Origin: Daphnia pulex | Lineage: Eukaryota > Arthropoda > Branchiopoda > Diplostraca > Daphniidae | NCBI RefSeq assembly: GCF_021134715.1 | Contig: NC_060019.1 | Location: forward strand, 868,001-932,000 | Reading direction: 5' to 3' | DNA length: 64,000 nt | In this document: in pieces, positions 1 through 64,000 of the stretch | Layout of the letters: each line of letters starts with the position of its first letter | How positions within the stretch are numbered: position 1 is the first letter of the stretch | The notes under the pieces: model-generated | Databases searched by the model: none | Told to the model about the DNA's origin: nothing | Seen by the model: the letters and a program-made list of their open reading frames with translations, nothing else | Position numbers and translations under genes: made by a program

Positions 1-615
1 GATCAAGTCTGTGGCCAATTTGCTGCTGCTGGTTGTAGCAACAGCAGCAGTTTCCTCTGCTTTGATTGACGGTGGGGAACCAGACTCTGACACACTGTTT
101 TGCCTCTTGATCTTGTTCGTAATGCCTGGTCTGGGTCTGGCTGCCACGTTGTGTGAGGGGATTTTAGAGACTTTGCTGTTGACAGCTTTGACTTGACGAT
201 TGAGGGCTTCCACACTTTTGGAAGGACCAGGTTTTCCAGGAGTCGTAGAAGGTGGGGGCCACGACTGCTCCATCCTACCTAGAGGAGTATTGTTAGGTTG
301 GGTGTTGTTGGTAGACCTGGGTGAAACGGAAGCCAGGTGCTCTCTACTGCTGGTCTTACTGGGCGGCCTGGAAGCAGGATTTCTGTTTGGGATGAAGCTG
401 CCACTGCTGCGTGAAGGACTCTGACTGGGACTCCTGCCACCCAACACCAGTTTAGGGCTGGGCTCGTCAAACTGGCAGTGAGTCTGGAAGACTGTTCTGA
501 TGGTGTTGTTCATCTGACGACTTTGGTTGCCCAATATCTCCCCGAGCCCCTTCTCAGACTCCTCTCTTGCCTTGGTGGCTATCCTATTGGGCATGATAGC
601 TTTAGTTCTCGGCAT
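1..615 (-). CDS. Ser/Pro-rich hypothetical protein, N-terminal part (runs off the window)
   Basis: An open frame of 205 codons runs from an ATG at 615-613 to the window edge without a stop. An in-frame TAG lies a few codons upstream of the ATG, so this is the likely start. A possible 3' splice site (TTGATTTAG) about 45 nt upstream suggests a 5' UTR intron. The product begins MPRTKAIMPNRIATKAREES, then becomes rich in Ser, Pro, Asn and Arg (residues ~55-150) with basic patches and no recognisable fold. This looks like a disordered nuclear or scaffold protein. Codon usage is even and the frame is unbroken, which supports real coding. I do not recognise the gene. It continues beyond position 1. 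Confidence 0.6.
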   Translation of the reverse strand, partial: MPRTKAIMPNRIATKAREESEKGLGEILGNQSRQMNNTIRTVFQTHCQFDEPSPKLVLGGRSPSQSPSRSSGSFIPNRNPASRPPSKTSSREHLASVSPRSTNNTQPNNTPLGRMEQSWPPPSTTPGKPGPSKSVEALNRQVKAVNSKVSKIPSHNVAARPRPGITNKIKRQNSVSESGSPPSIKAEETAAVATTSSSKLATDLI

Positions 616-2648
616 GGTGATGGCACTCTTCACAGGCTGCTACCTCCTCACTGTGCACTAAATCAAGAAAAAGGACACACAATGATTGTTAAAGCTTGGT
701 TGTAAATTCGAGGTCGTTCTGCATAGTTTCTTATTACGTTGCTAGTGACGGGGGAAGGAAGTGGGCAGAATTCCACGGAAACGTCAAAACACAAACAAAA
801 TGTTTCACTAACGAACGGAAGCACACTCATACCACCGCCTCCGTGGATTACGGCATCCAAACTGTAACTTGAAATGTCTTCAACTGGTCCATTTATATCA
901 GATTGTGTTTTGTGTGTGACGACGGAAAAAATTTATAACACAACTCCGCCTCTTTTTTGATTCTCTCTCAAACTTTCTGTCTTGTCTCTCTCACACACTG
1001 CGATTCACGGTGGTGTGATTCTCACAGAGGCAAACAGTCAAGTGCTGCTGTACTCAGAAATGCATGGTACCTTGTCTGCTTTCGCACCAGACGGTCACAG
1101 ACGAATGGGGGAAGGGGGCTTTAATTTTTCTCAGACATGACTACGCCATCTAGCGGTCGAGAAAAACAACCTTGGATGTCCTTGGGAAGTCTATCGCCCC
1201 TGGAAAAGAACAAAAATTCCCAAGAAGAACAAAAATGGCTGCAACACTAATCAGAGATAGTTAAAAAAAAAAAAAACTGGTACAATCTAGACGATAAATA
1301 AATCCCGGATCAAGGATCACAGAATAAGCCATTACGAGGGCAAAAAGTTACAACGTATATTTTGTCTGATATTTTTCCCGTCAGTCTCAGGGGTTGTTCA
1401 CACACACCCACAGCAAACACTTCCGCGAAAAAAGCTTTTGCTTCCCGATTCAGCGCGATATGCGGATTGTACAGAATATCACCTTGAGCCTTTCCTACTC
1501 CCAAGGTCTCCCTGTATTTTATTTTTCCCTATGCGCCAAAAAATGTTGACGCTGTTGACTCAAGTGGGGGGGTGTTATTGGCGTACGACCGTTACGTCAC
1601 GCGTGCAAATAGATGAAAGGCATTGATTGGCGCTACCACCCCCAAGGTCAAAGCGCAAAAAAAAAACAACACCACAACTTCAATTTTCCTACTCTTGTGT
1701 TACGTGAGTGCCACTGATAAAAAAGAAAAAACCGTTTGGCCATAAAACAAGGGAATTCGCCGCCATCACGCAAGGTCTTGCGAAAAATTCCACGTAGTCG
1801 TTTCTTCCGGTGAATCACCAACGTGTCTGAAAAGGAATTGCAACGTTGAAACTCTATTTCATTTAAGGGAATAATAAACCAGTCCCGGTCCACTTATTTA
1901 GGATACTACTACAACACACACTTTGTTTTAAATAGCAACGCCAGCTGATCCGGCGACACACAGTGCCATTCCCGAACGAACTCTACGCCCGTCAGGCGGG
2001 CGCCAGAAGTAGACGACGAGCGAGCTTATACCATGTCGTGTCAATAATAACGACCTCTTTTTTTTTCTTCTTCTCTTTTCCAAATCCCGAGGATCAGATG
2101 ACGAACTATGGCTGTATAGATATAGAACCTTGAGAAACGGGCCAAACCAACAACAGCTGTGTGTGCTTTTCTTTTTCAACTCGCTTTCTTGTTTGAAATT
2201 GTTTTAATTCTTTTTAATTGGCGCTGCCGGGATTTTTGCGAATGTTTGCACGCCATGGTTGTTTTTTTTTGTGTTTAGGCAAAAATAATTCTTGGGTCGG
2301 GGGATATACACACTCGATTACATCAGTTCCCACTTTGAAGTAGCTCTTAGCCTTGATGGGACACACACACACAAATACCGGAACTCTTGGGACGCTTGTG
2401 GCTGGCAAACTTCCTTTTCCAGCTAAATCATCTTCAAGGTTCAGATTAACACAAAACATGCACACAATGAAGGAAGAAGAGGCTAGACGAAAAACGATAG
2501 CCATTTGAAACCAAAACAATCAAGAAAAAGAGAAAGCATCATCAAACCATCAGTCTCTTGGTTAACATTGTTGTATCTCCATCGGTTCAAGGTAGTCGAG
2601 GAGCCTCGAACATTCAAATCAAATGTAATTTTGTAGCATAGAACTTGG
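616..2648. other. Spacer between the unknown gene and topors
   Basis: About 2 kb with homopolymer A/T tracts, CT/CA-rich stretches near 960-1000 and 2360, and only short unsupported frames. It should hold the promoter and 5' UTR of the unknown minus-strand gene and the 3' UTR of topors. I see no further gene. Confidence 0.5.
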
Positions 2649-4556
2649 TTAATTGAATCTGTCTCGCTTGTGCCGACGTTTGCTTCCGCTGGATTCATGG
2701 GGCCGGTCGTTGTGCAGCTGGCGCCGTATCTCTTCCGGATCCATATCCCAATAGCGGACAGCAGCTCCGCCGGATAAACGAGACGACTGGTCCGGGCTGG
2801 TATCGTTGATATTGTTCTCTTCCGTTTCTCGGCTGAAACGAGCTCTGTGTTGTTTTGGAGTGGGGGTTATAAGGGGACATCATGAATCTTGTTGGCGATT
2901 GACGTTGAGCATCCGCAAGGAATACCTGGTATTTAGATTTGGCGTTTCAACGGGCGAAGTCGGAGATCGATCGCGCTTCCTTTTCTTCTTTTTGGCGGAC
3001 TTTGTTCGTTGTTGCGGCTCCTTGCGTGCATTAACTCTGTTGCCAGGGGAACTTTTTTGTTTGAGAGCTTTGCCGCGAGAGGATGAAGAGCTGGCTTCGT
3101 TTCGCTCCGACTCTTCTTCCCGTTCCTCATCCGATTCCGATAGCGTTATCACCAGGGGGGAAGACGGACGGATTACTTCCACAATCTCAACGTCCAGGTC
3201 GTCGTCCTCATCCTCCTCTGATGGTCTAGTTCCTGAACTGGAAGGACCCGGCATGGCGGAGTAACTCTGACCATCGTCGATAACCACCGCGGAAGAACTT
3301 CGGCCAATCCCACTAGGACCTGGCTGGGGAGAAGGAGGCAACGGAATATCACGGGGTGCCTAATAAGAAACAACAATTCATTAAAAGGATTGAGATAAAT
3401 CACTTTAGGGCATTTTGAATCTTTTATTACCACGCGAGATTGCGAATTGTTATTGATCGGTCGAGTTCCAGGAACGTCTTCATCGCTGGATTCACTGACG
3501 GCCACTTCTTCTTGCTGCAGATTATTCCTGGGCTGGTAGTCGGCGTTCTCATCGAATCCATACATGTCGTAGGGCGAACGGGCATATTGGAAAAACTCGT
3601 GTACGAAGTGCTCCGTATAGCCGCCGATGTAAGATTGAATTGCATCACGGAACGCTCGACTGCGGATATGGAATTGAGTAATCAGCCGAAGAATCAGCTC
3701 CAACACGTACGACAAACGATTCTCGTGGCTGACGAGTAAAACGTTCAATTCTCGGTTGAGCCAGGGCACGAGACGATGAGTCATCGCGGGATTGAGTTGG
3801 AAAAACTCTGGCGTAGTTTCCCGATAGCGTCCCGTAATATCGGAGAGTGGGCGAACCCACAAATCTCTTTGATAAGTACGGCGACGAAAGCTACTTGTCC
3901 CAGTCAAGCGACTTCTTGCTGGGCGACGTTCAACTGGTCGGGGAAGGACTCCATCTTCTTGAAACTGCCTGAAAGTGTAAAGTCTCTCCAGTGCCAAAGC
4001 CCTTCTCCTCTCTGAGGTGACTGTCGTTCTGTTTTATCAATCACAGGTTGTGAAAAACATTGATAAAAACAAGTCACTTTATCTTTACCTGTATCGGAAT
4101 CTGTGGTGCAACAATTGACCAAAGAGATCAAGATCATCAGGCTCAGGTTCTGGAACCGGTATTTTGTGCTCATCATACTCCTGATTGGACCTTACATTGT
4201 GAATGATGGAGGTAAATGGCTGCTTACATAACGGACACTCTGGTTTCACCTAAAAGTTTAGAGGGTAATTAATATCTCGTCAAAAACATTGAATTTCTTT
4301 TTTAAGTAAATGCTAATTTATATACTTTCGACCATTCCAGTAGGCAAGTAAAACAAAATTCATGAAGGCAGTTGTTCGTAAAAGATTTGTTTTCATGTCG
4401 TCCCAGACAGATGGAACAGGAAGAGTCTGGCGAAGATCTTCCAGATTCAGGGGAAGGTGGGCAAGAAGCTGCAGGCTTCTTTGGTTTGCTAGCTTTTTCA
4501 GTTAACTTGGTTTTCTTTTTTGTAGCACCACGTCTAGAATTATTGTTGGAAGACAT
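2649..4556 (-). CDS. topors: TOPORS-like RING E3 ubiquitin/SUMO ligase, complete, five exons
   Basis: Exons (minus strand): 4556-4326, 4249-4089, 4028-3431, 3359-2926, 2832-2649; all junctions are GT-AG and give 535 aa. Exon 1 holds most of a C3HC4 RING (CSICLGRHENKSFTNNCLHE then FCFTCLLEWSK), completed in exon 2 by VKPECPLCKQPF and TSIIHNVRS, the pattern typical of TOPORS. Exon 3 carries the TOPORS-specific region, including RYRETTPEFFQLNPAMTHRL and HEFFQYARSPYDMYGFDENA. Exon 4 has SUMO-interaction-like hydrophobic stretches next to acidic runs (AVVIDDG, VEIVEV, LVITLSESDEE) and a basic SAKKKKRKR nuclear signal. In the family, TOPORS is a nuclear dual ubiquitin/SUMO E3; this copy is about half the length of the vertebrate protein. 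Reading through the last intron ends at TGA 2882-2880. Parent-like gene of the truncated paralogues at 46.4-47.1 and 56.0-56.6 kb. Confidence 0.92.
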
Positions 4557-5804
4557 GACGAAATAATATCAAATACGTGTAACTTGAGATGTACGCCTCG
4601 CGTCAGACAACCAGAAAAAGCCTTGTCAATTACAGTAAACTTCCAAATGAATTGAATATAGACAACAACATTGTTGTTAAATCAAGACTGTTCTCAAATA
4701 ATTAATACTGCAACACAAATGTCGATTAAATTTCTGGTAATAAAGCGTAAATAAATTGCTGGCAAAAAAAGACAAATGGAGGAATACGTTGCCAGTTGGT
4801 CGTAATTAAAACGTAAAGATTTCGTAATTTCAACAAATTTTTAAAAATATCGAGTTCTTTATCTATTATTTAATTTTAAAAATATTTTGACATTTAAATT
4901 GATAGCTTAGAAATGAATTTTTAATAAGTTACAGCCAATGACGAATTTGATTGCATATCTGGCGCTGTTTTAGCTTGAAGGCAACATTGTACAAATGGGC
5001 TCCGAATTTTCACCATTCAAAAATGCACAAACTGGAAAGTTAGACAGACGTTAACTATTCTTCAGTTACACCTAAAACTTCTAATCAACGTCAGTCAAAT
5101 TTTTTTGCAACGCTTTCCCTCCTCAATTGAAAAGTTTCCACCCAAAAGTCCAATGTATAAAATAGGAAGAATTCAATGTTTTTGTGAAAAACGTCACATA
5201 GTCAAGTTTTTACGTTTCGCATTTTATTTAAACAAATATCAAGAATTTAGCTCACGGGAGAAATATCACGCATCCAATTTGACACGTCCACCATTACCCC
5301 CAGTCCTTCAAAACGAAGCAGTTCATGTCACTCAGACAGCAAATCAGATTTTTCCTTATTATTTAAACCAAAACAGAGTTCCCTGGCGTAGAAAGAAACT
5401 TGATTGACGGGATTCCTGTCGTCTAAACGACGAAATGATTTAACCTTCACGCTCCTCCATCAGTGCAACGCCCTGCATACGCGTTATCATTGCATTTTAA
5501 TAAAACCAACAAGACAAATTCACTTTTTTAAAAATCCACAGTTATGGAAAAATATATTAATAGAACACTTGACATCAATGAGAAATAAATTTTTAAAATA
5601 AACAAAGGGTAAATACTGTTACAATTTTCGTTGCTGTCATACCGGAAACGTTTAAAATGTGGGGGGACGAGTCTTGAACGGTAAAAGTTTGAAACAATTT
5701 TGCTTCATCACGTTTCCACTTTCCGGCAGCGCAAGCAAAATGGTATTTTAGGCAGGAAAAGGCCGTGCCAGAGGCGTTATAGACACATCAAGGACTTGCC
5801 AATG
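4557..5804. other. AT-rich spacer upstream of topors
   Basis: Contains the topors promoter side and AT-rich sequence. Plus-strand open stretches at 5105-5407 and 5404-5601 have no recognisable domain, no splice context and low-complexity composition. I see no supportable gene. Confidence 0.45.
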
Positions 5805-6410
5805 TCAAATTTGACTGACTTGATGTAAAATTGCGTTTAACGTCCGTTGTTGAATGTCTAATTTAGCAGGCGCCATTAAATCCCAATTCAAACAGTTGGC
5901 CACAGAGTTGTTGTTGGATTTTGGGTTCGGCAAACCGGCAGGAGGTCGGCCGAAAAATTCTGATCCAGCGCCAGACACATTTCCGGCATTGGTGTAACCG
6001 AGATATGTCGATCGGATGGGTCGTGGCGATTCTAAACGCTTTTCATTGGCCAAGAGTGGTGATTTATTTGAAATGGATTTCAATCTTTCAGGAAAATAGT
6101 AGAGGGCGTCACGGCTGCCAGTGTGAGTGGAAGAGTTCCAACGTGGACGGCCATCCAAAGAGTTGCGTTGAAAGAAATTCCTGTGCGCTGGTAAACTGGT
6201 CGACGTGTTATTGAACCTGATGGGCTGATACTCGTAAGAAATGTCAAAATAAGATTTTCGATTTGCTACGAAATTGATACCGACACACGTCCTTCCAAAA
6301 GCGATGGATCGATTTGACGACGACATCATTTCTCGGTTCCTGCTGTGATTTCTGTATCCATAATTGATGCCTGATTCAACAGACATCGAGTAACGGTTCA
6401 CTTGCTTCAT
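5805..6410 (-). CDS. Hypothetical Asn/Ser-rich protein, terminal exon
   Basis: An open frame of 201 codons from ATG 6410-6408 to TGA at 5805. The frame continues upstream to a good polypyrimidine-plus-AG acceptor (TTTTTTTTTAG) at about 6450, so the true start may lie in an upstream exon and this may be the last exon. The product is rich in Asn, Ser, Arg and Tyr, with segments such as SYFDISYEYQPIRF, RRP-like Arg/Pro patches and LNWDLMAPAKLDIQQRTLNA near the C-terminus, which could be a short amphipathic helix. There is no signal peptide or membrane segment. I do not recognise it. Long, even codon usage supports coding. Confidence 0.5.
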   Translation of the reverse strand: MKQVNRYSMSVESGINYGYRNHSRNREMMSSSNRSIAFGRTCVGINFVANRKSYFDISYEYQPIRFNNTSTSLPAHRNFFQRNSLDGRPRWNSSTHTGSRDALYYFPERLKSISNKSPLLANEKRLESPRPIRSTYLGYTNAGNVSGAGSEFFGRPPAGLPNPKSNNNSVANCLNWDLMAPAKLDIQQRTLNAILHQVSQI

Positions 6411-7612
6411 TTTCTCACTGGTATTTTGGTTGGTTCCTGGGTTTTGCTCACTAAAAAAAAAGTTTGATTTCAAATAGTTTTCGGCGATTTATAATTCACA
6501 CATTGTTATGTCGGTTAATTCGGCTGGCAAAATGCCCAGCATGAAAGCCAATGGCAGGCACACAAGTTATTCGTCTAATACAATTATTGGAAAAAGCTAG
6601 GTAAATCTAAATATTAATCCGCCAATTTAAATGTACGAGAATGTCCAAACAGTTTTTCAAAAGACAAAGCAGATAATCGGACGAAAATGTGTTAAAGCTA
6701 AAGACAACTTTGGTCCAAGACGGTCCTAGACCTACTAAATATGAAATTATCGCGTCCAATCTCGATAAACTTGTAACCTTACAAGCCTTTTGCCAGATGA
6801 GTAACAGCTGAGCAACAGCTGAGCAACAGCTGATCAAGCGCATCTGTCACTTTGCCAACGCGTTTCTGTCGTCACTGAGTGTCACTGGGTGTCAGCCTAT
6901 GGGCCTTTATTTTCATAATCTATTTCAGATTACAATAGCCATTTAAATGAAAATAAAAATAAGTAAAGAAGACATTTTTGTGGACGCCGAGAGCACTCGT
7001 TAACTAATTCCGCATTTGACTCGTTGGCAAAAAAAGGCCATTGGCCGATACAATATAGACAGATAACCCTAATACAGTAATACTTGATTGAGTGCGTTCA
7101 GATTAAAAAGTGCAAACACCAATCGCTAGTGGTTATGTTGTTTCAGATGAGCAGCAGCAATAAAGTAGAACGTCATAGTGGTAGCCACTGAGCGCAAATG
7201 CCATTGGAATTTGAACTCAATTTGAATAGAGGAAAACCTTACTTTTATTTGGCTCTAATTTAGTAATCTTCTTTTTTCTTTTTAAAGTTCTCCCAGATTC
7301 TCTAGACAAATGTAGGAGATCGCGCAACTGAGCATTCGCACGCGCTACATCGGCGCAACTAGCTGCCATTGGTCGCGAGCGACAATAGTACGGAGAAACG
7401 CAACGGTAGGTCTGGCACGCAAGGCAAGCAGACGATCTTTCGTGAAATCAAAACACTGCATGTGATTGTCTTTTACAAGTTTTTCATGGGGGCTAAAGGC
7501 CTACCCTGTGCCCAGCATCCGAAGACAAATCTGGCCACCAGATGTCCTCCTCGGAGCCCCATCAAACATAAAGTTTTTCATTCGTTTGGCAGATTAGTAA
7601 ATTAGTTTCATC
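6411..7612. other. Spacer and upstream region of the first ART gene
   Basis: Near 6780-6835 there is a triple near-repeat of GAGCAACAGCTGA, with CAGCTG E-box cores. 7300-7560 is more GC-rich and includes a CCATTGG box, consistent with promoter or 5' UTR sequence of the gene starting at 7613. A minus-strand frame at 6607-6843 is low-confidence and may contain an upstream exon of the hypothetical gene at 5805-6410. Confidence 0.35.
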
Positions 7613-8783
7613 ATGAATAATCAAACGGGAATTAATGTTTTGAGTGCTGCACTCTTCGACATTTCGCACAAGTATGTCACTCATCAAGATCCATCGGTGG
7701 CCATCGACGTCAAAGATCTCCACAAACTACTGATGAAAGGATGCTACAAGCTGGACACTAATTATGAATACATTATTCCTGAAAGTGGTAATGACATTGT
7801 GTGAACGTAAACATAGCTTAAATGAGTAAATAATTCTAAACCTATTGTATTTTTTTAAAGCTGTTTATAGAGGTATAGTAACACTACCTGGCACCATTAT
7901 AATCTATGTGGAAATTTCACCCAAAAAAATCAAAGAATATCCTATCAACCAATCGGCAACCATCAAGGACTTGAAAGATATTATATGCAATGGAGAAGGC
8001 ATCTCACCACGTCTACAAAGATTGTTGTTTGTCAACCAGGAATTGAAAGACAAGAAATCTTTGAAATATTACAACATCAAAGAACGCGATACTGTTCAAC
8101 TTAAATTGAAAATAATCGACGGATTAAACTTACACAAGGAACTGTTTGACGAGCCATACCATTACGATTTCACCAACATTTCTGATGAGAGAAACCAATT
8201 CTACAGCAGAGGGAGAATGGAATACCTCCGTCCATGCGGATGGCAACGCTACGCTTTAAATGTCAAAGGCAAGTACCCGGACGATATTTGGCTAGAAGGG
8301 AAATATCGCCGGTCTGACAAAAACTCGTCGGCCGAAGGAGAATGGCCAGTGTCCTACCACGGAACATCTTACCACAACGGACTCTCAATCGCAGAAGAAG
8401 GATTTAGATTGAGTAGATGCACGCGTTTCAAATATGGCTATGGTATCTACACGACACCTGATATCAAAGTCGCATACCGATTTGCTGATATTATACAGAT
8501 CGATGGGATAACCTATAGATTTGTCGTTCAAAGTCGTGTCAACCCCAAAAATGTGAAGATAGTCAGTAAAGCTGAAACTGGTGTGGGCGAGTATTGGATC
8601 TCATCCAATGAGGACGACGTTCGCCCTTATGGCTTTTGTATTCTAGAAATTTTTAGAAGAAACCTCAAATTATCTCTTCCCCCTGAAACTCCTCTCTCTG
8701 AAACTCCTCTTCCTGAAACATCCTTCTTCTTTTGGATGTTGTTATTTGCTGTAATAATGATATACTACTGCACATTGGAATGA
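7613..8783 (+). CDS. N-domain + divergent ubiquitin-like + PARP-like ART + C-terminal membrane anchor (copy 1)
   Basis: Exons 7613-7787 and 7861-8783 (phase 1, GT-AG), 365 aa. Residues 1-55 are the family N-terminal domain (NQTGINVLSAAL ... [17 protein letters not shown]). Residues ~70-145 form a ubiquitin-like fold (IIYVEISPKKIKEYPI ... LQRLLFVNQEL ... YYNIKERDTVQL) that has lost the LRGG end. The ART domain starts at [12 protein letters not shown] and has [47 protein letters not shown] and [22 protein letters not shown] and E match the PARP H-Y-E pattern. The last ~35 residues are Pro/Glu repeats (PETPLSETPLPET) followed by a hydrophobic segment FFFWMLLFAVIMIYYC, a likely tail anchor. AATAAA follows the stop. 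ADP-ribosyl transfer from NAD+ is inferred from motifs. Confidence 0.85.
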
Positions 8784-9909
8784 AAAATTAAATAAAGGAC
8801 CAAGATGAAATCAACAAAGATTTGTTTTTACAGCACGAGAGTATCTAATTTGGCGTTATGCACTACGGAATAAGACCGAATAATTAAATGTACGTTAAAA
8901 ACTCGAAATCCAAAGTTGGGAGTATGAAACCAGGAAGCAAAATATTTTTTTTTTAAACAATACATGCTCAGATCATAGTTTGAAACCGTCTATACATTTA
9001 ATACATTAATAGTAAAAGGGGGCTTCAAAATAGAAAAGGAATAATTAAGGGAAAATCATAACAGTCAAAATTTTAATGAGTAAAGAAAATATTATTACGT
9101 AGACACCAATATAAATGGGGGAATTAAAGAAAAAATTAAAAATGAGTCGGTAAGGTCAGTTAAAAATGATTCTTCATCTTTTCCTTCGTCGTTTTAAAGG
9201 ATTGCATGCAAACTAAAATTTACGCCTAATTAGAATAATAAACTGGAAATGAAGGTATTTTTTAAAAAGGAAACTTAAATTGCTTGAAACGAAGACCTCA
9301 TCCGCGGAAATCTGCGACAACAGTTTGTCCTATTCATGTGAAGTTTGCAATGTTTAGCCTGACCATGGCCTGACGTTTGTTCTAAGAATTGGCGCATTTG
9401 TCTGAGGTCGTCAGATTGACGTTGCAATGCGATTGTTTTTCTATATTTTTTTACCCAAGCAAAATTCACCATTAATTTCAAATCTGGCAACCGAAAGTGA
9501 CAAATTTAAAAGCGTTGGCCATTTATTAATTGTCATCAACTGTTTGGTATTAAAAAATATTTACTGTTAAACTTTACATAAAAAATATACTGGTATGAAA
9601 TTGATTAAACTTAAAAAATGCAATTAGCCTAGCATTCTTTAAGTGATTAATAACGCAGACAAGCTAAGAGTAAGAGTTAACTAAACCTAAAAGTGTTCAC
9701 TTCAAATTTAATATCAATTTCATTGAAAGCTAATCAAAAGCGATACAGAAGCTACATCGTGTTATAAGAAACTCAAGAAGAATTATATTTTTTAACCTTC
9801 ATTAAACAAAGTTTTCTTTACAAGAAATTCTTGATAAATAAAATCTATTTACATATTTTCTTTTTAAAACAGGAGAACATCAATCAACGGAGGAAGAAAA
9901 TACTTTAAA
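8784..9909. other. Spacer with one small minus-strand open frame
   Basis: AT-rich, with the polyadenylation signal of copy 1 near 8790. A minus-strand frame 9472-9275 (65 codons, KKYRKTIALQRQSDDLRQM onward) is compositionally protein-like but isolated and unrecognised. A 15-nt stretch near 9477-9491 resembles part of the IMP4 promoter. Otherwise I see nothing. Confidence 0.35.
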
Positions 9910-10478
9910 ATGGTGATTATAAATCTCGACAAAATTATCAAGAACAATTCATGGTTTGAAAGTCTAATCAAAGCAATCAACAAAGTGATCGATTTGGAAA
10001 AGGAAAATAATCCTACACGTGGAACAAAAAACTATTTGGCAGAACAAGTTTTTGAACTTGTGTTTTACATTGGAAAAAAAGGAATTGAATTCACGGAAGA
10101 AGAGCGTAAAGTTATTGGGCCTTTGATAAAAGAAATAATTCGGTTTCTTGGCATTTATATGTTGCGTATTGGGTGGATATTCGTTCCTGATTTCGATGGC
10201 TACAAATCTACAATCTACTTCAACGTTCAGGAATCCAATTCCTTCTGGATAATTTTAAAGAATTTCCCGTAACTAATGAAGAACTATTCGGGGATTCTCT
10301 AAAAGAACTGCAAGACTCTGAAAGATTGGAGATATTCGACGAGAAACTGACCTACTACAAGGACAATCAAGGATTCATGGATTTTGAATCTCTTCCTTTG
10401 CCACTGGGTGATCCAGTGAGGCCGGAAGCTGGTGGTCATAATCTCGAAAGACCCTATCATAATAACTTCACAAGATAA
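9910..10478 (+). pseudogene. Degraded ART-family relative with an unusual N-region
   Basis: A frame from 9910 (MVIINLDKIIKNNSWFESLI) runs to a stop at 10272. The next 200 nt are open in another frame (FKEFPVTNEELFGDSLKEL ... FMDFESLPLPLGDP) and end with LERPYHNNFTR then a stop, which matches the first residues of the ART domain ([11 protein letters not shown]) in intact copies. A frameshift or tiny intron near 10222-10240 would join the frames, but the ART itself is missing. A splice-acceptor-like TTTTTAAAACAG precedes at about 9870 and the frame is open from there, so this may be a former internal exon. The ~180-residue N-region is not the usual family N-domain and I do not recognise it. Confidence 0.5.
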
Positions 10479-10974
10479 ATGGCTGGAAATAGCGTAAACT
10501 ACGAAGAAGAAAAGTCAACTACAAATTTTGCGAATACTTGAGTCATGTAAGCCAAAAATTCCCTTCCAGTTTTACCTAAGAAATAAACATCGATACATCA
10601 GTTACTTCACTATATTCTTGAATAATGAGAGTAGTGTTTTATGAAACGCACTAAGAATAAAAGATGCCGAGTCTACTGCTGATTGGCTGATTCTCCGAGC
10701 ATTTTTTCGTCGTTACATGGGCTTTTAGACTAGACTAGACTTTTACAACTGGATGAGAAGCAAAACGAATGGGAAAGAAATGCTATCACCAGTACATCAA
10801 TTTTAAAATTGCCTTTAGAAATTATGCATGAGTTCTCTAGTCTAGGAAACATAGCAGAAATGGATGCAAGAATAGCACAACGAAGGAAACGGCACACGCA
10901 TACGAGTTCGAGTATATGTCCAAACGTTGTACGCGAACTATTCGTTATAGTTCTAAGGCTTGCTCGTTTTTGTG
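10479..10974. other. Spacer
   Basis: AT-rich spacer after the degraded gene. The open stretch beginning 10809 has no domain or splice support. Confidence 0.3.
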
Positions 10975-11560
10975 TAATCTTTTCAACGAAGCAATTTTAC
11001 AGTAATTGGGTGTAACACCTAAATTCCTTAATGGACCTTACTAGTAATGTTTTAAAGGTACTAATAATAACTGAAAATGAATAATAATCTTACTTGGTTT
11101 TGTTTAAGTTCCAGATAAATTAGCTGGGCTTCCACAGTCCGGCTTCTTTAACTCCAATGAATTCTGAAGTTCAACAGCTTGTCTCTTTAGATCACTGTCA
11201 ACAGTCATCTATTTTCAAATAGAATAATGAGAATTAAGATTTCTTTTCACCAGATATAATAATGAAGACTGTACCTCCAAAAGCCTGTCTGAAACAGTCT
11301 TGTTTTGTCTCGAATGGCTCTTCTGTGTGTGTCCCTCTAGGTATTTTTTTATAGAAATCCTTTCACAAAAGCAATAAAAGTTTTAATCAATAAGAATCTC
11401 ACACGCATTTTATAACAAAATTACCATTTTTTGTAGTAAAAAACAACCATTAACAATTGTATTGTTATTATCAAACACGTGACTACTGAAAAGCCAGGTA
11501 AATTCGTCTGCAAACTGTCGGTTGCCAAATTTGAAATTTGAATACAAGTGGAACTGTGGA
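10975..11560 (-). pseudogene. IMP4 remnant 1 (promoter, exon 1-3 region, inverted)
   Basis: Read on the minus strand this matches the 5' part of the IMP4 gene at 63 kb, introns included: promoter with CACGTG near 11480, the region of the ATG exon, an exon-2 match near 11370-11275 ending in the same GAGGTAC donor context, and an exon-3 match near 11205-11105 (SDLKRQAVELQ-like). Multiple substitutions and indels break the frame. Since introns are kept, it arose by DNA duplication, not retroposition. Nothing downstream of exon 3 is seen. Confidence 0.7.
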
Positions 11561-12281
11561 AGGCCTCAGACATACATAATACTCTTAAACAGAGACTGTA
11601 CGCAGCCGTGTGTCTTCATGTGTCACAACTGGATAAAATAAAAAAATAAAAATAAAAATAAAAATAATAGAAATTTCCATATAAAAACATTACCACTAAC
11701 CACTGTCAGTAGAGTCGATGACACAACATCGATCTAAATAATTCATAATCGTGTGTATCAGAATCGATAGCTAACTTTATTTAAGGTGTTTATGATAAGC
11801 ATGAAAACAGTGAGCTCAAAGCTTTTTTTCTAACTACAAAACAGCTATGTAATGTAAGCTTTCTATTAGCAACGTAAAACCAATCAGAAAAATTTTGCAT
11901 AATTCGAACTGGCTACTAGCTGAATATAAACGCCCCGTTTAGGTGAATTTTTCTAGGTTGAATATGGACAAAAGAACCTACCTTTCAGCCCAGTTATTTT
12001 TAGCTAGTAGGTCCAACTTAACTATCTAGCTTCTAGCTATTGACTACCCACCCTTTTCGTAAAAAACAAATTAAATATAGAACTGCATCGGTAGTACCCC
12101 AAGACACACAGTAACGATTCCACGTTCGTGAGACTCACTCCATATATAAACTTTCCTCTCTTCAACTCTTTTCTTGTCAAGTACGTTTTATTTCATCTCA
12201 CTATTCCATCCGTACTTAATTACTATTCAAAATTGATCGTGTAATATATATTTATGTACAGCATAGTAAAACAATCTTGAA
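11561..12281. other. Spacer with A/T microsatellite and promoter of copy 2
   Basis: An (A4-5T)n tract lies at 11638-11670. TATATAAA at 12143-12150, about 135 nt before the ATG of the next ART gene, is its likely TATA box. Confidence 0.4.
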
Positions 12282-12818
12282 ATGGATCTTAAATCTGGAT
12301 TAGCCTTTTTAAATTGTGTGCTCAGCAAGAGCAGTTCGTTGGACAAACCATACCATTATAATTACACCGACATTTCTGATAACGGGATCAAGTTCTCTAG
12401 GGGAGGAAAGGAATACATCCGCCCGTGCGGATGGAATCGTTTTGCGTTGAAAGTCAAAGGCAAGTACCCGGACGATATTTGGCTAGAAGGGAAAACACCT
12501 CGGGCTGACCAATTCTCTTCCGCCGAAGGAGAATGGCCAGTGTCCTACTCCTACCATAAGGATCTACCCATTACAGAAGAAGGAAAGCGTTTCAACTATG
12601 GCAACGGAATTTACTCGACACCTGACATCGAAGTCGCATGCAAATATGCCGTGGCGATCCCGATGAACGGAAAAACATGCAAGGTCATCATGCAAAATCG
12701 TGTCAACCCTAAAAATGTGAAGATAATAAGCAAAGCTGAAACTGGTGTGGGCGAGTATTGGATCTCACCCAGTGACGACGATGTTCGCGCTTATGGCATC
12801 TGCATTAAAGAATGTTGA
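12282..12818 (+). CDS. Short intronless ART copy lacking the HGT motif (copy 2)
   Basis: Single exon, 178 aa. The N-terminal domain is cut to about 18 residues (MDLKSGLAFLNCVLSKSS) joined directly to the ART start ([13 protein letters not shown]); there is no ubiquitin domain. [46 protein letters not shown] and [20 protein letters not shown] are kept. Where intact copies have [20 protein letters not shown], this one has SYSYHKDLPITEEGK, so the NAD-binding His-Gly-Thr is deleted and the helix after it is shortened by several residues. It is probably catalytically inactive yet has a clean open frame, so it could act as a non-enzymatic paralogue or be a young pseudogene. Confidence 0.75.
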   Translation: MDLKSGLAFLNCVLSKSSSLDKPYHYNYTDISDNGIKFSRGGKEYIRPCGWNRFALKVKGKYPDDIWLEGKTPRADQFSSAEGEWPVSYSYHKDLPITEEGKRFNYGNGIYSTPDIEVACKYAVAIPMNGKTCKVIMQNRVNPKNVKIISKAETGVGEYWISPSDDDVRAYGICIKEC

Positions 12819-13377
12819 TTTTACTATATGCACATCTAAAAATACTGAAAGCCAATAATTTAAATATGAGGCGTTCACTGAGTGCCTAAATATTGTGATC
12901 CAACAGAAAATAAAATAGTAGCGAGGGAAGGCGGTGTTTATTATTTTAGTATTGCTTCTTCGTGCTTCTTAAACTCTCTGAACGTCTTTGAACTATAACT
13001 ACCAAATTTAGGCTACTTCATTTGAATGAGTGACGTTGTCGTGCCACCCAAATCGTAATTTGCATTAACGTCTCATCATTCAAAACGGGAGCGAACCCAA
13101 ACAATTGAAGATATAGAAAACTGGAACTATAGTGGGTGCCATTATTGGACCTCGTCCAGTGAAAAATGTTTTGGCGCCTATATGACATCGGCATTAAAGG
13201 ATGTTTGCATGTTCAAATATCGAAGCCAATAATAAATAATAATGGAAGGTGTTGGGGGCCTGAGAGTTGCAGCTCCGACACAACAATCAAAACGAGTAGA
13301 CGTGTCTGGTAAGGAGCGTCGTCCAGACGGGATTAATTTAGACCAAGCTTCAAGTCTGCGTTCCATCGGGTCCTGAG
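12819..13377. other. Spacer with an ART 3' fragment and promoter-proximal sequence
   Basis: Near 13130-13205 a diverged piece of an ART 3' end can be read (TATTGGACCTCGTCCAGTGA ... GGCATTAAAGGATGTT). The following ~200 nt match the upstream block found before other full copies (near 25.87, 43.65 and 50.98 kb). Confidence 0.45.
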
Positions 13378-13406
13378 TATAAGGAGACGTCACCCCTTAA
13401 TACCAG
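13378..13406 (+). promoter_or_regulatory. TATA box and initiator of copy 3
   Basis: TATAAG at 13378-13383 followed 27 nt later by an initiator-like CCAG. The block TATAAG-GACGTCACCCCTTA is conserved at the same place before other full copies (25943, 43772), which is the main support. Confidence 0.6.
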
Positions 13407-13547
13407 CATAGCGCAGACAACAACCGTGCGATCTGACTCTGAACAAGTTTTGATTTAGTTTTAATTTCCTATCCTTATAGACTTACGTTGTTACGAATTT
13501 AACATACAAAATTCATCTTTTTTAAGGGCACTGCAAATAGTTCCAGA

Positions 13548-14580
13548 ATGGATAATCAAACCGGATTGACAATTTTGAGTTCGGTACTCGACAAAATGTC
13601 GTACCCGAACCAAATATTGTCACCTGGTCAAGACGATTCGAAAGGCATAGACGTCGGAGTTCTACACAGATTGCTGATGAAAGGATGCTACATAAAAGGC
13701 CGGGATAATACAAAAGATGGTAAGCTTAGCCAGTACAAACAACGTGAAATTAATTACAGTCCATAAATTTCTTATTGGAACCTTCGATCTAGAAGATGGA
13801 GGGACATCGCAAACGATACATGTCTTTATCAAAAACTTGACAGGGAAAACTATTCAGTTCTCCATTAGTCCCTTAGCCAAAGTTGAGGATTTAAAGGACA
13901 TGATCCGTTCAAAGGAAGGCATTCCAATAGATCAGCAACGCTTGATTTTTGATGGTAATCAGCTGGAAGATGGAAAAACTTTGGAACATCACAACATTAA
14001 ACATGAAAGCACGCTACACCTTGTACTGAGATTGAGGGGAGGAGGAGAACTTATTGTTTTACGACCTTCATTGTTGGACACACCGTACCATTACGATTTC
14101 ACCAACATTTCTGATAACGGAGTCAAGTTCTGTAGAGGAGGATCGATCTACATCCGCCCGTGCGGATGGCAACGATACGCATTAAAAGTCAAAGGCAAGT
14201 TCCCGGACGATATTTGGCTGCAAGGTAAAACATCTCGGGCTGACCAATACTCTTCCGCTGAAGACGAATGGCCAGTGTCCTACCACGGAACTTCTTACCA
14301 CAACGGTCTCTCAATCGCAGAGGAAGGATATAAATTGAGTAAAGGAGAGCGTTTCTTGTACGGCAAAGGTATTTACTCGACCCCCGATATCGGGGTGGCA
14401 TCCCTATATGCTGTTGAAGCCAACGTAGACGGAAAAATTTATAAATTCGTCGTGCAAAATCGTGTCAACCCTCGAAATTTAAAAAAAGTTGGTAAAGATG
14501 TAACGAAAATAGGCGAATATTGGATCTCGCCTAATGACGAAGATATTCGCCAATATGGCTTCTGCATCAAAGAATGTTGA
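13548..14580 (+). CDS. N-domain + ubiquitin (LRLRGG) + PARP-like ART fusion (copy 3)
   Basis: Exons 13548-13719 and 13793-14580 (phase 1; a second in-frame acceptor at 13759 would give a 39-nt intron and is less likely), 319 aa. Residues 1-57: N-domain ([20 protein letters not shown] ... [12 protein letters not shown]). Residues 66-141: ubiquitin, with [31 protein letters not shown] and [10 protein letters not shown]; the Leu8, Ile44 and Val70 patch positions are kept, but Asn stands at 48 and His at 63. Residues ~150-319: ART with [55 protein letters not shown], and [20 protein letters not shown], giving a complete H-Y-E set. It ends CIKEC with no membrane signal. Predicted mono-ADP-ribosyltransferase fused to ubiquitin; the reaction is inferred. 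Confidence 0.88.
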
Positions 14581-14869
14581 CATTTTTTGTTTCTTTGTTT
14601 GCATTTTAAAAAATTGCAGCCAATAAAAGTACTTTTGTCAATAATCACGATAAAATGAAATTTTTTCGTGCATAGTTAACAGAACATTTTTAACCCCGTT
14701 TCAAAAAACAAATAAATTTTGAAGTTGCCATGTAAGTTCTCATGAACTCTATGAAAGACAGTAGACGACATGTGCCAAACGGAAATGCAATCATCGTTCT
14801 ACTGACAAGAAAACCAAAGCTGTACTCGGACTACGCGTTAATTTACAAGCGAGCTTGTATGTTTAGATC
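14581..14869. other. 3' flank of copy 3
   Basis: AATAAA-type signals near 14622 and 14713; nothing else seen. Confidence 0.35.
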
Positions 14870-15290
14870 ACCTTTTCAACCAAAAAATATTTGCAACAAT
14901 TGTGTATAGCGCCTAAATTCCCTAAAAGATCTTACTAGTACTGCAGTGTTTAAAAGACTAAATAAAATACTGAAAACCTAAAACGAAATTATTCTTTTCA
15001 CCAGCATAGATACAGTATGATTATAAAAACTGTACCTTCAAGGGATTTGCTTCTTACGAGATTGTCGACAATACTATTCACAAAAGCAATGAAAGTAATT
15101 AGAAAATTGCAATTTTCACATACATTTTTTTCAATAGAACTACTCATTCCCAAAGTTAAAAAAAAAATTACACAAAAGAAACTATTTGGTTTGATCACGA
15201 GTCTGGACAGCTCAAGACGGTGATTGTGCGTCGCAACGTTTTTCCTATACATGCCTATATTTGAAATTTTGGACACTCAATTTAATAATT
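14870..15290 (-). pseudogene. IMP4 remnant 2 (exon 3 deleted)
   Basis: Minus strand. Its intron and exon-2 edge align with remnants 1 and 3: the block after the exon-3 position, the GAAGGTACAG donor edge near 15030, and the spacing to the next flank. The exon-3 segment is missing and exon 2 is heavily altered. It is weaker than the other remnants and called mainly through their alignment. Confidence 0.45.
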
Positions 15291-15640
15291 CCCAACTGAG
15301 CCGAAGTGAGCCTAAGTAACCAATAAGCTTTAGTTAGCAAACCCTGGATAAAATAAAGAAATTGAAAAAAAAAAATCATTACAATTACCGAGACCATAGT
15401 GCTGAGACCTACTAATTGGAAAGAAAATGTAAAAATTTGCTTGAATAATTTTGATTTCTAATTGATTTTATATGGTTTGCTTATGCCTCTCCCATGTGAA
15501 CCTCGCAACTCAAGGGAATGACGGATGCCAGCATGTATTATTTTTGGAGGGCACTGTGTATTATGACCGAATGACTTAGCCTGAAGTTATTTTATTATTA
15601 CTTATATAAATAGGGTAGTGAATCGCGCTACGCAAAGCTA
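15291..15640. other. Spacer
   Basis: AT-rich; shares a block (near 15220-15360) with 24235-24365. No gene seen. Confidence 0.3.
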
Positions 15641-16056
15641 GCTCCAGAGATGGCGTTGTGGAATTATTAGAAGGGACGGACCCGGACAAATCACGATCCT
15701 TGAATCTAGAGTATTCTTTGAGGCGTTGAGCGAGTCAGGTTCTCTTGGCGTGACTTCTCCTGGTGTAACTTCACGCTCTAACACCCATTTCTGTTTGTTT
15801 TTTTCTCTGTGATTTCGGTGCAGTCACCAGTTTCGTTTGCAGACAGTTAGTCTCTAGCGCGGATTTTATTTGCCAAACTTAAAGGATAAGGTTGCTGTCA
15901 ATTTAGTTGTGAGGTCTAGTCTAATAATCCAATTGGAATTCAGGGTCCTCACTTCTACTTATTTAAGTAATGCTTATAATTACACAATCTGATTGCTACG
16001 TATACGCGCAAGTATTTTTAAATAAATACTTTCATTTAAATATTTCAGGTACACAA
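15641..16056 (+). promoter_or_regulatory. Upstream module of a short copy (type S promoter region)
   Basis: A ~400-bp block (GATGGCGTTG ... GGTTCTCTTGG.GTGACTTCTC ... CAACCAGTT-like, then GATTTTATTTGCCAAACT) that recurs before the short copies at 24867, 30412, 36264 and 50020. It ends with an intron acceptor TATTTCAG 12 nt before the ATG, so a 5' UTR intron is likely. Confidence 0.55.
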
Positions 16057-16566
16057 ATGGATAGTGAAACAGGACTGGCCATTTTAAGTGCCGTATTAAA
16101 AGGCATGTCGTGCCCAAACCGAATACTCACAAGTGAAGAGGATAAATCGACTGGAATTGACGTCAAGGATCTGCACAAGATTTTGTTGAAAGGATGCTAT
16201 TACCATCTGGAACGGGAAAACAAACCGGACACTCCTAGTGCAGGTAACAGAAATAATTTAGTATCCTGTAAAAAGTGAAATAATAAATGAATGAATGAAT
16301 TAATTATTAGCTACTGACAATCGAAATGAACTCGGCAAGGAAAACTCCAACGTTGATGATACGAAAAAGTCTGTATAAACATTAACGTTTTCGTAGAAAC
16401 TAAAGACGGGAAATCATTTCCCTCAACTATTAAATCCACAACGGCGATTGCTGAATTAAAAGACATCATATTATCAATAGAAGATATTCCACCAGCAGAC
16501 ACTCGACGCTTGATTTTGGCTATCCATTTAGGCGATGATAAAAATTTAGAAAACCAAAGCGCTTGA
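16057..16566 (+). pseudogene. Short copy S1: N-domain exon plus frameshifted ubiquitin-like exon
   Basis: Exon 1, 16057-16243, encodes the intact N-domain (MDSETGLAILSAVLKGMSCP ... DVKDLHKILLKGCYYH). After a phase-1 donor, exon 2 begins near 16311 and encodes ATDNRNELGKENSNVDD then a stop caused by a 2-nt insertion at the TCTGTA-TA-AAC position. Beyond it a ubiquitin-like frame remains (NVFVETKDGKSFPSTI ... ADTRRLILAIHLGDD) and stops before the last ~25 ubiquitin residues. No ART follows. The remaining 84-residue product could still be made. Confidence 0.65.
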
Positions 16567-16679
16567 ATATTCTACAATAATGTAAAAAAAGCGCAGTACA
16601 TTAAAAGTTAATTAACCTTTTCCTCGCCCAGCAGGAAAAATAATGAACGTTTACGGGAAATTTTCATTTTTCTAGTATC

Positions 16680-17260
16680 TTGTATCTTTTCAACTAAGCA
16701 ATTTTGCGGTAATTGGGTGTAATACCTACGTAAATTCCTTAATGGACCTCACTAATAATGTTTTAAAGATACTAAATAAATAACTGAAAATGAAATCTTA
16801 CTTGGTGTTATTAGAGTTCCAGATAAATTCGCTGGGCTTCCAGTCCAGCATCCTCCAACTCCAAAGACTTCTGAAGTTCAACGGCCTGTCTCTTTAGATC
16901 ACTGTCACCTACCTTCAAATAGAATAATGAGAATTAAGATTTCTTTTCACCAGATATGATAATGAAGACTGTACCTCCAAAAGCCTTAAACAGTCTTTTG
17001 TTTTGTCTCAAATGGCTTTTCTGTGGTCTCTTTAAGGATTTTTTTTATAGAAATCCTTTCACAAAAGCAATAAAAGTATTAATCAATTGGAATCTCACAC
17101 AAATTTTATAACAACTCAATTACCATTTTTTGAAGTAAAAAACATAACCATTTTCAATTGTGCTGTTAGTATCAAACACGTGACTACTAATAAAAAGCCA
17201 GGTAAATTCGTCTGCAACTATCGGTTGCCAAATTTGAATTTGATTACAGGTGGAAGGCCT
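16680..17260 (-). pseudogene. IMP4 remnant 3 (promoter, exons 1-3, inverted)
   Basis: Best preserved remnant. On the minus strand: promoter-like sequence with CACGTG near 17175, an ATG followed at once by GTAATT (near 17125, the same start-codon exon as IMP4), AATCTCACAC/CAATTGAT intron matches, exon-2 match near 17070-16975, and exon-3 match near 16915-16840 (DSDLKRQAVELQKSLELEDA-like). Then frames break. The order and introns match 62.9-63.3 kb in inverse orientation. Confidence 0.72.
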
Positions 17261-18039
17261 CAGACATAGCACCATGGCTCTGATGGCACATAGATATATA
17301 ATACTCTTAAACAGAGACTGTACGCAATGAGTGTCTTCATGTGTCCCAACTGGATAAAATTTAAAAAATAAATAAATAAATAAATTATAGAAATTTCCTT
17401 AAAAACATTACCACTGTCAGTATGAGTCGATGACACAACAACATCGATCTAATAAATAATTCATAATCGTGTGTAGTATCAGATTCGATAACTAAAACAA
17501 ATTTAATATAGAACTGGATCTGAATTGGTCCCCAATTGACACATTGTCGAAATTGATCTAATCTGCCAGCTTGTTTTATTTTATTTGTTTGGTGTGTCGT
17601 GTTAAAAAAAAAATCTAAAACTTGTTTTACACGGAGGATGTTCTGTTTATAAAAACTTGGCGGGAATATCAAATGACCTTTTTGTTTGATCTCCAACTTT
17701 CGAGGCTGGACTTTATTCGGGCAAACTGAAATACCCTTGGAAAAACCCAATTCGTATATTCTCATACAATCGCTATTCAGTTTTAAACTTATACGTCACC
17801 AGTCGTGTCAAATAACTCTAGCAAATATATCGTCACAATCTGCTTCTGTGTCTACACAAGTTTTTATCATCTACAGACAAGGTATCTAGTTATTTCATTT
17901 AATTTTATGTGAAACTGATTTCCAAAATTCTGAAGAAAAGAGAAAAATTGGAGAAAAGAATTTCCCAAAGTGTCAAAACTCCCAAATGTTTTTTTTTTAC
18001 TGAAATGGCCAAGACCCAATAAAAGGCTTCCTCACCATT
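17261..18039. other. Spacer
   Basis: AT-rich with a TAAA microsatellite near 17365-17385. A 126-codon minus-strand frame at 17385-17765 has no domain and looks fortuitous. I see nothing else. Confidence 0.35.
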
Positions 18040-18700
18040 CTTTTGGTTGTTTGCTGTCAGTGCCGAATTTCAGAAAACCCCGCTGATTCTTCTTCTTGGG
18101 CGAAACTAAAAATATCACCGGGCGCGTTCAGTTCAAGGACTCCTTGAACCGAACCCGGTGACTTACTCCTTGACAAGGAGTAAGGTTAGAGTTAGGTTAG
18201 AGGAGTATTCTAGGAGTATGAAACTTTCTCATTGAAATTTTTGAACACGCCAATAATCATAAATTATCTGACAGCCAAAAAAAAAATATTTCTACGCTCC
18301 TAAATTGTGCTACCGGATCCCACAAGTGCCGTTGTTACTTACAACAGATTTACAAACCAGCCAGAGATGAGATATGGCATTGAAATATGGAAAGACAAAG
18401 TCCAAAAAGAAGTTGCGAAATATTTAAACAAAATAGTCGGTCAAGAAACACAACCCGATAATATAAGAGTCCTCCCCTTCGATAAGGTCATTCTCACGAA
18501 CGCCATACCCATGGAGAATTATTTTCTATTTCGGTATTTCCCGTGTGGATATAATTTATGACTGTAAGAGAAAAATCCTTTGGTTTTCCCTGTCGTGTTA
18601 TGACCAAAAAATCTGCGACTATTCATCATTAGATAACCACAGTACTAACAGTAAAAAGATAAATAATGTACCATCTTCAATAACGCTTTAACGTCCTTAG
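18040..18700 (+). pseudogene. Pseudo-exon of the C1q-domain gene's first exon
   Basis: Aligns with exon 1 of the gene at 19079: TTTGCTGTCAGTGCC, TCTTCTTCTTGGGC, AATTTTTGAACACGCCAATAA, then a stretch (18307-18561) encoding RYGIEIWKDKVQKEVAKYLN like the intact RFRIEMWNDKVQNEVVKHLN. Frameshifts, internal stops and an inserted hairpin block (18113-18183) break it. The duplicate covers only about the first 180 codons. Confidence 0.75.
18113..18183. repeat. Two adjacent fold-back hairpins in the pseudo-exon
   Basis: CACCGGG at the start pairs with CCCGGTG near 18154-18160 and encloses GTTCAAGGA-C-TCCTTGAAC (18131-18149). Next, TTACTCCTTG-A-CAAGGAGTAA (18163-18183) is a second perfect hairpin with 10-bp arms. 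The intact paralogue near 19195-19245 lacks both. Confidence 0.8.
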
Positions 18701-19078
18701 ATAAAACTGACGCAGAGCAAAATGAATGGCATTCGAGATTTTTAATAAGATCTTTTAGTTTTATTTCATTTGCCCGGGATTTGGTTGAACTGACTGAGGA
18801 TTCTTTGTGCACCCGAAATTTTACTCACGTATATTATACTCGTATTCGCCAGGAATATTGAATTACATTTCTGTTTAGTCTTCCACTCGATCCTGGACTT
18901 TAACCGCGCACACGAATAATAAATAAATAAGTTTTTATCGAAAACCCAACGCAGTCTGTTTTATTCTGTGTGAATACGCAGTATAATTCGTGAGTTCCTA
19001 TTCAGTTTGAAACATAAGTTAATACTGGTTCCCGGCATCACCTAAAAATTAATCCTTTATCACAAGTTTTGAACGGAA
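18701..19078. other. Upstream region of the C1q gene
   Basis: No clear TATA box. ATTCGTGAGTTCCTATTCAGTTTGAAAC near 18986-19013 contains an initiator-like TCAGTT. Confidence 0.3.
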
Positions 19079-22000
19079 ATGGCTACATCAACATCGATAA
19101 GGTGCATCCTTGTCCTATTTTTGACTACCGTTTGCTGTCAGCGTCAATCAGACAACCCCGGCGGTTCCGGCGCTTCTTCTTCTTGGGCCAAGCTGCAAAT
19201 CTCACCCGACACGTTAAGTTCCATGGAGTGCGGCAACTTTCTCGTTGAAATTTACGAACACGCCAACAATCACAAGCTAACCACAACAGCCGGCGAGAAA
19301 AAGTATTTCTATTCACCCATTGGGATGTTGGACCACAAAAGTGCCGTGAGTAGATTGAACCGAGTGACGAAACAATCAGAGATGAGATTCCGCATTGAAA
19401 TGTGGAACGACAAAGTCCAGAATGAAGTGGTCAAACATTTGAATGAAATCGTCGGCCACGAAATCAAATCCAATAAAGTGAGAGTCATTCCCTTGGAGAA
19501 GGTCCTTCTGGCCAGCGAAATACCCACGGACACTTATTCGCTATCTCCAGTGTGGAAGAATTACGACAAGGGCAAAACAATTTGGTTTTCTCTTTCGTGT
19601 GACGAGCAGAAAGTCTGCGACGAACTGGCCAATGAAATGCGATCGGATCCCACTCAATTCGAGCATTTCAAACTCCTCTACAGTTTGTCATCGCAGACGT
19701 CGCAAACCAAACAGGCGGCCATCAATATCGACAGTGTCACTTCCGGTCGAATGGTCTCGACTCTTTTACAGAAATTTGGAGACAAAAAAGAAATTTTTCT
19801 GACGGCCAACGACGAGAAGAAAATGTTGGCGGAAACGGCCACCAACATCCGAATGGACACATTTGACGACTCCGAGGTTGAGTCTCCCGAAACGGAACCG
19901 CAAATTGTAACTATTTTAAAGGATTTGCTCGTCAGCACATCCAGCATGACTATCAAAGGGCAAAGTGACAAAATGTGGGACTCTGTTTTTTGGAATGAAG
20001 ACCATTACCGGCCGGACATGACGACGAAAACTTTAAATGAAATCCTCAACCAACTGGACACGGAAACTCAAAAGAAATTGGCGGGAATGTTTCAAAAAGC
20101 CGAGATGAGGCAATCAGAAACCACAGAAAAATTAATTTCGAGTAATCAAGACGCGCAGAAAAGACGAGAGGAACAAACTCGTCGCGAAAATCAATCGAAA
20201 GATGCGAATGGAAATGAAATGAAAAGATCGCAAGCAACTGATCAAGAACAATCAATAAGTCGCAATCAAACTCGCGATGGCAAATCGACCACCAGCAGAG
20301 ATGACATCACCGTAGATGATGACGTTCAAATTGCGACCCAAAATAGTCACACGCATAAGATGGACAAAGAAAACGTGAAGTGGGAAATCGCCAAGAAGAG
20401 TTCGAATGAACTGAATAGAAATTTAGAGAATAAAGAAAAAATCCAACACAATTACGACTCAAACAGTTGGGCTGACGTGGACAGAATCAGTTCAACAATT
20501 TCAGGGAAAATGGCAAACGATTTCGATAGCTCCCGGAGAGTCGAAATTGTAAAGGAAGACGTTGGAAAATTATTACAAGAAAGTAGAAATCACGTTCAAT
20601 GGGACGGAGAGAAATTCGTGCCCAAACCCATGCAACTGAGCAGAATCAATTTGGGTAAATTTCGTGACTCTCGGTCGTTTCAGGATCGCCACGTCCGTGT
20701 CCGTTACACGACCGCTGAACTGTCGGCGCCGATAAAAATTGCGGAACACGCAGAATTGACCGTCACCGACGAATGGAACAATTTAAAGGAGGAACTCAAA
20801 GGTTTTTAAAATTCATTTTTAAAATTTATAAAATTTAAATTGAATTATTGCAATTAAATTTCAGCCACTACTGGCCTCTTCAGCACAACTGAGAACAACT
20901 TGGTGAAAACGAATGCAGAAATGAGAAATCTGAAGAGCGACTTAACCAACACGCGAATTGATTTAACTAATGAATTAAAAGGTTTTTAAAATTATTGAAT
21001 GAATTAACGAAAACTGATTTTTTAAAAATGTGATTGCACAGGGACAAAAGAGGAGTTGGAGAAAACGAAAATCAACTTGGAGGAAACCAAGGCCAATGTC
21101 CATAATCTATCTATAAAGTTAAATGGTATTTAATTAAATTTAATGGAAATTAAATTTAAATAATAAAAAAAAAATCTTACAAAATTGTGCATGCTTTTTA
21201 TTAGGCCTACACATAGAGGCCAAGTAGGAGTTGGTGAAAATAAGAACAGATTTCATCAAAACCGTCGATGATTTATCTACCAAATTAAATGGTATTAAGC
21301 CTACAAATCTACTATAATAAAAATAAAATACTAGATAAAATCCGAATGCAAAAACCTTTTCAATAAATTTAGCGACTAGTAAAGAATCGGCAGAAACGAA
21401 AATCACGACCGAAAATTTGTCAGCTGAACTCAAAAGTAAACCTCACGTCGAATCAAATTTTTTAGAAAATAATTTGTTTTAACTTAATTCTATTTTCTTA
21501 AGATTGTGTAGCGAATTCAGATCGATTAGGTCGAGAATTAAAATTTGCTCAAGAAAATTTGAAAAAAGATTTAAAAGGTAAAAATAATTTTGATTTATTA
21601 TTTGAAATAGATTTGATTTTAATTGAATGGAGGTTGTTGTTTGTTGTTCAGCAACTTCAACTGACTTGGAAACCACGAAAACAAATTTGGTCTCAGCAAG
21701 AACAGAATTGAACAGGACAAAGTCCGCCGTTGCGGATTTGGCAATCAAATTAAATGGTAAAATAAATAAAAATACCTTCTCAATTCTCTTAATAACTGAA
21801 AAACAAACGAAATAAGATTAATTTGATTTTCTGATTATTGTGCAGTATATTTGCAACGATTCGGTTACGAACTAAAAACTGCCGAAGACAATCTGAGAAA
21901 AGAATTTGGAGGTATACAATTAATTTTCTTTTAATTTACTAACTTATTTTTAATACGATCACACGAATTGATTCAGCAACCTCAAACGATTTGGAAACTG

Positions 22001-22847
22001 CGACAACAAATTTGGCCTCAACGAGAACGGAATTGAGCAACATCGTTGCGGATTTGACGACCAAATTAAATGGTAAAATTACGAATGAATAATGTGGCAC
22101 GATTAAAAGAATCTAAATTTCTTTTTTTTGAAAGCCCGAACCAGTGAAATAGTTGACATTGGTAAAATGCCAACCTCTTGTTGGGATCTGCAGCAAATGG
22201 GACATAAGCTGAGCGGATTCTTTTTGGTCAAAGGATCAAAAAAGATGGAAACGCTTTACTGTGACTTTTATCCTAATCAAAATGGTACGACATGTTTCTC
22301 TTTGATTTGTTAGTGATTAGTGACTGTCAAATTCTTTTTTCTTTTTACAGACAAACAGAAATGGATCGGATACGCCGACGTCAAATCAGCCTCCGTCCAT
22401 TTCTACGTCCAGCGAAATTCTGAATTAAAAACAAATTCTGAATTAAAAACAATTCCGATTCCGTTCGAGTTGGTGCGGGTAAACGAGGGAAATGCCATGA
22501 ATTTGGCATCGGGGAAATTCACGGCACCGCGACCGGGAATTTATTTCTTCTCATTCACGGGACTGGCGCGTCTCGAATCTTCCCAATTACCTGTTGGGTT
22601 TGCTTCTTATCTCTATTTGAACGGGAGTCTAATCGGGTCGAGTTACGTTCGCGAGGCGAGGAGCCCCGTTGATCAATTTAGTCCGTTGACCGTCCAGTCG
22701 ACGGTGACTTTGAAACAAGGCGATCAAGTCTGGGTGGGGATTGGTTTTAGCAGTAGTTCATCCTCGTATTTGTACGACAACAGTGATTACCACAACACCC
22801 ATTTCACGGGTTTCATGTTGGAGGAGGAAATTGTGGCGTCCCTTTGA
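19079..22847 (+). CDS. Secreted coiled-coil / C1q-domain protein (Daphnia-type family)
   Basis: Exons: 19079-20801, 20865-20981, 21042-21125, [21205-21291], 21373-21435, 21503-21577, 21652-21756, 21846-21911, 21977-22072, 22135-22284, 22351-22847; every intron is phase 1. Without the bracketed exon the product is 991 aa. It starts with a signal peptide (MATSTSIRCILVLFLTTVCC), then a ~330-residue region I know only as Daphnia-lineage, then a charged Gln/Asn/Arg-rich linker. The small exons encode coiled-coil cassettes (for example TKEELEKTKINLEETKANVH; ATSTDLETTKTNLVSARTEL). Exon 10 holds a fibrinogen-like start (SCWDLQQMGHKLSGFFLVKG ... METLYCDF). The last exon is a C1q/TNF-like domain (KWIGYADVKSASVHFYVQ; FTAPRPGIYFFSFTGLA; FTGFMLEEE). 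Likely a secreted multimeric binding protein. The bracketed exon carries an in-frame TAG. Confidence 0.85.
21205..21291 (+). other. Symmetrical cassette exon with an in-frame TAG
   Basis: Flanked by proper AG and GT sites and phase 1-1 like its neighbours. It encodes GLHIEAK-stop-ELVKIRTDFIKTVDDLSTKLN; the TAG is at 21225-21227. Including it would end the protein before the C1q domain, and skipping it keeps the frame. Confidence 0.7.
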
Positions 22848-24480
22848 GGTTTTGGGTCCAAAATGAACGTCGACACAAACATTTGGGGAAGGGAAGATAA
22901 TTTCATTCTTATTCATTAAGCGATGGGTATTTCTTTCCGAAAATTGAACTGAGGATGAAAATAGACCCATTGAATATACTAACCAATTTTCAAGTTTCTA
23001 ACTGTAAAAATAAAGACGCGGCCAGTAAAAAATCGATTTCGATTACCAGCAAATTTACAAAATGCAGGGTGGACTAGAAACGAGAGAAAATTCATTCGCT
23101 TCTAATTCGTTAACGGATTGGAATTTCTCAAAAATCTTTTCACAGGTAATATGTCCATTATGTTGCGCTGCACACAAATTCACGCGTCTATCTGCAAAAT
23201 TAAGGATAGGAGACTGAAAATCCGGTTTAATTTACCCCCACCCCCCTCTAAAATAAAATTCAAATTTGTTTGTCTTTTTTTAAATTACATAAAATCAAAA
23301 CTGAGACCCCTCACATCTGATTTATTTTTAGTAAATGTCATTTCGGTTTTTATTCGCAGAAAATGGACAGTTTCGCCATCTTTTCGTTCGGTGTAAAAAT
23401 GATGACAAAGAATAGCAACTGTTTAACCATGTCGTTTTGGTTAGTTAAAAGATCATTTTTAAAAACCTTAAACTTAATCATTTTGTTGTTTTTTTTTGTA
23501 AATTTAACTATTAAACGATTGCTAATGCATTCACGACACGGGCAAGTGCACACGTCGATCGACAATTCGCGACAGATGATACAGAAAAGTTCTTACCTGT
23601 TGTCAACGCTGTCTCCACTTGTTGACGTTCGTTTGGTCTTCAATCTGGTGTTGGCTCAGGTGACAGGATCAGGCATTCACGGTCTTTTGAGGGCTTTTAA
23701 TGGTGATGATGACTTCCTTTCATAATCGTCGATTGAAGCACTTTTGAGTATCTCTATTGTCAACTTGGACTGACAGTCTGGGACACTGACTGACCAACAG
23801 ATTATTGGGGAAGCGGTGATGCCAATTCATGAAGCTCGACTCTGCACAATCAATGTTTGAAAAATCTTAAAATAGTCTTTGGTAAATATGAATAACTGAT
23901 GTAAAAAATTCATTCCTATTATCTAATACTGCCCAGAAAAAAAATTAAGAATTAAAATTGAATAGAAAGAATCAATTTCTATAACACTCGATTTTTTGCA
24001 TTGATCCCCCCAAAAAATTTAGAAGAATTCCAACGTTCCTTTCTTACTTAAACTCGTCGCAAAAAATCGTCTCTACCTGGAAAATGTAACGAGTTGATTC
24101 AGTTGGGACGAAGTTAGGTGAATACTTTATCTTACCCGTTTGTTTAATTTTCCATAATTGCATGAGCCATGAATTCGTTTGCAGTTTCTAGTTGCCGAAT
24201 TTGAATTTGATTACGAGGCCAGCAGCCAGTCTGCAGACAGCGATTGTGCGCCGCAACGTGTGTCCTATATTTGGAATTTTTGACACTCAATTTAATAAGT
24301 CACAAATGGGCCTAAGTAAACAATAAGCTATAGTTAATGAATCCTGGTTAAAATAAAGAAAAAAGTACATAAATAAAATAATAAATAAATAAAAGAAAGT
24401 GAATTATATTGAGATAAGAGTATACCGAGACCTACTAACTGAAGAAAATGAGGATAAATCGTGCTACACATAGCCAACTC
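22848..24480. other. Spacer after the C1q gene
   Basis: 3' UTR side with AATAAA-like motifs near 23010, then AT-rich sequence. Open stretches at 23118-23396 and 23363-23725 have no domain. Near 24160-24240 lies a short IMP4-promoter-like remnant, and near 24235-24365 a block shared with 15220-15360. Confidence 0.35.
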
Positions 24481-24866
24481 CAGAGATGGCGTTGGGGATG
24501 GTTGGTTCAGAAAATCAAAAGGGTCCGATCCTGGCACGATCCTTGCATATCTAGAGTTTGCTTTGAGTGAGTTAGGTTCTCTTGACGTGACTTCTCCTGG
24601 TGTAACTTCATACTCTACAACCCGTATTGGGTGCAGTCACCAGTTTCGATTGCCGTAGTGCGGATTTGATTTGCCAAACTAAAAGGATAAGATTGCTGTA
24701 AATTTAGTAGTAGGGTTTAATTGAATAAATCAATAGGAATTCATGGTCTTCACTTCTACTTATTAAAGTAATGCTTATAATTACACAATCTTATTGTTAC
24801 CATGCTACGTAAAGGCACCCATCAGTATTTAATTAAATTTAAATTTGAAATGTTTCAGAGACAAAA
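24481..24866 (+). promoter_or_regulatory. Upstream module of short copy S2 (type S)
   Basis: Same block as at 15641-16056 (AGATGGCGTTGGGGATGGTT ... GGTTCTCTTGACGTGACTTC), ending in TGTTTCAG before the ATG. Confidence 0.5.
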
Positions 24867-25368
24867 ATGGATAATAAAACAGGACTGGCCATTTTAAGCG
24901 CCGTATTAAATGACATGCCATACCCAAATAAAATACTCACAACTGAAGAGGATAAATCGACTGGAATTGACGTCAAGGATCTGCACAAGATTTTGTTGAA
25001 AGGATGTTATTACCATCCGGAACGGGAAAACAAACCGGATACTCCTGCAAATGGTAATAAAACAGATATCGAAAATTGTACAGGTAAATCTATTGTCTTG
25101 TAAAAAAAAATTGCAATAAGAAACCAACTCATTTTTTTTTTCATTTGAAAGAAACTGCCAAAGAACTCGGTAACGAAAACGTCGAACTTGAAGATACAAG
25201 AAAGTCTATTAACATGAAAACCACTTCCATTAACTCTAAAACCCACGACGACGATCGCTGAATTAAAAGAAATTATATTATCGACCAAAGAAATTCCGCT
25301 AAACAGTCAACGCTTGATTTTCGCCATAAATTTACACAAAGATAGAAATGTCAATGACCAGAGCGCTT
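24867..25368 (+). pseudogene. Short copy S2: N-domain exon with decayed ubiquitin-like exon
   Basis: Exon 1, 24867-25053 (an alternative donor at about 25084), encodes an intact N-domain (MDNKTGLAILSAVLNDMPYP ... DVKDLHKILLKGCYYHPERE). The second exon (from ~25151) has lost the first ubiquitin strand by deletion and stops in the annotated frame. In another frame LTLKPTTTIAELKEIIL and NSQRLIFAINLHKD are still visible before a stop at QSA. No ART follows. Confidence 0.62.
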
Positions 25369-25942
25369 GAATACTCTACAATTGTAGAACAAATTTAGCA
25401 CATTAGTTAAAAGTCAAACAACTTAATCTTCGTACAGCAATGGCAAAAGAATTGCAGTTTACGGATAACTTTTCGGAGTTTTTGTTTGCTAGCTAGAGCC
25501 TTTTTAAAATCCATTTTAACCCCCTGCGTACAGAGATTTGAACACGTTGATAAATATTAATGCAGTCGTCGTACATAAGGACGCTGAATTTTCTTTTGTA
25601 TCGTGCAGCATCGAAAAATAGTTAAACAATTAAAAAAAGACTGATGTTTTTGTTTTTCAACTATCAATGATGGAGGACATCGGGTTTATCACGTTTCCTG
25701 TTGTTTATCCCGTTTCCTGGCCATTTCATAACCTGACCAACTAGATGATGTTTTTTTGCCTTTCAACTGTAAATGATAAGATATCGGGTTTACCACGTTT
25801 CCTACTGTTTATCAGCTGTTTATCACGTTTCCTGACCATTCCCTGCCAGCTGCTTATTTGCATCCTGGTAAAGATTGTCGTCCTTTGAAGATTTATTTAG
25901 ACCAAGCTCTCAGGCCCGCGTTTCAGTCTGACCGTGGTTGGA
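25369..25942. other. Spacer with a short direct repeat
   Basis: At 25670-25850 a segment with CAACTATCAATGAT..GACATCGGGTTTATCACGTTTCCT and GTTTATC.CGTTTCCTG repeats two to four times imperfectly. The end overlaps the promoter block of copy 4. Confidence 0.45.
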
Positions 25943-25971
25943 TATAAGACGACGTCACCCCTTACCATCAG
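25943..25971 (+). promoter_or_regulatory. TATA box and initiator of copy 4
   Basis: TATAAG at 25943-25948 and TCAG with A at 25970, 27 nt apart, in the conserved block TATAAGACGACGTCACCCCT. Confidence 0.65.
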
Positions 25972-26088
25972 AACGCAAGCGAGCGATCAAGAATCAACAA
26001 GCAAGTTTTTACTTTCCAATCCTTATAGACTCACGTAGTTAAAATTTACCAAATTCATTTTTTGAACAACACTGCAAATAGTTTTAGA

Positions 26089-26911
26089 ATGAATAATCAA
26101 ATCGGATTGACCATTTTGAGTTCGGTACTCGACAATATGTCGTACCAAACCAAAATATTGTCACCCGGTCAAGACGACTCGAATGGCATAGACGTCAGAG
26201 AACTCCACAAATTGTTGATGAAAGGATGCTACTTAACAGGCCAGGATGATGACATAACCAACTTTCTGGGTAATGCAATTAAGCTAATACATATCATTTA
26301 CTTAACGAAAAAAAAAAGTAAAATAATTTGTTATTCGGATAGATAATAATCTTGGTACAGGAGCAATACCAAGTGGAGGAGAAATTTTAATACCACCTTC
26401 ATTGTTGGACGAACCATATAATTACGATTTCACGAACATTTCTGATAAAGGAGTAGAGTTTTTTAGAGGAGGGTCGATTTATACACGCCCCTGCGGATGG
26501 CAACGCTACGCATTAAAAGTCAAAGGCAAGTATCCGGACGACATTTGGCTAGAAGGGAAAACACCTCGGGTTGACCAATACTCGTCTGCTGAAGACGAAT
26601 GGGCAGTGTCCTACCACGGAACATCTTACCACAACGGTCTCTCAATCGCAGAGGAAGGATATAAATTGAGTAAAGGAGAGCGTTTCTTGTACGGCAAAGG
26701 TATTTACTCGACCCCCGATATCGGGGTGGCATCCCTATATGCTGCTGAAGCCAACGTAGATGGAAAAACCTATAAAGTTGTCATGCAAAATCGAGTCAAC
26801 CCAAAAACTGTCAAAAAAATTGCCATAACTGTAACTGGTGTGGGGGAATATTGGATCTCGCCCGCCGACGAAGATATTCTCCCATATGGCTTCTGCGTTA
26901 AAGAAATTTGA
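26089..26911 (+). CDS. N-domain + PARP-like ART without ubiquitin (copy 4)
   Basis: Exons 26089-26269 and 26343-26911 (phase 1; a second in-frame acceptor at 26360 also fits), 249 aa. N-domain: [20 protein letters not shown] ... [17 protein letters not shown]. The ubiquitin exon is absent. [91 protein letters not shown], ending CVKEI. The stretch from the codons after YHGTS to LYA is identical at DNA level to copy 3 for roughly 120 bp, a gene-conversion signature. Motif-complete, so probably active as an ADP-ribosyltransferase (inference). Confidence 0.85.
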
Positions 26912-27519
26912 TTTCTGTTTGCATCTTCAAACATTGGAGCCAATAAAAATTCTTTAAAAAGAACCAATGAACGTGCAATAATTTTATTTGGGCTGCAGCG
27001 ACAACGAATCGCCGTTTAATAGCACACCTTTCGGCGCCTATGTCATCAAAATTAATAGCGGGTTAAAGGGCAACGTTACAAAAAAATCAAATATACTGCT
27101 GTAAGATTAATAACAATAAGCAGCTCTGAGTTGCTACGCATGCGAACAAAGAACTTCCATTGAATAACACAAATCTTATTTTTATAATCAGATTAAATGT
27201 ATGAATAAGTACATTAGTTCGGGTATAAATAAATATCTATGACGTTTCTTCGAGCAGCAAACAGGCATATAAGTGCACCGATTGATTATTTGTACAAGCC
27301 ATTCATCTGTCACGACATAAGACGCACTAAAAGCTCAATCTAATCATTTTCACGATGGCCTTATTAACTTTTTAAATAGCTTAAAAAAAAAACTAAAAAC
27401 GTTTACGTAAACGTATATCCGTACCAACCCCATAACGCGGAGAGGCCGACATGTTCGTGTTCACGTAAATAAATGAAACGCTACACGAAGGTCAGAATTT
27501 AGAAATAAATGTGAGACTT
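26912..27519. other. 3' flank module of a full copy
   Basis: Contains the block AACCAATGAACGTGCAATAATTTTATTTGGGCTGCAG that recurs after other full copies (52465, 54615, and in part 45297, 48425). No coding sequence seen. Confidence 0.4.
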
Positions 27520-27725
27520 ACTTTTTTAAAAGACAACCAAATGTCAAAGAACTGGATGATGGATCCATACAGCGATTTTGGTCATGCCTTGGTAATAGTC
27601 TAGCGGATAGGATCCACTTTGGCAAACACTTGGAAGCCGGCATTGCTGAAAAGAAGCTGATCCTGCGAAACGCTCCGTTCTTTCTTCCTTTCACAACAGT
27701 TTGTGAACCTGGAAAAGAAAACACA
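27520..27725 (-). repeat. Dispersed ~200-bp module M (copy 1)
   Basis: A recurring block: AGACAACCA-ATGTCAAAGA ... GGATCCACTTTGG.AAACACTTGGAAGCCG ... GCTGATCCTGC.AAACGCTCCGTTCTTTC ... CTTTCACAACAGTTG. On the minus strand it lies between an acceptor-like TTCCAG and a donor-like GTAAGT, as an internal exon would, but frames differ and carry stops between copies. Other copies: ~29380-29610, 29690-29830, 33230-33450, 35260-35450, 35500-35720, 39400-39630, 42350-42570, 42640-42860, 45720-45920, 49040-49270, 55180-55410. Origin unknown; a fossil exon of a co-duplicated minus-strand gene is possible. Confidence 0.6.
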
Positions 27726-28018
27726 TTTTGATATCATAAACGCGGTCACTTTTTGAATGAGCACATCTCAGATTGACAAAATAAGAAACGAAGAGACTAT
27801 AGACCTACGTTTAGCCTCTATCAAAAATGTGCAAAAATGTTTCTTTCATATTTTCGATTTCGTCGGACAAAATCGTGTCAACTAAAAAATGTGACGAAGA
27901 TACTCAAGATAGGTGAATATTTAATCTCACTCAGTGATTATGACGATATTAGTTCACACGGCATTTGAGGATGTTGATTATTTTAAGATTTTAACACTAT
28001 GAGAAGTTGAAACCAATT
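27726..28018. other. Spacer with an ART 3' fragment
   Basis: Near 27860-27975 a decayed ART C-terminus is visible (CAAAATCGTGTCAACT ... GGTGAATATTTAATCTCACT ... CACACGGCATTTGAGGATGTTGA). A sister fragment lies at 40765-40885. Confidence 0.6.
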
Positions 28019-28336
28019 TCAAATCGAGATTGATTTCCACACAACGTCGCTTCTACTTTGGTATCCAGTATCACTGCTAGAGGGCTCAGTATGACCGAAG
28101 TTGAAAATCTGTGGCCTGAACATCTCTGCTGTGCCTGGATGAATTTCTTTTGCTGTTTCGTCGCAAGTTCTTGTCGAGATGACCCGTTTCCGTAGTACGT
28201 AGTCATTCGCCAAACGAAAAGGTCGGTGCAATTCATTCTTACTAAGTACTGTTAAGTCGGATCGCTCCATTTATAAGGTAAAAGTTTTTAATGAAGATTT
28301 TTTCAATAGGGATAAACCTACGGATCAGGTACAAAA
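28019..28336. repeat. Upstream module of short copy S3 (type U, shared by three copies)
   Basis: A block that also precedes the short copies at 34478 and 41333. On the minus strand it has an open frame with RTCDETAKEIHP and FNFGHTEPSSSDTGYQS, matched at 34 kb by RTCYEAAREIYP and FTFGHTAEPSGSDTGYQS. At 34 kb that frame runs into the tail seen in the truncated topors gene at 56 kb. On the plus strand it is the 5' region, ending TACGGATCAGGTACAAAAATGG. Confidence 0.55.
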
Positions 28337-28818
28337 ATGGATAATGAAACAGGACTGGCCATTTTAAGTGCCGTATTAAATGGCATGTCGTGCCCAAACC
28401 GAATACTCACCAGTGAAGAAGATAATTCAACTGGAATTGGCGTCAAGGATCTGCACAAGATTTTGTTGAAAGGATGCCGTTACCCTCCGGAACTGGAAAA
28501 CAAACCGGATACTCCTATGGCAGGTAACACAAATAATTTAGTATCCTGTAAAAAGTCAAATAATAAATATGATAACTACAACTGCTAGCGACAGAGAGCA
28601 AATCAAATACAAAACATAGCCTAATTTATTTATTTTTTTCTGCAGAAAATTCTGTAAGCATTGACGTTTTCGTGGAAACGATGGCCGGAGAACCGTTTCC
28701 CTTGACTATTAAACCCACTACGACAATCAATGAATTAAAAAGGATTATATTACCGTCAAAAGAAATTTCGCCACAAACCCAACGCTTGATTTTGGCTATC
28801 CATTTAGACGATGATTAA
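28337..28818 (+). CDS. Short copy S3: N-domain plus truncated ubiquitin-like domain, open reading frame
   Basis: Exons 28337-28523 and 28646-28818 (phase 1, GT-AG), 119 aa, the only short copy with an uninterrupted frame through both exons. N-domain: MDNETGLAILSAVLNGMSCP ... GVKDLHKILLKGCRYPPELE. Ubiquitin-like: ENSVSIDVFVETMAGEPFPL, TIKPTTTINELKRIILPSKE, TQRLILAIHLDDD then stop. It lacks the last third of the ubiquitin fold, including the LRGG tail, and has no ART. Could encode a small decoy or regulatory protein, or be a recent relic. Confidence 0.6.
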
Positions 28819-29949
28819 AATTTAAAAGAGGGGAGCACTTGAATAGTCTTGATCTATACAAGTGTATAGCACACACAAAAACCAAAGATACTCTACGTCG
28901 CCTTACAGAACTTTTGTTACAATTTTTAAGTTATCGTTTACACCACATGCATTTTACGTTGACGACAGAACGTTTTTCGTTTTTTTCCTGTTTTTCTCTG
29001 TTGTTTTTTTTTCTTTGTTTGTTTTTGTTTTGCTCCACAATGAAAACTTTCATGCTGCATCTGTCTGCGCATATAAAACAACCTTTTTAAAATATCTTTT
29101 AAAATCGTTTGGCGATTTTTCAGGATAACACTGCAGCGCGATATTTTCAACTCGAGTGTTTGTTTTTACTAAATCATGTTCGTGACGCTTCACCTTTGAC
29201 CAATGGGAACTTCTTTAAAAAAAACGAAGTATTTTCTTTGTACCCCACTCTTCCTTTGCAAAATAAACTCGTTTGATTATTTCATATAACGATGATTATC
29301 TCTTCCGCTCTAAAGAAAGATTTTCATCCGCAGTTGTGAACGACATCATTCGTGTTTACATGAACTATACTGAAGCAACCGAAAGTCGAGAGCTGAAAAG
29401 GAAATTAATGCGAGACTTACTGTTAAGAGACCAACCAGATGTTAATGAAGTGGGCGGTATATCCATGCTGTGACTTTAGTCATCCCTTGGTAACGAACAG
29501 GAATCACATTGGAAAACACTTGGAAGCCGCTGGAAGCCGACCTTGTTGATAAGAGGCTGCTGCGAAACAAATTCTGTGTCTTTCTTCTTTCACAACATTT
29601 AAGGAACCTAATAGGAAAGAAAATAATTTGTGACTATAAATAACTATATTGCGACCAGTGTGTCAGTTAGACGATACGAAAGAAGGGCAAGATTTAGAAA
29701 TCAATGCGAAACTTACATTTGCGATGATCAGATCCAAGAGGAATTCACCTCGGTCCAACATTCCGACCATCAGCGATGCTCGTCACGGACAGGATCCACT
29801 GGATCCACTTTGAAACTTGAAAGCTGGACTTGGCGATGAAAGGTGGATAAGTGAGCTAGTTGATGAATCTAGTAGTAAACACAAGTTTATTTATTATCGC
29901 GAAACGCTAAACCAGAAGTCCGGAGCAATCACGCTACGCATGGCAAGCT
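28819..29949. repeat. 3' part of duplicon U with two module-M copies
   Basis: 28840-29150 is nearly identical to 41815-42105. 29270-29610 and 29690-29830 carry module M; equivalents lie at 35130-35450/35500-35720 and 42250-42570/42640-42860. Open stretches here are frames of the repeat. Confidence 0.6.
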
Positions 29950-30411
29950 CCAAAGATGGCGTTGAGGATTGTTGGTTCAGACATAATTAAAAATTTCATA
30001 GACAGCAACAGATTAAAAAAGCAAGGACGGTAGGGGAAGATGGACACGTGCCACACACAGGGCCGGGCGCGGCCTCCATGCATCGGGAAAGTCACAATCT
30101 TCGCATTCAGAGTTTGCCATCAGCGAGTCAGGTTCTCTTGGAGTGACTTCTCCTCGGTTACTTTACGCCTTTAGCCAGAATTCCGGTGCAACCAGTTACC
30201 CTTTACCGTAATGCGAAATTTGATTTGGCAAACTAAGAGGATGTGCAGTTGCTGTAAATTTAGTATTGCACATAATAACAGTATAAAACCAATAGAAAGT
30301 AATAGTCTTCATAGAATAAGTACAGACTGTGTAACAGCCTCATTGCTACAAACGGTACACGTTTTTAATAAATATCTAAATTTTAATGTTATATATATTT
30401 CAGGTACAAAA
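29950..30411 (+). promoter_or_regulatory. Upstream module of short copy S4 (type S)
   Basis: GATGGCGTTGAGGATTGTTGGTT ... GGGAAGATGG.CACGTGCC ... GGTTCTCTTGGAGTGACTTC; acceptor ATTTCAG 9 nt before the ATG. A near copy is at 35820-36260. Confidence 0.5.
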
Positions 30412-30975
30412 ATGGATAATGAGACAGGACTGGCTATTTTAAATACCGCGTTAAATGGTATGTCGTACCCAAACCGAATACTTACAACTAAAGGAGATAA
30501 ATCGACTGGAATTGACGTCAAGGATCTGCACAAGATTTTGTTGACAGGATGCTATTACCCTCCGGAACTGCAAAATAATAGCAAACAGATTCAGATTCGG
30601 ATACAGACAGAAAACAATACAACTAATTCTACTAGAAATGGTAAAGAAATAGATAATCCTACAGCAGGTAACGACTATAGGCCTAATCTATTGTCCCGTA
30701 AAAATTGAAATAAGAAACCAACACTTTGTTTTCGTTTAGCAATTGCCAATGGCAATCAACTCAACCATTAAAACTACAAACTTGAAAATGTAGAAAAGTA
30801 CGTAAAATTCTTAGAAACTTAGTACAGAAAACCATTTTCCTCATCTGTAAACTACAACGTCGACGATCATCACCTAATTAAAGACGCTAAATTATCCGCA
30901 TAGAAGAAATTCCGCCGAACAGTCAACGCGCTGGAATTTTGCCAGAATAAATCTACGAAGAACAGAGCGCTTGAA
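30412..30975 (+). pseudogene. Short copy S4: N-domain exon with decayed ubiquitin-like exon
   Basis: Exon 1, 30412-30667, encodes the N-domain (MDNETGLAILNTALNGMSYP ... DVKDLHKILLTGCYYPPELQ) followed by an Asn/Thr/Gln-rich extension (ENNTTNSTRNGKEIDNP). Downstream 30740-30975 keeps scattered ubiquitin-like pieces and AACAGAGCGCTTGAA, but frames are broken. Confidence 0.6.
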
Positions 30976-31795
30976 TAAATACTATTTTATCGCCCCACCC
31001 TAGAAAGCCCGGCATTTTATATTTGTAACGCCTATGCGGGAAGCAGTTCCAAGGTAACTGGTGATTTCAAAAAATAGACGTTCGGCAGTTGCAAAGCAGA
31101 GTCACATTTGCTATAGCTAATACCTATAAAATCTCAGGATACTTTTAAATTTAATGATTTCAGGCTTAAAAGCAATTGTATACTCGTGTCGACCATGCAT
31201 CTGATTTGTTTAATAGAAAGTAAGGAGTCATGGAAAACAAGTTTACGGGACCATTAGCATATACATTTAGTGCATAGGCGTCAGAAACTCATAACACTGC
31301 AATGCTAGAACAAAATAGACTAACGAGTTGTAAAAAGCATATCTACAAAGACCATACCGTCAACCATTAAAGACTTAATCCTCTTAAACAGATATCTTCA
31401 TAAAACTTGTGGATTTTGAAATTGGAATTCCAATAAGATAAAAAGAAAAGGTCACAAACATCATTTAAAAAAGATAAGGTAAACTTGGACTATAAACAAC
31501 GCCGAGATAAAAAAATGGCGATGTACAAAAGACTTGGCTTTCTGTTCAAAAGTCAAAACGAAAATCGAAATTGGTATACAGGCGATTACTGGATCTCAGC
31601 ACCCAGGTGAAAAAGATAAATTGGTGCCTGTACAACGCCTTCAAATCAAACTAGATAAAATGAAATACGTGTATATGACGCATGAAGCACAGCTATCAGC
31701 TGCTTGTCTGTGTTCAGGTAAAGAGTGTCGCCCTGCTCTGGGAATTTATTTCGACGAAGGTTTTAAACCTGCTTTTCAGAGTGACCGCGGCCGAG
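30976..31795. other. Spacer and promoter-proximal block of copy 5
   Basis: 30995-31200 is shared with 36310-36510. 31680-31795 (CAGCTGCTTGTCTGTGTTCA, GGTAAAGAGTGTCGCCCTGC ... TTTTAAACCTGCTTTTCAGA) is conserved upstream of copies 6 and 9, and more loosely upstream of the others, and is likely the proximal promoter. Confidence 0.5.
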
Positions 31796-31821
31796 TACAA
31801 GACGACACTTCTTACCGTCAG
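31796..31821 (+). promoter_or_regulatory. TACAAG (TATA variant) and initiator of copy 5
   Basis: TACAAG at 31796 replaces the TATAAG of other copies; TCAG has its A at 31820. A 5' UTR donor AACCA|GTACGT-like site follows near 31860. Confidence 0.5.
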
Positions 31822-31933
31822 GATGCAGAGAAACGAGCGTGCGATTTACAATCAACCAGTACGTTTTAACTTAGCCTTACTTTCCAATTCAACGATACTT
31901 GAATACTTCTTTAAATAGTTTCTTCAGTCCAAC

Positions 31934-32749
31934 ATGATGGACGACCCAACCGGGTTGGACTTTTTGAGTTCGGTACTCGACCAAATGTCGTACCCAAACC
32001 AAATAGTGTCAAGCGGCGGTCGAAACATATCAGACGCCACTGATGTCCGCGATCTCCACAAATATTTAATGGGAGGATGCTACAAAACAGACCAGGATGC
32101 TTTGACAACATTTCCAGCGGGCCTACTCAGCAATGGAACGGGATCATCATCTTTTAGCCTCGTTTTACCACCTTCATTGCTGGATGAGGATTTTCACTAC
32201 GATTTCACGAATACTTCTGATAGCGGCGTAGACTTTTCTAGAGGTGGATCCAACTACATCCGCCCGTGTGGATGGAAACGCTACGCATTAAAAGTCAAAG
32301 GCAAGTACCCGGACGACATTTGGCTAAAAGGGAAATATCGCCGGGCTGACGAATACTCGTCAGCCGAAGGAGAATGGGCAGTGTCCTACCACGGAACATC
32401 TTACCACAACGGACTTTCAATCGCTAGCGAAGGATTTAAATTGAATAAAGGAGAGCGTTTCTTGCACGGCAAAGGTATTTACTCGACCCCCGATATCGAG
32501 GTCGCATCCCTTTATGCTATGACAGTAAACGTAAATGGAAAAACCTATAAATTCGTCTTGCAAAATCGTGTCAACCCAGACCCAGTAAAATTGGAAAAAG
32601 TTCCCAAAACTGAAACTGGTGTGGGTGAATATTGGATTTCGTCCACTGATGACGATATTCGCCCTTACGGATTTTGTGTTCGAGAAATTATCAGCAACTC
32701 CTCTGCTCCGGCTCCGGCTCCCCCCTCTTCAGATTGTGTTTTACTGTAA
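31934..32749 (+). CDS. Intronless N-domain + ART with C-terminal CaaX box CVLL (copy 5)
   Basis: Single exon, 271 aa. N-domain: DDPTGLDFLSSVLDQMSYPN, then QIVSSGGRNISDATDVRDL and HKYLMGGCYK, where ubiquitin-bearing copies have SPGQDDS and LLMKGCY. A short Ser/Gly/Pro linker replaces the ubiquitin domain. [93 protein letters not shown]. The tail is Ala/Pro-rich (SSAPAPAPPSSD) and ends Cys-Val-Leu-Leu-stop, a CaaX box of the geranylgeranylated type, so the enzyme is likely membrane-bound after prenylation. AATAAA at about 32785. Confidence 0.87.
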   Translation: MMDDPTGLDFLSSVLDQMSYPNQIVSSGGRNISDATDVRDLHKYLMGGCYKTDQDALTTFPAGLLSNGTGSSSFSLVLPPSLLDEDFHYDFTNTSDSGVDFSRGGSNYIRPCGWKRYALKVKGKYPDDIWLKGKYRRADEYSSAEGEWAVSYHGTSYHNGLSIASEGFKLNKGERFLHGKGIYSTPDIEVASLYAMTVNVNGKTYKFVLQNRVNPDPVKLEKVPKTETGVGEYWISSTDDDIRPYGFCVREIISNSSAPAPAPPSSDCVLL

Positions 32750-33229
32750 TAAACGAATGATGCCATTCTTTACTAAAAGATAAAATAAACGACACCCATA
32801 TCTGCACCATAAATGTGAAGTTGCCGCGCTACGGCTGGTCCCCCATGGTTTGAGTTTTAAGCAGTGAGATAGTATCACCTTAAAAGATAGTTGTAGATAC
32901 TTGGTAGATTGTTGTTACAGTTACTATCTCTCTGGTTGTTAGACATGTAAGTGAAGGAAATCTGTAAGTTTTACGGGAAAATTGAAAAACAATGACCGAC
33001 AGCGAGGCCTATTACACACAGGACGTTTTTCAAAAATAAAAAGAGTTAACCGCTTTGTTGGTGTAACTTGGGTCGCTACTGTCGTTGTGCAAAAACTCGG
33101 TGAAACTCAGAAGAAGAATACAATTATACAACCATATGTATAATTGTAATAAATCTAGAAATGCCATGTTGGACAGCATGCAAGTATCAATATCGAAAAA
33201 TCTAAAAATGTTGTCTTGCTGCTGTACGA
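32750..33229. other. 3' flank of copy 5
   Basis: Block GCCGCGCTACGGCTGGTCCCC ... ATCTCTCTGGTT shared with 38765-38900 and 47870-47960. No gene seen. Confidence 0.4.
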
Positions 33230-33450
33230 CGGTCAGGATATAATAAATAAATGCGAGGCTTACTTTGAAGACAACCAAATGTCAAAGATGTGGGCGGTCA
33301 TGTAGCGAAATTACCCGTTAACCCTTGTTAACGGTCTAGTGGACAGGATCCACTTTGGCAAACACTTGGAAGCCGGCATTGCTGAAAAGCAGCTGATCCT
33401 GCAAAACGCTCCGTTCTTTCTACCTTTCACAACAGTTGAGGAATCTAGAA
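33230..33450 (-). repeat. Module M copy at 33 kb
   Basis: Matches the module at 27520-27725 (GGATCCACTTTGGCAAACAC, CTTGGAAGCCGGCATTGCTG). Confidence 0.6.
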
Positions 33451-34020
33451 GAGAAAAATATTTTGACATACCATAATTTACATCTCTTGACTGTCTCTTT
33501 GACTCGCAAATTTTAAGTACAACAATGTTGTAATTGAATTTTTAAATTTTACTTTTTGTCAATGTTGAGTTGCGTCGTTGTGGAGAGATGGTCTTCATTT
33601 GATTTGCGAAAATAACCACTTGACCAGAATTAAGATGTAGAGACAGCTCAGCCAAGGGAAGGCAATGTCACCTTCTCACTCCTCATATTTTAGAATCCCA
33701 ATTTGTCAGTCAACATACATGAATAACTAAGAACAGAATATGCGAATGGAAGCGAACAATAAATATTAAAGGTAAAGTACGAAGCTATACCGAGCGCTGC
33801 TTATAACCGTGGTACCCTGTCCAGCTATTGGAAATAATTTAAGAAAGGTTATGTAATTTAGACAGTAGAAAACTAATTAGGAATGGATTTTTTGTTCATC
33901 GATATCACCAGGAAGATGTTCGAAAATTGATCCATTAAAAAAGAGATTTTGTTAGTTTGACATATGACGAGAAACTATAGAGTATTATCTATGATGATTA
34001 CAGTAATAAAAGGCAACGAG
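33451..34020. other. Region matching the 3' flank of the truncated topors genes
   Basis: 33530-34020 aligns with 45960-46490 and 55480-56010, for example GTTATGTAATTTAGACA.TAGAAAACTAA and GCAACGAGTAAATCTGTTACA. It is the flank of a third, mostly lost, topors paralogue. Confidence 0.6.
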
Positions 34021-34300
34021 TAAATCTGTTACATCAAACTGCAACATGAAGGGGTTACAGATTCGTCCTCACCATTTGAATCACCACGGCTACTTTGATA
34101 TCCCGTATCACTACCAGAGGGCTCAGCAGTATGACCGAAGGTGAAAACCTGCAGCCTGGAGTCCCTGGACATCTCTGAGTCTGGATAAATTTCTCTGGCT
34201 GCTTCGTAGCAAGTTCTTTTCGAGATGATCCGTTTTTCCGTAGTACACGGATTCAATTTATTCGCCAAACGAAAAGGTTGGTGTCCAACTAGTTTGCCAG
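34021..34300 (-). pseudogene. 3' remnant of a third truncated topors-like gene fused to duplicon U
   Basis: On the minus strand an open stretch reads ARE IYPDSEMSRDSRLQV, FTFGHTAEPSGSDTGYQSSR then GDSNGEDESVTPSCCSLM-stop. The last 18 residues match the C-terminus of the topors-like gene at 56 kb (DSNGEDDSVTP..CCSLM). The RING part is absent and the upstream part is the type-U module, so this is a recombination product. Confidence 0.55.
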
Positions 34301-34477
34301 TAACTAATAGATAATAGGATCACTAGTACTTCTCTAATCCATATGGTATTACAATCCATACTTACTGAGTACTATCAGCTTCAAAGTCTGATCGCTCCAT
34401 TATTAGCTACTCCATTATCGTCCATTTTTAAGTTTTGAATGAACACCTACGAATAAACCTACGGATCAGGTACAAAA
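34301..34477 (+). promoter_or_regulatory. Upstream region of short copy S5 (type U)
   Basis: ACTAGT..TTCTCTAATCCATATGGTATTACAATCCATACTTACT is shared with 41190-41240; it ends TACGGATCAGGTACAAAAATGG. Confidence 0.45.
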
Positions 34478-34925
34478 ATGGATAATAATAATAAGGGGCT
34501 GGCTATTTTAAGTGCCGTATATTAAATGGCATGTCATGCCCAAACCGAATACTCACCACTGAAAAGATAATTTGACTGGGATTGACGTCAAAGATCTGCA
34601 TAACATTTTGTTGAAAGGATGTTATTACCATCCGGAACGGGAAAACAAATTGGATACTCCTATGGCAGGTAACAAAAATAATTTAGTATCCTGTAAAAAG
34701 TAAAAAAAAAAAAAAAAAATAAATATGAATTTGATTAAATTACTAGAAACTGCTAGCGATAGAGAGCAAATCAAAACAAAAACATAACCCAATTTAATTG
34801 TTTTTTCTGCAGAAAATTCTGTAAACATTGACGTTTTCGTGGAAACGATGGCCGGAGAACCGTTTCCCTTCAGTATTAAACCAACTACGACAATCAATGA
34901 ATTAAAAGGAATTATAAATATAATA
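34478..34925 (+). pseudogene. Short copy S5, frameshifted in both exons
   Basis: ATGGATAATAATAATAAGGGG contains a triplet expansion; CCGTATATTAAATGGC and GAAAAGATAATTTGACTGG carry indels that break the N-domain frame. Exon 2 (from 34813) starts like S3 (ENSVNIDVFVETMAGEPFPF) and is then cut by an AT-rich ATAATAATTATTAATAATC junction. Confidence 0.7.
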
Positions 34926-35819
34926 ATTATTAATAATCTTTAAAGTATCTTTCAAAATCGTTATGCGATTTTTTAGGATAAAAGCTACAGCGCGATGACT
35001 TATATATTTTCAACTCAAGTGTTTGTTTTTACTAAATCATCTTCGTGACGCTTTGACTTTAATCAATAAAAAATTCTAAAAAAGAATACGAAGAATTTTC
35101 TTTGTACGCTACTCTTCCATTGCAGAATAAACTCGTTTGATTATTCATACAAGAATTATTTCTCCCATTGTAATCTTCATCCGAAGTTGTGAACGTCATC
35201 AGGTTTGTGTTTACATGAACTATACTGAAGCAAACGAAAGTCGAGAGCTGAAAAGGAAATTAATGCGAGACTTACTGTTAAAGACAACCAGATGTCAAAG
35301 AACTGGGCGTAAGATCCATGCTGGGATTTTATCCATTCCTTGATAACGAACAGGATTCCCTTGTGCGCCATTGGAACTCGACCTTGTTGATAAGAAGCTC
35401 ATGCGAACGTTTCTTTCTGCCTTTCTCAACATTTAATGAACCTGGTAGGAAAGAAAATAATTATATTGCGACCAGTGTGTCAGTTAGACGATACGAAAGA
35501 AGGGCAAGATTTAGAAATCAATGCGAAACTTACATTTGCGATGATCAGATCCAAGATGCATTCGCGTTCGATCCAACATTCCGACCAGTGATGCTCGCGA
35601 CGGACAGGATCCACTTTGAAATGTAATGGGAAGCTGGGCTTGGTGATGACAGACTGGCAATCCTACGAAACGCTCCGTTTCTTTAAGTCTTTCACACCAG
35701 TTGGCAGCTAGTTGATGAATCTAGTAATTAAAACAAGTTTATGATCACGAAACCATTTAAAATAATAACCGAAGTGGCTTAATTTAGCTAAAGGGCCGGA
35801 GCAATCACGCTACGTATGG
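34926..35819. repeat. 3' part of duplicon U (second copy) with two module-M copies
   Basis: Aligns with 29090-29940 and 42080-42880. TGTGTCAGTTAGACGATACGAAAGAAGGGC is near identical at 29657, 35476 and 42615. Confidence 0.6.
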
Positions 35820-36263
35820 CAAGTTCCAGAGATGGCGTTGAGGATTATTGTGGTTCAGACATAAGAATTTAGAAAGCAACGGATTAAAATCAACGGTACA
35901 GGGGAAGATGGTCACGTGCCGCTCACAGGGCCGGGCGCGGCCTCCACCGGGAAAGTCACAATCTTTGCATTCCAATTTCTTCATGAGCGGTTCTTTTTGC
36001 GTGACTTCTCCTCCTCGTTTACTTCACGCCTTTAGCCAGAATTTGTGTTTCTTCGTGATTCCGGTGCAACCAGTTACCCTTTACCGTAGTGCGAAATTGT
36101 ATTGGCCAAACTAAGAGGATAAAGTTGCTGTAAATTAAGAAGTGCATAAATTAACAGTTTAATAACCCAACAGGAATAAATAGTCTTCATTGATTTAAAA
36201 AAGTACAGTTTAATTACACAGTTTCACAAATATTTAAATGTGATAAATATTTCAGGTATACAA
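35820..36263 (+). promoter_or_regulatory. Upstream module of short copy S6 (type S)
   Basis: Near copy of 29940-30411, ending ATATTTCAGGTATACAAATGG. Confidence 0.5.
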
Positions 36264-36315
36264 ATGGATAATGACACAGGACTAGCCATTTTAAGTGCCG
36301 TATTAGATGCCGGCA
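36264..36315 (+). pseudogene. Short copy S6: first ~17 codons of the N-domain only
   Basis: MDNDTGLAILSAVLDA is readable, then the sequence jumps (GATGCCGGCATTTTATATTTG) into the flank also seen at 31008. The rest of the exon is deleted. Confidence 0.75.
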
Positions 36316-37750
36316 TTTTATATTTGTAACTAAGCGGGAAGCAGTCCCGAGGTAATTGGTTATTTAAAAAAAATTTACGTTCGGCAGCTGCAAAGCTGAG
36401 TCACATGACGTTTGCTACATAGCGAGTACCTATAAAATCTCAGGGTACTTTTTAAATTTGATGATTTCAGGCTTAATTAAAAGCAATTGTATACTTGTGC
36501 CAATCATGCATCTGATTTGCTTGTTTGCTAAAAAGTTTACGGGACCATTAGCATATGCATTTAGTGCGTAGACGCCATAATACGGCAGTGCTAAAATAAA
36601 ATAGCCCATAAAAGAGTTGTAAACTTTGCACAGGAAAAAATAAGATAATATAAGACGATAGCATTTTCAGGCAAGGTTGACATTGTACAGTGAAATAACT
36701 AAGTGAGTTATAAATAATGCCTGTTTAAGTTAACAAATTCTACAAAACGAATGACTAATGACTAGGAAACGAGAAGAGAAAAAATAAAACACTCCGCACA
36801 ATTATTTAAGCGAAAAAAGCATCGACGAATTGCGATCAACGTCAAACATTAAAGCCATCTCAAAAAAATTTTCATAAAACCTGTGGCTGTTGGAAATTGG
36901 AAATCCCAATAAGAAAAACGGCCCAAAGATCCTTAAAATAAAGATAAGGTAAACTTGGACTATAAAAAACGGTAAGATAAAAATGAGGATAAGAAATGCA
37001 ATTAAGAAAATCGTCATTCGAAAATGCGCACGTCGTATAATTCAAGAAACAATTCTAGCCTTTCCCCCAGCAAAGCAAAACCTTTCGCAAGAACGACTAA
37101 TGGAGAAGTAAAATGTTCTATTACAAAATGGCGAGTTGATTAGAAAATCCATACTGCCAATAACAAGTACTCAACCTATTACTTCAACAGTAACCAGCAT
37201 CAGAAGATTTATAATTAAGAATTGCTCAACACCTCAACAGGTTATAAATAAAGGCCAATAAAGGCACAGTGGTCTTTAAACTCGCATTGTTGGGAAATAC
37301 AAACATTTTCTGGCTAGAACCTTTAAGATCGCTTCATACTCGAATCGAGGTTAAAATATACGATGGATTTGATTAAGTTTTACATTTAATATTATTAATC
37401 CGTAACCGTTTCAACTAAGGCAACCTGGGTATCTACTAGACTCTTTGATATCCAAGCGCAATCAAATATGCTGTGGCATCATGGGTAACTGGGAGGGGAG
37501 AAAACGAAAGTCAAAATAAAAATCGAATAAAGTGTAGGTGATTAAAAGATCCTACACCCAGTAAAAAAAAAAATTATTAATGCCTGTAATGCCTTATATA
37601 ATCAAACCGGATAATAAACTGCGAAGTATAGGACGCGTCAAGCACACTTACCAGCTGCTTGTCTGCGTTCAGGTAAAGAGTGTCACCCTGTTGTTGGAAT
37701 TTAATTCGACAAAGGTTTTAAACCTGCTTTTCAGAGTGACCGCGGCCGAG
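36316..37750. other. Spacer and proximal promoter block of copy 6
   Basis: 36316-36560 is shared with 31010-31260. The middle (36600-37600) is AT-rich without genes. 37640-37750 is the CAGCTGCTTGTCTGCGTTCA block. Confidence 0.4.
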
Positions 37751-37776
37751 TACAAGGCGACACCTCTTACCGTCAG
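37751..37776 (+). promoter_or_regulatory. TACAAG and initiator of copy 6
   Basis: TACAAG at 37751-37756 and TCAG with A at 37775, same spacing as copies 5 and 9; followed by CAACAAGTACGTTTT, a likely 5' UTR splice donor. Confidence 0.5.
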
Positions 37777-37919
37777 GACGCAGAGAAGCGAACGCGCAAT
37801 CTACAATCAACAAGTACGTTTTGATTCAGCCTCACTTTCCTATCCTTGTACTGATATAGTTCTTTGAATAGGTTCTTCCACAGTTCCACCTTTAGAAGAA
37901 ACAATACAAACAGTCCAAA

Positions 37920-38708
37920 ATGGATAATCAAATCGGGTTGTCCATTTTAAGTGCGGTACTCGATAGTATGTCGTACCCAAACCAAATAGTGTCAGGCGGC
38001 GGTCAAAATATATCAGACGCCACCGATGTCTGCGATCTCCACAGATATTTAATGGGAGGAGGCTATCAAACAAACCAGGATGCTTTGAGACGCGGTGCAG
38101 CTTCGTTACAATACGGAGGATTATTATCAGCAAGATCACCACCATTGAGCATAGCTTTACCATCTTCATTGCTGGATGAGCAATTTCACAAAGATTTCAC
38201 GGACACTTCTGATAACGGCGTAGAGTTTTACAGAGGTGGATCCAACTACATCCGCCCCTGCGGATGGCAACGCTACGCATTGAAAGTCAAAGGCAAGTAC
38301 CCGGACGACATTTGGCTAAAAGGGAAATATCGCCGGGCTGACGAATACTCGTCAGCCGAAGGAGAATGGCCAGTGTCCTACCACGGAACATCTTTGAACA
38401 ACGGTCTCTCAATCGCAGAGGAGGGATTTAAATTGAGTCAAGGAACGCGTTTCTTGTACGGCAAAGGTATTTACTCGACCCCCGATATCGGGGTGGCATC
38501 CCTATATGCTATGACAGTAAACGTAGATGGTAAAAGCTATAAATTCGTCTTGCAAAATCGTGTAAACCCAACAAATTTGAAAAAAGTTTGCAAAGCTGTA
38601 ACTGGTGTGGGGGAATATTGGATTTCACCCAATGATGACGATATTCGCCCTTACGGCTTTTGTGTTCGAGAAGTTGAAAGTCACTCCCCATTTTGTGTTT
38701 TACAGTAA
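37920..38708 (+). CDS. Intronless N-domain + ART with CaaX box CVLQ (copy 6)
   Basis: Single exon, 262 aa. N-domain: MDNQIGLSILSAVLDSMSYP, NQIVSGGGQNISDATDVCDL, HRYLMGGGYQ. Linker of ~35 residues rich in Ala, Gly, Ser and Leu. [93 protein letters not shown]. It ends VESHSPF-Cys-Val-Leu-Gln-stop, a CaaX box of the farnesylated type. Complete H-Y-E motif set. The part around GVASLYA matches copies 3 and 4 at DNA level while its neighbours match copy 5, suggesting patchwork conversion. Confidence 0.87.
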   Translation: MDNQIGLSILSAVLDSMSYPNQIVSGGGQNISDATDVCDLHRYLMGGGYQTNQDALRRGAASLQYGGLLSARSPPLSIALPSSLLDEQFHKDFTDTSDNGVEFYRGGSNYIRPCGWQRYALKVKGKYPDDIWLKGKYRRADEYSSAEGEWPVSYHGTSLNNGLSIAEEGFKLSQGTRFLYGKGIYSTPDIGVASLYAMTVNVDGKSYKFVLQNRVNPTNLKKVCKAVTGVGEYWISPNDDDIRPYGFCVREVESHSPFCVLQ

Positions 38709-39400
38709 ACATGTAATTCTTTACTAAAAGATAAAATAAACGACACCATATTCGCACCATATGAAGTAGCCGCGCTACGGCTGGTCCCCACTGGATTAAG
38801 TTTAAGTTTTAGCAGTGAGAAAGTAACACTGTTGGTAGCCTAGATGGTTGTAAATAGTTAGTAGTAATATTTAGTGTAACTGTATCTCTCTGGTTATTAA
38901 AAAGGGCCATGTACTGTAAGTAAGCGAAATCTGTAATCTGTACGTTTTACGGGAAAATTGTTAGCAAAGCTGAAAACTGGTGTGAGCGAATATTGGATCT
39001 CGCCCAGTGACGAAGATTATTCGCCCATATGGTTTTTGTATTCGAAAAATGAACTAGAGAGATCAAATAAACGACTAAGATGACATCGTATTTGATTGTA
39101 AATAAATGTCATGTTAGACGGCAAGTATCTTTATGGAAAAAGCCTATCAATTCGTCGTGCAAAATCGAGCCTACCCCCAAAAGACCCACATGGCACCTGC
39201 ATTCAAGTCCTTTAGAATAGTTTGGACGTTTCTTCAAGAAGCAGAAAGCAAAATTTGGATTCGTCTGCAACGACTGATATAATTTAAACAATAATTTTAA
39301 TGACGGCCCTTGTAATAACCGTTGATAAACTAAAGACTTTTTCGTGCATTTTTCCACGCTAACTCACTAACGCCATGTTTAAATGTAAATGACGGAAACT
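38709..39400. other. 3' flank with two ART fragments
   Basis: 38958-39050 (AGCAAAGCTGAAAACTGG ... GAATATTGGATCTCGCCCAG ... TTCGCCCATATGG) is a frameshifted ART C-terminus like copy 7; 39133-39190 holds another piece (AATTCGTCGTGCAAAATCG). Confidence 0.6.
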
Positions 39401-39635
39401 CTGCACGAAGGTCAGAATTTAAAAAATAATACGAGACTTACTTTAAAGACTGCTAGATGTCAAAGACGTGGGCGTTAGATCCATGCTGTGATTTTATCCA
39501 CCCCTTGGTAACGGTCTAACGGACAGGATCCACTTTGGAAAACACTTGGAAGCCGGCCTTGCTGAAAAGAGGCTGTCAGATCCTGCAAAACGCTCCGTTC
39601 TTTCTGCCTTTCACAACAGTTGATGAATCTAAAAG
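39401..39635 (-). repeat. Module M copy at 39.5 kb
   Basis: Matches the module at 27520-27725. Its minus-strand frame is open here for about 50 codons (ERSVLQDLTASFQQGRLPSV) but not in the other copies. Confidence 0.55.
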
Positions 39636-40029
39636 AGAAAAAAATGTTGATATCATAAAAGCAGTCGCTGTCTGATCGAGCACATCTCAGATTGACATGA
39701 CATAATAAGAAATGAAGAGACTGGCTCAACGTTTGGTATCTATCAAAATTGTTTCTTTTCTTAATATCCCAGTCCAAGGACTTCTTACTTCCACGCGGAA
39801 TTTGGTCGATATTTCTCGGGAATCTAGTCAGCCGCAGGTATCGAGGTGGCGGCCTAATATACTGCAAGACAGCAAAAGTAAATGGGAAAACCACGGTAAA
39901 CAGCTAAACACAGCGAGTTCAATGATGTTATCCCAGTGAAATACAGTCATCGTTACCCTGAAGAGTAAAACCAAGGTTGCACGCAGGCTACTCGTTAGTT
40001 ATAAACGCTTGCGCGTTTAGATAACCTTT
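39636..40029. other. Spacer
   Basis: 39640-39840 matches 27730-27800 and 49290-49490 (flank of module M). 39827-39870 shows a short ART-like piece (GTATCGAGGTGGCGGCC). No gene. Confidence 0.4.
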
Positions 40030-40640
40030 CCAACCAAGCAAATTTGCAATAATTGGGTGTAAATTAAATTTCTTAATGGACCTTAAAGTCACCTTACTGG
40101 CAGTGTTTTAAGAACATACTATAGAAACCAAAAACGAAACAATACACTTACTTGGTGTTAGTGAATTACAGATAAATTCACTAGTCTGGCTGATCTTTCC
40201 AGTCCATGCATCCTCCGACTCCAGTGACTTGATGTTCATAGTAGCCTGTCTTTTTTTAGATCACTGTCATCTACCTTATGATAAATTAATAACAATTGAG
40301 ATTTAGTTTCACCAAGTATGATAATAAAGACTGTACCTTGAAAACCTGTCTTAATAGTACGGGTCCTGTTTTATCTTGAATGACTTTTCTTACGTCCTCT
40401 GGGGATTTTCGATATCTCGGCAACTTTTCGATATCTCTGGAGACTCGATAATGCGGCTTGCCTGCAATGCTAATCACAGAAGCAATTAAAGTAATTAAAC
40501 ACACATATTATAACAACAAAATTACTCATTCTTAAGTCGAAATTTAAAACTATTACACAAAAGAAACTGTTTTGTTGTTGTTATCAAACATGTGACTGAA
40601 AAAGCTCTAAATTCGTCTGCAACTTCTGATGCCAAATTTG
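40030..40640 (-). pseudogene. IMP4 remnant 4 (inverted)
   Basis: Minus strand: an exon-2 match near 40445-40335 encodes a broken RYRKSPEDVRKVIQDKTGP-like frame, compared with the functional YRKSLEGRQKAIQDKKDR; an exon-3 match lies near 40275-40165; and a degraded promoter match (near 40600-40620, AAATTCGTCTGCAACTTCTG). Introns are kept. Confidence 0.65.
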
Positions 40641-41332
40641 ATCGGAAAGGATCGATATCTATGTTCAGCACTTTAGAGCACCAGATTTTTTTGCATCGAT
40701 CCAAAAAATGTAGAAGGATTCCAACATTCCGTTCATGAGACTAACTCCATACTCATCGCAAAAAAATCGTGTCAATCCCAAAAATATGTAACGAAAGTTG
40801 GCAAAGTTGTGGCGAAGTTAGGCGAATATTTCATCTCACCAGTGATGTATGATGACGATATTCCACACGGCATTGAGAGTGTTGATTATTTTATGTTTTT
40901 AACACTTTGAGAAGTTGAAACCAATTTCAAATCGAGATTGATTTCCACACAACGTCGCTTCTACTTTGGTATCCAGTATCACTGCTAGAGGGCTCAGTAT
41001 GACCGAAGTTGAAAACCTGTGGCCTGGACATCTCTGCTGAGCCTGGATGAATTTCTTTTGCTGTTTCGTCGCTGAATAATTCGAGATGACGACTCTTGTC
41101 AAGATGACCCGTTTCCGCAGTACGTAGTCATTCGCCAAACGAAAAGGTTGGTGTCCAACTAGTTTGCCAGTAAATAAGAGATAACAGGATTACTAGTATT
41201 TTTCTAATCCATATGGTATTACAATCCATACTTACTAAGTACTGTTAAGTCTGATCGCTCCATTATAAGGTACAAGTTTTTAATGAAGATTTTTTTTTTA
41301 AATAGAAATAAACCTACGGATCTGATACAAAA
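40641..41332. repeat. ART 3' fragment and upstream module of short copy S7 (type U)
   Basis: 40765-40885 is a decayed ART 3' end (sister of 27860-27975). 40900-41330 is the type-U module, near identical to 28000-28336 plus the segment deleted there but kept at 34270-34400. Confidence 0.6.
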
Positions 41333-41790
41333 ATGGATAATGAAACAGGACTGGCCATTTTAAGTGCCGTATTAAAAGGCATGTCGTGCCCAAACCGAAT
41401 ACTCACAAGTGAAGAAGATAATTCGACTGGAATTGGCGTCAAGGATCTGCACAAGATTTTGTTGAAAGGATGCTATTACGATCCGGAACGGGAAAACAAA
41501 ACGGATACTCCTAGTGCAGGTAACAGAAATAATTTAGTATCCTGTAAAAAGTCAAATAATAAATAAATATGATTACTACAACTGCTAGCGACAGAGAGCA
41601 AATCAAATACTAAACATAACCTAATTTATTGTATTTTTCTGCAGTTGTATTCAGTTGAATTGTATTATTCTTCCCTTGACTATTAAACCCACTACGACAA
41701 TCATTGAATTCAAAAGGATTATATTACCATCAAAAGAAATTCCGCCACAAACCCAACGCTTGATTTTGGCTATTCATTTAGACGATGATT
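41333..41790 (+). pseudogene. Short copy S7: N-domain exon intact, ubiquitin-like exon broken
   Basis: Exon 1 encodes MDNETGLAILSAVLKGMSCP ... GVKDLHKILLKGCYYDPERE up to a phase-1 donor at about 41520. The next exon (from ~41645) starts VVFS then stops, because the first ubiquitin strand has been replaced (TTGTATTCAGTTGAATTG). Later pieces (TIKPTTTI, TQRLILAIHLDDD) remain. Confidence 0.62.
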
Positions 41791-43400
41791 AAAATTTAAA
41801 AGAGGGGAGCACTTGAATAGTCTTGATCTATACAAGTGTATAGCACACACAAAAACCAAAGATACTCTACGTCGCCTTACAGAACTTTTGTTAAAATTTT
41901 TCAGCTATTGTTTACACCGAATGCATTTTATGTTGACAACCGAACGTTTTCCGTTTTTTCCTGTTTTTCTCTGTTGTTTTTTTTTTCTTTGTTTGTTTTT
42001 GTTTTGCTCCACAATGAAAACTTTCATGCTGCATCTGTCTGCGCATATAAAATAACTTTTAGAATATCTTTTAAAATCGTTGGCGATTTTTCAGGATAAC
42101 AATGCAGCGCGATGACTTATATTTTCAACTCGAGTGTTTAATTTTTACTAAATCATCTTCGTGACGCTTCGCCTTTAACCAATGGAAAAATTTCTTTGTA
42201 AACCACTCTTCCATTTCAAAATAAACTCGATTTGTTTATTCATATAAGAGATTATCTCTCTCGCTCTATATAAAGATCTTCATCCGCGGTTGTGAACGAC
42301 ATCAGAGTTCGTGTTTACATGGACTACTAAAGCAACCGAAAGTCGAGAGCGGAAATAAATAAATGCGAGACTTACTGTTAAAGACAACCAGATGTCAATC
42401 AAGTGGGCATTATTGCTGTGCTGTGACTTTATCCATGCCTTGGGGTAACGAACAGGATTCACTTTGCAAAACACTTGGAAGCCGTTGGAAGCCGACCTTG
42501 TTGATAAGAGGCTGCTGCTGCGAAACGCTACGTTTCTTTCTGCCTTTCACAACATTTAATGAACCTAGTAGGAAAGAAAATAATTTGTTACTATAAATAA
42601 CTATTGCGACCAGTGTGTCAATTATAGACGATACGAAAGAAGGGCAAGATTTAGAAATGAATGCGAGACTTACATTTGATGATCAGATGCAAGAGGAATT
42701 CGCACTCCATCCAACATTTCGACCAGTGATGCTGCTGTGACGGACAGGATCCACTTTGAAATACACTTGAAAGCTGGGCTTGGCGATGACAGGCTGATAA
42801 ACCTACGCAACGCTCCTTTTCTTTTATTTTATCACATCGCCAACGACTAGTTGATGAATCTAAAAGTAAACACAATTTTATGATCACGAAACAATTTAAT
42901 TAATATCATGTGGTAAAACTTTAGTCCATGGACCTACTTAATCTTTCATTCTTAAAGACGGGATGCAAATGTCAGGATTTCATTAATCTTCACTAAATTT
43001 CTTTTTATACCTTGAACAATAAAAATAAATGATAAAATTAGCAATGAATGATACAAGAACTGTTTTACCTTTCAACACGAAAACGATGTAAAATATCGCG
43101 TAGAATTGTGGATGCGTAGTTCACGTTCATTTGTCATGCCCTAATAGACATCTCCTGGACTCCTGGGCACTTAAATGTTCTCTTTACTACGATTTGTGTT
43201 GATCGTTAATACAAAATCCTTTTCAAAAAATAAAATTAAACTTGACTGGGATTTTTTTTCTCTAAATTCTTTCTGCAGAACATGTCATGCCAAAACGATG
43301 AATTCCGACAGTAAAAGACGATAACTCGGTTCGAGACTACAATTTATGATAGACAGCTGATTGCTGAATTTCATGTTTGCTAGAGTCTTGAGTCTGTAAA
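41791..43400. repeat. 3' part of duplicon U (third copy), module M twice, then spacer
   Basis: 41815-42880 aligns with 28840-29840. 42900-43390 is AT-rich with no gene; a short N-domain-like scrap (GAACATGTCATGCCAAAACG) is near 43279. Confidence 0.5.
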
Positions 43401-43592
43401 AATGCAAGCCTGTTTACTTAAGCAAGGGTATCTACTATATACTCTTAATGTCGATGTCCCAAAAAAAGCAGTGGTAGCACCGAAACTGGAAAAGCATAAA
43501 AGTCAAAATCGAGTGAACTTGGAAAGTGTGAAGACAATAAACAAAGCTCAAGCTGGCGTGGCCCATTATAAGATCTCATCCGCGCTATGAAA
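43401..43592 (+). pseudogene. ART C-terminal fragment
   Basis: An open stretch ends KHKSQNRVNLESVKTINKAQ then AGVAHYKISSAL, recognisable as the family's [23 protein letters not shown]. The catalytic Glu of GEYW is lost (AHYK), and HGT and GIY are absent. Confidence 0.65.
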
Positions 43593-43771
43593 AATACGTC
43601 TATCATAAGGCCTGGTAATGAGACTGAATAAGGAAATACAACGCGTCAAGCACAGTTACCAGCTGTCTTTTTTGCGATCTAGTAGGGAGTGTCGTCCTGA
43701 AGGGTTTCATTTCGGGAAGAAAAAAATCGCACTCAAGACCGCGTTCCAGCGGGAGCGGAAAAGTGGCTGGG

Positions 43772-43800
43772 TATAAGACGACGACACTCCTTACCATCAG
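43772..43800 (+). promoter_or_regulatory. TATA box and initiator of copy 7
   Basis: TATAAG at 43772-43777, TCAG with A at 43799, 27 nt apart; same block as copies 3 and 4. The upstream 150 nt include AGCACAGTTACCAGCTG shared with the other copies. Confidence 0.65.
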
Positions 43801-43849
43801 GACGCAGACAAGCAATCGTGTGACTTGGAATCAACAAGTATGTTTTAAT

Positions 43850-43935
43850 TTCCTACTTCTACTACTTTCCTATCTTACTACTACTACTTTTCTTTACTAC
43901 TACTACTACTACTACTACTTTCCTATCCTTCTACT
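43850..43935. repeat. CTA/CTT trinucleotide microsatellite in the 5' UTR intron of copy 7
   Basis: TACTACTACTACTACTACTACT tracts interrupted by TTTCCTATC, between the promoter and the ATG. Confidence 0.8.
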
Positions 43936-43995
43936 TACGTATTTAACATACAAATTCATCTTTTTTTAAAAAGGGACCATGCAAATAGATATAAA

Positions 43996-45072
43996 ATGGA
44001 TAATGAAATCGGATTGGCCATTTTGAGTTCCGTACTCCACAAATTGTCGTACTCAAACAAAATTTTACCACTTAGTCAAGACGACTCGAATGGGATTGAC
44101 GTCGGAGTTCTACACAAACTGTTGATGAAAGGATGCTACACAAAAGACCAGGATGATACAGAAACCAACGTCAACGGTAAGGCAATTCAACTAATACAAA
44201 ACAACGATTTAAGAAAAAATCCATTATTTCTTATTCAAACAGTCCGTCCTGGTCAAGAGCAAAGCCCGGAAAACCTTGGCCTAGAAGAAGAAGGAATGAC
44301 GGAAACAATTGAAGTGTATGTGAAAACACTGAATGGGACAAAAATTTCGTGCCACATCAAACCCTCTGCTAAAATTGAGGAATTAAAGTACATGATCCGT
44401 TCAAAGGAAGACATCCCAGTAGACCAACAACATTTGATTTTTGCCGGTAGACAGCTGGAAGATATAAAAACTTTAGAAGACTACAACATTCAAAATGAGC
44501 GCACTGTGAACCTTGTACTGCGATTGAGAGGAGGAGCAATTATAAATTTATCACCGTCACTGTTGGACGAGCAATTTCATTATAATTACACCGACATTTC
44601 TGATAACGGAGTAGAGTTTTTTAGAGGAGGATCGATCTACATACGCCCGTGCGGATGGCAACGATACGCTTTAAAAGTCAAAGGAAAGTACCCGGACGAT
44701 ATTTGGCTAGAAGGGAAAACACCTCGGGCTGACCAATACTCTTCCGCTGAAAACGAATGGCCAGTGTCCTACCACGGAACTTCTTACCACAACGGACTTT
44801 CAATCGCTAGCGAAGGATTTAAATTGAGTAAAGGAACGCGTTTCTTGTACGGCAAAGGAATTTACTCGACTCCTGAAATAGAGGTGGCGGCCCAATATGC
44901 TGAGGAAGCAACGGTAAATGGAAAAATTTATAAAGTTGTCATGCAAAATCGTGTCAACCCCAAAAATTTAGAAAAAGTTCCCAAAGCTGAAACTGGTGTG
45001 GGCGAATATTGGATCTCGCCCAGTGACGAAGACATTCGCCCATATGGTTTTTGTATTCGAGAAATTAACTGA
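43996..45072 (+). CDS. N-domain + ubiquitin (LRLRGG) + PARP-like ART fusion (copy 7)
   Basis: Open as one frame (358 aa), but GTAAGG at 44177 and AAACAG at 44242 delimit a 66-nt in-frame intron matching the intron position of its paralogues; splicing gives 336 aa. N-domain: [20 protein letters not shown] ... [15 protein letters not shown]. Ubiquitin: [48 protein letters not shown]; position 48 is Arg, 63 is Asn and 42 is His. [96 protein letters not shown], ending CIREIN. The ART is almost identical at DNA level to that of copy 9 over ~400 bp although copy 9 has a different N-part and tail. AATAAA at about 45080. Confidence 0.88.
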
Positions 45073-45719
45073 GAGATCAAATAAACGGCTAAGATGACAT
45101 CGTATTTCATTGTAAATAAATGTAGAAATGTCATGTCAAACAGGATGAAATAATCTTTATCGAAAAATCAATGCGTCGTGTCTATCCCCGAAATTCCCAA
45201 AAGATGAAGTTGGCACCTGCATTACAGAACGTTGACTTTTGTTTCCATTTTCAAATATTTAAGCCAATAAAATTAGACCAACTGTAAGCTAAACCAATGA
45301 ATACGCAGTAATCTTTTCTTCGTGCTGCGCTTGGCTCTATTTTCAATTTATGGCTTAAAAAGAACTCGAGGAAATCGATAGAAATAGCGGGTCACGACTC
45401 AAGAGGCAACACTATGTAAACAACAAAATGTTCTTCAAGATTATCAAGCAGCTCCGGGTCCCTATGTAATAATGTATACAAGAACTTTTCACTGAACGAA
45501 TCTGTTAACAGGTTCAAGTCTTTTAGAATCGTTTTGACGTTTCTTCAAGTTGCGAAAATCAATATTTGGATTATTTATTCAAGTGATTCGTCTGCAACGA
45601 CTAATAATTTTTAACGACGGCCTTAACCATTGACATAACCTTTGGAAAACTAAAGACTTTTTCGTTCATTTTTCCGCGCTAAAATTCACTACCGCGATGT
45701 TTATGAAAATGACTGGAAC
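45073..45719. other. 3' flank module of copy 7
   Basis: Shares CTAAACCAATGAATACGCAGTAATCTTTTCTTCGTGCTGC with the flanks at 48420 and 54612; a short ART scrap (CAATGCGTCGTGTCTATCCC) near 45168. No gene. Confidence 0.4.
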
Positions 45720-45925
45720 GCTGGACGACGGTCAGGATATAAAAATGAATACGAGGCTTACTTTTAGGACAACCAGATGTCAAAGTTGTGGGCGTTTTTG
45801 ATCCATGCAGTGATTTCACCCATCCCTTGGTAATAGTCTAGCGGATAGGATCCACTTTGGCAAAAACTTGGAAGCCGGCATTGCTGAAAAGAAGCTGATC
45901 CTGCAAAACGCTCCGTTCTTTCCGA
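45720..45925 (-). repeat. Module M copy at 45.8 kb
   Basis: Matches 27520-27725; lies downstream of the truncated topors gene on the same strand, as at 55.2 kb and 33.2 kb. Confidence 0.55.
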
Positions 45926-46446
45926 CCACTGATCTCGGCGCCTGACAACTGAATTTAAAAAATAAGTGAAGTATTAAATATCAATGTTTCAATTCAAATT
46001 TTAAAAAATATTACTTTTTTTCAATGATTCGTCGTTGTAGATTGATGGTTTTCACTTGATATGCGTAAAAAACCACTAGACCAGAAGAAGATGTAGATAC
46101 GGCACAGCCAAAGGGAAGGTAATATTAGCTATAATATTTTAATGCTCCTACATACAAGTATAGCTTGCAAAATGTCAATTTCTCAGTACTTACTCATGTT
46201 TTAGAATCCCAATATTTCAGCCAACACATGAATAAGTAGGAACAGAATATGTGAATGGAAGTGAACAATAAATATTAAGGGAAAAGTACGACGCTATACA
46301 AATTATTTAAGAAAGGTTATGTAATTTAGACAATAGAAAACTAAATAGGAATGGAATTTTGTTCATCTCTATTACCAGGAGACCATGTTCGAAAATTGAT
46401 CCATTAAAAGGAGATTTTGTTAGTTTGACAGATGACGAGAAGTAGG
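45926..46446. other. 3' flank of truncated topors gene A
   Basis: Aligns with 55470-56010 and 33530-34020; AT-rich, no gene. Confidence 0.45.
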
Positions 46447-47078
46447 CTATTGGCTAAGACGCTTAAAGTAATGAAGGGCAACGAATAAATCTGTTACAGC
46501 ATTTAAATCGCAGCTGCTGGTGCTTGAATCGCTGGAGCTTGAATCGCTGGAGCTTGAATCGCTGGAGCTTGAATCGCTGGAGCTTGAATCGCTGGAGCTT
46601 GAATCACTGGAGCTTGAATCACTGGAGCTTGAATCGCTGGAGCTTGAATCACTGGAGCTGGAACTGAAGGGATTAACGATGGAATTCAAATATCTGTCTT
46701 CATCTATTGACTCAATTATGTGCTCATCATACTCTTGATCAGATTTTACATTGTGGATGATTGCAGTAAAAGGTCCTTTACATAATGGACATTCTGCTCT
46801 TTCCTAAGATAAACAATTCGTGAAAATTAGATCTAGATGCAGCTTTAGTAAAAATGAATTATAATTACTTCAGACCACTTGAGCAAACACTCAAAACAGA
46901 ACGTGTGCAAGCAATTGTTGGCAAAAGATTTGTTCGTAATTATCTGAAGGCAAATCACACATGTTGATGGTTCATTGTCTTGTTCTTCAAAGCTCAGCCG
47001 GTGTCTTTTTCTACAACTAGACTCTTCAGGAGACTGTCCTTTCCTTTTGAAATTGTCAACTTTCGAAGTTGAAGCCAT
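46447..47078 (-). CDS. Truncated topors paralogue A: RING plus (SSSSD)n tail
   Basis: Exons 47078-46869 and 46803-46447 (GT-AG at the same place as topors intron 1), 188 aa. RING: CVICLQIITNKSFANNCLHT, FCFECLLKWSE, then RAECPLCKGPFTAIIHNVKS, DQEYDEH, closely matching topors exons 1-2 (CSICLG..NKSFTNNCLHEF; PECPLCKQPFTSIIHNVRSN). Everything after residue ~112 of the parent is replaced by a tail of about nine SSSSD repeats and a unique end (SCDLNAVTDLFVALHYFK). The topors-specific domain and SUMO-interaction motifs are gone. The RING should still bind an E2. The acidic Ser repeats look like casein-kinase-2 substrates (inference). Confidence 0.82.
46520..46665. repeat. 15-bp minisatellite encoding SSSSD
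   Basis: CTTGAATCGCTGGAG repeated about nine times with single-base changes (GAATCACTGG variants). It is open on both strands, so the plus-strand LELES frame is a by-product. Confidence 0.9.
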
Positions 47079-47744
47079 ATCTTCATAGACTTCTTATAAA
47101 TGCTTAAGAATGGAATGGCTGTTGTCCTCAGACCTGGAACTGAAAAGTATAAGACTGTCAGAAATAATCGTAATCGTTTGAAAGCTCTCTTGAAGAACTC
47201 AAATCAAACATTTACATCCCATTTTCAACTAACGTAACATCGTGTTACCTTGGTTTAAGAGGATGATGACACGTTAAAACATAAACTTAAACGGTAAACT
47301 ATTACTGGCTGTTTGTTTAGGTATATTTGTTCAATTTTTCAAATGATAACGAAACTTATTAGCACGAGTTCTGGTCCAAATTAAATGCAAGCAGAGTGTA
47401 AAACCGAGTACTAGCTGTAGACCGACCTCTTACCTAATTTGGATAAAGTTAGTCTGCTCTTCGCCACGTGATGCATATTGCATTTCGCAAAGGTTGTTGA
47501 CTTGTTGTTTATCGCGGATAAAAATTCAAAATTTTTTTAGATGACATTAGCATAATTTTTTTGAGCGAAAACACTTTTCTAAAATTTAAATTTCAAACTT
47601 TCTTTCAAAAAATAATCGGTACTACCTATCGATTTTTTAAAGTTTTGACTTATGACTAGGCTATGTCTTGCAATTTTCGCAATGTCGTGGTACTTTTAAT
47701 TTTCTCAATTGTCATGTCTTTCATAACGAGACTTAATTAACTTG
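47079..47744. promoter_or_regulatory. Upstream region of truncated topors A (copy of the RING/IMP4 intergenic region)
   Basis: Matches 62176-62805 almost throughout (ATGGCTGTTGTCCTCAGACC..., ACCGACCTCTTACCTAATTTGGATAAAG, CTTCGCCACGTGATGCAT). It is the same divergent promoter but breaks off before IMP4 and joins an ART fragment. It also shows the site without the retrotransposon. Confidence 0.75.
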
Positions 47745-47880
47745 CTTATGTAGGATGAAACAGGTGTGGGTGAATATTGGATTTCGCCCATTGATGAAGA
47801 CATTCGCCCTTACGAATTTTGTGTTCGAGAAATTGACAGACAGACAGCTCCGGCTCACCCCCCCTCTAAAGTGAGATTGA
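47745..47880 (+). pseudogene. ART 3' fragment of the CaaX type
   Basis: GGTGTGGGTGAATATTGG ... CATTCGCCCTTACGAATTTT encodes [20 protein letters not shown] then VREIDRQ and a Pro/Ala stretch like copy 5. There is no upstream ART. Confidence 0.75.
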
Positions 47881-49039
47881 GATAGTAACACCTTGTTAGA
47901 AGATAGTTGTAGATACTTGGTAGAATTTTTTTTACAGTTACCATCTCTCTGAGACAAGGCCATGTAAGTGAAGGAAATCTGTACGATTTACGGGAATATT
48001 TAAAAACAATGGCCGACAGCGCTGCAACACACAGGACGTTTTTTCGAAATTTCGAAATCGTGTTTTTCGAAATTTAAAATAAAAATAGTTGGCCTCTTTG
48101 TTGGTGTAACTTGGGGCGCTACTGTCGTTGTGCAAAAACCCGGTGATGTGGAGTGGCGCTTTTTTTTCTCCAGAAAACGCATTCGTGCACCGTTTTCCCG
48201 TAAATTAAAAACCGTCCAAACCGCATCAAGTTCTGTAATTCAGTTAAGAAGTTTTAAGCGTAGAATGCTGCGGTTGAAACTCAGAAGAAGTATACAATTA
48301 GTAGACAAAGCTGAAACTTATGGTGCAGAAACCCCAACGGCATCTGCATGAAAGAATAAAGAATGTTAATCGATGTTTGCATTTTCAAACATTGGAACCA
48401 ATATAAATACTGTACTGTAAACTAAACTAATAAATATGCAATGCATTTTATGTGTGCTGCAGTGAAAACAGAATCGCCTTTTAGTGGCTAACCTTTCAGG
48501 TTTTTCCAACATTACATGTATTTCGTAGCAAACAAAACAAGTTTTCGTTGTGCATATACTGTCATTTTTCGACTATTTATATTCTATTTTCAATCAACGG
48601 CATAAAAAGAGTTCGTTTATAGGTCCAGGTGTAATACGCGGGTCAAAGGGTAACACTCAGCATAAAACACAACACAAATGCCCTGTTGTTAGATTATTAT
48701 TAATATAAGTAGCTCTGAGTTGGTATTCACCGGACGCAAATCTTACTTGGTTTCAAATTTTTAAGTAAATGTATGAATTTGAAGCATCCGTCTTAGTATA
48801 ATAGTATCTCGAATAGTATATATCAATTGACTATGTGAGTCCTTTAGAATCGCGATGGTGTTTCAAGAAGCAAACAGCCAAAAGTGCACCCGAGTGCACC
48901 GATTGATTATTTGTTCCCAGCCTGCAACGACTTAAGAAACACTGAAAAGTCAAAACAACCTAATCATTTTCACGACGGCCTTCACCTTTAACAAAACGAC
49001 GGCGGATTGGGCGACGGCATTCGTGTTTACGTAAGTGAC
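47881..49039. other. Spacer built of duplicated flank modules
   Basis: 47880-48130 matches 32860-33120; 48290-48500 holds an ART scrap (CTTATGGTGCAGAAACC) and the flank module; 48400-49030 matches 54600-55180 and parts of 26960-27480. No gene. Confidence 0.45.
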
Positions 49040-49275
49040 TGAAACGCTGGACGACGGTCAGGATAAATGCGAGGCTTACTTTGAAGACAACCAAATGTCA
49101 AAGATGAGGGCGGTAGATCCATGCAGCGATTTTAGTCATCCCTTGGTAACGGTCTAGCGGACAGGATCCACTTTGGAAAACACTTGGAAACCGGCCTTGC
49201 TGAAAAGAGGCTGATCCTGCAAAACGCTCCGTTCTTTCTACCTTTCACAATAGTTTGTGAACCTGGAAAAGAAAA
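49040..49275 (-). repeat. Module M copy at 49.1 kb
   Basis: Matches 27520-27725. Confidence 0.55.
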
Positions 49276-50019
49276 CTTAACAATTTTGATATCATAAACG
49301 CGGTCACTGTTTGAATAAACACATCTCAGATTGAAAAAATAAAAAACGAAGAGACTAGACCAACGTTTATAGCCTCATCTATCAAAAAAAATTTCTTTTC
49401 TCAATCCCATGCAGTCCAAGGACTTCTTACTGACACACGGAATTTTGTCGATTTTCTCTCGGGAATCTAATCAGCCGCAGGTTTAAATTGACAACGCATG
49501 CGATTGCGACTGAACGTTAAACTGACCAATTAATCTTGTTGACAATTGAATTTAAAAACGCGCATTGTAAGCTCAAAAGATGGCGTTGCGAATGGTTGAA
49601 GTCTGAAATGAAAAGAAACGGATCAAAAGCAACGTTACAGGGGAAGATGGGCACGTGCCACACATTGAGGGCGTGGCCTCCCAGGCAAATCACAATCTTT
49701 AGCACATGAAGTTTGCTATGAGTGAGTCAGGTTCTCTTGACGTGACTTCTTCTCGTTTACTTCACGCCTATAGCCAGAATTTCTGTTTCTTCGTGAATCC
49801 GGTGCAACCAGTTACCCTTTACCGTAGTGCGGATTTTATTTGCTAAACTGAAAAGATAAGGTTGCTATAAATTTAGTTGTAGGGTCTAGTCTAATAGTCC
49901 AATAGGAATTAAGGGTCTTCACTTCTACTTATCAAGTAATTACACAATCTCATTGCTATGTAAAGGCACCCAGTATTTAATAAATATCAAAATTTTGAAA
50001 TGTTTCAGAGACAGCCGCA
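49276..50019 (+). promoter_or_regulatory. Spacer and upstream module of short copy S8 (type S)
   Basis: 49290-49490 matches 39640-39840. 49570-50015 is the type-S block (AGATGGCGTTGCGAATGGTT ... GGTTCTCTTGACGTGACTTC), ending TGTTTCAG. Confidence 0.5.
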
Positions 50020-50280
50020 ATGGATAATGAAACAGGACTGGCCATTTTGAGTGCCGTATTAAATGGCATGTCGTACCCACACCGAATACTCACAACTGAA
50101 GACGATAACTCGACTGGAATTGATGTCAAAGATCTGCACAAGATTTTGCTGACAGGATGCTATTACCCTCCGAAACTACAAAATATAACAGACATTGCAA
50201 CAAGTGATAAAGAAGTAGATAAAACGACCAATACAACTGCAGTAGGTAACGAAAATAATCTAGTGCCCAGTAACAAGTGA
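50020..50280 (+). pseudogene. Short copy S8: N-domain exon, ubiquitin exon lost
   Basis: Encodes MDNETGLAILSAVLNGMSYP ... DVKDLHKILLTGCYYPPKLQ and a Thr/Asp/Lys-rich extension to a donor (GTAACG) near 50247. The next ~150 nt contain only faint ubiquitin-like traces, and a C9 homopolymer lies near 50466. No ART follows. Confidence 0.55.
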
Positions 50281-51251
50281 AATAAGAAAGCAAAGCACTT
50301 TGTTTTCATTTATCAAATGCTCATTAATCAATGAACCCAAAGAGTAAAACTTCAAATTTGAAGATGCAGAAAAGTTAATAAATCTCTTCGAAATTAAAGA
50401 ACGGGCTAACCATTTTCTTTAACTGTGGACGTGGACGGTTGTTTTTTACAGACTTGCACGACCAAAAATATACTGCCCCCCCCCCCATACAGCAAGAGGC
50501 CTATATAATCTTCTAAACGGGAAGCGTTCCCAAGATAACTTGCAATTAAATCAAAAGAACGTTCGACAGCAGCAAAGTAGTGCCAAATGAGATTTTCTAG
50601 CTAAAACCATCAAAATCGCATTCCAGACTTAATTCCAGACTAAAATGCATGATGGCCAGCAGCAAAGCAGAATTTTATTTCGTTTGTTATTAAATGTAAC
50701 ATTCACGCGTTTCAACATCGGTAAGGGTATCACTGTATAAGCTTTAGATCCTTGATATCGCAATCAAAAAAGCTGTAGCAATATCGATAACTGAAAACGA
50801 AAATAGAAAGTCATCATAAAAGATCTGGGGGTAAAGGTAAAGATAAGAAGATTTGTTTTTTAGAGGTTGGAACGGGTGTATAGAGTAGACGATTATTGGA
50901 TCCAGTGTGGAAATATTGCCGACTACAACAATACCACACGCAATGGAAATGGAAAATGAAATATAACGCGTCAAGTACAGCTAAAAGAGCTGCTGGTCTG
51001 CGTCCTGATAAAGGAGTGTCGTCATCCTGATGTGGGGATTTATTTAGACCAAGCCGGACAAAGCTTGGCTGGCTGGTTAAATCGTGATTAAGTAAAATTC
51101 GACGACACTTCTCATCATCAGGACGCAGAAAAACGAGCGCGCGATCTACAATCAACAAGTACGTTTTAATTTAGTCTTACATTCCAATCTTTCTACTGAA
51201 ATAGTTAATGTAAAAGTTCCTATTTTTTAAGAGTAATAAGAACAGTCCAAA
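50281..51251. other. Spacer and promoter block of copy 8
   Basis: 50500-50660 resembles 31020-31150. 50970-51170 is the full-copy promoter block, but the TATA box is degenerate (AAGTAAAATTCGACGACACT) while the CATCAGGACGCAG initiator and AACAAGTACGTTTT donor are kept. Confidence 0.45.
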
Positions 51252-52412
51252 ATGGATAATCAAACCGGGTTGGCCTCTTTCTGAGTTCGGTACTCGACAA
51301 AATGTCGTACCCGAACCAAATATTGTCACCTGGTCAAGACAACTCGAAAGGCATAGAAGTCGGAGTTCTACACAAATTGCTAATGAAAGGGTGTTACATA
51401 ACAGGCCAGGATGACAACCAAACCAACATTCAGGGTAATTAAGCTAATACACAAAATTTACATAACGACGAAAAAAAGGTTTGTTATTCAATAATTTGTT
51501 ATTCTGACAGGCAAGGATAATACAAAAGGAACTACTTCCAATGGTAAGTTTAGCCAGCACTAGCCTACAAATAACGTGACACTAATTTCAATCCATTAAT
51601 TTCTTATTGGAACCTTCGATCTAGATAATGTAGGGAAATCGCAAACGATAAATATCTTTATCAAAACCTTGACAGGGAAAATTATTCAATATTTCATTAG
51701 TACCTCAGCCAAAGTTGAGGATTTAAAGGACATGATCCGTTCAAAGGAAGGCATTCCAGTAGACCAACAACGCTTGATTTATGCCAGTAGACTGCTGGAA
51801 GATATAAAAACTTTGGAATATTACAGGATTGGTAACGAAAGCACTATACACATTGTACTGAGAATGAGAGGAGGCACAAGTTTTTTCGATTTACCACCTT
51901 CATTGTTGGATGAGCCATTTCACTACAATTTCACCAAGATTTCTGATAGAGGAGTCAAGTTCTGTAGAGGAGGATTAATCTACATCCGCCCGTGCGGATG
52001 GCAACGCTACGCAATCAAAGTCAAAGGCAAGTTCCCGGACGATATTTGGCTGCAAGGTAAAACATCTCGGGCTGACCAATACTCTTCCGCTGAAGACGAA
52101 TGGCCAGTGTCCTACCACGGAACATCTTTGAACAACGGTCTCTCAATCGCAGAGGAAGGATTTAAATTGAGTAAAGGAACGCGTTTCTTGCACGGCAAAG
52201 GAATTTACTCGACCCCCGATATTGAGGTGGCGGCCCATTACGCTGTAAAAGTAAAGGTGAATGGAAAGACCTATAAAGTTGTCATGCAAAATCGTGTCAA
52301 CCCCAAAAATTTGAAAAAAGTTGGCAAAGATGTGACGAAAGTAGGCGAATATTGGATCTCGCCCACCAACGAAGACATTCGCCCTTACGGCTTCTGCGTA
52401 AAAGAAATTTGA
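51252..52412 (+). CDS. Ubiquitin (LRMRGG) + PARP-like ART fusion with frameshifted N-domain exon (copy 8)
   Basis: Exon 1 (51252-51434) begins MDNQTGLA but a 2-nt insertion (GGCCTCTTTCTGAG against GGCCATTTTGAG) gives a stop at codon 11; the rest of the N-domain is readable in the shifted frame. A mini-exon, 51511-51543, encodes [10 protein letters not shown]. The last exon, 51625-52412, is open and the same length as in copy 3: ubiquitin ([41 protein letters not shown]; Arg at 48, Asn at 63), then ART ([90 protein letters not shown]). Either a young pseudogene or expressed from a later start. Confidence 0.72.
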
Positions 52413-53350
52413 TTTTTGTTTGCATCTTCAAACATTGAAGCCAATAAAAATTCTTTAAACAGAACCAATGAACGTGCAATAATTTTATTTGGGCTGCAGT
52501 GATAACGAATGGCCGTTTAATGGCTCACCTTTCGGGTTTTTCCAACTTGACATTTGGAATTCTGTCGATAAACAAAAACAAAATGATTTTTTTTTCGTCT
52601 ATAGCAAACAAGACGAGTTTTCGTTGTGCATATCGCCATTTCTTCGTGGTTCTATTTTCAATCAAAGGCGTAAAAAGAGCTCGTTAAAATATATAAAAGT
52701 AGCTGGACCAGAGGTAACGCTATACCTAAAACTTAAATGTCCTCTTGAAAGACATTTACTCCACCCCCGATATCGAGGAGGCATCCAAATATGCTACAAC
52801 AAAAAGGTGAATGGAATGACCTATATAGTTGCCATGCAAAATCGTGTCAACACCCAAAATTAAGTTAAGAGATGGCAAAGCTAAGACTGAAGAATCGACG
52901 AATAGCTATTGTCTTCGGTGGGTCGAACAAGATGACATCACATTTAATAGAAACGTCATGTTGCGCAACAAGAAAGGATTTCTATCACAAGATCTAAAGT
53001 CGACTTGCAAGACTTATGTCTATTCGAAAAATTACAAAAATTTAGTTTTAGACAATAAAATCAGCTGCCTGTTTTCAATGGCTTTGTTATATTGCGTCAC
53101 GATTAAGCAGGAAACATGTTCGTGTCACCACCTCAACCAAACAAATCTCAACCACGTTTTACCGGAAATCGCAATGTGAGTTATCAGCCTTAAAGTCAAA
53201 CTGGATATGGATAACGAAATACGAAGTATATAATGCGTCAAGCACAGTTACCCGCTGCTTGTCTGCGTTCAGCTAAGGAGTATCGCCCTGCTATGGGAAT
53301 TTATTTCGACGAAGCTTTTAAACCTGCTTTTCAGAGTGACCGCGGCCGAG
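52413..53350. other. Spacer with an ART fragment and promoter block of copy 9
   Basis: 52750-52862 is an ART piece (TTTACTCCACCCCCGATATCG ... ATGCAAAATCGTGTCAACACC). The overlapping open stretches have no other support. 53230-53350 is the CAGTTACCCGCTGCTTGTCT proximal block. Confidence 0.45.
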
Positions 53351-53376
53351 TACAAGACGACACTTCTTACCGTCAG
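53351..53376 (+). promoter_or_regulatory. TACAAG and initiator of copy 9
   Basis: TACAAG at 53351-53356 and TCAG with A at 53375, spacing as in copies 5 and 6; donor CAAGTACGTTTT at about 53411 and acceptor AAAATAG near 53473 suggest a 5' UTR intron. Confidence 0.5.
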
Positions 53377-53514
53377 GACGCAGAGAAGCGAACGCGCAAT
53401 CTACAATAAACAAGTACGTTTTGATTCAGACTCACTTTCCTATCCTTGTACTAAAATGGTTCTTTTAAAAATAGGTTCTTCCACCTTTAGAAGAAACAAT
53501 ACAAACAGTCCAAA

Positions 53515-54351
53515 ATGGATAATCAAACCGGTTTGTCAATTTTGAGTGCGGTACTCGACAAAATGTCGTACTCAAACCAAATATCTGGACAAAACAAATC
53601 AAACGCAACTGACGTCCGGGATCTCCATAAATATTTAATGGGGGGATGTAACAAAAGAGACAAGAGTGCTTTAGACTTCTTACACAGCCTATCTCTCACA
53701 CTTGGTCTACCACATTTAAGTGTAACAGCTGGAGTTGCAGCGTCACCTGCTGGAGGATCATCATCGTCTAGCATAGATTTGACACCTTCATTGCTGGATG
53801 AGCAATTTCATTACGATTTCACAAACACTTCTGATAACGGGGTAGAGTTTTTTAGAGGAGGGTCGATCTACATACGCCCATGCGGATGGCAACGATACGC
53901 TTTAAAAGTCAAAGGAAAGTACCCGGACGATATTTGGCTAGAAGGGAAAACACCTCGGGCTGACCAATACTCTTCCGCTGAAGACGAATGGCCAGTGTCC
54001 TACCACGGAACTTCTTACCACAACGGACTTTCAATCGCTAGCGAAGGATTTAAATTGAGTAAAGGAACGCGTTTCAAGCACGGCAAAGGAATTTACTCGA
54101 CTCCTGAAATAGAGGTGGCGGCCCAATATGCTGAGGAAGCAACGGTAAATGGAAAAATTTATAAAGTTGTCATGCAAAATCGTGTCAACCCCAAAAATGT
54201 AGAAAAAGTTCCCAAAGCTGAAACTGGTGTGGGTGAATATTGGATTTCACCCACTGATGACGACATTCGCCCTTACGGATTTTGTGTTCGAGAAGTTGAC
54301 AGTGACTCCTCTAAATTCGTTTTCCTCCCTAATGTTTGTATTTTACAGTAA
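53515..54351 (+). CDS. Intronless N-domain + ART with CaaX box CILQ (copy 9)
   Basis: Single exon, 278 aa. N-domain: MDNQTGLSILSAVLDKMSYS, NQISGQNKSNATDVRDLHKY, LMGGCNK. Linker of ~55 residues (LHSLSLTLGLPHLSV, then Ala/Gly/Ser). [96 protein letters not shown]. The tail VDSDSSKFVFLPNV ends Cys-Ile-Leu-Gln-stop, a farnesyl-type CaaX box. The ART DNA is nearly identical to copy 7 except FKHGKG in place of FLYGKG, whereas the N-part and tail belong to the copy 5/6 group: conversion between subfamilies. Confidence 0.88.
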   Translation: MDNQTGLSILSAVLDKMSYSNQISGQNKSNATDVRDLHKYLMGGCNKRDKSALDFLHSLSLTLGLPHLSVTAGVAASPAGGSSSSSIDLTPSLLDEQFHYDFTNTSDNGVEFFRGGSIYIRPCGWQRYALKVKGKYPDDIWLEGKTPRADQYSSAEDEWPVSYHGTSYHNGLSIASEGFKLSKGTRFKHGKGIYSTPEIEVAAQYAEEATVNGKIYKVVMQNRVNPKNVEKVPKAETGVGEYWISPTDDDIRPYGFCVREVDSDSSKFVFLPNVCILQ

Positions 54352-55179
54352 TGATTTAATTTTATACTAAGAGATAAAATAAACGACAAAAAAAACAACA
54401 CCACATATATGATCGTAATATATCTAGGAATGTCAACCTACAGCACGCAAGTATCTGAAAAATTTCCTCATGTTAGTTGATATGTCAAAACTGAAACTGG
54501 TGCGGAAACCATTATGGCATCTACACTAAAGAATGTTGGTCTTTGAAACGGTCAATCGGAACCAATTGAGTAAAGGAAAGACTTAGATATACGTAATGTA
54601 CACTGGAAGCTAAACCAATGAATATGCAATAATATTTTCTTCGTGCTGCAGTGACAGAAGAATCACCATTTAATGGCTAAACTTTCAAGTTTAGCCATTA
54701 AATCAAACCCGAATTCGGGTTTTTCAAGCTTTACATTTGGAAATTTGTCAATAACCACGATCAAATGAAATTCTTTCCTACATGGCAAACAAAACGAGCT
54801 TTCCTTGTGCATACGGTCATTTCTTCGTGGCTCTATCGAACTTTATTTTCAATCAACGCCGTAAAAAGAGTTCGTTAACATAAATAAAAGTAGCTGGGCA
54901 AGGGGTAACACTACATTAAACCCAATGCAAATGTCCTGTTGCTAGATTATTAATAATCAGCAGCTCTGAGTTTCTATGCAAACAAGAACTTTCACCGAAC
55001 GCAAATCTTACTTGACTTTAAATTAATGTAAATCTATGAAATTGGAGCATCCGTCATGGTATATAAATGAAATGAATATCTATGGTGGTTCTACAGAAGC
55101 AAATAGAAAAACACTTCACCTGTTCACCTTAAAGAAATTAACTACCGCGGATTGGGCGACGACATGTTCGTGTTTACGT
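54352..55179. other. 3' flank module of copy 9
   Basis: 54490-54535 is an ART 3' scrap (AAAACTGAAACTGGTGCGGA). 54600-55180 matches 48400-49030. Contains the fold-back at 54668-54722. Confidence 0.45.
54668..54722. repeat. Twin perfect palindromes from a fold-back insertion
   Basis: ATTTAATGGCTAAACTT (54668-54684), loop TC, then its exact reverse complement (54687-54703); directly followed by AAACCCGAATTCGGGTTT (54705-54722), a perfect 18-bp palindrome. The homologous flanks at 48480 and 52510 have only one arm of each. Confidence 0.9.
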
Positions 55180-55415
55180 GAATGACTATAACGCTGGACG
55201 ACGGTCGGGATATAATAAATAAATGTGAGGCTTACTTTGAAAACAACCAGATGTCAAAGATGTGGGCGGTAGATCCATGCAGCGATTTTAGTCATCCCTT
55301 GGTAACGGACAGGATTCACTTTGGAAAACACCTGGAAGCCGACCTTGATGGAACGCGATGCGAAACGCATCATTCTTTCTGCCTTTCACAACAGTTGATG
55401 AACCTAGTAGGAAAA
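55180..55415 (-). repeat. Module M copy at 55.3 kb
   Basis: Matches 27520-27725. On the plus strand it is open here for ~90 codons, but the frame is not kept in other copies. Confidence 0.55.
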
Positions 55416-56012
55416 AAATACTTTGATATCATAAACTGTCTCTTTGAGTCACAAATTTGAAGTATGCAAATTAAATTTTGAAATTTTACTTTTTGTCAAT
55501 GTTGAGTTGCGTCGTTGTGGGGTGATAGCCTTCACTTGATGTGCGTAAATAACCACTCGACCAGAATTGGATGTAGATTCGGCACAGCCAAAGGAAGGTT
55601 ATATTAGCTAAAATGTTAATGCTCCTACATACAAGTATTTCTTGAACAATGTCAGTTTCTCAGTCCTCATATTTTAGAATCCAAATTTGTCAGTCAACAT
55701 ACGAAAAAGTAAGAACAGAATATGTGAATGGAAGCGAAAAATAAATATTAAAGGCAAAGTACGAAGCCATACCGAGCACTGCTTATATATAACCGCGGTA
55801 CCCTGTCCAGCTATTGGAAATTTTTAAAGAAAGGTTATGTAATTTAGACATGAGAAAACTAATAAAGAATGGATTGTTCATCGATATCACAAGGTGACGA
55901 GGTTCAAAAATTGATCCATTAAATTAACGGAGATTTTGTGAGTTTTACAAATGACGAGAAACTATATAGAATCTATAATGATTACAGAAATAAAGGGCAA
56001 CGAGTAAATCTG
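55416..56012. other. 3' flank of truncated topors gene B
   Basis: Aligns with 45926-46446 and 33451-34020; no gene. Confidence 0.45.
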
Positions 56013-56611
56013 TTACATCAAACTGCAACATGACTTGCATAAGGGAGTTACAGAGTCGTCCTCACCATTTGAATCGCTGGTGCTTGAGCCGCTGGTGCTT
56101 GAATCGCTGGTGCTTGAGTCGCTGGTGCTTGAATCGCTGGTGCTGGAATTGCTGGTGCTGGAATTGCTGGTGCTTATTATGTTGGAATCAAAGAAGTCAA
56201 CGATAGAATTCAGATAACTGATTTCATCTTCAGATGGTATTGACTCAATTATGTGTTCATCGTACTCTTGATCAGATTTTACTTTGTGTATGATTGCAGT
56301 AAAAGGTCCATTGCATAATGGACATTCTGCTTTTTGCTAAGAGAAAAAATTCGTGAAAATTAGATCTAGATACAGCTTTAGTAAATATGAATTATAATTA
56401 CTTCAGACCACTTGAGCAAACACTCAAAGCAGAACTTGTGCAAGCATTTGTTTGCAAAAGATTTGTTCGTGATTATCTCAAGGCAAATCACACATGTTGA
56501 TGATTCATTGTCTTGTTTGTCAAAGCACAGCAGGGGAATTTTTCTACAACTAGACTCTTCAGGAGATTTTTCTTTCCTTTTGGAATTGTCAACTGTCGTA
56601 GTTGAAGCCAT
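56013..56611 (-). CDS. Truncated topors paralogue B: RING plus (SSTSD)n tail
   Basis: Exons 56611-56402 and 56336-56013, 177 aa. RING: CVICLEIITNKSFANKCLHK, FCFECLLKWSE, QKAECPLCNGPFTAIIHKVK, SDQEYDEH. The tail has about seven SSTS(D/N/G) repeats and ends DSNGEDDSVTPLCKSCCSLM, unlike paralogue A. The splice site position equals topors intron 1. Start chosen at MASTTTVDNSKRK, as in paralogue A. It lies head-to-head with IMP4, but a 5.5-kb retrotransposon now separates them and begins about 50 bp upstream of this ATG. Predicted E2-binding RING protein; the parent's substrate domains are absent. Confidence 0.8.
56060..56175. repeat. 15-bp minisatellite encoding SSTSD
   Basis: CTTGAATCGCTGGTG repeated about seven times with variants; related to, but distinct from, the repeat at 46520. 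Confidence 0.88.
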
Positions 56612-56648
56612 ATCATAAAATGGGTACCTTCTTAGATGCTTAAGAATA

Positions 56649-56663
56649 GACAAATGGCTGTTG
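56649..56663. repeat. Target-site duplication, left copy
   Basis: GACAAATGGCTGTTG, identical to 62175-62189, flanking the retrotransposon. Confidence 0.92.
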
Positions 56664-56875
56664 GTGGTTGGTTGGTTGGTGAGAATTTAGGTGCGTCTGC
56701 CTTGGCATCTAGGATCCAGGGGAGCCAGATTTAAGGCTGACATCTGGTCTTCCGAATAAATTATTGGAGGACCCTCATGCACCGGCGAGGATGAATACTG
56801 TGTTTCGGAGCTTTTGGATTTGATTTTAGATGGAGATGAAGAGGGGGGGGGGAGGAGATGAGGTAGGTTTGAGAA

Positions 56876-59800
56876 TTATGCGATAAGTCGGAGGCCCGTT
56901 TTGCTTAGGTATGATGACAGGAGATTGTTGAGTTTAAATTGAGTTTTTGGGCTGATTGAGGGGTCGAGGCCCAGGAGCGTTTGAGGGTTCAAGGGGAGAC
57001 GATTTGAGTTGAGGAAACGGATGAGATTAAGGCGATGAGCGTGATGGGTAGGACAATCAATTAAGACATGTTTTGTAGATTCGATGGCTGGGCAACCAAA
57101 TCGGCAGCTCGGGTCAGCATCTTGGTCGATGCGGTGAGCGAAAGCGTTTAGGTGGTTGTGGTCGTTTCTCAAGCGGTGAAGGCAAGTTGATGTTGCTCTG
57201 TCTTTGGAGTGGTGCCATGGGATGAAGCCAGGCTTGGTTCTCATTTGAACGCAGGGCTTTTTGCATTTGTGAAGGTGAGTTAGAAGCGATTGTTCCCAAG
57301 AATGTTTCAATGACGAGATGAGTTCCCCTGTTGATAGGGAATTTTCGATTAGGCTTCTGGAGGAGGGGTCGCTGTCGTCGGAGGCGAGTTTATCCGCTAT
57401 TTCGTTACCGGTAATACCGGAGTGACTGGGAATCCAGTAAATAATTGTTTTGGTGCCACTAGAGAGGAGACAATTGAGGAGATTTTTGATCTCCGAGATG
57501 CAACTATGAATTGGGGATATGGGGGCCGAGAGGGCCTTGATGGCGGAGCTGGAATCTGAGAAAATGTGGATGCAAGGGGGAAGTTGGTCTAGAGCGTAGA
57601 TTGATTCGAGTGCTTTTAGAATTCCGTAGAGTTCGGCGGTAAATATACCGGAACCTTGGGAGAGGAGCCAGGATTTAGAGCAGTTAAGAGCGGGAATGAA
57701 GATGGCGCATGTAGAGCGAGGAGGGCTTGGTTTGACAGAGCCGTCGGTGAAGATGATGATGTCAGGCGGGGGTATATTTTCCACGAGGGAGTTGAATATG
57801 ATAGAGGTGAGCTGTGGATTAATTGAGGCGGCTGATTTTTTGAGAGGGAACCATTTAGATTCAAAGAGAGGGGGAGACCATGGGGGAGGGGGAATGGAAG
57901 ACGGGTAGGTGATGTCAGAGGAGAGGCTAAACAGGTTGTGATTCTTTAATTTAAGATTGGAGCAGATTGAGAGCAGACATGGGGGGCATCTCGTTGGCCA
58001 TTGGTCGGAGGATGAGAACAAAGCTTTTATTGAGTTGAACGTTAAATTTCTGGGGTTTGAGCTGAGGTTAATCACATATTTGGAGGCGAGCCAATCTCTT
58101 CTGTAGGCGACGGGCTCAGTATTTGATTCGGCGTAAATGACTTCCGTAGGAGAAGAGGGTTTTGAACCGAGGATGATGCGGAGAATAGATCTAGCGGCGA
58201 CGTCGATTTTGTTGAGATGGGACTTGCTGGCTGAGCCGTATACAATTAAGCCGTAGTCAATGCGGCTACGCACTAGGCTTTTGAATAACGATGACAAGGA
58301 ACGGAGAGAGGGGGCATAGGAGGCTTTACAGATGATCGAAAAGGCGTTTTTAATTTTAATGCATTTGTTTACTACTTGGGCTATGTGGTCTTTCCATAGG
58401 AGCTTTGAGTCGAGAGTAAGGCCAAGAAATTTCACTTTTGATACATTTGGGATGCGGCGGCCGTTGATGAATAAAAGCGGGTCGTCCCCGGGTTTATATG
58501 AACGGGTGAAGGATACGGCGGACGATTTGGCTGCTGAGAATTTAAGTTTCCATTTTTTCCCCCATTTTGCGACTTTATCTAAGTAGGGTTGGAGAGTAAC
58601 TTCGGCATCAATGGGGCGTTTAACTTTTGAGTAGATGGTGACATCATCGGCGAAGAGTAGGAGCTGGGAGTTAATAGAGGGGAGAGGGAAATCAAAAAGC
58701 ATGATATTGAACAGTAGAGGACTGATAACGGCGCCTTGGGGAACGCCATTTTTTAAGAGTTTGAATGCTGAAGAGTGACTACCAAGGCGGATACAAATGG
58801 AGCGATTTTGGAGAAAATTGGATAGCCAAGCGAGACAAGAGCCGTGAATGCCGATTTTCGACAGTTTATAGAGGAGGCCGGTAATCCATACCGAATCATA
58901 TGCTTTTTCAATGTCGAGAAAAACAGCCACCGTAGACTGTTTTTCTTTGAAGCTCCTTTTAATGTCGAGGTCTAGCTGGACAAGGTGGTCAGTAGTACAA
59001 CGCCGTTTTCTAAAGCCGGCCTGGTTTGGACAGATCAAATTTTTGCTTTCAACATACCAGGAGATGCGGTTTGTGATAATACGTTCGAAAAGTTTGCATA
59101 AGCAGGAGGTGAGGCTAATTGGGCGATAGGAGCTGACTACATCTGATGGTTTGTTTGGTTTGGGAAGGGGAATTACAATTGCCTTCTTCCAGTCTTCTGG
59201 GACGAAAGAGAGCTGATAAAGGGAGTTGAACAAGAGGAGTAAGCTGCGTTTATTGTTGTTTGATAAGTTGGCTAGCATTTCATTATGTATGTTGTCTGGG
59301 CCGGTGGATCTACTTTTGATTTTAACTAGAGCGGATTCTAATTCATAGGGTGTGAAGAGAAGATTAAGTTGATTAGGAGAGTTATCAGCTATACGAGAAT
59401 TGATGATAGGAGAGAGGGTGGCTTCATCGATTGAGTGGTCGGATAGGGAGTCAGGAGGGTTGCTGAAAAAATCGAGGAAGGATTCTGCAATATCTATTGG
59501 AGAAGTAAGAGAGACGCCGTTTGGTTTCTTAATTACAGGAGCTATGGGTATACAGTTATTTCCTTGGCCACTCATGGCTCTCATAAAGGGCCATACATGG
59601 TTGTTGTTGGATTGGGGGTTGAGGTTATTGATGAAGGTTGACCAGGCTGCTTTTTTGGCTGAGATTATAAGTCGTTTCTTGATTGCTTCAGCTTTCTTCC
59701 AAGCTAATCTCTTCTCGGATGAGAGTGGGGATTTACGCCAGGCCTTTTCGGCTCTTTTAGCTGATGCAACGGCGGCTTGACATTCGTTTGACCACCATGG

Positions 59801-60739
59801 GCGACGGGGTTCCCTAAGAGACTCTGGGGAGGATTTTGTCATAGAGAAATTCAAGTGGCTGGCTGATAGAATGGAGTTTTTGAAAGAGTCGTACATTTGT
59901 TTGGGGTCAGATAGAACGTGAAAGGAAGATGAAGTAAGACAGTTCTCGAGATCGGCGTTCCACTTGGGCCATTTATCTTTTAAGAAAATCCATGATGGGG
60001 GTTTGGAGGATAGGCGGATGGGGTCCGCGTTCAGTGTAGTAAAGATCGGTAGATGATCGCTCCCGCAGAAGGGGCCAAGGCTGATGTTAGAATTCAAGAC
60101 GAATTGAGATGACGTGATGAAGAGGTCGATAGTGGAGGGTTTACCAGAGCTAGGGTCGATTCGGGTGCCTAAGTCGAGGGGGGTAATGAGAGAAGCGTTG
60201 GGGTGATCGATGATGGCTTTACTGATTGAGTGACCAGCTGTGTTGACAGTGGGAGAGGATTCCCAAAGTTGATGGTGGGCGTTAAGGTCGCCGGCCAGGA
60301 TAAAGTGGTTTGGTCTTGAAATGAGAAGGTTAATTTCTTCTTGGGAGCAGTTACCTTTGGGGCAATAAACTGAAAAACATTCGATTTCTCCTGATTGAGT
60401 GAAAACGCTCGCGCTGATGATTTCAAGGGAGCTTTGAATAGGGGGGTTGGCAACTGAATATTGAAGAGATTTCTTTATAAGGAGGGCTACGCCACCTCCT
60501 CGTCGCATATGGCGATCCTTCTTAATGGTATGATAATTTTTAAATTTAACGCAAAAATGGTGGGACCAGTGAGTTTCACTCAAAAAGACGAGGTCGGGAT
60601 TAAATTGATTAAGGAGGATACGGAACTCCTCGAGCTTGGATTTAGTTAAACCACGGGCGTTCCATTGAAGGCAAGAAAGGTTCTTAATCATTAGACATGT
60701 TATTGGAGAGAGCGAGGTGGTTTTCTGAAGAATAGTCAT
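56876..60739 (-). CDS. Retrotransposon ORF2: endonuclease, reverse transcriptase, RNase H
   Basis: ATG at 60739 gives 1287 aa; the next ATG at 60691 gives 1271 aa and overlaps the ORF1 stop as ATGATTAA, so translation may restart there. Domains in order: APE-type endonuclease at residues ~20-240 (LQWNARGL, FLSETHW, RGGGVALLIK, LAGDLNAHH, GSDHLPIF); reverse transcriptase ~480-770 (PLPKPNKP, SYRPISLTS, NQAGFRKRRCTTDHL, FLDIEKAYDSVW, GVPQGAVISPLLFN, LLFADDVTIYS with the FADD active site); RNase H ~985-1110 (IFTDGSVKPSP, AELYGILKALES, FSDSSSAIKAL, YWIPSHSGITGNEIADKLA); and a C-terminal Cys/His cluster (CLHRLRNDHNHL, CRFGCPAIESTKHVLIDC). Supplies target-primed reverse transcription of the element. 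Confidence 0.93.
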   Translation of the reverse strand: MTILQKTTSLSPITCLMIKNLSCLQWNARGLTKSKLEEFRILLNQFNPDLVFLSETHWSHHFCVKFKNYHTIKKDRHMRRGGGVALLIKKSLQYSVANPPIQSSLEIISASVFTQSGEIECFSVYCPKGNCSQEEINLLISRPNHFILAGDLNAHHQLWESSPTVNTAGHSISKAIIDHPNASLITPLDLGTRIDPSSGKPSTIDLFITSSQFVLNSNISLGPFCGSDHLPIFTTLNADPIRLSSKPPSWIFLKDKWPKWNADLENCLTSSSFHVLSDPKQMYDSFKNSILSASHLNFSMTKSSPESLREPRRPWWSNECQAAVASAKRAEKAWRKSPLSSEKRLAWKKAEAIKKRLIISAKKAAWSTFINNLNPQSNNNHVWPFMRAMSGQGNNCIPIAPVIKKPNGVSLTSPIDIAESFLDFFSNPPDSLSDHSIDEATLSPIINSRIADNSPNQLNLLFTPYELESALVKIKSRSTGPDNIHNEMLANLSNNNKRSLLLLFNSLYQLSFVPEDWKKAIVIPLPKPNKPSDVVSSYRPISLTSCLCKLFERIITNRISWYVESKNLICPNQAGFRKRRCTTDHLVQLDLDIKRSFKEKQSTVAVFLDIEKAYDSVWITGLLYKLSKIGIHGSCLAWLSNFLQNRSICIRLGSHSSAFKLLKNGVPQGAVISPLLFNIMLFDFPLPSINSQLLLFADDVTIYSKVKRPIDAEVTLQPYLDKVAKWGKKWKLKFSAAKSSAVSFTRSYKPGDDPLLFINGRRIPNVSKVKFLGLTLDSKLLWKDHIAQVVNKCIKIKNAFSIICKASYAPSLRSLSSLFKSLVRSRIDYGLIVYGSASKSHLNKIDVAARSILRIILGSKPSSPTEVIYAESNTEPVAYRRDWLASKYVINLSSNPRNLTFNSIKALFSSSDQWPTRCPPCLLSICSNLKLKNHNLFSLSSDITYPSSIPPPPWSPPLFESKWFPLKKSAASINPQLTSIIFNSLVENIPPPDIIIFTDGSVKPSPPRSTCAIFIPALNCSKSWLLSQGSGIFTAELYGILKALESIYALDQLPPCIHIFSDSSSAIKALSAPISPIHSCISEIKNLLNCLLSSGTKTIIYWIPSHSGITGNEIADKLASDDSDPSSRSLIENSLSTGELISSLKHSWEQSLLTHLHKCKKPCVQMRTKPGFIPWHHSKDRATSTCLHRLRNDHNHLNAFAHRIDQDADPSCRFGCPAIESTKHVLIDCPTHHAHRLNLIRFLNSNRLPLNPQTLLGLDPSISPKTQFKLNNLLSSYLSKTGLRLIA

Positions 60740-62009
60740 TGACACTGCTTAGGGAGGGATTGGTCATAGGCACAATTGGTCTATGGTTAGAAGAGGGGGT
60801 GGGGAGAGCAGGGTTGGGGTTGACGACTTTGCCCGTAATGAAGGAAGGAGAATGGCTAGATGTCAGTGGAGAGATGGCAGCGGTGAGTTGTTGCAATAAG
60901 AATTCGATAGAGTCGAATCGAGAGTCTTGTTTTATGGCGAAATTGTCGAAGCGCTGGTCAAAATTATCTACTTTCTTTTTGGTGTTGTCGAGGTCCTTAG
61001 TTAAGGCGGCAATGGATGCGTTTAGGCCGGGGAGAGTGATCTCTCTCATCTGTTTGATTTCGTCTTGAAGAGAGGAAATTTGGGAGCTCAAAGGATCGGG
61101 GGTGTTGAAGTTCGAATTACTTGGGTCTGAGTGAGGCAAGCTACGTTTGGCTCTGAGGGTGGCTTGGCTGTATAGGCTCCTGTGTTTAGAACGCGCTTCC
61201 TGAACAGAGATCCCGTTTAATGTGGCAAATTTTAGGATGGCTTTGAGCTCAAGGAATTCGGGACAGTCTGCACTGTCGGACTCATGGGAAGGACTACTGC
61301 AATTGACGCATTTGGTGGTACAGAGAAAATCTGGTGCATGATGGGACCCACATTTTTTGCATTTATCAAGACTCGAGCTGCATCTAGAGGAGGAGTGGCC
61401 GAGACGCCAGCATTTGTTACAACGGAATGGGTTAGGGATGGAAAGGCGGACCTTGTACATGAGTGCGGCCATGTTGACTCTATCTGGGAGGGTGGACGAG
61501 AAAGAGAGGAGAACAGTAGTGGAGGGGATTTCAGGGTGGCCTTTCATGGGTAGCCTTTTAACAGCGATGACATTTTGGTTGGAGAGCGCAGCGAGGATGT
61601 CTTCTTCCTTGTCATCAACAGGGACATCAAAAATGACACCCTTACTCTTGGAGGCGGAAGAAGAGGGGAGGGAGCAAGTAAAGTTTCTGTCTGTCAGCTG
61701 GTAGGTGGAGAGGAGGGTTTTTTGTTGATCAATTGAGTTTGGGAAGACGCAAAGGTCGCCTCCAAACATAACATAAGAATGGGCTACTTCGCCAACGAGT
61801 TCTTTGAGGGCGAGATGGAAAGCGTCACGCTCCGCGGTTTTCATATTTTTGAAATTGGGGGAGTTATCGGAGATCGAAATAATGACTGGGGGGATAGGCG
61901 GAGTACTGGGAGGGGGCGAGCGGGAACCTAGAACTGGGAAATCAGATGCGGGCTTTACAAAAGGTCTTTTGTTTGGCGGGCTGGACCCGAAGGAGAAAAC
62001 TTGATTCAT
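60684..62009 (-). CDS. Retrotransposon ORF1: gag-like RNA-binding protein with CCHC knuckles
   Basis: 441 aa from the first ATG (MNQVFSFGSSPPNKRPFVKP). A Pro/Ser-rich N-part is followed by a conserved gag-like region (SKGVIFDVPVDDKEEDILAA). Three zinc knuckles then follow: CNKCWRLGHSSSRC, CKKCGSHHAPDFLC and CVNCSSPSHESDSADC. Near the C-terminus lie heptad-like coils (LNASIAALTKDLDNTKKKVD). In this group ORF1 packages the element RNA and chaperones nucleic acid. The stop TAA lies inside the ATGATTAA junction with ORF2. Confidence 0.9.
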   Translation of the reverse strand: MNQVFSFGSSPPNKRPFVKPASDFPVLGSRSPPPSTPPIPPVIISISDNSPNFKNMKTAERDAFHLALKELVGEVAHSYVMFGGDLCVFPNSIDQQKTLLSTYQLTDRNFTCSLPSSSASKSKGVIFDVPVDDKEEDILAALSNQNVIAVKRLPMKGHPEIPSTTVLLSFSSTLPDRVNMAALMYKVRLSIPNPFRCNKCWRLGHSSSRCSSSLDKCKKCGSHHAPDFLCTTKCVNCSSPSHESDSADCPEFLELKAILKFATLNGISVQEARSKHRSLYSQATLRAKRSLPHSDPSNSNFNTPDPLSSQISSLQDEIKQMREITLPGLNASIAALTKDLDNTKKKVDNFDQRFDNFAIKQDSRFDSIEFLLQQLTAAISPLTSSHSPSFITGKVVNPNPALPTPSSNHRPIVPMTNPSLSSVNDYSSENHLALSNNMSND

Positions 62010-62174
62010 TTCTGGGGGAGTGAGCTGGGGGGAAAGGGTTACGATGAACTTAGCTTTTGAGATAATAGAGGAGCGGAGATGAATTTGCGCGCCGGACTGC
62101 TGGAGATAGCACAAAGAAAACTCGGAGTGAGAATAAGGCACGTCTTGCTTCCACCGTGGTCGCGACAGGACTCC

Positions 62175-62189
62175 GACAAATGGCTGTTG
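62175..62189. repeat. Target-site duplication, right copy
   Basis: GACAAATGGCTGTTG, identical to 56649-56663. Confidence 0.92.
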
Positions 62190-63022
62190 TTCTCAGACCA
62201 GCTGGAACTAAAAGGTTGAGGGTGTCAGAAATAATCATATATGTTTGAAAACTCTCTTGAGTCTTGAAGAACTCAAATCAGACATTTACATCCCACTTTA
62301 AACTTACGTAATATCGTGTTACCATGGTTTAAGAGTGATGACACATTTCAACATAATCTTCAAAGGTAAACGATTACTTGTATTCGTTAGATTTTTCAAA
62401 TAATAACGAAACTTATTAGCACGAGTTTTGGTTCAGACTTCAGATCAAATGCAAGCAGAGTTTAAAACCGAGTACTAGCTGTAGACCGACCTCTTACCTA
62501 ATTTGGATAAAGTTAGTCTGCTCTTCGCCACGTGATGCATTTCGCAAAGGTTGTTATTTATCGTGGATAAAAATTCAAATTTTTTTTAGATGACTAGATC
62601 GCATAAGCACACGTTGGCATAAGCATAATATTTTTGAACGAATACACTTTTCTAAAAATTAAATTTAAACTTTCTTTTTTTGAAAAATAATCGGTAACAA
62701 TCATTTTGAGTTATGACTATGTCTTGCAATTTTTGCAATGTCGTGGTACTTCTCATTTTCTCAATCTCAATTGTCATGTCTTTTATAACGAGACTTAATT
62801 AACTAGCTTGTATATGTCTTACTCAGGTTCGGTTTGCCTTTTTGAATTTGCCGCGCGCCATCGAAAAAATCGCACTCTGCTGTTTTGTATCAAATTCAAA
62901 TCTGGCAACATCTGTTGCAGACGAATTTGGTTTACCGCATTGGCTTCTAGCTCACGTGACACGTGTTTGACAGCCACCAAAAATTGTTTCTTTTCTGCAA
63001 TTGTTGATTTTGACTTAAAAAA
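62190..63022 (+). promoter_or_regulatory. Divergent promoter of IMP4 and the truncated topors gene, with tandem CACGTG boxes
   Basis: 62190-62805 is shared with 47105-47744. CACGTG occurs at 62953-62958 and 62960-62965, separated by one base and 58 nt before the IMP4 ATG, and another near 62528. Tandem E-boxes fit Myc/Max-type control of a ribosome-biogenesis gene (inference). The inverted IMP4 remnants near 11480 and 17175 keep one CACGTG. Confidence 0.55.
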
Positions 63023-64000
63023 ATGGTAATTCAGTTGCCATAAAAAGTGTGTGAGATTCCAATTGATCAATAATTTTATCAATTTTGTGATTAGCTTCGC
63101 AGACAAGCTCGTTTACGCCGAGAGTATTTGTATCGAAAATCCTTAGAGGGACGACAGAAAGCCATTCAAGACAAAAAAGACCGTTTAAGACAGGCTCTTG
63201 AAGGTACATCCTTTACAGTTACATTTAATGAATATAAATGCTAATGATTATGTTTATTAGAGGGAAGGCCTATTGACACTGATCTAAAGAGACAGGCTAT
63301 TGAACTTCAAAAGTCTTTGGAATGGGAAGATGCTGGACCAGAAAGAGCAGCCCTTCTGGGTGGAACAGATACAGGTAAAATTCCTGAAATTTTTGTCTTG
63401 CATTTCAAATGCTCTTACAGAATATGAATATATGTTCTTTCCAGGTGGTGGGGGTACATCTCACATGGATGATGAATACAGGTGGGCGGGAGTGGAGGAT
63501 CCAAAAATCATGATAACAACATCTCATGATCCTTCTTCTCGTTTGAAGATGTTTGTTAAAGTAACTAAAACATTTTAATGATATTAAATGAATTATAATT
63601 CACAATTATTCCATCATAGGAGCTGAAACTGGTTTTCCCCAATTCACAGAGGCTTAATCGGGGCAATTATGAAATGAAACAGCTTTTGGATGCATGCAGA
63701 GCCAACAGTGTGACTGACTTCATTGTCGTTCACGAACATCGAGGTCAACCAAACGCTATCATCATTAGCCATTTGCCTTATGGTCCGACAGCCTACTTCA
63801 ACGTATCAGATGTCGTGATGCGTCACGATATCCCTGACATTGGCCCCATGTCTGAACAGTATCCACATCTTGTATTTCACAACATGAAAACTCCGTTGGG
63901 TCAGCGAGTCATGAACATTCTCAAGTATGAAACAACTTTGATCTTTTATTGACTGTTTTAGTTAAAAATTATACATGCGAAATTCATAGGTATCTTTTCC
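63023..64000 (+). CDS. IMP4: U3 snoRNP protein IMP4, N-terminal three quarters
   Basis: Exons 63023-63025 (the ATG only), 63095-63203, 63261-63374, 63445-63560, 63620-63924, then an intron running off the window; about 215 codons. The product reads M-LRRQARLRREYLYRKSLEG, IELQKSLEWEDAGPE, DDEYRWAGVEDPKIMITTSH, DPSSRLKMFVKELKLVFPNS, and VTDFIVVHEHRGQPNAI, HLPYGPTAYFN, VMRHDIPDI, matching IMP4 closely, including the Brix domain start. IMP4 binds U3 snoRNA with IMP3 and MPP10 in the small-subunit processome, in the nucleolus. The splice GT of exon 1 follows the start codon directly (ATG|GTAATT). Insertion relative to the human protein: GPERAALLGGTDTGGG before TSH. Confidence 0.95.

Follow-up and report, generated by a model that had tools for sequence, protein, structure and literature searches.

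A Daphnia pulex array of predicted PARP-like ADP-ribosyltransferase genes, several with ubiquitin ahead of the transferase domain

The window analysed here, a 64,000-nucleotide stretch of Daphnia pulex (C3:868001-932000, contig NC_060019.1), contains an array of genes that, judged by sequence, has arisen by local expansion of a eukaryotic PARP-like ADP-ribosyltransferase (ART) family, HY-[EDQ] in the clade naming found in the available part of PMC9503650, and whose members are predicted enzymes. The favoured model, given a probability of about 0.5, is a polyprotein whose ART depends on NAD+ and which is cut at Gly76 of its ubiquitin, with membrane anchors used by the ubiquitin-less paralogues.

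Nine ART exons, all on the + strand, are detected by the family HMM at 8133, 12330, 14062, 26393, 32168, 38160, 44551, 51894 and 53782, with E-values of 8.6e-75 to 5.1e-94, and dN/dS is below 1 in each of the 36 ART pairs among the nine copies (median 0.27). By these E-values and ratios the ART array exceeds chance, and the nine-copy array described in an earlier note is confirmed. That note ascribed a common set of motifs to all nine copies; RPCGW, GEYWIS (with its GEYW) and the Tyr of GIYSTP indeed occur in 9/9, whereas YHGT, the catalytic-histidine motif, is present in only 8/9. The exception, copy 2 (ART at 12330), reads SY---SYH at this site, so that HGT and a further downstream stretch are missing, and it is probably inactive. 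The features of the array are listed below, HMM denoting the family HMM.

7613..7787, +, copy 1 N-module exon (HMM E 6.2e-16), joined in frame over a 73-nt candidate intron, 7788-7860 (splice scan)
7920..8114, +, copy 1 ubiquitin-like domain, degenerate, lacking RLRGG and ending LKIIDG (Pfam ubiquitin E 3.8e-13)
8133..8648, +, copy 1 ART domain (HMM E 1.4e-85)
8721..8780, +, copy 1 C-terminus SFFFWMLLFAVIMIYYCTLE, hydrophobic and a candidate tail anchor (sequence)
12282..12815, +, copy 2, N-module start fused straight to an ART domain lacking HGT of YHGT (family HMM, alignment)
13548..13719, +, copy 3 N-module exon (HMM E 2.7e-33), candidate intron 13720-13792
13816..14043, +, copy 3 ubiquitin domain with C-terminal LRLRGG (Pfam ubiquitin)
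14062..14577, +, copy 3 ART domain (HMM E 1.8e-91)
16057..16554, +, N-module unit, then short degenerate ubiquitin-like domain, without ART (HMM)
24867..25352, +, N-module unit, then short degenerate ubiquitin-like domain, without ART (HMM)
26089..26269, +, copy 4 N-module exon (HMM), with 26270-26342 as candidate intron among alternative joins (splice scan)
26393..26908, +, copy 4 ART domain, ubiquitin-less (HMM E 2.8e-91)
28337..28797, +, N-module unit, then short degenerate ubiquitin-like domain, without ART (HMM)
30412..30567, +, N-module alone, a search for adjoining ubiquitin or ART having found none (HMM)
31937..32113, +, copy 5 N-module, in one ORF with ART (HMM)
32168..32689, +, copy 5 ART domain, ubiquitin-less (HMM), within LOC124190841
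32735..32746, +, copy 5 C-terminal CVLL, CaaX box (sequence)
34484..34916, +, broken N-module and ubiquitin-like fragment (HMM)
37920..38093, +, copy 6 N-module (HMM)
38160..38675, +, copy 6 ART domain, structure-modelled together with the N-module (HMM, fold model)
38694..38705, +, copy 6 C-terminal CVLQ, CaaX box (sequence)
41333..41771, +, N-module unit, then short degenerate ubiquitin-like domain, without ART (HMM)
43996..44166, +, copy 7 N-module (HMM)
44308..44535, +, copy 7 ubiquitin domain with C-terminal LRLRGG
44551..45066, +, copy 7 ART domain (HMM)
47757..47834, +, ART relic, C-terminal piece only (HMM E 1.2e-9)
50020..50166, +, N-module alone, a search for adjoining ubiquitin or ART having found none (HMM)
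51263..51424, +, copy 8 N-module exon, in an ORF without a start Met ahead of the module (HMM)
51648..51875, +, copy 8 ubiquitin domain with C-terminal LRMRGG (Pfam ubiquitin)
51894..52409, +, copy 8 ART domain (HMM E 3.1e-92)
53515..53688, +, copy 9 N-module (HMM)
53782..54297, +, copy 9 ART domain, ubiquitin-less (HMM E 5.1e-94)
54337..54348, +, copy 9 C-terminal CILQ, CaaX box (sequence)

The ubiquitin or ubiquitin-like domains noted before in copies 1, 3, 7 and 8 match Pfam ubiquitin significantly (ORFs 7830, 13696, 43849 and 51600; E 3.8e-13 to 1.2e-23), that of copy 1 being degenerate. Three copies carry a ubiquitin ending in GG, RLRGG or a near variant stands at the junction in 3/4 ubiquitin-bearing copies, and 5/9 copies are ubiquitin-less. 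The N-terminal domain proposed in the earlier note is present and extends more widely than stated there: this N-module of ~45 aa occurs in 8/9 copies and also in six units without ART that had gone unmentioned (16057, 24867, 28337, 30412, 41333 and 50020), four of which continue into a short degenerate ubiquitin-like domain. N-module and ART share one ORF in copies 5, 6, 7 and 9, and for copies 1, 3, 4 and 8 the splice scan yields an in-frame join of N exon and main ORF, to which alternatives exist; the join of copy 3 is identical to that of RefSeq model P0008 (319 aa). Copies 6 and 9 are identical to database proteins P0003 and P0005, and copy 5 lies inside P0001. Further fragments were found with the family HMM at 34484 and 36264, together with ART relics at 38961, 43501, 47757 and 52748.

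Homologues were sampled as 204 distinct proteins, taken from the best 120 of 964, 14 of 14 and the best 120 of 197 matches; because related sequences are not independent, the conservation figures are descriptive. Among the matches listed, the H and the Y are each present in 202/204 homologues, and the third position, assigned by motif order, is E in 163, D in 24 and Q in 3 (E/D/Q in 190 in total). Since the first fold search was swamped by the ubiquitin part, ubiquitin-less copy 6 was modelled instead, and its fold matches are mostly PARPs (47/50 in the Foldseek list), which gives the modelled domain an ART-like fold and, together with the H, Y and E/D/Q counts, upholds its original reading as an ART. 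The gathering cut-off of Pfam PARP (PF00644), 26.7 bits, is not reached by the array, whose best copy scores 25.1-25.2 bits; matches to this profile at E <=0.01 occur in 35/58 family members, and the relative P0133 scores 49.6.

The joint model of N-module and ART in copy 6 (pTM 0.80; mean pLDDT 91-94 over residues 1-20) suggests that the N-module docks on the ART. Among the matches listed, the module is retained in 20/24 ubiquitin-less and 127/169 ubiquitin-bearing homologues that have room for it, and it was not detected in Dictyostelium. A search with a Cladonia query returned 14 proteins including the query, each with a Pfam ubiquitin match, so that no other partner of the N-module was found at that reach. 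In the VIA alignments the first residue of the model falls on residue 17 of PARP16 and, in many cases, on residue 667 of PARP1, which belongs to the first HD helix. The N-module may therefore be related to the N-terminal domain of PARP16, a likeness tempting by eye, or to the PARP1 HD, but sequence searches gave no support, and the best PDB match of the module, MAPK9 (E 0.8), is taken as chance.

A new observation concerns the ubiquitin terminus. Among the matches listed, GG closes 129/172 of the ubiquitins that immediately precede the ART and 3/11 of the other upstream ubiquitins, as scored by a loose text pattern that misread at least two proteins (P0053, P0072). The GG pattern also sorted 144 proteins with a nearly complete ubiquitin, from 171 with ubiquitin; here positions 8, 42, 44, 47, 68, 70, 72 and 74 of patch and tail are 79% ubiquitin-identical in the 118 that bear GG, against 71% for chosen core positions, while the 26 without GG show 46% and 59%; the recognition patch is thus better conserved where GG is kept. 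Across 82 of the 94 ubiquitin matches, R72, R74, G75 and G76 are conserved (G76 in 98%), K48 reaches 40% and K63 13%. Also new from sequence is a predicted self-cleaving HINT domain directly behind the ubiquitin GG in two relatives: P0135 runs from LRLRGG through HINT (CFVAGT...VLVHN) to ART, and P0134 has HINT behind its first ubiquitin (RLGGG), followed by a second ubiquitin ending LRLRGGG. In the tree, with a midpoint root, both fall in a small clade that neighbours the one containing the Daphnia genes (99/85). A scan of ORFs from the array detected no HINT domain.

The C-termini, listed for window copies plus identical database entries, add predicted membrane anchors as a further new element. 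Three ubiquitin-less copies end in CaaX boxes (copy 5 CVLL, copy 6 CVLQ, copy 9 CILQ) and would be prenylated, and a hydrophobic C-terminal segment occurs in copy 1 alone.

Sequence or model shows the motifs, architecture, purifying selection, conservation of GG and patch, position of HINT, CaaX motifs and ART-like fold; catalysis, cleavage, prenylation, docking of the N-module and role are inferred. The ART would transfer ADP-ribose from NAD+ onto protein targets, with the N-module packed against it and ubiquitin acting as an intact recognition and cleavage handle; a deubiquitinase would cut behind Gly76, parting N-module and ubiquitin from the ART, a cut that in some relatives the fused HINT domain would make. 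Copies 5, 6 and 9, having lost ubiquitin, would depend on the CaaX box for placement, and copy 1, its ubiquitin decayed, on the tail anchor. Gene amplification, together with one copy that looks inactive and with units devoid of ART, points to a possible role in conflict or stress response, for which prenylated ZAP-L/PARP13 is the nearest analogy. As a long shot, the proteins might be ubiquitins equipped with an enzyme of their own: once a deubiquitinase or HINT had cut at Gly76, the C-terminus of the N-module-ubiquitin part would be free for conjugation, and the ART, on which the N-module stays docked, would be delivered to whatever molecule that ubiquitin is joined to.

The fusion might instead stay uncut, with ubiquitin as a permanent module for targeting or regulation, acting either by recruitment of ubiquitin binders (proteasome, p97, ESCRT) or by gating of the ART in cis. 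Absence of GG from up to 43/172 junction ubiquitins that retain the ubiquitin fold would suit such a fusion, as would the short linker to the ART (median 8 residues) and the conserved patch of GG-bearing members; we nevertheless hold it to be fairly unlikely, since the multi-Ubl relatives P0158 and P0186 have GG only on the domain adjoining the ART, the R72, R74, G75 and G76 positions are conserved although the C-terminal tail is unstructured in free ubiquitin, and HINT lies just behind the GG in two relatives.

Another candidate target is ubiquitin itself, own or general, with the fused copy as tethered substrate: SidE-type ARTs modify ubiquitin Arg42, and R42 is conserved in 78% of the 82 sequences (84% of GG-bearing against 35% of GG-less proteins). 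This is very unlikely, as catalytic motifs are kept in 8/9 copies, yet 5/9 have no ubiquitin, and R42 is also part of the ordinary recognition surface. The domain could also be a PARP-fold scaffold devoid of catalysis, or simply an NAD+ hydrolase, beside a relic ubiquitin, given that copy 2 lacks the catalytic histidine and that ZAP-L, according to the available part of PMC8568172, has a CaaX box and functions with its PARP domain dead. Near-invariant H and Y across the 204 homologues, among the matches listed, and a patch conservation in GG-bearing members unlike that of a relic make this quite unlikely.

The family differs from the known systems it resembles. Its array copies fall below the Pfam PARP cut-off, unlike PARP16/ARTD15 and other PARP (ARTD) domains, and carry ubiquitin between N-module and ART; the N-terminal domain type of PARP16 was not found by sequence, and the tail anchor that PARP16 has finds its possible counterpart among the array copies in copy 1 alone. 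Ub-eL40 and Ub-eS31 likewise place an RLRGG-ending ubiquitin ahead of another protein, and profile matches to such ribosomal fusions stem from the ubiquitin part; in the array, however, ubiquitin is not N-terminal but follows N-module and linker, an enzyme-like domain takes the place of the passenger, and cleavage is predicted. Ciliate BUBL genes are BIL/HINT-ubiquitin polyproteins, and P0134 and P0135 similarly pair ubiquitin GG with HINT, although an ART follows in both. Their HINT ends in the His-Asn that the available part of PMC7765530 gives for A-type BIL domains. ZAP-L (PARP13) combines a PARP-fold domain with a farnesylated C-terminal CaaX box required for antiviral action, an order predicted also for copies 5, 6 and 9, but ZAP has a zinc-finger RNA-binding domain and an inactive PARP domain (available part of PMC8568172); the ZAP chain 4x52 is a weak profile match (E 0.21). 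PARPs joined to ubiquitin-system domains are known as fungal clade 6A PARP-UBCc and as Acanthamoeba clade 5 PARPs with ubiquitin-related domains, their partners being E2-like, UBA, U-box, UIM or unspecified ubiquitin-related domains, and the available parts of PMC2964712 and PMC4245714 describe no arrangement of N-module, ubiquitin and ART.

The family has a patchy distribution that takes in fungi, amoebae and algae along with a few animals. The architecture, which the earlier note did not know as standard in animals, recurs in fungi, rotifers, Hydra and algae in the homologue and architecture search, so that its novelty is not upheld, and restriction of N-domain or architecture to this window is rejected because homologues across kingdoms have both. 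No publication on it was found among the matches listed from the open-licence PMC literature, and the family looks uncharacterised. A viral or prokaryotic source was sought with the A1 patterns, which gave 22 matches in viral_contigs and 9 in genome_contigs; tblastn turned up no relatives among them, although patterns this strict may overlook distant ones. In the viral fold library the matches were PARPs of giant viruses and iridoviruses (best E 3.3e-4). In a tree of 78 of the 204 proteins plus the nine array copies, a single clade of all animal members (36 rows) was disfavoured (AU p 0.032), but this group was chosen after the tree was seen, so that horizontal transfer is no more than a hint.

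Ubiquitin and ADP-ribose signalling cross-talk, and here ubiquitin and an ADP-ribose enzyme-like domain lie within one gene across widely separated eukaryotes. If the Gly76 cut is true, the family would be a class of ubiquitin polyprotein with an NAD+ enzyme as passenger. Daphnia is a genetic model in which processing, prenylation and activity are directly testable, and its paralogue series, with ubiquitin, with decayed ubiquitin and a candidate tail anchor, or with a CaaX box, would offer a natural experiment on the cellular placement of the enzyme.

Six-frame HMM mapping of the window (Daphnia pulex, G000:C3:868001-932000) bears out the nine ART (PARP-like ADP-ribosyltransferase) copies claimed in the earlier note. 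All nine ART exons map to the + strand, as do the accompanying N-module exons, three complete ubiquitins (Ub), and several degenerate ubiquitin-like (Ubl) stretches. The ORF at 31919-32746 is 100% identical, over its whole length, to part of Daphnia pulex LOC124190841. In copies 1, 3, and 4, a candidate 73-nt intron lies between the N-module exon and the main exon, with alternative joins possible; the candidate join of copy 3 yields the RefSeq protein. The genome search, which gives a lower bound, located at least two full N-Ub-ART ORFs elsewhere:

C3 near 547,800-548,840: N-Ub-ART ORF outside the window, 378 aa, with LRLRGGG
C12 near 222,430-223,400: N-Ub-ART ORF outside the window, 329 aa, with LRLRGGG

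Purifying selection acts on the ART copies: dN/dS is below 1 in 36 of 36 pairs (median 0.27). The corresponding ratio is below 1 in 71 of 78 N-module pairs and ranges from 0.41 to 0.76 among the three full ubiquitins. Six N-module units lacking an ART, with a pooled N-module pN/pS of 0.40, are possibly short regulators or decoys:

16057-16206: ART-less N-module unit
24867-25022: ART-less N-module unit
28337-28480: ART-less N-module unit
30412-30567: ART-less N-module unit
41333-41503: ART-less N-module unit
50020-50166: ART-less N-module unit

Other features in the window are as follows:

3173-4033, minus strand: ORF similar by eye to the TOPORS family; no Pfam match
19073-20809: 578-aa ORF, hydrophobic N-terminus; no Pfam match above cut-off
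22317-22847: C1q-domain ORF inside the array span (E 3.6e-16)
46447-46803 and 56013-56336: ORFs sharing a CPLCxGPFTAIIH stretch
56378-56683, - strand: RING-finger fragment near the array end (PF00097, E 1.6e-6); RING-region stretches (46447-46803, 56378-56683) are duplicated inside the array
56876-62192, - strand: non-LTR retrotransposon; one ORF in which Pfam recognises endonuclease, reverse transcriptase, and RNase H, and an upstream ORF with visible CCHC-like cysteine motifs and no Pfam match
63620-63952: Brix-domain ORF (E 1.2e-11), probably one exon of a gene for ribosome biogenesis

The N-module, for which neither Pfam nor the PDB gives a convincing match by sequence, is predicted to fold as helix-strand-helix. 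In the copy 7 model, its mean pLDDT is at least 90 across residues 1-40; in that of copy 6, it is 91-94 for residues 1-20 and 70-77 for residues 21-40. It is retained in 20 of the 24 Ub-less homologues having room for it, and therefore seems to go with the ART more than with ubiquitin. One possible reading is that it corresponds to a reduced PARP helical domain.

Across 82 nearly full-length Ub domains, G76 (98%) and G75 (89%) are far more conserved than K48 (40%) and K63 (13%). By a loose text pattern, this GG end occurs in 129 of 172 Ubs immediately N-terminal to the ART, at least two of the 43 GG-less ones being misreadings, versus 3 of 11 other upstream Ubs. Homologues P0158 and P0186 carry several Ubls each, with GG only on the last, at the ART. 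Of the three GG ends among the other upstream Ubs, two lie in homologues bearing a self-cleaving HINT domain: P0134, ordered first Ub, HINT, second Ub, ART, and P0135, whose HINT (first residue Cys, end His-Asn) sits between LRLRGG and the ART. A-type BIL domains, according to PMC7765530, are cleaving and share this C-terminal His-Asn. We infer that separation at a ubiquitin GG is part of the working mode in at least some members. Identity to ubiquitin in the 118 GG-bearing proteins is 79% for the recognition patch and tail, above the 71% of the core; in the 26 GG-less proteins, it drops to 46% for the patch and 59% for the core, and surface lysines fall from 47% to 26%. Such a pattern would be expected if deubiquitinases or E1 read GG-bearing Ubs as ubiquitin, this reading being lost along with GG, although the GG-less set also diverges more as a whole.

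Candidate membrane anchors seem to take the place of ubiquitin in some copies. Copies 5, 6, and 9 lack Ub but retain the N-module, and their C-termini read CVLL, CVLQ, and CILQ, respectively; copy 1, whose ubiquitin has decayed, has a hydrophobic C-terminal stretch. Among 213 rows, which include the window copies and their identical database entries, 13 of 38 Ub-less proteins have a CaaX-like end, as against 13 of 175 with Ub; this second 13 includes two of the hydrophobic-tail type, copy 1 and homologue P0035. The link is thus a tendency rather than a rule. A similar stretch (LLVCVQ...RVTAAEYK) lies upstream of the three N-ART-CaaX copies, at 31679-31915, 37565-37867, and 53234-53545, partly within P0001, the RefSeq model holding copy 5; it may be either coding or 5' UTR. 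According to PMC8568172, ZAP-L shows that the CaaX box of a PARP-fold protein can be essential to antiviral activity; this precedent and the amplified, partly decayed array form the whole basis of a possible defence analogy.

The first homologue search returned 964 proteins, and the 120 matches listed include Daphnia species, Glomeromycotina, ascomycetes (Cladonia, Arthrobotrys), Rotaria, Hydra, and Dictyostelium; the third returned 197, the 120 listed adding Ostreobium, more Glomeromycotina, and long polyproteins. Since the N-module HMM matches 11 of 12 representatives tested from the source groups, the sole miss being Dictyostelium, the architecture is either old or moved between kingdoms. 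In an 87-row midpoint-rooted tree, the Daphnia-gene clade adjoins five rows including WWE and HINT proteins (99/85), Hydra and Rotaria group together apart from it, and the AU test speaks mildly against all animal members forming one clade (p-AU 0.032). The array is a real, functional-looking gene set of a widespread, apparently uncharacterised family, a variant on the PARP-like ART theme with a proposed ubiquitin-cleavage mechanism.
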